Shown in pieces: positions 1 to 27,988 of a DNA stretch of 27,988 nt. The notes under the pieces are model-generated. The model did no database searches, was not told the DNA's origin, and worked only from the letters and a program-made list of their open reading frames with translations. Source of the DNA: Podaxis mareebaensis (lineage: Eukaryota > Basidiomycota > Agaricomycetes > Agaricales > Agaricaceae). The DNA lies in NCBI GenBank assembly GCA_018524725.1, contig JAEUWP010000387.1, forward strand, positions 1 through 27,988. Reading direction: 5' to 3'. The position numbers and the translations under genes were made by a program. The first letter of the stretch is position 1, and each line of letters begins with the position of its first letter.

Positions 1-538
1 TGTATTTCCTTCTGCTGGGAAATTTCTTAGCTTGAATTCCCAATCTTGAAAACCCATAACCCTGGGAATCTCCTGTTATTCTCCGAGGCCATCGCTACAG
101 AAAGCTTGGAGTGAGGTTTGTCTGGAGAAGTCTCAAGATTTCCATTCTTTTGAGTGCTTCTTCCATCTAATTTTAGATTCTTGCAGATCCCAAACATCCT
201 GTCCCTGAGTGCTATAGATCAGCTTCACGAGATCTATGTCATGTAGCTACTGATTCCAATTGTGATCCCATAGATCATTTCCAGAACTTCTGTAAATATT
301 GGGTTCATTTCCATTGCAGAAATGGAGAACTCGTATTTTTTGCTACAAGTTTTTACCCTATTTCTAGGATAAACCTGCTCACATCTTCTGTATTCTGTGT
401 TAACTAGAAGTTTAATTCTAATTAATTTCTGGGGTGAATCTCATCCAAGTCTGTGGATGTCTGTGCTCTGTTAAATAGAGGAACTTGACACTAGCCAACT
501 CCTCACTACTCTGCTGAATTTTTCCAAGTACTCTTATC
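1..538. other. Upstream region of the first spliced gene
   Basis: No convincing coding region, RNA gene or repeat is visible here. The stretch is AT-rich with C/T-rich runs and ends at the ATG at 539. It probably holds the promoter and 5' leader of the downstream gene, but I see no clear TATA box at a useful distance. Confidence 0.4.
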
Positions 539-2741
539 ATGTCTACTAACCCTCCTGCTGCTGATACTTTGAAGTCCTTGTCCTCTAAGGACTTGGAAGC
601 TTTGCTTGCTCAAAAGCAGGCTGAGGAGAAGGCTGAAGAAGAATGTCTTGTGAGGGAACTTGAGGAGAAAAGGAAGGTGAAGGAGGAGAAGCACAAGTGG
701 AAGATGGAAAAGTGGGCCCAGAAGGAGGTGGAGTGCCTGGCCAGGGAGGAGGAGGATAAGAGAAGAAAGGCCGAGGAAGATCACCAAGCTCATGAGGAAC
801 AACAACACTTGGCCCATGAGTCAGCTAAGAAGGAAGCCCAGGCATGATGTGCTCTCCAGCTCAAGGAAGAGGAGCACAAATGTTGCAAAGCAGAGGAACT
901 CAAATGTCGCAAAGTTGAGGCTTGCTTGTGGGCAGAAAGTAAGTATTGGGCCCTCTATTCATTGTTGCCTACTGATGTTGTTATCTGCCAGAGGCAGCCT
1001 CCCTTCCTGCTGCCATGCATACAGCAGCTAATACAGGTAGGCTTTTAGCCTCCTCCCTGGAGATGTTTGGTAGGGAATGGTTTCTCCTACCAAACATTTT
1101 CTATATCAAATAATATTCTGAATATCTTTTCCAGGGCTGTCTCTCGCAATCCCTGCTCTGCCCCCTATTCCTCAAGCAGGGCCTTTTAATAGGCCATCCA
1201 CTCCTCAGAGTAAGTTCTTTTTGATTTCTATGATCTTTGTACTAATCATCCTCTATTCCCAGCCCCCAAACCTAAGAAGAAATGTAGATGCCTCCAAGCT
1301 CCTAAGTTAGGGGAGCCAATTCATGAGGAGACATCATCAGGGGATTTCTATGTCCCCTCCAATTCTCTGGAACTATCACTGTTGCCTTGCCCTCAGAAGA
1401 AACAGGCTCATGACCCTTCATCTTCATGTCCTGCTAAGGTTGTGAAGACCTCTACTAGCCAAGATGCCTCCTCACATTCTCGTGAGGAAGGGTCTTCCAA
1501 TGACAAAGGCAAGAGTAAGGAGACCACTCCCAAGGCCAGTGAGTCTTCTTCTTTGTGTGTGTTAACTTTTTCTATTAATTTTCTGAATTCTTATCTATAG
1601 CCCCACATACCAATGAGGAATTGGTTCATGAACATGGAGTCGTGACTTCTTACCAGTGGCTTAGGCCCACTGGTAAGTTCTTCTCTCTTCCTCATGTCGA
1701 GGAAATGGTACATTCTTCTTGCTATAATCTCTATCAAGAGTTATCTGATTTTGTTCCTATTTCTAGGGACCTGTATGGGGTGAAAATCCCAAGTGCCCTA
1801 ACTGTGTGCACAGCTGGGTTGCTTGTACACACAAGGTTATCACATGTGATGACAAGGACAAGGACAAGGACCCAGCTAGCAAGATCTCGTATCCTCTGGA
1901 GGCATCTCTCAAAAGGGTACCTTGCCAGACTTGTCAAAACAAAAACCAGCCACATTGCAGTCATGTGAAACCCCCATCCCTTGTTCAGAACCTCATGGAG
2001 ATGTTGCATGTGGGCACCATCTCTAGTGAGCACTGTAAGTTTTATCTTTCTTAGTCTATGGTCTTGATTCCTGACTTCTAATTTCCAGACCTTCATAACC
2101 ACCTACAGGACTTGAGCGTCACTTGGACACAAGTTCAAGCACTCAAGCTTCAACACCAGGTGGCCATGACCAGTTACCAGGCACTACTCTCTGAGTTTGC
2201 TCTGGATCTGGTCATGGCTGAGAAATACCATGCCCCTAATCCTCACTATTGGGTTGAGGCTGGGCTGGTGGAGACCCAGGAGCAGGTGGACCAGCTATTC
2301 CAGCTGGCTCATGATTGTCTTGAGAATCTGGACATCAACATGTCCACCCCTGAAGCTGCTGCACATCTGTTCCAAGCACAGGGCAGACTGGAGGAATATA
2401 TCTTCACAGCCCTGGGAGCTCTGCCAGCTATCTGGCCTGAGCTTCCTTCTGCCCCTTCTTGGTTGGACCATCACCAGATTTTACACACAAGATCCGGTAT
2501 GTCCCCTCTTCCTGAGGAGTTGTCTCACGAGGAGGAACCCCCAGTGCCTCTAGCTGGTGAGGATGTCACAATGTCTGAAGCTCATGAGGAACACTTGTCC
2601 CCCTCTCCCTCGAGTCCAAAAGAGGTCTCTTCTCTTGCTAAAGCCATTTCTCCCATTTGTCCACCCTCTGCTCCTGTTTCTGGGTCCTCTGATTCTGGTT
2701 CTGAGGAGTCATCTGCAGAGGAACCTTTGGCTGGCAAGTAG
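539..2741 (+). pseudogene. Seven-exon gene: coiled coil plus cysteine-rich domain, broken
   Basis: I do not recognise this gene as a named family. Exons read 539-938, 992-1036, 1135-1209, 1263-1538, 1601-1672, 1767-2034 and 2089-2741, with GT-AG introns of 53, 98, 53, 62, 94 and 54 nt. The exons total 1789 nt, about 595 aa. The N-terminus is a Glu/Lys/Arg-rich predicted coiled coil, followed by a Ser/Pro/Thr-rich linker. Exon 6 has cysteines in a C-x2-C-x6-C-x6-C pattern and then C-x2-C-x7-C, loosely like a Zn2Cys6 finger with a long spacer. The last exon is a helical region ending in an acidic Ser/Pro tail and a TAG stop. Two defects are visible. An in-frame TGA at 845-847 fits an ancestral CGA. 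One extra nucleotide lies at the exon 6 acceptor: all introns are phase 1, but exon 6 enters one base out. Whether it is a host gene or part of a dispersed family is open. Confidence 0.65.
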
Positions 2742-2899
2742 GGTATATTGGGCTTTCTTGCATGGATTTCTCTTAATCTTTTGGCCTGTTTTGAACTTTT
2801 ATATTTGTCATTATTCTGTTTTTGTAACTAGAGACTCGTTTTTCTACACCTAGGGTATCAACCTTAGGTTTGCTTTCTCTAGTTACCATTAATCTCTTG
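2742..2899. other. 3' flank of the first gene, up to the element A insertion
   Basis: AT-rich sequence following the TAG stop. No gene is seen. Removing element A and one copy of its target duplication joins this stretch to 9195 onward, so the element landed about 160 bp downstream of the gene. Confidence 0.5.
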
Positions 2900-2904
2900 T
2901 TCTG
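2900..2904. repeat. Target site duplication of element A (left copy)
   Basis: TTCTG lies directly before the left LTR. The same five bases lie directly after the right LTR at 9190-9194. Five base pairs is the usual duplication length for Ty3/gypsy integrases. Confidence 0.9.
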
Positions 2905-3164
2905 TGTTATGACCTTTGTATGAACTCAGGTTGCAACTAGGCAAAGACTTGAGGATGAGCAAAGGGGAAAGAACTAGTTGGTAAAGCATAGGGAATACAG
3001 GTGCTCTACCTAGGGTTTATATACTGTGAGAGGAGTAGCTAAGAATAGATGAAACAGAGAGATGAGTCAGTGGATGACTAAGGCAAGATGTGATAAGGGG
3101 CTGAAACATAAGGTGAAATGGTGTGCTGAGTAAGTGTGTACTAAATATAGCTGAGACCATAACA
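2905..3164 (-). repeat. 3' LTR of element A
   Basis: A 260-bp long terminal repeat running TGTTATG...CATAACA on the + strand. It matches 8930-9189 base for base as far as I can read. It contains no CG dinucleotide at all, which is unusual even in this CpG-poor window. The TATA box (3018-3023) and self-primer sequence (2978-2989) of the 5' copy are present here too. Confidence 0.95.
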
Positions 3165-3177
3165 TCACCCTCCTCCT
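3165..3177 (-). other. Polypurine tract of element A
   Basis: On the - strand the bases directly before the 3' LTR read AGGAGGAGGGTGA. This is the expected plus-strand primer of an LTR retrotransposon, and its position fixes the inner edge of the LTR at 3164. Confidence 0.8.
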
Positions 3178-3199
3178 AAGGTGTCATGACCACATGAAA

Positions 3200-4189
3200 C
3201 TAATGTAAAGGTCCATGTAAGGTACAGCATACTGGAAAGGTGAAATGTGCAAGGAAATTCTGGGCTTCTTCGAATGTTGGGGGTTCCCATAGTCAGTGAG
3301 TGATGTAACAGGTGATGTCCTTCTTGTTGGGGCCAATGAAGAACTGGTTGGTGGGCTTCTTCCATGCAATGAAGAAGGGTGCGTGGTTGGGTCCTCCACT
3401 GTACATGGGGATCATAGTGCCATGGTAGGTGGCACCAGTGTTGCTGTGATCTTCGATGAGGACTTGTAATATCTTCTTCCAGTATTCTTCATCTTTCTTG
3501 CCATCTTTCTTCAAGGTCTTGAATGGTACTGGGGGTTCACATTTCTTGACTTTGGCAGGTCCCATACATTCAGGGGTGAGGAACTTGATGAGGTGCATGG
3601 CCTCTTCTTTAACAGTGGGGATTTCATCATCTGACTCTGGGTCAGTTAGGGGATAGCATTGTGAGGCAGGTCGTGGAGTTGGGTGATCATGAGGGAAGGG
3701 GTCCTTTCCTTGGGTGAGTGCTACAAGGCAAGATACAAGGTTCTCCTTTTCTTCATTGTTGGTTATACCCAACTTGGAGAGCTGTTCTGCCACCATAACT
3801 AAGATGCTTGTGAACCAGTCGCTTGTGTCAGATATGAGGTATTCATTGGCATCGTGGAGGATGATGTGGATGTGCTGGTTCATCTGGGTGGTTCATCCCA
3901 ACCCCTTGGCTGAGTTGTGTACTTGTGGGATGGTGGCTTGGACTGCTTCAGCAAATAGTTGGACTGCTTCTCATACTTCAGTGTACACTCGTTGGAGGCA
4001 GATGATGTCTCGTGCTAGTTGTTTGTGTTCTTTGAATCACTTGGTTGGGTTGTTGTTTGTGAGTTGTTGTTCGATGTCAGTGATAAGGGTGTCAGTAGGG
4101 GGAGTGGTAGGGACAAATGTCTGGGTGCTCTGGTCTGTGTCCATGTCTGTGTTTTGAATTTGCTTGGGATGTTGTGATGCTATAACCAT
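3200..4189 (-). pseudogene. Third ORF of element A, downstream of pol; unknown protein
   Basis: An extra reading frame of 329 residues lies between pol and the 3' LTR, a position where simple gypsy elements have nothing. Its ATG (4187-4189) overlaps the pol stop (4180-4182). It ends at a TAG at 3200-3202. Four TGA codons interrupt it, at 4037, 3971, 3893 and 3293 (lowest coordinate); otherwise the frame is continuous. The protein is hydrophilic. A central part is rich in Glu, Asp, Lys and Pro. The C-terminal half has aromatic-rich segments such as PFFIAWKKP and NQFFIGPNK. I see no membrane helix, signal peptide or cysteine motif, so an envelope is unlikely. The function is unknown; a capsid-like or nucleic-acid-binding accessory role is only a guess. 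Confidence 0.7.
4180..4189 (-). promoter_or_regulatory. Overlapping stop-start between pol and ORF3 (element A)
   Basis: The - strand reads ATGGTTATAG. The pol frame is TGG TTA TAG and ORF3 reads ATG GTT ATA from the same bases. This geometry suits termination-reinitiation, with ribosomes that finish pol restarting on ORF3. The mechanism is inferred from the overlap only. Confidence 0.6.
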
Positions 4190-7100
4190 TGATTACCCCC
4201 CCTTTTTATAGGTTTTACTCCAGGAAACCTTTGGAGATAATCCTGTAATACTTCCTGAGTGTTCCCGAGTGCTGATTCAGTTATCCATGTGTCATGTTCA
4301 TTGCTATACCCTTTCCAGTGTACAAGGTACTGCATTCCTCAGCCTTTCTTGCAATGTCCTCGGATTTCTTCTACCTCATATTCTTCTTCCCCATTAATGA
4401 GCTCCGGTTGCAGTGGTGGTTCAGCTTGCTGATTCATGAACTTCAGCAGTTGGTATGGTGTTAGTAATGCCTCATTGAATACATTGTGGATGACCCATCC
4501 TTCTGGTAGCTCCAATTGGTATGCCCCTGGTCCTACTTTCTTGAGTATTTTGAAGGGTCCATAGTATTTATGATCAAGCTTCTTTGTTGGTCGATTTGTC
4601 ATTATGTTTGTTCCCTCGAGCCACACCTGGGTCCCTTCTTTGTAATCTCTGCTTGACATTCTCTTTTTGTCATAGTGCTTTGTCATGGCTTGTCTCTTGC
4701 TTTCTAATAGTTCCCTAGCTTGAGCTTGGCATGTTGTAAGTTTTTTGAGAAATTCCATGATGGACGGTGTCAGTGATTCTATAGTGAGGTCTCCTTTCCA
4801 AGGGTGTCGTCCGTAATTGAGGAAGAATGGGGTTTCTCCTGTGCTGCTGTGGGTCTTGTCATTGTATTGGAATTCAGCCGTGGACAGCCACTCTGCCCAG
4901 TCATCTTGGTTGTAGTCGATGTATGCTCACAGGAAGGTTTCGACTTCTTGGTTGACTTGTTCTGTTTGTCTGTCCATTTGTGGGTGATATGCTGTTGATA
5001 ATCCTTGTTTCATTCCTGTTGCTTTGCATAGGTTCTTCATGAATGCTGATGTGAACTGCAGTCCTCTGTCACTGATGATCTTTCATGGGACTCCATGGAG
5101 TTTCCAGATGTGGTCCCAGTATATCTTTGCTAGTCCCATGGAGTCAAGGTTTGTGTTTGTTGCAACCAATTGGATCATCTTGGTGAACCTGTCTACAATG
5201 ACTAGGATTGCATCTGCCCTGTTTGACTCTGGAAGTGGCCCAATCATGTCAATACTGATTTCATGCCATGGTTCTTCTGGTGTTTCAAGGGGGTGGAGTG
5301 GAGCTGCTTTCTTCTGCTGGATTGCTTTGTTTCTTTGACAGCTGTCGCATCCCTGTATGTAGGTCTTGACATCGGCTTTCATTGATGGCCAGTAGTATGT
5401 TCGCTTGATGAGCTCCATTATCCTGTGGGATCCTGGGTGTCTGATATCAGGTGGGTTGTGGTATCTCCTCATGATTCTGCTCTGTAGGTCCTTGTGGTTT
5501 GGCACATAGATTTTCCTGTCTCAGTATGTGATTCCTTCTCATTCCCATGTTCATTCGGGTTCTTCTTTCAGCCATTTATCCACTATCACTTCTCTTCTCC
5601 CTCCCTTGATATCCTTCAGTACTTCTTCATCTCCTTTTACTTTGAACAGTCCTCTCCCCAGGATGACTTCTTCCGTAATCATTTCTTCTTGATGGATTCA
5701 TCATTGGAATAGTGTGTCTTTGAGTATCGTGATCTCCTTGTCTTCTTCTATTTCGTTGAAGTGCATGATTCACAATAGGATGTCAGCTTTGGTGTTCATT
5801 TTTCCCAGTATATGTTTTAGTGTGAAGTCATATTCTTGTAGTCTCAGGTGCCATCGCATTTGTCTTGTGTTCACTCATCATGGGGATCAGAAGTATTCCA
5901 GGTTCTTGTGGTCAGTCCATACTTCAAATGGTTCTCTTGCTTCGAGTAGGTATTGTCTCCATGTTTTTAGTGCTTCAACAATTGCGAGGAGTTCCCTGTC
6001 GTATATCTTGTAGTTGCATTCTGCCAGTGATAGTGTTCTGGATAGGAATGTGATGGGATGCCATTTTCCTCCCTGCTCTTGTGACAGAACTCCTCCAATG
6101 GCATATTTTGATGTGTCAACTTCTACTCTGAATTTGCCATCATCTTGTGGGAGTGCTAGTACTGGTTCTTCTGTTATGCATTGTTTTAGCTCTTCAAATG
6201 CATCTTGCTGTATTTTTCCCCATTCCCATGGTTGGCCTCCCTTCAGCTTGTGTAGTGGTCCTGCAATGTCACTGAAGTTCTTGATGAATTGTCGGTAAAA
6301 GTTTGCAAATCCTAGGAAGCTTTCGACGTCCTTGACTGTGGTCAGGGTAGGCCAATTTCTAACCACTGCCACCTTCTCTTCTTCCATCTTGACTTTTCTG
6401 CCCCCCACTACCATCCCTAATATAGGCACTTCCTTCACATTGAATACACATTTGGATTGTTTGAAGTAGAGCTTGTGCTTGTCAGCTATCTTCAGGAATC
6501 ATATTGTTCATTCTTCAAGTTCCTGCTCCATTTTGCCTGGGATGATGAAATCGTCCATGTAGTTGACCAATACTCCTTCCTGTAGTAGTTCTTGGAAGAC
6601 TGTATTCATCATTCTCTGGAATGTGCCTGGGGAGTTGCATAGACCAAAAAACATGACCATGGGTTCAAATAGTCCTTCATTTGTCAGGAATGCTGCTTTC
6701 CACTCATCTCCTTTCTTGATGCACATGTTGTTGTATCCCCAAATGATGTCTAGCTTGTTGAAGTACTTGGCATCCTTTAGTTTGTCGATGATTTCTCTGA
6801 TTAGTGGTAGTGGTGTCTTGTCCTTGATTGTGATGCTGTTGAGTTTCCAATAGTCTTGCACCAGTCGTTTAGATCCATCTTTCTTTGGGATGAAGAAGCA
6901 TGGTGATGCGTAAGGGGATTTCAATGGTCAGATTTGTCCTGATGTGAGATTCTCCTCAATGAATTTGTGAAGTTTGTCCTTCTCCTTGACTGTCATGGGG
7001 TACACCTTGGCTGGTAGTTCTCATGGGCTTTCCTCTGTAAGATTGATCTCATGGTCCCATTCAGTGTGATTGGGTAGTTTGTTGAAGTTCTGTTTGTTGA

Positions 7101-7694
7101 ACAGATGCATGTAGGCTTGGATGTATTCAGGTAGGTCAGCTTCTTTTGTCTTGTCCAGTGTCTTTTCTTCTTGTGTGCCATTTCTTCTTAACCTTGGTAT
7201 GTCAATGGTTTCATGTTTGATTTTGCATTCTGGTGGGCATCTTGTGAATCTGATCTGTCCGTTGTTCCAGTCAACCTCAGGGTTGTGTTGTGCTAGCCAA
7301 TTGTGTCCCAGAAATATGTCTGCTGAATTGATGTGTGAGACAACTGCCACTAGTTGCTCCTTGTGTCCATTGATGTCCATTTCTAGTTCCATGTATTCCA
7401 TGATGTTCTGTCCTTTGTTGCAAGTTCTGTTGGCATTGTATACTTTGAATGGTTTCTCTAGCTTCTTTGTTGGTATTTCTTGTTCCTCGACTGCTTTCTT
7501 GGCAATGCAAGTGTGTGTGCATCCAGAATCGATCAGTGTCATCAGTCTCCATTGCTTGTTTCTAGGTGTTTGAACCTTTGGTTTCACAAAGAGTTCTTGC
7601 ACTCCACTTCTTCTTTGGGGAATTGTGTATGATTGTCTAGAAGAAGCTTTAAATACAGCAGCTTGAGAGTTCACGCTCACTCTGAGCCTTTGGA

Positions 7695-7701
7695 AAAACC
7701 C
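7695..7701 (-). promoter_or_regulatory. Candidate -1 ribosomal frameshift site, gag to pol
   Basis: The - strand reads G GGT TTT in the gag frame, an X XXY YYZ heptamer. The pol frame is exactly -1 from here. After a 7-nt spacer comes a possible hairpin GCTCA-GAG-TGAGC that contains the gag stop at 7677-7679. Heptamer, phase, spacing and stem all fit a programmed -1 frameshift. Confidence 0.6.
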
Positions 7702-8582
7702 TGCTGCTCTGGTCCTTCCTCGCCTTCCTGTTCCTCCTCCATGTTCCTGATACGTGCTTTCTTGGGTGCTCTGCAATTCCTGGAGATGTGTCCCTCTTTG
7801 CCACAATTGAAGCACCTTCTTCCTCCTAGCTTCTTGCAGTCTCAGGCGATATGCCCTATGATGTTGCATTTGAAGCATCAGGGTGGTGCCTTGTTGTTAG
7901 GTGTCATTTGTCTCCCTATCTCCATTGGTTGACCCATTCCTCCATATGTAATGCCAGTTCCTGTGCATCTGGTGTGGGTTTCCACAGCTTCATATCCTAA
8001 GCCAATGTTCAGGATAGTCTCCTTCCATTGCTTGTAGGATTTGGGCATTGCTTCGATTGGGAATCCTAGTATGGTCTTGATAATGTCAGAGCATGTATTC
8101 TTCTTGAGCAGGAATATGGTGTGTTTGTCGTCTGTCTTGGACCTCATCTTTAATACGTTGAATTTGATGAGGAAGTCTGCTGTGTGTTTGTTGTTCTGCC
8201 TGTACATCTCGATTCTCCATTCTGCATTGCTTTGTTGTCCTTCATTTCTGAATGTTGCCTCTATTTCCTTCTGGAATGTGTCCCACATGAGTGTGTCATC
8301 ACTGTTCTCCATTTGGTCAAGCTTCATGCTTGCAAATTGTCCTGCAGTTCCTCCTCTCATCCAGGAGAGTACTGCTACTGCCCTTCTGTTGGTATCATTG
8401 ATCTTGTTGAACTTCAAGAAAAATGTCATCGACCTCCACCAGTCATCAAACTGGCTTCTATTTCCGTCAAAAAATCCTGGGTCAGGGACCAATGATTTCC
8501 CTCCTGCCTGCTGGGTTGCTGCTGTTTCTTCAGCCATTTTGATATCAATGTCTTCATCGTCTGCTGGTTCTTCTTTGTCTGC

Positions 8583-8666
8583 TGGTTGTTCTTCATCTGC
8601 AGGTTCTTCTAGGTCTTCTTTGTCTGCTGATTCCTCTGGTTGTTCTTCATCTGCAGGTTCTTCTAG
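8583..8666 (-). repeat. 30-bp direct repeats in the acidic part of gag
   Basis: A perfect 30-bp unit occurs at 8583-8612 and again at 8637-8666, with shorter related pieces around them. It encodes the Glu/Pro/Ala/Asp-rich repeat of the Gag N-terminus. The copy number probably varies between element copies. Confidence 0.75.
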
Positions 8667-8916
8667 CTGGTCTTCGAGTTCTGACTCAGTAGTCTCTTTG
8701 TCGTTGGTGTGCTCGCTTTCTGTAATGTCTGAAAACTCTGCCACTGATGGCTCTCTGGTTTGTCCTAGGCTGCACTGGTGTTCCTTCTCAACTGTTCCAA
8801 ATGTTGCTTCCACTCATACACTGAGCCTCACTCTTAATTGAGCACTGCTGTCACACCTGGTTGTGCCTCGATATACACCCCTAGCTGGGCCTTCCTTGTT
8901 GCAAGGTGAGTTGGTG

Positions 8917-8928
8917 ATGCTTTACCAA
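8917..8928 (-). other. Primer-binding site of element A (self-priming type)
   Basis: One base inside the 5' LTR the - strand reads TTGGTAAAGCAT. This is an exact 12-nt complement of ATGCTTTACCAA in the same element's LTR (9014 down to 9003), which lies where transcription should start. This is the Tf1-type arrangement, in which the mRNA 5' end folds back and primes cDNA. A tRNA primer is possible, since the site contains TGG, but the long LTR match makes self-priming the better reading. Confidence 0.75.
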
Positions 8929-8929
8929 A

Positions 8930-9189
8930 TGTTATGACCTTTGTATGAACTCAGGTTGCAACTAGGCAAAGACTTGAGGATGAGCAAAGGGGAAAGAACT
9001 AGTTGGTAAAGCATAGGGAATACAGGTGCTCTACCTAGGGTTTATATACTGTGAGAGGAGTAGCTAAGAATAGATGAAACAGAGAGATGAGTCAGTGGAT
9101 GACTAAGGCAAGATGTGATAAGGGGCTGAAACATAAGGTGAAATGGTGTGCTGAGTAAGTGTGTACTAAATATAGCTGAGACCATAACA
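8930..9189 (-). repeat. 5' LTR of element A, with promoter
   Basis: The 260-bp LTR drives - strand transcription. It has a TATATA box at 9043-9048, and the predicted transcript start is near 9014, about 34 nt downstream. It is identical to the 3' LTR. The right-hand target duplication TTCTG follows at 9190-9194. Confidence 0.93.
9043..9048 (-). promoter_or_regulatory. TATA box in the 5' LTR of element A
   Basis: TATATA on the - strand. The distance of about 34 nt to the 12-base self-primer at 9003-9014 fits a normal polymerase II start site. That supports both the promoter and the priming model. Confidence 0.65.
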
Positions 9190-9194
9190 TTCTG
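9190..9194. repeat. Target site duplication of element A (right copy)
   Basis: TTCTG, matching 2900-2904. Confidence 0.9.
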
Positions 9195-9747
9195 TGTAGT
9201 TAGAAACTTGTGTCTTAGTTTCTTAACTACAAATATTGTTGTCTGATAATCTATGGTCTTAATATGGTGACTGTTTTCCTGGAATCCTCGCGTGATCCTA
9301 AGTCTAGGCCTCTGCCTTCATTACTAATTGAGAGACTCCACTTCTATGAAAATTCCTCTATGATAGGGTTTCCATGATGATATGAATCTGACCCCATTGA
9401 TGAGAGTCATCTTTACTGATCCATTGGAGAATCTTGCTACTGTAATTGGGTATCTTCCTTAATTAGGATCCCTTATTGGTTGTGCCAAAAAAATCCACTT
9501 CGTGTTTCTGAATGTGGTTTACTGAGTTGCTGAACTCCTCATCTCTCCCCCCCACTAAATAGATGACGTCCTCGTCTTTCTAGTTAGATTGTGGAGTAAT
9601 TTCCATTACAATGATTACGCATCAACCTGCTGTGACTCATTAACTGACACCTCTTGTATGGTATCATTCAATGATGCCCATATACAGGTTTGCCATTCTT
9701 TCAATACTACTGATGCATCCACTGTGGAGATACTCCACGCATCATCT
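9195..9747. other. Host-like intergenic DNA between element A and the LINE
   Basis: AT-rich sequence with no convincing gene, RNA or repeat. Before the two insertions it would have joined the 3' flank of the first gene to the 5' flank of the gene at 16934. Confidence 0.45.
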
Positions 9748-9761
9748 GCTGAGTTATCTCT
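9748..9761. repeat. Target site duplication of the LINE (left copy)
   Basis: GCTGAGTTATCTCT. The same 14 bases occur at 16669-16682. The final T may belong to the poly(A) tract. Duplications of this length are normal for target-primed reverse transcription. Confidence 0.88.
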
Positions 9762-9790
9762 TTTTTTTTTTTTTTAAATTGACGTTTATT
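9761..9790 (-). terminator. Poly(A) tract and AATAAA signal of the LINE
   Basis: A run of 15 T at 9761-9775 is the poly(A) tail on the - strand. AATAAA lies at 9785-9790, about 10 nt upstream. Together they mark the 3' end of the reverse-transcribed RNA. Confidence 0.85.
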
Positions 9791-10048
9791 GCAATAGAAC
9801 TAACTACTACAAATGGGTGCATGATAGCAGTCCCAATACCAAAACTAGAGAAAAAGAGAGAGAAAAAGGGGAAAAGAGAAAATGGAGGGAGTAACATAAG
9901 AGTGAGTGACACTACTGTATATAGAGAGATGAGAAGAGAGCGAAAGCTGACTTAACAAGAGGAGTGAGAGAGAGGGAAAAGAGAAAAGAAAATTAGAGGG
10001 GTAGGAGCGGGGAGCTAGCTATGAGGCAAAAAGAAAAAGAGAAGGCCT
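9791..10048 (-). other. Pyrimidine-rich 3' UTR of the LINE
   Basis: On the element's sense strand this stretch is dominated by C and T, with many CTCT and TTTC runs; on the + strand it shows as a GA-rich tract. No coding region is seen. It may be the region the element's RT recognises, but that is inference. Confidence 0.5.
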
Positions 10049-13000
10049 TTAGTGAACGTCCAGGACTTTGTTTCTTGCAAGTCACTCTCTGCAGTTGAGG
10101 CAGCAGGTGGCGAACTCTTCCTGAGTGATAGGTCCTTGAATCTGGTCAGCGAAGGAGAATGCCGTGGGGTTCTGATCTAAGAACTGGATGACCCAATGGA
10201 AGCCATCATGGGCCCCATATGGGTATTGGAATCAGGGGCAGGCATTGAGTATGTGGTCTCGTGTTTTGAGCAGTTCACTGCAAGGGCAAGAGGTGATATG
10301 GTGCCCAGGGAAGAAGCGCTGTTGAAAGGCACCAATGGGCACATGATTGGTGACACAGCACGTGAAGCGTGCACAAAGATTGGGGTTCTTTCCAAGGGGT
10401 GAGCTGAGCCAAGTACCCCCTTTTGTGTATTTGGGGAGGAGGGGTTTCTCTGTGCTATCAATGAGGGGGAGCCATGAATGGCTGTGGTGAGTGGGGTCGT
10501 TCATTAGTTGGTGCCATAGAGATAAGCATTTTTGGGTGTAGTGGTTTCGAATGAACCTGAGGGAGGTGTGGAAGGGTTGGTGATGCAGGTTGGGGAGGTG
10601 AAGGGACTTGGCGAGGGTGTGCACCTTGTGGTGGATAGACCAGTTAGCGGATGAGGGGATGGACCAGAAGTGGACATGGTTTAGAGGGGAGGAAGAGAGC
10701 CAGGAATGCAAGAGAGGGGTGACTGCAATGGAGTCCGGGTGTGTGCTGTGGGGCCTGTAAGAAAATAACAGTTTAGCTGAAGAGATTGAGTCCGTAAAGA
10801 TTACAATTGAAGAAATGTTAAGTGATTTGGAAAGAGATATGGAAGAAAAAAGACCGAGGTGGAGAGCGTACAATTTGGAATCAGAGGAGGTCACTTCCCC
10901 ACAGGGGTGGACCACAGAAGAAAGAATGTCTGTATCAGAAGATTTAAAAATTAAAAAAGCAGACGTAGTGGAGAGAGAGGAGTTAGAAGGGACTGAGCTG
11001 TCCGTAGCTACAAGAAGGGAGATGGGAGAGGAGAAAGCCAAGTCGCAAGCACAAGAGGTGTTGGCAATGTGGAGTGCCATGGCACCTTCTTTCGAAGGGT
11101 CAGGGCACTCGATGAATTTGATTTGTTCATCGAACAAGTCCAAAAGGTGCTGACCAGGTTTGGCACTGGGGTGGAGGCACTGGAACCAGTCCGTGACCAG
11201 TTGGGCATCAGAAATAAAGTCTAGCACTGATGAGCGCTGCTTGGATTGGCACACATCTAGAGGGTTGATGTCGCATGTGAGGAGTTTGAGGGGATGGGAT
11301 GGGGGGAGGGTGTGAAAGCGGAGGGAGCATCGTTTAGCGAGCTTGAAGAGGTGAAGTTGAATGGGGATGAGGCCTGTGATGGCCTTGGCTCTGCCAGTGG
11401 GAGTAGTGCAGAACGTGCCAGTGATCCAGAGGGCTGCTTGATGTTGCATGTGCTGTAGGGACTTGATGAGGCCATGATAGCATGCATTGCAGTTAAACCA
11501 GAGACAGAAACCATAGGTTGCAATGGGGACGATGCATGATCGGTATAGGAGTCTCTTGTGGAGGGGGGATAGACTGTGAAAGGAGTTACCAAGCATGCAC
11601 ATGCATCAGACAGTGGATAGCGCCTTGGTCGAGTAGAACTGGATGTGTTCTTTGAAGGTGAGGCTTCTGTCAAACCAGAAGCTGAGGTAGCATAAGAAGG
11701 GTTTTGGGGAGATGGTGAGGGAGTCATCAATGATGATGAGGGGATTGGGTTCATGAGAGGGGTGATTGGAGAAGTGGAATGCCTCAGTTTTGTCTCTTTC
11801 GAGAACAAAACCAAGGCAATGAAGATAGTCTTCACAGTTTTTGTAGACCTGTGAAAGTAGGCAGCAGTTAGTAGCGAATGAGTCTGATTGAACTATAATA
11901 AGTCCATCGTCAACAAAGGAAACTATTTTACAACTAGGGTCATTGGAAAATTTGTACATAAATGGTGAAAGAGAGAGCATGGTGAGAATGGGGGAAAGGG
12001 CAGAACCTTGGCCGATGCCAACGGAAGCAGAGAATTTAGGGGACAGATTATTGTTCCAAGAGTAGGTGGTAAAACAGTTACTTAAATAATCCGAGAAAAA
12101 GGAGATGAGGCAGGAGTTGAAGCCTTGGCGGCAGAGGGTGGAGATGAGGATGTTGTGGTTTGTAGAAGGGAAGAATTGTGCCACATTGAAGGCGATGACA
12201 CTGGTCTTGAGATTTTGTTTCCATCCCATTTGAACAAGATGAGTAATGTATATACCAGCATCTTTGGTAGAGTGCAGGATAATTCCTCCAAATTGGAGGG
12301 GGTGGACAAGGTTATGTTGGGACACTTTGAATTGCATCCGGGTCGAGATCATTTTCTTGATTAACTTACCGAGGGTGTTAAGGAGGATTATTGGGTGGAA
12401 CATCTTCAGGGTAGAGTAGTGGGGTTTGTTGGGTTTAGGGATGATGACAGAAGTGGAGTTCTTGAAGTGTTCCAGCCAGGTAGAGAATTCAACACATTTG
12501 GTTGCGAAGGTGAGGAAGTTACAAAGGAAGGTGTTGTTGGACATGAGGTGTTTGATATGAGCCCATGACAGGTGGTCAGGACCAGGGGCAGAGGTGTTAG
12601 CACACAGGTTGAGGGCATCAAAGAGTTCAGCCTTGGAGAAAGGAAGCCATGGGCGCTCCAGATGGGCGTCAAAAGACTCAATGGTGCTTAAATCAACTGG
12701 GCAGTTGGATGCAGAGTTGTATGAGGAATTGAGAGCGTTCCATAGGTCACGCAATTCATCACAGCTCTTGCTGTTATGAGTGATGGATTGGGAGGGGGGG
12801 AGGTTGCACTTGCCAACCCAGGACATGAGGTCCCAAGGGCAGCAGTCTTCCTCTGTGATGTCTCTAATCTTCTTGTCAAAAAAGAGGTGCTTGGCTTGGC
12901 GTGTAGTGCATTGGAACTTGGTCCAGTTAGATTTGGACTTGTGGGTTTGGAACGCTTTAAGGGCAGTAGAACATTGAGCATTCCACCACGGTTTGGACTG

Positions 13001-13969
13001 AGTGCAGATTTTGACAAGCTTGGCATTGCATTGCCATTCTTGGTCAATGATGTGAGACATAGCTTGGGCATATGAATGTACGTCTTCAGCAGAGTTGAAG
13101 ATGGTCGGGATGTTCTGAAGACGAATGCCTATTGAGTAAAGGAAGGTGGCTTCTTCCTCTGAATCTTTGGGAATGGTGAGCTTCTCGATGAAGGGTTGGA
13201 AGGGAGAGGGGATGGGGAGGGAGGTAAGGAGTGGGTGGTGGTCTGAAGTGAATTGCCATTCGTCGCAGATTTGATGGACTGGGCTTTGAGAGGGTTCTTC
13301 TATCATGAAAATAAGGTCAATGATGGATGGGTGTTTGTTACCATCGTAAGGGATGTGAGTGTATTTATCTTGCATTGGTGTGGATAGGGAAAGACCTAGG
13401 GAATTCATGATGTCAGTTAGAAGATCACCATGCACAGTGTGGTGGGTTATATGAGGATCCCATTCTGGAGAATGGGAATTGAAGTTGCCTCTGGTGCATA
13501 CGAGTCCTTTGGGGAGGAGGTGGATGTGTTCCTCGAGGAAGGAAATAGAAGAGTCATTCGAGGGGTCAAAATAACAGTTCAGGAAATAAACCTTTTGGGG
13601 AAAGGAAAAAGAAATGAGTTGGAAGTCCAGAGAAGAAATAATGTTCAGATGGGAGGTCAGCAGAAGTGAATTGCATGAACGTCAAATGAAGGTGGCTGTC
13701 CTAGGACGATCTTCATTTGACAGAAAGATACGCCAGTTTGGGTTGTATGGCATGCCTTTATAGGGGACTCCTTCAGAGTCGTTGGTGGAGGGGACATTTC
13801 AGATGACATGGAATGGGGGTTCTTGGAGGCAAAGAACTAAAATGTCTTTAAAAAGAGGGTCATTAAGAAGCAGTTTGATGAGAGAAGAAGAGCAATGAAC
13901 ATTGAAAAAGAGAATAGGAATAGAGGAAATAGAAGAAGGAGCAGGGCAGTTAAGAGGTCCTTTAGACAT
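10049..13969 (-). pseudogene. LINE ORF2: AP-endonuclease, reverse transcriptase, RNase H
   Basis: The frame spans 1306 residues. The N-terminal AP-endonuclease has FFNVH, QEPPFH, GNFNSHSPEWD and a TSDHHPL motif. The family's GDFN Asp is Asn here. The reverse transcriptase has FVDDG at 11903-11917 with intact catalytic Asp pair. The RNase H has VATDSS and IFTDS, but the second acidic residue appears as Lys in DSKLYAL. The C-terminus ends at TAA 10049-10051. TGA codons interrupt the frame at 13799, 13682, 11606, 10232 and 10082, and no indel breaks it. The Asp-to-Asn and Glu-to-Lys changes could both be CG-to-CA events, matching the CpG decay pattern. ORF2 begins inside the end of ORF1. Confidence 0.88.
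13962..13969 (-). promoter_or_regulatory. Overlapping stop-start between LINE ORF1 and ORF2
   Basis: The - strand reads ATGTCTAA. ORF1 ends with GTC TAA, and ORF2 begins ATG TCT A from the same bases. It resembles the translational coupling described for some two-ORF LINEs such as SART1. Coupling here is inferred from geometry. Confidence 0.6.
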
Positions 13970-16577
13970 TAACAGCACCTGAGTTGAAGTCACACTGGTT
14001 TTTTTCGGTCTTGAGTTCCTGAAGCTTGTTAATGATCCAATCCCAATCAAATCAGTGATGGAAGAAGGGACATTTGTCCGAGTTCACGTGATGCTCTTTG
14101 GAATCACATGAGAGGCAGTTGAAGGAGGTCACATGGGGACACTCTGTAATGTTGGCAGGGGTGGGGGGACGGGGGTTGGGGCTGGGTTTGCTGCGACAGC
14201 AGAAGCCATCACAGCAGTGGTTGTCAGTGTGGTGGGGGTCTCCACAGATTGCACACCTGGGGTTGCATGCCTTGCAGAGGTGTGTGGGGTGGCCCCACCT
14301 CCAGCAATGGTTGCAGAGAGGCAAAGTGGTGCACATGGAAGCACTGCAGAATGTGCAGACATGGTTTTTGAAGAGGAGGGTGTGGTTGATAAGGGTCTTG
14401 GCCCTGGTGGCCAACTGGGAGTCCCAGAGGTCAAAGAACAAGATGGTGGAGTCAGAGTGGGGGGAGATGTGGTGGAAACGTGGCTTGTTGACTAGATGTT
14501 GGATTAATTCATGGTAGGGGGAAGACTCAATGACCTCTTTGAAGTCATCAGAAGTGTGGGGTGTTCCATCAGGTTGGAAGTAAGGAAGGTTCATCAGTTT
14601 GATGAACAATTTGGACATGGGGAGAGAAGGGGTAATGGCATCCCTTATCTCTGAAGTGGCAAATGCTGACCGGTTAGAGTCAGTGATGCCTTTTTTAATG
14701 ATGAGGAGTTCCTCATCAGTGGCGACTTGGCTGGTGGAAAGCCAGAGAGTCCACTCATTGGATTTGGCTGACTCAACTTTGAGGGAGAAGCCCTTCTGAT
14801 AGAGGGCGTTGTTGCAATTTCTCACAACCAGGTTGAGGGAGGTGATGAAAATGGGTTTAAAGATGTCATTATATGGGACGACAACATTCTTGTGGGAGGG
14901 GCCTTGAGTGGCCTTGGGCAAGTTAGAGGGATGAGGAGGAGGTTTAGGGGATGGCAATGGGGATGATTTGATGTCCCTGGATGATTGGAGGAAGTTAATG
15001 ACATTGATCAGTGACATATTGGGAAATTGATTTTGAAGAGCAGCATATTTCTGGAGCTCTTCTGGTTGGAGGGGGGAGTTTGAGGTGGCCCTGGCATAAG
15101 AGGACCTCTGGGTGGGAGGAGAGGGGGCGTTGGACCTGGGACAGGTCTTGTAGTTGATAGGGGGAGGGGAAGATGAGGGAGGGGAGGATTTGGAGGAGGG
15201 TTTGGGGGCCTGGGGAGGGAAGGAGGGAGTGACGATAGGCTTATGCTGTTCTTGAGTGGCTATCAGTTTGCGAGGCACCCATCGTCGAGTGATGGGAGTC
15301 CACATACTAGAGTGGTTGTTATCCTTTCCTGAAGTTTTGGCTTCAGGAGAGGACTTGGGAGTGGTGGTAGTGGTGGGGGGTGGAGGGAGCATTTCAGCAT
15401 CAACATTAGAGCCAGATGACTCACCTGGTTTGTTTGGATCTTGAGGGGGGAGACGAGAGAGGGTGATTGCTCACACAGTGTCTTTCTCGAATTGCGAGTC
15501 TGAGCCTTGGAGATTACCAGAGGTGTCAGAGATGGGAGTAATGGAAGAGCCTCAAAGAGGCTCAGTGATGTCTTTGGGGAAAGGGGAGGACACTGCCGGT
15601 GCTTTTTCAGCCCAATGTTCTTGGTGATGACTGGTGGACATGGGTGTGGGGGTGGGAGAGAGGGTGTGGGAGGGGGGGAATTGCATGGCAATGAAGTCAT
15701 ACAGTTTGAGTTGGTGTCCGTTGTAGGGAATGGACATGTTGCGCAACTGGTCAGAGTGCACAATTATTTGAAGAATACGGATTAAGGTGGGGATGCCTTC
15801 AAAAGTGGAGAGATCTCCAGATTCAGCCCAACTTCCTAAAAAGGAAGAAATGAACTCTAATAAGGAAGTGAGGCATTTGAGCCCCATGAGATCATTTGTG
15901 TTAGTGATGTCGATCATAGCGATGCCATCACCAATGGTATTACAGATGGCTGACCAATCTGTTCTGTGGAATGGCTGCGCTTCAGCATGAGGCTGCACAG
16001 TGGGAGGAGGGGAAGTGAGAGAGAAGGTTGGGATGGTTGGAAGGGGGTCAGAGGGATGGGACTTGTCCCAAGCGTCGCCAGGAATGGGTGGAATAAAGCC
16101 ATGAGCTGCAGCCAATTTCTGAGCTGGTGTCAAGACTCTGTGTGAGGAAGGTGCCACTTCGGGTGACATGTCAATGTTGTTGTGATCTGGCGTGATGGAG
16201 GGATGGAGGGATTTAGGGGTTGAACGGCCTTGAGAGCCTTCATCATCTTCATCTCTGTTTTCTTTGGCAGAATATACAGAGGCAGCGTCATTGTCTTCTC
16301 TAAATTTCATACTTTTCTCCAATCAGTTGGAGAGGGATTGGTTGGTAGAGTAGGAGCATTTGGCTCCAATAGAAGGAGAAGGTGAAGGGGGTTTATGAAT
16401 GAAGTCTTCAGAAACTCTGAAATCGTTGAAAAGAGGGATGGAGGCCTCTCTTGGTAAAGTCAGGTTGGGCGCTACACTGGCACTGGACTGATGGCATCGA
16501 ACAATACTGGAACGAATGCTACTGGCAGCATGCTTGACACCTCCAAAGAAGCTGCTAGTTTCTTTGGAGTCCTTCAT
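13962..16577 (-). pseudogene. LINE ORF1: gag-like RNA-binding protein with zinc knuckles
   Basis: The frame spans 871 residues from ATG 16577 to TAA 13962-13964. The long N-terminal half is rich in Pro, Ser and Thr. A folded middle region follows at about 14450-15050. Next comes a cysteine/histidine-rich C-terminus with CCHC-like knuckles, including CNHCWRWGHPTHLC, and further Cys pairs up to about 14060. TGA codons interrupt it at 16323, 15552, 15471 and 14052. The TGA at 14052 would normally be read as the end of ORF1. The frame continues past it with a sequence resembling the usual C-terminus of these proteins and meets ORF2 exactly at the overlap, so I extend to 13962. ORF1 proteins coat the RNA and act as chaperones in the ribonucleoprotein particle. 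Confidence 0.82.
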
Positions 16578-16668
16578 ATTGATTTAGAACGGATTTTAGT
16601 ATTCCTTGTACTATGAATAACTGTTCCACTGAAACGATAGTGGTAGTTACTGAGAAAGGAAGGTGTTG
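16578..16668 (-). other. 5' UTR of the LINE
   Basis: About 90 bp between the element's 5' end and the ORF1 ATG. It should hold an internal promoter, as in other LINEs, but no motif stands out. Confidence 0.45.
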
Positions 16669-16682
16669 GCTGAGTTATCTCT
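16669..16682. repeat. Target site duplication of the LINE (right copy)
   Basis: GCTGAGTTATCTCT, matching 9748-9761. It fixes the 5' end of the LINE at 16668. Confidence 0.88.
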
Positions 16683-16933
16683 ATTCAATCTTTCATCTAA
16701 AAAGTAAACAATCCATTCTTCAGCTGCTGCAAACAACTATTGCAGGTTAGGTAGCTCAGTAATAGGCTTTTTCAGCCTCTGGAACTAGTGTACCCTAAGC
16801 CCATAGTATATTCTTGTGAAGATATTCTGGTATAATTTTCTATGGATATTTAAGAGCCTCTGAATCGACTGTAGCAACATTACTCCAGCCAGTCTTGAGT
16901 ATTCTTAAGCACCTATTCTCTTCTGTTCTTATC

Positions 16934-18257
16934 ATGTCTCTTGAATCTCTTAATGCTTTCACTGAGCTCAACAATGCTGTCAGTAATTTCCACCATTGTC
17001 TTCAGCATTTTGGGTGTAAGGAGACCACCAAGACCTCTGTCTTCAATGCTCTCCAGGTGATCATCAAACCAGCAGTATGTTTCTCACATGGGGCCTTCTA
17101 TAATGTTCTGGTTAACTCTTATGTATATATTTAAGATGTCTTCCTTCACCAATTAAAGGGAGATGCAAGTGCCTTGAACAAGCCCAACTTCAGCAAGTTG
17201 ATCTATCGAGCTTGTCGCTCTTTCGAGTCCTGGCAAAGTGATCATGATGGGAGCTACAAGATGCCCCCTGTTTATCACCAACTCCACCAGCTGTGTCAAC
17301 AGCTTTCTCATGTCAAGACCAAGACCTCTGTCCCTACCAAGACAACTTCTAATCTTCCTAGTGGAGGTGGACCTGATAACAGATCCACTGGCTTGTCCAC
17401 CAGCTCAGTTTCTAGTGCAGGATCCTCTGCTCCTCCAAAAAAGGTATGTGATCTTTGATTTATCTTTGTAGCTCCACAGCTCACTTCCTCCTATAGTGTC
17501 ACAGGGGAAAGGCTGCTTCTAGCAGCAATCAGGCTGCTAGTGAGGCTCTGGAAGAGGAGACTCAAATTGTCAATCTTAACCTGGCTAACAGTCCACTTTG
17601 GTCTGTCTCTCCTCCTGAGGTAGGTATCTAATATTAGGTTCCCCCACCTCTGACAGGATTCTGATTCTCTTGCTAGGACCGCATGCACATGGACAACACG
17701 AGTTCTAGTTCAACACCTTCATCACTTGAGGTGCTTACTCAGGCCCCCAACTCAACTGTCCACGTTTGTACAAGTCTCTAGCTTTTACTTTATAAATCTG
17801 ACTGTTCTTTATTAGACTGGTACTGCATCAGGCCCTCACTCTTCCACAGTACATCTTCCTTATGTGTTGGTCCCAGGCATGGATACTTTCAGCCATGCTT
17901 ACCAACATGCTGTACAGCTTACCACTGGTTATCATCCTCGCATTGTCACTGCTGAGGCTTCTAGTGACGGTAAGTTGTTTAATTGTTCTCTGAGTCACTG
18001 TAGTACTGAAATGGGTTTCTTTAGCCACTTCTTTGTCCAAGTCCTTGCAAGGCTTCACTGTGCAAGCTGTCAAGCTCACCAAACATCTCGCTTCAACTAC
18101 TGGTAGGCCAGCTGTTGAAACCCACCTCCTTGGCTGCAGCTCGGAGGTTGTTCAAGCTGTGGAAGATCTAGAGGTAGCAGTTCATCACTACCAGTACTTG
18201 TCTGGTGAACAGGATAATCTCCTCAAGGCTCTCGACGGGTTGTCCATCAAGGCTTGA
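16934..18257 (+). CDS. Intact six-exon gene of unknown function, 340 aa
   Basis: I do not recognise this protein. Exons: 16934-17074, 17159-17443, 17497-17619, 17677-17763, 17816-17969 and 18025-18257. Introns of 84, 53, 57, 52 and 55 nt all have GT-AG ends, and the phases join cleanly into 1023 nt ending in TGA. The N-terminal 140 residues look folded, with helical stretches such as NFSKLIYRACRSFESW. A long low-complexity middle is rich in Ser, Thr, Pro and Asn. The C-terminal 80 residues are helical. No membrane segment or known catalytic motif is seen. It shares the 13-base start context TCTTATCATGTCT with the broken gene at 539, so the two may belong to related families. Unlike every neighbour it has no premature stop. 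It could still be a non-functional copy without expression. Confidence 0.6.
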
Positions 18258-18442
18258 TTGTTACTGGTTTGACTACCCCTTGTGTACTATGTCTGTCCTT
18301 ACTGCTTCAACACCCCACTCATCCATATACTGCTATTAACCCCTTATATTTACTGTTTGATTGTCTGACTGTATCTGAATATGATCATGTTGTCTGTGAT
18401 CTTGGCTGTTGCTTAAGAAGTCCTCGTGAGGATGGTTCCTTG
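18258..18442. other. Junction between the spliced gene and the gypsy fragment
   Basis: This holds the 3' flank of the + strand gene and possibly the 3' end of element B. I found no LTR or purine tract, so element B looks truncated here, but the exact breakpoint is not visible. Confidence 0.35.
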
Positions 18443-19881
18443 CTAGACCTCCATGTCTTCATCTGTGAGCTTCTTTTCTGACTCTTCTAGCATTCTAAGG
18501 GCTTCGGAATCAATATCTAATAAACTCTTGACTTTATCATTGAACTTGATTCATTGTCTTGTGAGATAAGGTATGACTCTAAAGGCTGCTACCTTATTCT
18601 GCCAAACTGAACCATCCAATTCTGCTAAGATATAAGCACCACTGCTTAACCATTTAATGACTACCATAGGCCCTATATACCTAGGCTTCATTTTATGATC
18701 TGCAGACATCTCAATTGCTGAATTATTTACTAGGACCAGATTCCTGGGTCCCAGTTTGAAGTCTTTAATCTTATGCTTATAGGCTTCCTCTAACTGTAAT
18801 GCATGGTTTAACTTTTCTTCAGTCATCCTCGCACACATTTCTTCTATATGTGTGACATGTTTTGTGCGAGCTCACACTTGTAATCTGAGAAGTTTGCTAG
18901 TAGATATTAACTTGTCTGGATACTTAATGAGCCATGTCACTTCTATTATGTCTAAGGGAATTGTAGGATGAGCACCCATAACCATAAAATATGGTGAACA
19001 CCCTGTTCCTTTTCTAATGGTGATACGATCTGCCCACATTACATGGTGTAGGGACCAGTACCATTTCTTAATGTCACCATTTGTCGCTTTGAACAACATT
19101 TGTCTAAGATCCCAATGGGGTCTCTCGATAGTACCATTCACTTGTGAATTGTAAGGTGAAATGGTAACACCTTTGATACCATACTTTTCTGATAGCCACC
19201 TTATGGCTTTCTTAAACAGAGAGCCATTATCCATGACTATTTTAACTAGTGAGCCCCATTGGCAAATGATGTCTTCCAATAACCATTGACCAATAGACTT
19301 CACATTCTCTTTTCTTAATGCTCTCGCTTCCATCCAGGAAGATAACCCACATTGCCCATGCATGATATAACTACACCCATTTGATGGTGGAGTAATATGT
19401 ACTGTGTCTGCATGTAATACTTGGAATATAGACGGTGTATGTGTTACCACTGGAGGCAGTTCTAGCGCCATTTTCTGTCTGATCTGACAAATGTGACATG
19501 ATTTAACATACCACGCGATGTCGCCTTCCATCTCTGGCTACCAAAACCTTTGGGCAATCATCCGGTTTGTCGTGTAGGCACCTCTATGTCCCAATTTATT
19601 GTGACATTATTTCATGATGCTCATGTGATTTTCTGGATCTACCACTAGTTGTGGAAAACCAGATCCAGTTGTTTTTCTGTATAGTTGTCTGTCATTATCT
19701 AACCAGAAGTGTGAGGCTGCTCTGACAAACTTTGCCTGTTCTGTTGTCATCCTCGTGAGGTCCAATTTCTTAGGTCCAGTAGCTAGCCAGTCCCTAATTT
19801 TGTGAAGACATTCATCCTGCATCTTGGCAGTCTGTGTTACGTAGAGACAGTTTCTATATGTCGTCTCAGTGCGGAGAGATA
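18443..19881 (-). pseudogene. Integrase end of an older Ty3/gypsy element (element B)
   Basis: This is the C-terminal part of a gypsy pol. Its zinc domain (H-x3-H ... C-x2-C, with CHICQIRQ near 19490) is followed by an integrase core with LHADTVHIT, IVMDNGS and a Glu in NGTIERPH. A C-terminal region with GPRNLVLV and [10 protein letters not shown] follows, then an acidic tail ending at TAG 18443-18445. Four internal stops are present: a TAA near 19610 and a TAG near 19540, which are not CpG-type, and TGA near 18870 and 18551, which fit Arg. The mixed stop types suggest an older copy than elements A and C. The sequence ends abruptly at 19881, where the LTR of element C begins; its RT part should lie beyond the right edge of the window. 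Confidence 0.78.
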
Positions 19882-20482
19882 CTGTCCTAAGACAACCCAG
19901 CACTATTAAGTTCCTGAAGCAGAATGCCCATCCGTTCTCCAGAGAGAACTAGAGGCTGGCTGGAAATCTTGCAGGGACTGCCTAGGGAGAGATACAACTT
20001 GTAAGGTCACAGGCTACTCCATAGGTTTAGCTGTTACACCAGTTATCCTGTCAAGGCAGGTAGAGCTCTCACGTGGCAAGAAGATAAAGCAGAAGACAGT
20101 CCTTGCTATTCTCGTGCTATGTACAAACGATCATAAAGCTAAGTTCTACTTACTTTATGAGCTATCTAAATATGAAGGCAATTGCTATTCTACATGTCCT
20201 AAAGGAGAATCTTCATAGTTACTTCAGTACTCTAAGTATAGTAGACCAAGCCTGAGGTAAGATGAGATCTACAGAAGGCAAGCTATTATTATACAACATA
20301 TCACTGAGCCCAAATGCTAAACATAGTGCTTCTTCAGAAGATCCGAGGTGGGACTGAAGTTGCGATGGAAGACAGGTCAAGAAGGACACTTGGAGTCAGG
20401 AGACGAAAAGGGCAGTTGATGAATGATGAGGCAGAGATGCAGGAAAGACATGACGGATGATGAGAGCAAGAGGAGTGTAACA
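19882..20482 (-). repeat. 3' LTR of element C
   Basis: A 601-bp repeat inferred from structure. The right edge sits against a purine tract and ends in TGTAACA; the left edge starts TGTCCTAAGACA, where element B homology stops. A TATAATA box (- strand) lies at 20287-20293. It keeps several CG dinucleotides, unlike the element A LTR. The matching 5' LTR is outside the window, so the left boundary could not be confirmed by comparison. Confidence 0.6.
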
Positions 20483-20493
20483 TCATCCCCTTT
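20483..20493 (-). other. Polypurine tract of element C
   Basis: The - strand reads AAAGGGGATGA directly before the LTR, the position expected for the plus-strand primer. Confidence 0.75.
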
Positions 20494-20516
20494 GTACAAT
20501 TGAACTCCAGATCGAT

Positions 20517-22154
20517 CTACCTATAACAGGTGTCGATTTCTGTGAGGCATCACTTGGATTGGTTTTGAATGGGAACATTACTGGTGGTGACATGTTGACC
20601 TTCAGTCTGCTTCATAATGGGATTGAAGGTATACTCGGTGGTGGTATTCTCTAAAGCTCCACGATCGCAAGGGATAGGTCAAGGGATAAGGGTGAAGGCA
20701 TCTTCATATAGCATGTTCTGTCATCCTCTTTGGCTGAGAGTTAGAGCATTGGCGAGAAACCGAACACACTTCTTAGCTTCTTCATACGTAGGACCATTGA
20801 CAGGGAACTGATAGCAAGATGGAATGACAGGAGTTTGAGGATGTTGAATGCACTGCCAAGAGTGGTGATTTCATCCTTGACAGAATTGGCACATGTAGTT
20901 CGGACAGTCTGAGGCAATATGCCCTACTCCTAAACAAAGCCAACAACCTTGCACGTATACTCTGAGGAGGTTGGGAGGGAGGAGTTTTGTGACAGTGAGA
21001 GGGAGAGTTCATCGTTGAATGTGGCACTCCAAATTGGGGTACTTGGAGATAGGATTCAGTTCTCCCTGCAGAGTCAAGATGTTTATGAGGGTTGGTAGGT
21101 TCAGGTAGGTGGCAATGTCAGGCTTCTGTTCGACTGAAGCCTTAGCTTGAGACTGAAGGGTCTCTGGGATGAATGGGTCAGTTCATGCTTGATGGGAATA
21201 GGCTCTTCCCTCAGCAACAAGGATTCCTCGATCTCATTGGTATTGCCAGGGGTAGTTTTCTGGTGTAACTCATGTTTGGCTTCCAGTATCTGTTGTACTG
21301 GACTCTCGAGACTGAGATATTTGATCCATCTCTGCGCATTGGGTGTGAGTGGAGGAGGAGGGGTTTGAGGTGGAAGAGTGTGTCATGGTGTGCTTGCTTC
21401 CATACTGTTGATGGAGCGAGGCGATGAAGGCAGGGGTCTCTGTGGTTGAGGCAGTGGTGAGGAAGGTACATGCCTGTCTGACGAGGTTCTTTGTGTATTG
21501 GACCTGGTGTTGGGTTTGATACTGTGAAGTGATGTTGTAGAGGGGTTGTGTCACTCTGGTGGCTGCATCTCGGAAATTAAACCATAACTCATCTCCTGGT
21601 TCCAGAGCTGGTGGGTTCCAGCTTCTCGGGTCTGTGAGTACATCGGCTGCACTTGGATAACCAGCAGCCTGGGTGAGGGAGGTAGCAGTCTGGTAGATAT
21701 TACTCAAGGGGTTATATGGATTGGAGATATTGGTCAGATTTCCAGATGTTCATGGGTCCAACACTCGATGGTGTTGTCCCGATGGATTATGATCTGGGTT
21801 CCTTTGGGGAATGGTGGCAAGGGCTTGTCAAAGGAAATTCTGATAGTTTTCATCTTCTGGAACAGTCATTGTGTGGTTTGGAAGACTGGCATACAGTGGA
21901 TTGGAGGTAGGTGTCATAGATGCTGGATGAATGAGTAAATGTTGATGGAACGGGTTGGTGCTGGTGATAAGTGATGGTTCACTCTGGATGGTAGTGAACT
22001 CGAGGTGGTCTGAGGGAGATGTCGCAATGTAGTCGCCATCAGATCCTCTGGTCAGAGAGTCTCCATGGAGGAGCTCTGTGAAGCTTTCCAGTCTGGACAT
22101 TGCTGGCTCAATGGCAGCATAATCATTGACAGAGAAGGAACTAGCATTTGACAT
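20517..22154 (-). pseudogene. Third ORF of element C, downstream of pol, with two zinc knuckles
   Basis: The frame has 545 residues, from an ATG at 22152-22154 that overlaps the pol stop to a TAG at 20517-20519. The N-terminal 350 residues are Ser/Thr/Pro/Asn-rich, with a more ordered segment near 21300-21700 (GDELWFNFRDAATR). A C-terminal domain carries two CCHC knuckles, each C-x2-C-x4-H-x4-C: CWLCLGVGHIASDC at 20904-20945, and a second at 20850-20891. The second has correct spacing only if the TGA at 20871 stands for a residue. Ten TGA codons interrupt the frame: 21828, 21750, 21270, 21234, 21183, 21009, 20871, 20721, 20679 and 20550. Because element C already has a zinc-knuckle Gag, this is a second nucleic-acid-binding protein. 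I do not recognise it. Confidence 0.75.
22141..22154 (-). promoter_or_regulatory. Overlapping stop-start between pol and ORF3 (element C)
   Basis: The - strand reads ATGTCAAATGCTAG. Pol ends AAA TGC TAG while ORF3 starts ATG TCA AAT. The 14-nt overlap suggests reinitiation after termination. Confidence 0.6.
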
Positions 22155-25100
22155 GAGTGTGTTTGGAGGCGGTGAGTTTTTGGAATGGAGGGACAAAGTG
22201 TTTCTTCTTATATTCTACCAGAATTTTTGAAGCGTTCCTTGTCAAGTTTTCTTCATCTTCCCAAGTGTTGTCTGAATTCGGATAACCTTTCCAGTGGATG
22301 AGATAGGCAGTTTGGCTTTGGTGAATTCTGTGGTTAATAATAGATTCAACTTCATATTCTTCTTCTCCATCTATTAACTCTGGTTGGGATGGTTCGGGTT
22401 CAGAGGTATTCTGGTCAGTCTTCTTGTATTGTTTCAAGAGAGAGACATGGAATGTGGGGTGAAGTTTCCATGTGGTAGGCAGGGCAAGTTCATATGCAAG
22501 TGGTCCTTTGCATTTCTTGATGGTGAAGGGCCTGTATCTTCTGGGATGAATCTTCGCTTTCTGTTCCTGCAATGGGAGGTTTCTAGCATCTAGCCAAACT
22601 TTGTCACCTTTTTCATATGTCTCGGTTCGAGGCATTCTTCAGGTGATCATTCATTTAGCATTTTCCTTCATGACTTCTGTGGCATTGTGTTGGGATTGAT
22701 CTATATCAAATAGTCGTTCATTCAATGCAGGGGCATTGGTTCGGACAAGGAGTTCAGGAATAGGGGGAGGGTTGTATCCATAGAGGAGCTCGAATGGCAT
22801 CTTCTCATTTCTGGTGTGTATGGTTGAGTTATATTTGTATTTGAAGTGCAACAACTTGTCAGCCCATGACTTGGGGTCTTTGTAGCAATACTTCAATAGG
22901 TATACTTCAAGTTCTTGATGTGAACATTCTGTCGCTCCATCTGATTGGGGGTGGTAGGTGGTGGATAGTTGTAAATCGATTCCTAGGGTGGAATAAAATG
23001 CTTTAGCAGCTTTCCCTGCCCATTGTGGATCTCGATCTGCTACGATTGAAGCAGGAATTCCATAGTGTGGATAGAAGTGCTTTGTCAGCAGGGTGGCTAT
23101 GTCTTCAAAGGTCGCTGTTTTCATAGTCGGTAGTACTAGTATCCCCTTTGTAAGTCTGCAGTCCACCATGGACAATATGGCATTATAGCCTTCTGCAGTC
23201 TCAGGTAGACCTGTGACAAGGTCCATGGACATGTCTGCAAAGGGATGTAATGATGGTGATGGCTCCAAGGGGTGAAGGGAGGGGTGATTGGGTCTTCTGT
23301 CAATATTAAATTGTTGACAGATATGGCAGCCTGTAACATAATTTTGAATGAAGTCTTGAAGGCCTGGCCAATTGGTTTCTGTGTGGACTCAGCGAATTGT
23401 TTCATCAATGCCTGGATGTCCTGTGGAGTGATGATCGTGATGTCTTGTGAGGATCTCATGTTTTTCATCTAACAATGGTTGTGATGTGGAAGGTGGTTGT
23501 GGTGCAGTCTGGAGTGATGGTGATGGAGGTGATGTACCATCTGCTGTGATAGTGTCAACAAAGAGCTCCTTCGGGAGGAGAACTTTGTCAATGTTCTCTT
23601 TCGACTTGTCAACTTCATGGTCTGGTCATCTAGAGAGTGCATCAGCGACTGGTATTGCTTTTCCTGGGTAGTGTTTGATGTGGAACTTGTATTCCTGCAA
23701 TTCGACCCAGGTTTGGACATGTCATTTTGATAGTTTTCTGGTATCTTGCCAGTGTTGGAGGTTGTCATGATCTGATCGAACTTCAATTTTGTAGGGAGCA
23801 GAATGTAGGTAGTGGTGCCATTCATCAAAGGCTTGCTTGATTGCCAGGAGTTCCTTATCAGGAGTGGCGTAATTTTGCTCTGTTGGGGTTAATGACTTTG
23901 ATCAGAATGCACAGGGGTGTTCATTTCCATTGTCATCTTTCTGGATAAGTACTCCACCAGTGGCATAATCAGAAGCATCAGTCTCGACAATGAAGGGTCT
24001 GGATGTATCTGGTGTACAAAGGAGGGGTTCTTTCTGGAAGGTCTCCTTCAAGGCTGTGAAGGCTTGCTCTGCAGTGTTGTTCCATTCAAAGTTCTGGTTC
24101 TTTCGGAGGAGTGCGTTGAGAGGGGTGCATAGGTGGGAATAGTGATGTATGAACTTCCTATAGAAGTTAGCAAAGCCGATAAATTTCTGTACATCTCAGA
24201 CACATTTCAGTCTAGGCCAATCTTTGATACCAGCCAGTTTGTCTTTTGACATTCTGATCTGGTTCTGAGAAATGTTCATCCCAAGATATTTGACAGATGT
24301 CTGTTTGAATTTACATTTCTCGGGCTTGACATAGAGATCATTCTCTCTTAGCCTCTTCAGAACTTCACAAGTTTCTTTTCATAAAGAAGAGAGGTCGTCG
24401 GAGAAAATAAGGATATCATCCATGTAGACAATGACTGCAGTGCATCCAGGTTTGTCTATTAGGTCACAAAAGATATGGTCCATCATTGCTTGGAATGTGG
24501 CTGGGCTGTTAGTCATTCCAAAGAACATGACGTTCAGTTCAAAAAGACCAAAAGGAGTTCAGAAGGCACCTTTCCATTGGTCACCTTCTTGGATGCAGAT
24601 ATTATTATATCCTGCACGGATATCAAGAGTAGTGAAATACTTGGTGCCCTTGAGGTGATCTAGTATTCCAGAAATAGAAGGAATAGGATATGCATTCTTC
24701 ACTGTGAACCAGTTCAAATGTCTGTAATCCTGAATGGGTCACAGCTTTCCATCTTTCTTCGATATGAAGAAGAATGGTGTGGCTTGCAGGCTTTCAGATT
24801 TCCTGATGTAACCTTTTTGTTGGTTGTCATCTAAGAATTGCTTTAACTCTAACAGTTCATTGTCTGTCAAGTGGTACAATTTAGCTGCTTCAGGTTTAAA
24901 GTCTGGTTTTAAGTCAATCTTGTGATCATACAGTCATGAGAGAGGATATCTTTCTGATTCCTTTTCACTGAATAGGTTTAAGTAATCCCAATAGACCTTT
25001 GGGGCGATGTCCTTCGGATCCACAGACTTCTTTGAGCCGTGGTATGCCTGATAGGACTTCTGTGCTTCTGAGATTTTGGTATTGATCTCTAGAGTGGCAT

Positions 25101-25869
25101 GCACTAGGTCAAGCTGAGCTTCATAATCAAGTCTAGCTTTCCTGCAGACAGAATGTGGAACATTCTCAGTTGCCTTTTCAGCTAGCTGGATATGATCAAT
25201 CTGGATCTCATTTTTGGTATCCATGTTATCGATATTTATAGCAGGGATCTTAGATCTCCTAGTTCACCATTGAAAGGTATGTTTTGTCCAATCAATGTTG
25301 GGGTTATGTTTTTCGAGAAGTGGGAGGCCAATGATCATCGGTCACTCTCCAATTTCTGTGACATAGCAAGTAACATCTATGTCACAATTATCTATGTGTA
25401 GCTGCAACTCTGCTTGTGCAGTAATGGCATGGCCTACATTCATAGTACCATTGACATTTCATACTGGTATGGGTCTAGTCAAGGGTATCATTCTTAACCC
25501 AAGCTGTTGAATGGTCGAGGGAGAGACGAAATCTCCTTGTGTGCCACTATCAAGTAGCAGATAGATAGTAGCAACTGTGGAAGAATTCAGATTCTTTAGT
25601 ATGGCTGGAATATACAGGGACTTGTTGTTGGTCGATGCTGACAAACAGATTTCAGCTATCATCGGCTCGGTGGAAGAGTGGGTAGTCGAAATCTGGTCTG
25701 AGTTCAGATCTGTAACCAGTACAGGGGGTTCTCTAGACAGTTTCCTACTCTCTATTTTATGAGTGAGATATTTTTGAGTGGTCCAATGGGAATTGTAATG
25801 GTTCTGTATATCAAAGGGAGGTTCAAAGTCCATACTAGAATTTGAAAGTGTTGAGGGACTCAGAGGCAT
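22141..25869 (-). pseudogene. pol: pol of element C: protease-RT-RNase H-integrase-chromodomain
   Basis: The frame has 1242 residues. The aspartic protease has DSG at 25543-25551. The reverse transcriptase has YMDD at 24415-24426. The RNase H has acidic residues in VETDAS, DKELLA and VRSDHDN. The integrase zinc domain (H-x3-H, C-x2-C) is near 23320-23450, and the core has SMDLVTG, VADRDPQ and a Glu in GATECSHQE. The chromodomain is near 22190-22380 (LIHWKGYPNSDNTWE). Twelve TGA codons lie at 25459, 25264, 24934, 24739, 24379, 24196, 23902, 23722, 23626, 23389, 22651 and 22639. Family comparison puts Arg at many of them, for example after DGKL before PIQDYR. The ATG is 5 nt downstream of the gag TAG and in another frame. 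Confidence 0.9.
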
Positions 25870-25877
25870 TGCTTCTA
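25870..25877 (-). promoter_or_regulatory. gag stop and pol start 5 nt apart (element C)
   Basis: The gag TAG is at 25875-25877 and the pol ATG at 25867-25869, with AAGCA between them. I see no slippery heptamer here. Stop-and-restart is therefore a better guess than frameshifting for pol expression in this element, in contrast to element A. Confidence 0.45.
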
Positions 25878-27917
25878 CTCTGGTCCTTGTGGAAAAGACT
25901 GCTGTTCTTCTTCAATGATCTTGGCCATCACATGGTTTGCCAGTTCGTTTTGATCTTTGGCAGTCATTTTGGCAAAAGCAACCTTGATTGCATTGAGGGT
26001 GTTAAGACGGGATGGAGAAGGATTGGAAGAAGAAGAGGAGGAAGGACGTGGTCGATTTGAGGAAGAGAAGGAAGTCGAGGCCGAAGGCCAAGAGGAAGGT
26101 TGTTTTCCTTTCTGGAGCTGTCTTTGATTCATTGGGGATTGTCGGTTCCTATGAAGGGGGCATGATCGTGCCCAGTGGTTCATGTTGCCACAGGTGATGC
26201 ATGCTCCACGTTTCATTTGGTCTTGTTGTTGATCTGTTAGGATGGCATTCACTGAGATGCCTTGTTTGGCATAGTCATCTTCTTCATCTGAGGAGAAGTC
26301 AGGGACTTCTTCTTTGTCTCCAGAAGAGAACTCTTCTAGTGTGTCGATATCCATGGGTTTGCCTGGTGGGAGTCAATGCTCTTTGTAGACAAATTTGTTT
26401 CTAGGGGTGTCATTGAACACATCATTGAAGTAAGAGAGCTGAGATGAGGGTCCTTTTCTGGTCTTGTGCATCTGGTATTGCTGGAAGTTGTTAACAATCC
26501 TAGCAACATCAGCTTGCCATTGGGCATAGGTAGTGGGAGGCTGAGTCGTTAAATAGAGTTGTTGCTGTACCCAGTCAGGAATAGAGTCGACGTAGAGATG
26601 GACTTTGTGGTTGTCATCAGTGATGTTTGCCTGGTTCAGTAGGTAGGTAAACATCTGGTTGAAGACAGTGATATCAGTTTTGGAGATGTTGAGGTGAGCA
26701 CGTCAAAGCTTCTCTGTAGCTTGCATTGCTTCAATCTTTGGTTTGAAGTGATCTTCAAGTCGGAGGTTGAAGTCGTGCCAAGTACCATACTCATAGGCAT
26801 TGTTGGTGGTATTCCACTTTTCTTTCATGAAAGCATTGTGGAATCTGGCAGCATTGCCTTTGGTCATGTACTGGAGAGTGTAAAGAATTTTCTTCCTGTT
26901 GTCAATGTTATTCTGCGCATTTTGAAACGCGGCTCGATGGTCATTGAAGACAAGTCAAAGTTGGTCCTGGAAAGTTTGGAAATTGCGAGGTTCACTGTCA
27001 AACAGTTGAATCTTCGGGGTTTTGGGTGTGGCCATGGCTGTATTCTGTTGACGAGTGGGTGGTCCTTGTGGTGGGTTAGGGGGAGGAGGAGGAGATGGTG
27101 GTTGATTAAACAGAGTTGAGGTCAATGATGTAGTACCTGGTACTCTTGGTGTTGGATGAATCGGTCTCTGTGGGGGTATCTGATTGATAGGTAATTCTGG
27201 CCTCTGTGTCTCTGTAATAGATTGGCTTGGAGGTGTAGTATCGGTCAGCATTGGGGTTTGGGATGAAGATGATGGTGACTCATTGGTTCCAAAGGTATCA
27301 GAGGTTTGGGTAATGGGTGCTAAGGGTAAAGTTTGCATTTCTGGGTACCTCAAGGAAGGCCATGTATCTGGTCCTTGCCATGAATGTGGAGATAGGGGCA
27401 AAGGTGTATCGATCCAGGTCTCAGGTTGTACACTCGTCGCAGATGCAAATGTAGAACTCTGTGATTCTGACTGCTCGGTTAGCGATGTGGTACACCTGTG
27501 TGAAACAGTTTGGGTAGTGCTGTCTGGGACTGGTTCTGGGGTTGACAGTTGTGTTGAATGATACAATGGTGGTTCGATGGTTCAGAATCATTGCAGTGGG
27601 TTTGAGGGCTTGGATTCTCTGATAGCCATCTGCTCAACTGAAGGGAAGGTGGTTAAGGTAGTAGTTGAGAGAGGGGGTACCATTGTAGTTGTGCACTGAC
27701 AATGGCTCAAATGACATTCAAAAGCTCTGAGAAGTGCCTCAGCTTGGTTGATCTCTCGAGGGGAACCCATCCAATGGAGATGTAGACTCTGAGCTTGCTT
27801 GGCTTGTTGGAAGCATTCTTCAAACTGCATGAAGAGGGTAGGATGTTCAATGAAGGTGGGGAGAGTCTCAAACTGCCAACTGTGTTGGAGCTTGTGGTGA
27901 AGGAGGATGTCAGTCAT
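25875..27917 (-). pseudogene. gag: gag of element C with one zinc knuckle
   Basis: The frame has 680 residues if it starts at the ATG at 27917; another in-frame ATG at 27947 is possible. The N-terminus is helical, followed by a long Pro/Ser/Thr-rich linker. A capsid region at about 26380-27000 has helical stretches such as KGNAARFHNAFMKEKW. A single CCHC knuckle, CITCGNMNHWARSC, lies near 26160-26205, followed by a Ser-rich basic tail. TGA codons lie at 27588, 27582, 26955, 26703 and 26373. The genuine stop is TAG at 25875-25877. Gag forms the particle and packages RNA. Confidence 0.82.
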
Positions 27918-27947
27918 CAGCAGAAAGGCTGAAACTATACATACCAA

Positions 27948-27988
27948 AAAATATCAATACATATACTGAAATGTACTAAAAACCACAA
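27948..27988 (-). other. Leader of element C, cut by the window edge
   Basis: AT-rich sequence upstream of gag. The primer-binding site and 5' LTR are not in the window. Confidence 0.4.

Follow-up and report, generated by a model that had tools for sequence, protein, structure and literature searches.

The transposons analysed here have lost CpG dinucleotides almost to the exclusion of other change, and what explains this CpG-only decay is probably methylation of transposon CpGs and their subsequent deamination, either poorly repaired or assisted. The observed spectrum is dominated by CpG, falls on either strand at random and includes few indels. The rate of change at CpG is estimated to lie far above that of non-CpG change.

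The window (the whole stretch of DNA analysed, a 28-kb contig of a 36.95-Mb assembly) is an island of transposons containing two chromodomain Ty3/gypsy elements, A and C, and one LINE (Table 1). Both A and C carry reverse transcriptase, RNase H, integrase and chromodomain in a single frame, as expected of Ty3/gypsy chromoviruses; for the integrase of C, the zinc-binding and SH3 domains gave matches and the core domain gave none. Pfam search gave no match for the third open frames of A and C, LINE ORF1 or the gag region of C. DUF6533 (PF20151), which we take to be a family marking Agaricomycetes, had 62 matches in this assembly and none in 14 control genomes; the host is probably an Agaricomycete.

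Table 1. Features of the three transposons in the window
Feature	Position	Strand	Details
Element A, low-end target-site duplication	2900..2904	.	TTCTG; by eye; recurs at 9190-9194
Element A, 3′ LTR	2905..3164	-	TG...CA; no CpG; identical to 8930-9189
Element A, third open frame	3203..4192	-	4 TGA; no Pfam match
Element A, pol	4183..7896	-	protease, reverse transcriptase, RNase H, integrase, chromodomain; 16 TGA
Element A, gag	7683..8921	-	two zinc knuckles, one containing TGA; 3 TGA; ambiguous 3′ bound
Element A, 5′ LTR	8930..9189	-	same sequence as 3′ LTR; no CpG
Element A, high-end target-site duplication	9190..9194	.	TTCTG; by eye
LINE ORF2	10052..13960	-	reverse transcriptase; 5 TGA
LINE ORF1	13965..16583	-	two zinc-knuckle motifs; 4 TGA
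Element C, third open frame	20520..22143	-	10 TGA
Element C, pol	22144..25877	-	reverse transcriptase, RNase H, integrase zinc finger, chromodomain; 14 TGA
Element C, gag region	25878..27986	-	one zinc-knuckle motif; 6 TGA; runs off contig end

In 6646 codons, the three elements contained 62 in-frame stops (A 23, LINE 9, C 30), all of them TGA and none TAA or TAG. TGA is the only stop because CGA is the sole codon that a CpG transition turns into a stop. The original prediction that every internal stop is TGA, with no frameshift, was thus confirmed, and reading frames were uninterrupted across ~20 kb; its total of 59 agreed with ours for A and the LINE, but its 27 for C became 30 on recount. 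The full stop-to-stop frames held 71 TGA. Nine were excluded because they overlap a neighbouring frame or probably fall beyond the end of the gene: two in the LINE, one in C, and six at the far end of the A gag frame (7679 onward), whose end had also been called ambiguous. The lack of TAA and TAG is partly built in, since these two codons were what delimited each frame. The weight of the pattern rests on frame length, which reached 1480 codons, and on the other frames of the same blocks: 38 of 40 held both TAG and TAA, and the remaining two held one of them. A further claim, that three zinc knuckles are correctly spaced only if TGA stands for a residue, was not borne out; the strict motif CX2CX4HX4C gave five knuckles in the three frames scanned, and TGA lay inside one.

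We compared the window copies with their relatives. Element A had eight full-length copies, every one with a perfect 5-bp target-site duplication; 13 LINE loci were fetched, and seven full-length ones were aligned to the window copy. Among the 23 TGA sites of A, 14 had CGA in at least one of the seven other copies, six had CAA (the other product of CpG change at CGA) and three had neither; for the nine LINE sites, the numbers were six, one and two. Derivation of TGA from CGA therefore fits 27 of the 32 sites compared, which belong to A and the LINE and exclude the 30 of C, and the remaining five had neither codon in a sister copy. Stops in the other A copies were tallied in gag and pol, leaving aside the third frame and codons with a gap or insertion (gag 0-9 and pol 1-2 per A copy; ORF1 6-18 and ORF2 1-3 per LINE copy). 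The four most decayed A copies carried 16 TAA/TAG beside 99 TGA. Thus, the predicted absence of TAA and TAG holds for the window copies but not for all copies: the TGA-only state belongs to less decayed ones, and the most decayed gain TAA/TAG.

CpG change was the main source of divergence, as predicted. In the 28 pairs of A copies, positions with CG, TG or CA in both copies made up 42-72% of differing bases, and each pair showed 96-154 sites of TG against CA and 1-8 indel events over ~6.3 kb. One or more copies showed CG at 231 alignment columns; there, the window copy had 56 CG, 94 TG, 77 CA, 1 TA and 3 others. Lost CpGs thus became TG or CA and seldom TA, with CG-to-CA nearly matching CG-to-TG. 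CpG loss in A pol varied with codon phase (0.86, 0.93 and 0.81). Our first neighbour-base tally suggested heavy CpA mutation; this was mostly an artefact, because a TG-against-CA site scores as two CpA changes. When such sites were assigned to the CpG-derived class, CpA-type transitions fell to 27-130 per A pair, below CpT-type in most pairs. Non-CpG transitions between copies exceed transversions (100 and 20 for the window copy and copy L045), an excess that CpG methylation alone does not explain.

These results bear on two readings in which the window stops would not have arisen by mutation in place. TGA might be a sense codon, or the stops might be sequencing errors at methylated CpG; TGA-only stops within open frames are, by themselves, compatible with recoding. 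We consider it practically negligible, given the 27 sites matching CGA or CAA, the near equality of CG-to-CA and CG-to-TG, the perfect duplications at eight insertions with few indels, and LINE copy L060, the most CpG-rich, which had one TGA over both frames against nine in the window copy. Alternatively, the window copy of A may have inherited its stops, having moved recently in an already mutated state with proteins from another element. Its LTRs are CpG-free and identical across the 261 sites compared (counting one additional base past CA), and part of the loss is common to copies, the lost strand being concordant at 2167 and discordant at 1571 sites over the 28 pairs. However, the closest other copy was 94% identical over a 1-kb body piece (36 candidates scored, including the window copy itself), the lost strand was discordant at 39-49% of sites between the window copy and each of the seven others, and those seven all showed CpG-type differences between their own two LTRs. 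Inheritance of the stops is therefore very improbable.

CpG depletion was present in transposon loci and absent from the sampled host loci. CpG o/e was 0.07-0.24 in the eight A copies and 0.28-0.74 among LINE copies, and 98-128 of 600 LINE CpG columns showed other dinucleotides. The nine host loci gave 0.84-0.98; they form a small sample, five lying around methyltransferase matches (two overlap) and four being arbitrary 5-kb stretches. The prediction of a targeted process agrees with this difference, and nothing further supports it. Among the 16 flanks of the eight A insertions, three reached host-like CpG, from 0.25, 0.5 and 0.75 kb outward, and the remaining 13 stayed below 0.4 across the 1.3-1.5 kb examined. 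Leakage of decay into unique flanks was considered and is unsupported, because at the two of these three junctions that were searched the depleted stretches were themselves largely repetitive.

The two LTRs of one insertion provide a clock for CpG and non-CpG change that needs neither a consensus nor polarity. LTR pairs within the A copies differed at 35 of 2081 sites: 25 differences were CpG-type and 10 were other transitions, with no transversions or indels. CpG cytosines therefore seem to have changed ~400-fold faster than other sites after insertion (409-fold, with a range of 222-853 when only the Poisson error on the 10 other transitions is counted). This rough ratio is drawn from 25 LTR site pairs and presumes no LTR gene conversion. 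Within these limits, the clock supports the predicted fast process. The window copy showed no post-insertion CpG loss in its LTRs, because they are identical and CpG-free. Seven of the 10 non-CpG differences were at CpA and three at CpT, and six of the 10 came from copy L050; there may be a weak second target outside CpG. Ratios from copy-to-copy divergence, which include time spent in source lineages, were 26-71 for A and 4-15 for the LINE.

In vertebrates the ratio of CpG to non-CpG change is roughly 10-15. Ordinary slow decay of methylated CpG, vertebrate-like and unremarkable in rate, would give the same dinucleotide spectrum and random strand, and the LINE ratios lie within the ordinary range. 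It is nevertheless improbable for these elements, since the eight A copies had only 10 non-CpG LTR differences in 2081 sites beside heavy CpG loss, and the window-copy LTRs had no difference of any kind.

A search with PF00145 gave five matches, taken as four loci: one DNMT5-like, two DNMT1-like and one DNMT2-like, every one assigned from a single exon (L012 from 51 residues, E 3.7e-05). None of the four was assigned as a RID-type gene in this exon-level search, which may have missed one. The predicted methyltransferase check is thus answered by two putative DNMT1-type loci and a putative DNMT5, as judged from single exons. The PF03167 profile found no match in the genome, and a loss of T:G repair based on this result was rejected: two locations gave UNG-like exons with TIGR00628, although both scored under its cut-off. 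The PF03167 result evidently reflects poor sensitivity and is uninformative on TDG/MBD4, because those exons exist.

A RIP-like, duplication-sensing enzyme system that is CpG-specific and mutates repeats episodically, during the sexual cycle for instance, would account for a speed high relative to other change, for mutated repeats beside spared host loci, and for lost strands largely independent among copies. However, strand runs tests on eight A and eight LINE copies revealed no clustering (z -1.46 to 1.29), so that the strand of loss is random from site to site; the main target is CpG, not CpA; and the exon-level search identified no RID-type gene at the four PF00145 loci. The intermediate decay of the LINE copies suggests gradual loss. 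We therefore regard such a RIP-like system, which had been thought plausible, as unlikely, and RIP in the strict sense is not supported by the same target, gene and strand results.

According to the preferred explanation, methylation and deamination, host CpG machinery (DNMT1 type plus DNMT5) would methylate transposon CpGs after insertion. Each 5-methylcytosine would then become T independently of its neighbours and of the strand, the change being either seldom repaired or actively assisted; the chemical step would be deamination of 5-methylcytosine rather than the act of a direct mutator. CG would pass to TG or CA and thereby cease to be a main target, which would make the process self-limiting and spare most other bases and the frames. 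A narrower form is tentative: a CpG-only, RID-free, self-limiting mutator of transposons, hundreds-fold in rate, combining DNMT1/DNMT5 methylation with assisted deamination or with T:G repair switched off in heterochromatin.

CpG hypermutation has already been reported in Ganoderma, Tricholoma and Rhizoctonia, according to the excerpts of the published accounts used for this comparison, and the insertion clock is a useful addition. The excerpted literature leaves unsettled whether CpG loss from basidiomycete transposons is slow decay or active defence. The rate gap found here, of the order of hundreds, can be checked in fungi that have LTR elements and methylation data.

As in Agaricomycetes with CpG hypermutation, we found CpG-focused C-to-T change in transposons, spared host loci, and putative DNMT1/Masc2-type and DNMT5 genes. 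In the agaricomycete Marasmius oreades, repeats are CpG-methylated in ~0.75 of reads (PMC9674265). The present elements resemble Ganoderma, where Agaricomycete transposons undergo CpG-biased, RIP-like C-to-T mutation together with CpG methylation, and TGA is named as the stop arising from CpG changes; methylation was measured there, in transposons, whereas here it is predicted (PMC4457147). Unlike in Ganoderma, where CpA is the second preferred target (PMC4457147), CpG-type change dominates here with no CpA-type stop in the counted frames, a contrast tempered by the CpA share of the non-CpG LTR differences (7/10). Tricholoma matsutake shares the CpG bias and has two masc2 copies, like the two putative DNMT1/Masc2-type genes here, with no rid or dim2; the excerpted account contains no insertion clock, and cites one earlier report of RIP as absent from Agaricomycotina, yet finds CpG hypermutation (PMC6980582). 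Rhizoctonia solani AG8, an Agaricomycete, shows CpG-to-TpG hypermutation between nuclei, with TGA the commonest stop (40%); its genes are also mutated, whereas the nine host loci sampled here had near-normal CpG (PMC4014442). Ganoderma genes, judged by methylation, are spared.

Neurospora RIP is similar in causing C-to-T change on both strands of repeats, with sampled host loci spared here (PMC4352252). It differs from the present case, in which CpA is a lesser target and the exon-level search identified no RID-type gene. The Neurospora pattern of CpA preference with TAA/TAG stops did not appear: no TAA or TAG was found despite 470 codons one CpA-type transition away from them (230 CAA, 128 CAG and 112 TGG), and CpA had a weak share of LTR-pair differences (7/35). 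Microbotryum, Melampsora and Puccinia have a CpG signature tied, as is proposed here, to a DNMT1-type gene (Masc2-type, class IIA), and read in the excerpted account as methylation then deamination (PMC4352252). The TpCpG preference of Microbotryum (PMC4352252) did not recur: as a 5′ neighbour T ranked third of the four bases in element A and last in the LINE, the lost CpG fraction being 0.57 after A, 0.47 after C, 0.37 after T and 0.34 after G in element A, and 0.43, 0.40, 0.28 and 0.34, respectively, in the LINE.

The window spans the whole of contig C319 (27,988 bases); the assembly that contains it has 429 contigs and totals 36,954,825 bases. The minus strand carries all three elements (A, the LINE and C). 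Both A and C have one frame with reverse transcriptase, RNase H and integrase domains and a chromodomain, which assigns them to Ty3/gypsy; the LINE has a reverse transcriptase domain. Element A is a clean insertion: its LTRs were identical across the 261 bases compared and contained zero CpG, and TTCTG flanked it at either end (read by eye). Element C runs off the contig end and is open there. Two stretches outside the three elements also had low CpG observed/expected (o/e) values. The whole contig looks like a transposon island. A 364-codon open frame gave a weak integrase zinc-binding domain match (E 0.00046, below cut-off); it may be what is left of a fourth retroelement, again with TGA as the only internal stop.

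Features located in the window and elsewhere in the assembly (G000, the assembly; C150 and C4, its contigs)
Feature	Position	Strand	Remark
Open frame, 364 codons	window 18446-19537	minus	2 internal TGA; ends in TAG
Stretches outside the three elements	window 1-2900 and 16700-20500		CpG o/e 0.09-0.36
UNG-like exon	G000:C150:156139-156694		TIGR00628, below cut-off
UNG-like exon	G000:C4:97720-98212		TIGR00628, below cut-off

The original prediction was that every internal stop in these elements is TGA, and the count agreed: all 62 in-frame stops in 6646 codons were TGA (A 23, LINE 9, C 30), although the frame construction itself partly ensures the absence of TAA and TAG. Block bounds were derived from open frames; undivided frames gave 71 TGA, 9 of which were omitted as overlap or as lying beyond the likely gene end. 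Chance is untenable, because the frames are long and, of the 40 other frames that the same DNA offers, 38 contained both TAG and TAA. The counted frames contained 470 CAA, CAG or TGG codons that one CpA-type change would convert to TAA or TAG. When 32 TGA sites of A and the LINE were compared with sister copies, 20 had CGA, 7 had CAA, and 5 had neither. The proposed CGA origin thus fits 27 of these positions; at the other 5 the sister copies give no sign of it.

The window copy of A was aligned with 7 more full-length copies (L044-L050), and by eye all 8 had a perfect 5-bp target-site duplication. Tabulation by dinucleotide context, suggested earlier as a check on CpG decay, was in its favor: in all 28 pairs, 42-72% of base differences were at CG, TG or CA in both copies. 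Each pair had 96-154 TG-versus-CA sites, the expected outcome of independent opposite-strand losses at one CpG. TA, which indicates loss on both strands, was rare (0 to 6 per copy among 231 columns), and the order of lost sites along the element showed no strand runs. Loss depended on the 5′ neighbor (A highest, C next, T and G lowest). Indels were few (1-8 events per pair across ~6.3 kb). The 4 least depleted copies (o/e 0.18-0.24, window copy included) had 87 TGA and no TAA or TAG in gag and pol, whereas the 4 most depleted (o/e 0.07-0.11) had 99 TGA and 16 TAA/TAG; the TGA-only claim therefore held for the former but not the latter. Because TAA and TAG were confined to the more depleted half, TGA-only looks like a stage preceding the action of other mutations. 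We infer that the more depleted copies are the older ones.

The LINE copies, which have diverged further, showed this process too. When 8 copies (o/e 0.28 to 0.74) were aligned, 600 columns had CG in one or more of them; at these columns each copy had TA in 5-13 and other dinucleotides in 98-128. Stops summed over the 8 copies were 57 TGA and 3 TAA.

Both LTRs of one insertion are identical at the outset. In LTR pairs of the 8 A copies, 35 of 2081 sites differed: 25 were CpG-type and 10 were other transitions (7 at CpA, 3 at CpT; 6 of them in L050), with no transversions or indels. L050 was the most CpG-depleted copy, and 5 of its 6 non-CpG differences were at CpA, a hint that CpA may become a target after CpG is exhausted. 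CpG loss in LTR columns with CpG states was estimated as 43/50, the discordant class being doubled to cover concordant loss. The per-cytosine CpG rate was ~409 times the non-CpG rate (222-853 by Poisson error of the 10 alone), a rough value resting on 25 site pairs, limited by the choice of columns that vary or hold CG, and subject to possible gene conversion between LTRs. The fast process proposed originally agrees with this value; however, over all time since the copies split, element A gave ratios of 26-71 and the LINE ratios of 4-15, both lower bounds, since source-lineage divergence inflates the non-CpG side.

Post-insertion loss in the window copy is invisible in its CpG-free LTRs. Its body had lost 75-79% of the CpGs that it is estimated to have carried when it split from each of the 7 further copies, and the nearest other copy was 94% identical over 1 kb; thus, most of its loss occurred in its own lineage, and we infer that it followed insertion. 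LTRs examined in the A family had 0-2 CpG each, with CG in only 5 columns among 16 LTRs. An LTR with so few CpGs might be spared such mutation.

CpG was at 0.84-0.98 of expectation at all 9 host loci sampled (5 around methyltransferase matches, of which L011 and L013 overlap, and 4 arbitrary 5-kb stretches). PF00145 gave 5 matches, which were counted as four loci because two were adjacent. The search for DNMT1-type genes proposed with the original prediction yielded two DNMT1-like loci, each judged on a single exon; one had a BAH domain below cut-off. Another locus matched DNMT2 at exon level, and at another, one exon matched only 7r76, labelled there DNA repair protein Rad8, which we take to be Cryptococcus DNMT5. 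Exons of two UNG-like genes were detected with TIGR00628; a PF03167 profile search of the assembly missed both. DUF6533 had 62 matches in the assembly, an abundance that presumably indicates Agaricomycetes.

Putative methylation of CpG in transposons, followed by loss of 5-methylcytosine one site at a time, would account for the CpG bias, random strand, stop type, few indels and sparing of sampled host loci. On its own it falls short of a rate gap of hundreds; for that, T:G repair would have to be weak in such regions, the loss would have to be assisted, or the gap is an overestimate. Non-CpG transitions also exceeded transversions (100 to 20 for the window copy against L045; 10 to 0 in LTR pairs). 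This excess may mean that C-to-T change also acts, though less strongly, on non-CpG cytosines, perhaps those in CpA. CpG decay as the explanation thus covers bias, strand and stop type, but leaves over the rate gap and this excess.

CpG-biased transposon hypermutation is already known, as described in reports on Ganoderma (PMC4457147), Tricholoma (PMC6980582) and Rhizoctonia (PMC4014442), and the present case joins that kind. The Ganoderma report includes methylation, names TGA as the CpG-made stop and gives CpA as second target. In Rhizoctonia genes are also affected, unlike the nine host loci sampled here. A CpG signature has been linked to Masc2-type DNMT1 (PMC4352252), and a 2025 k-mer screen across the fungal kingdom describes RIP-like signatures in ascomycetes only (PMC12543289). 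The literature surveyed gave no basidiomycete CpG rate from LTR pairs, although one may exist.

Flanks of A copies (L016, L029, L031, L039 and L041) had 1.3-1.5 kb nearly without CpG (o/e 0.00-0.05), a depletion exceeding that of the inserted copies. It is as if these islands had run out of CpG before A inserted.
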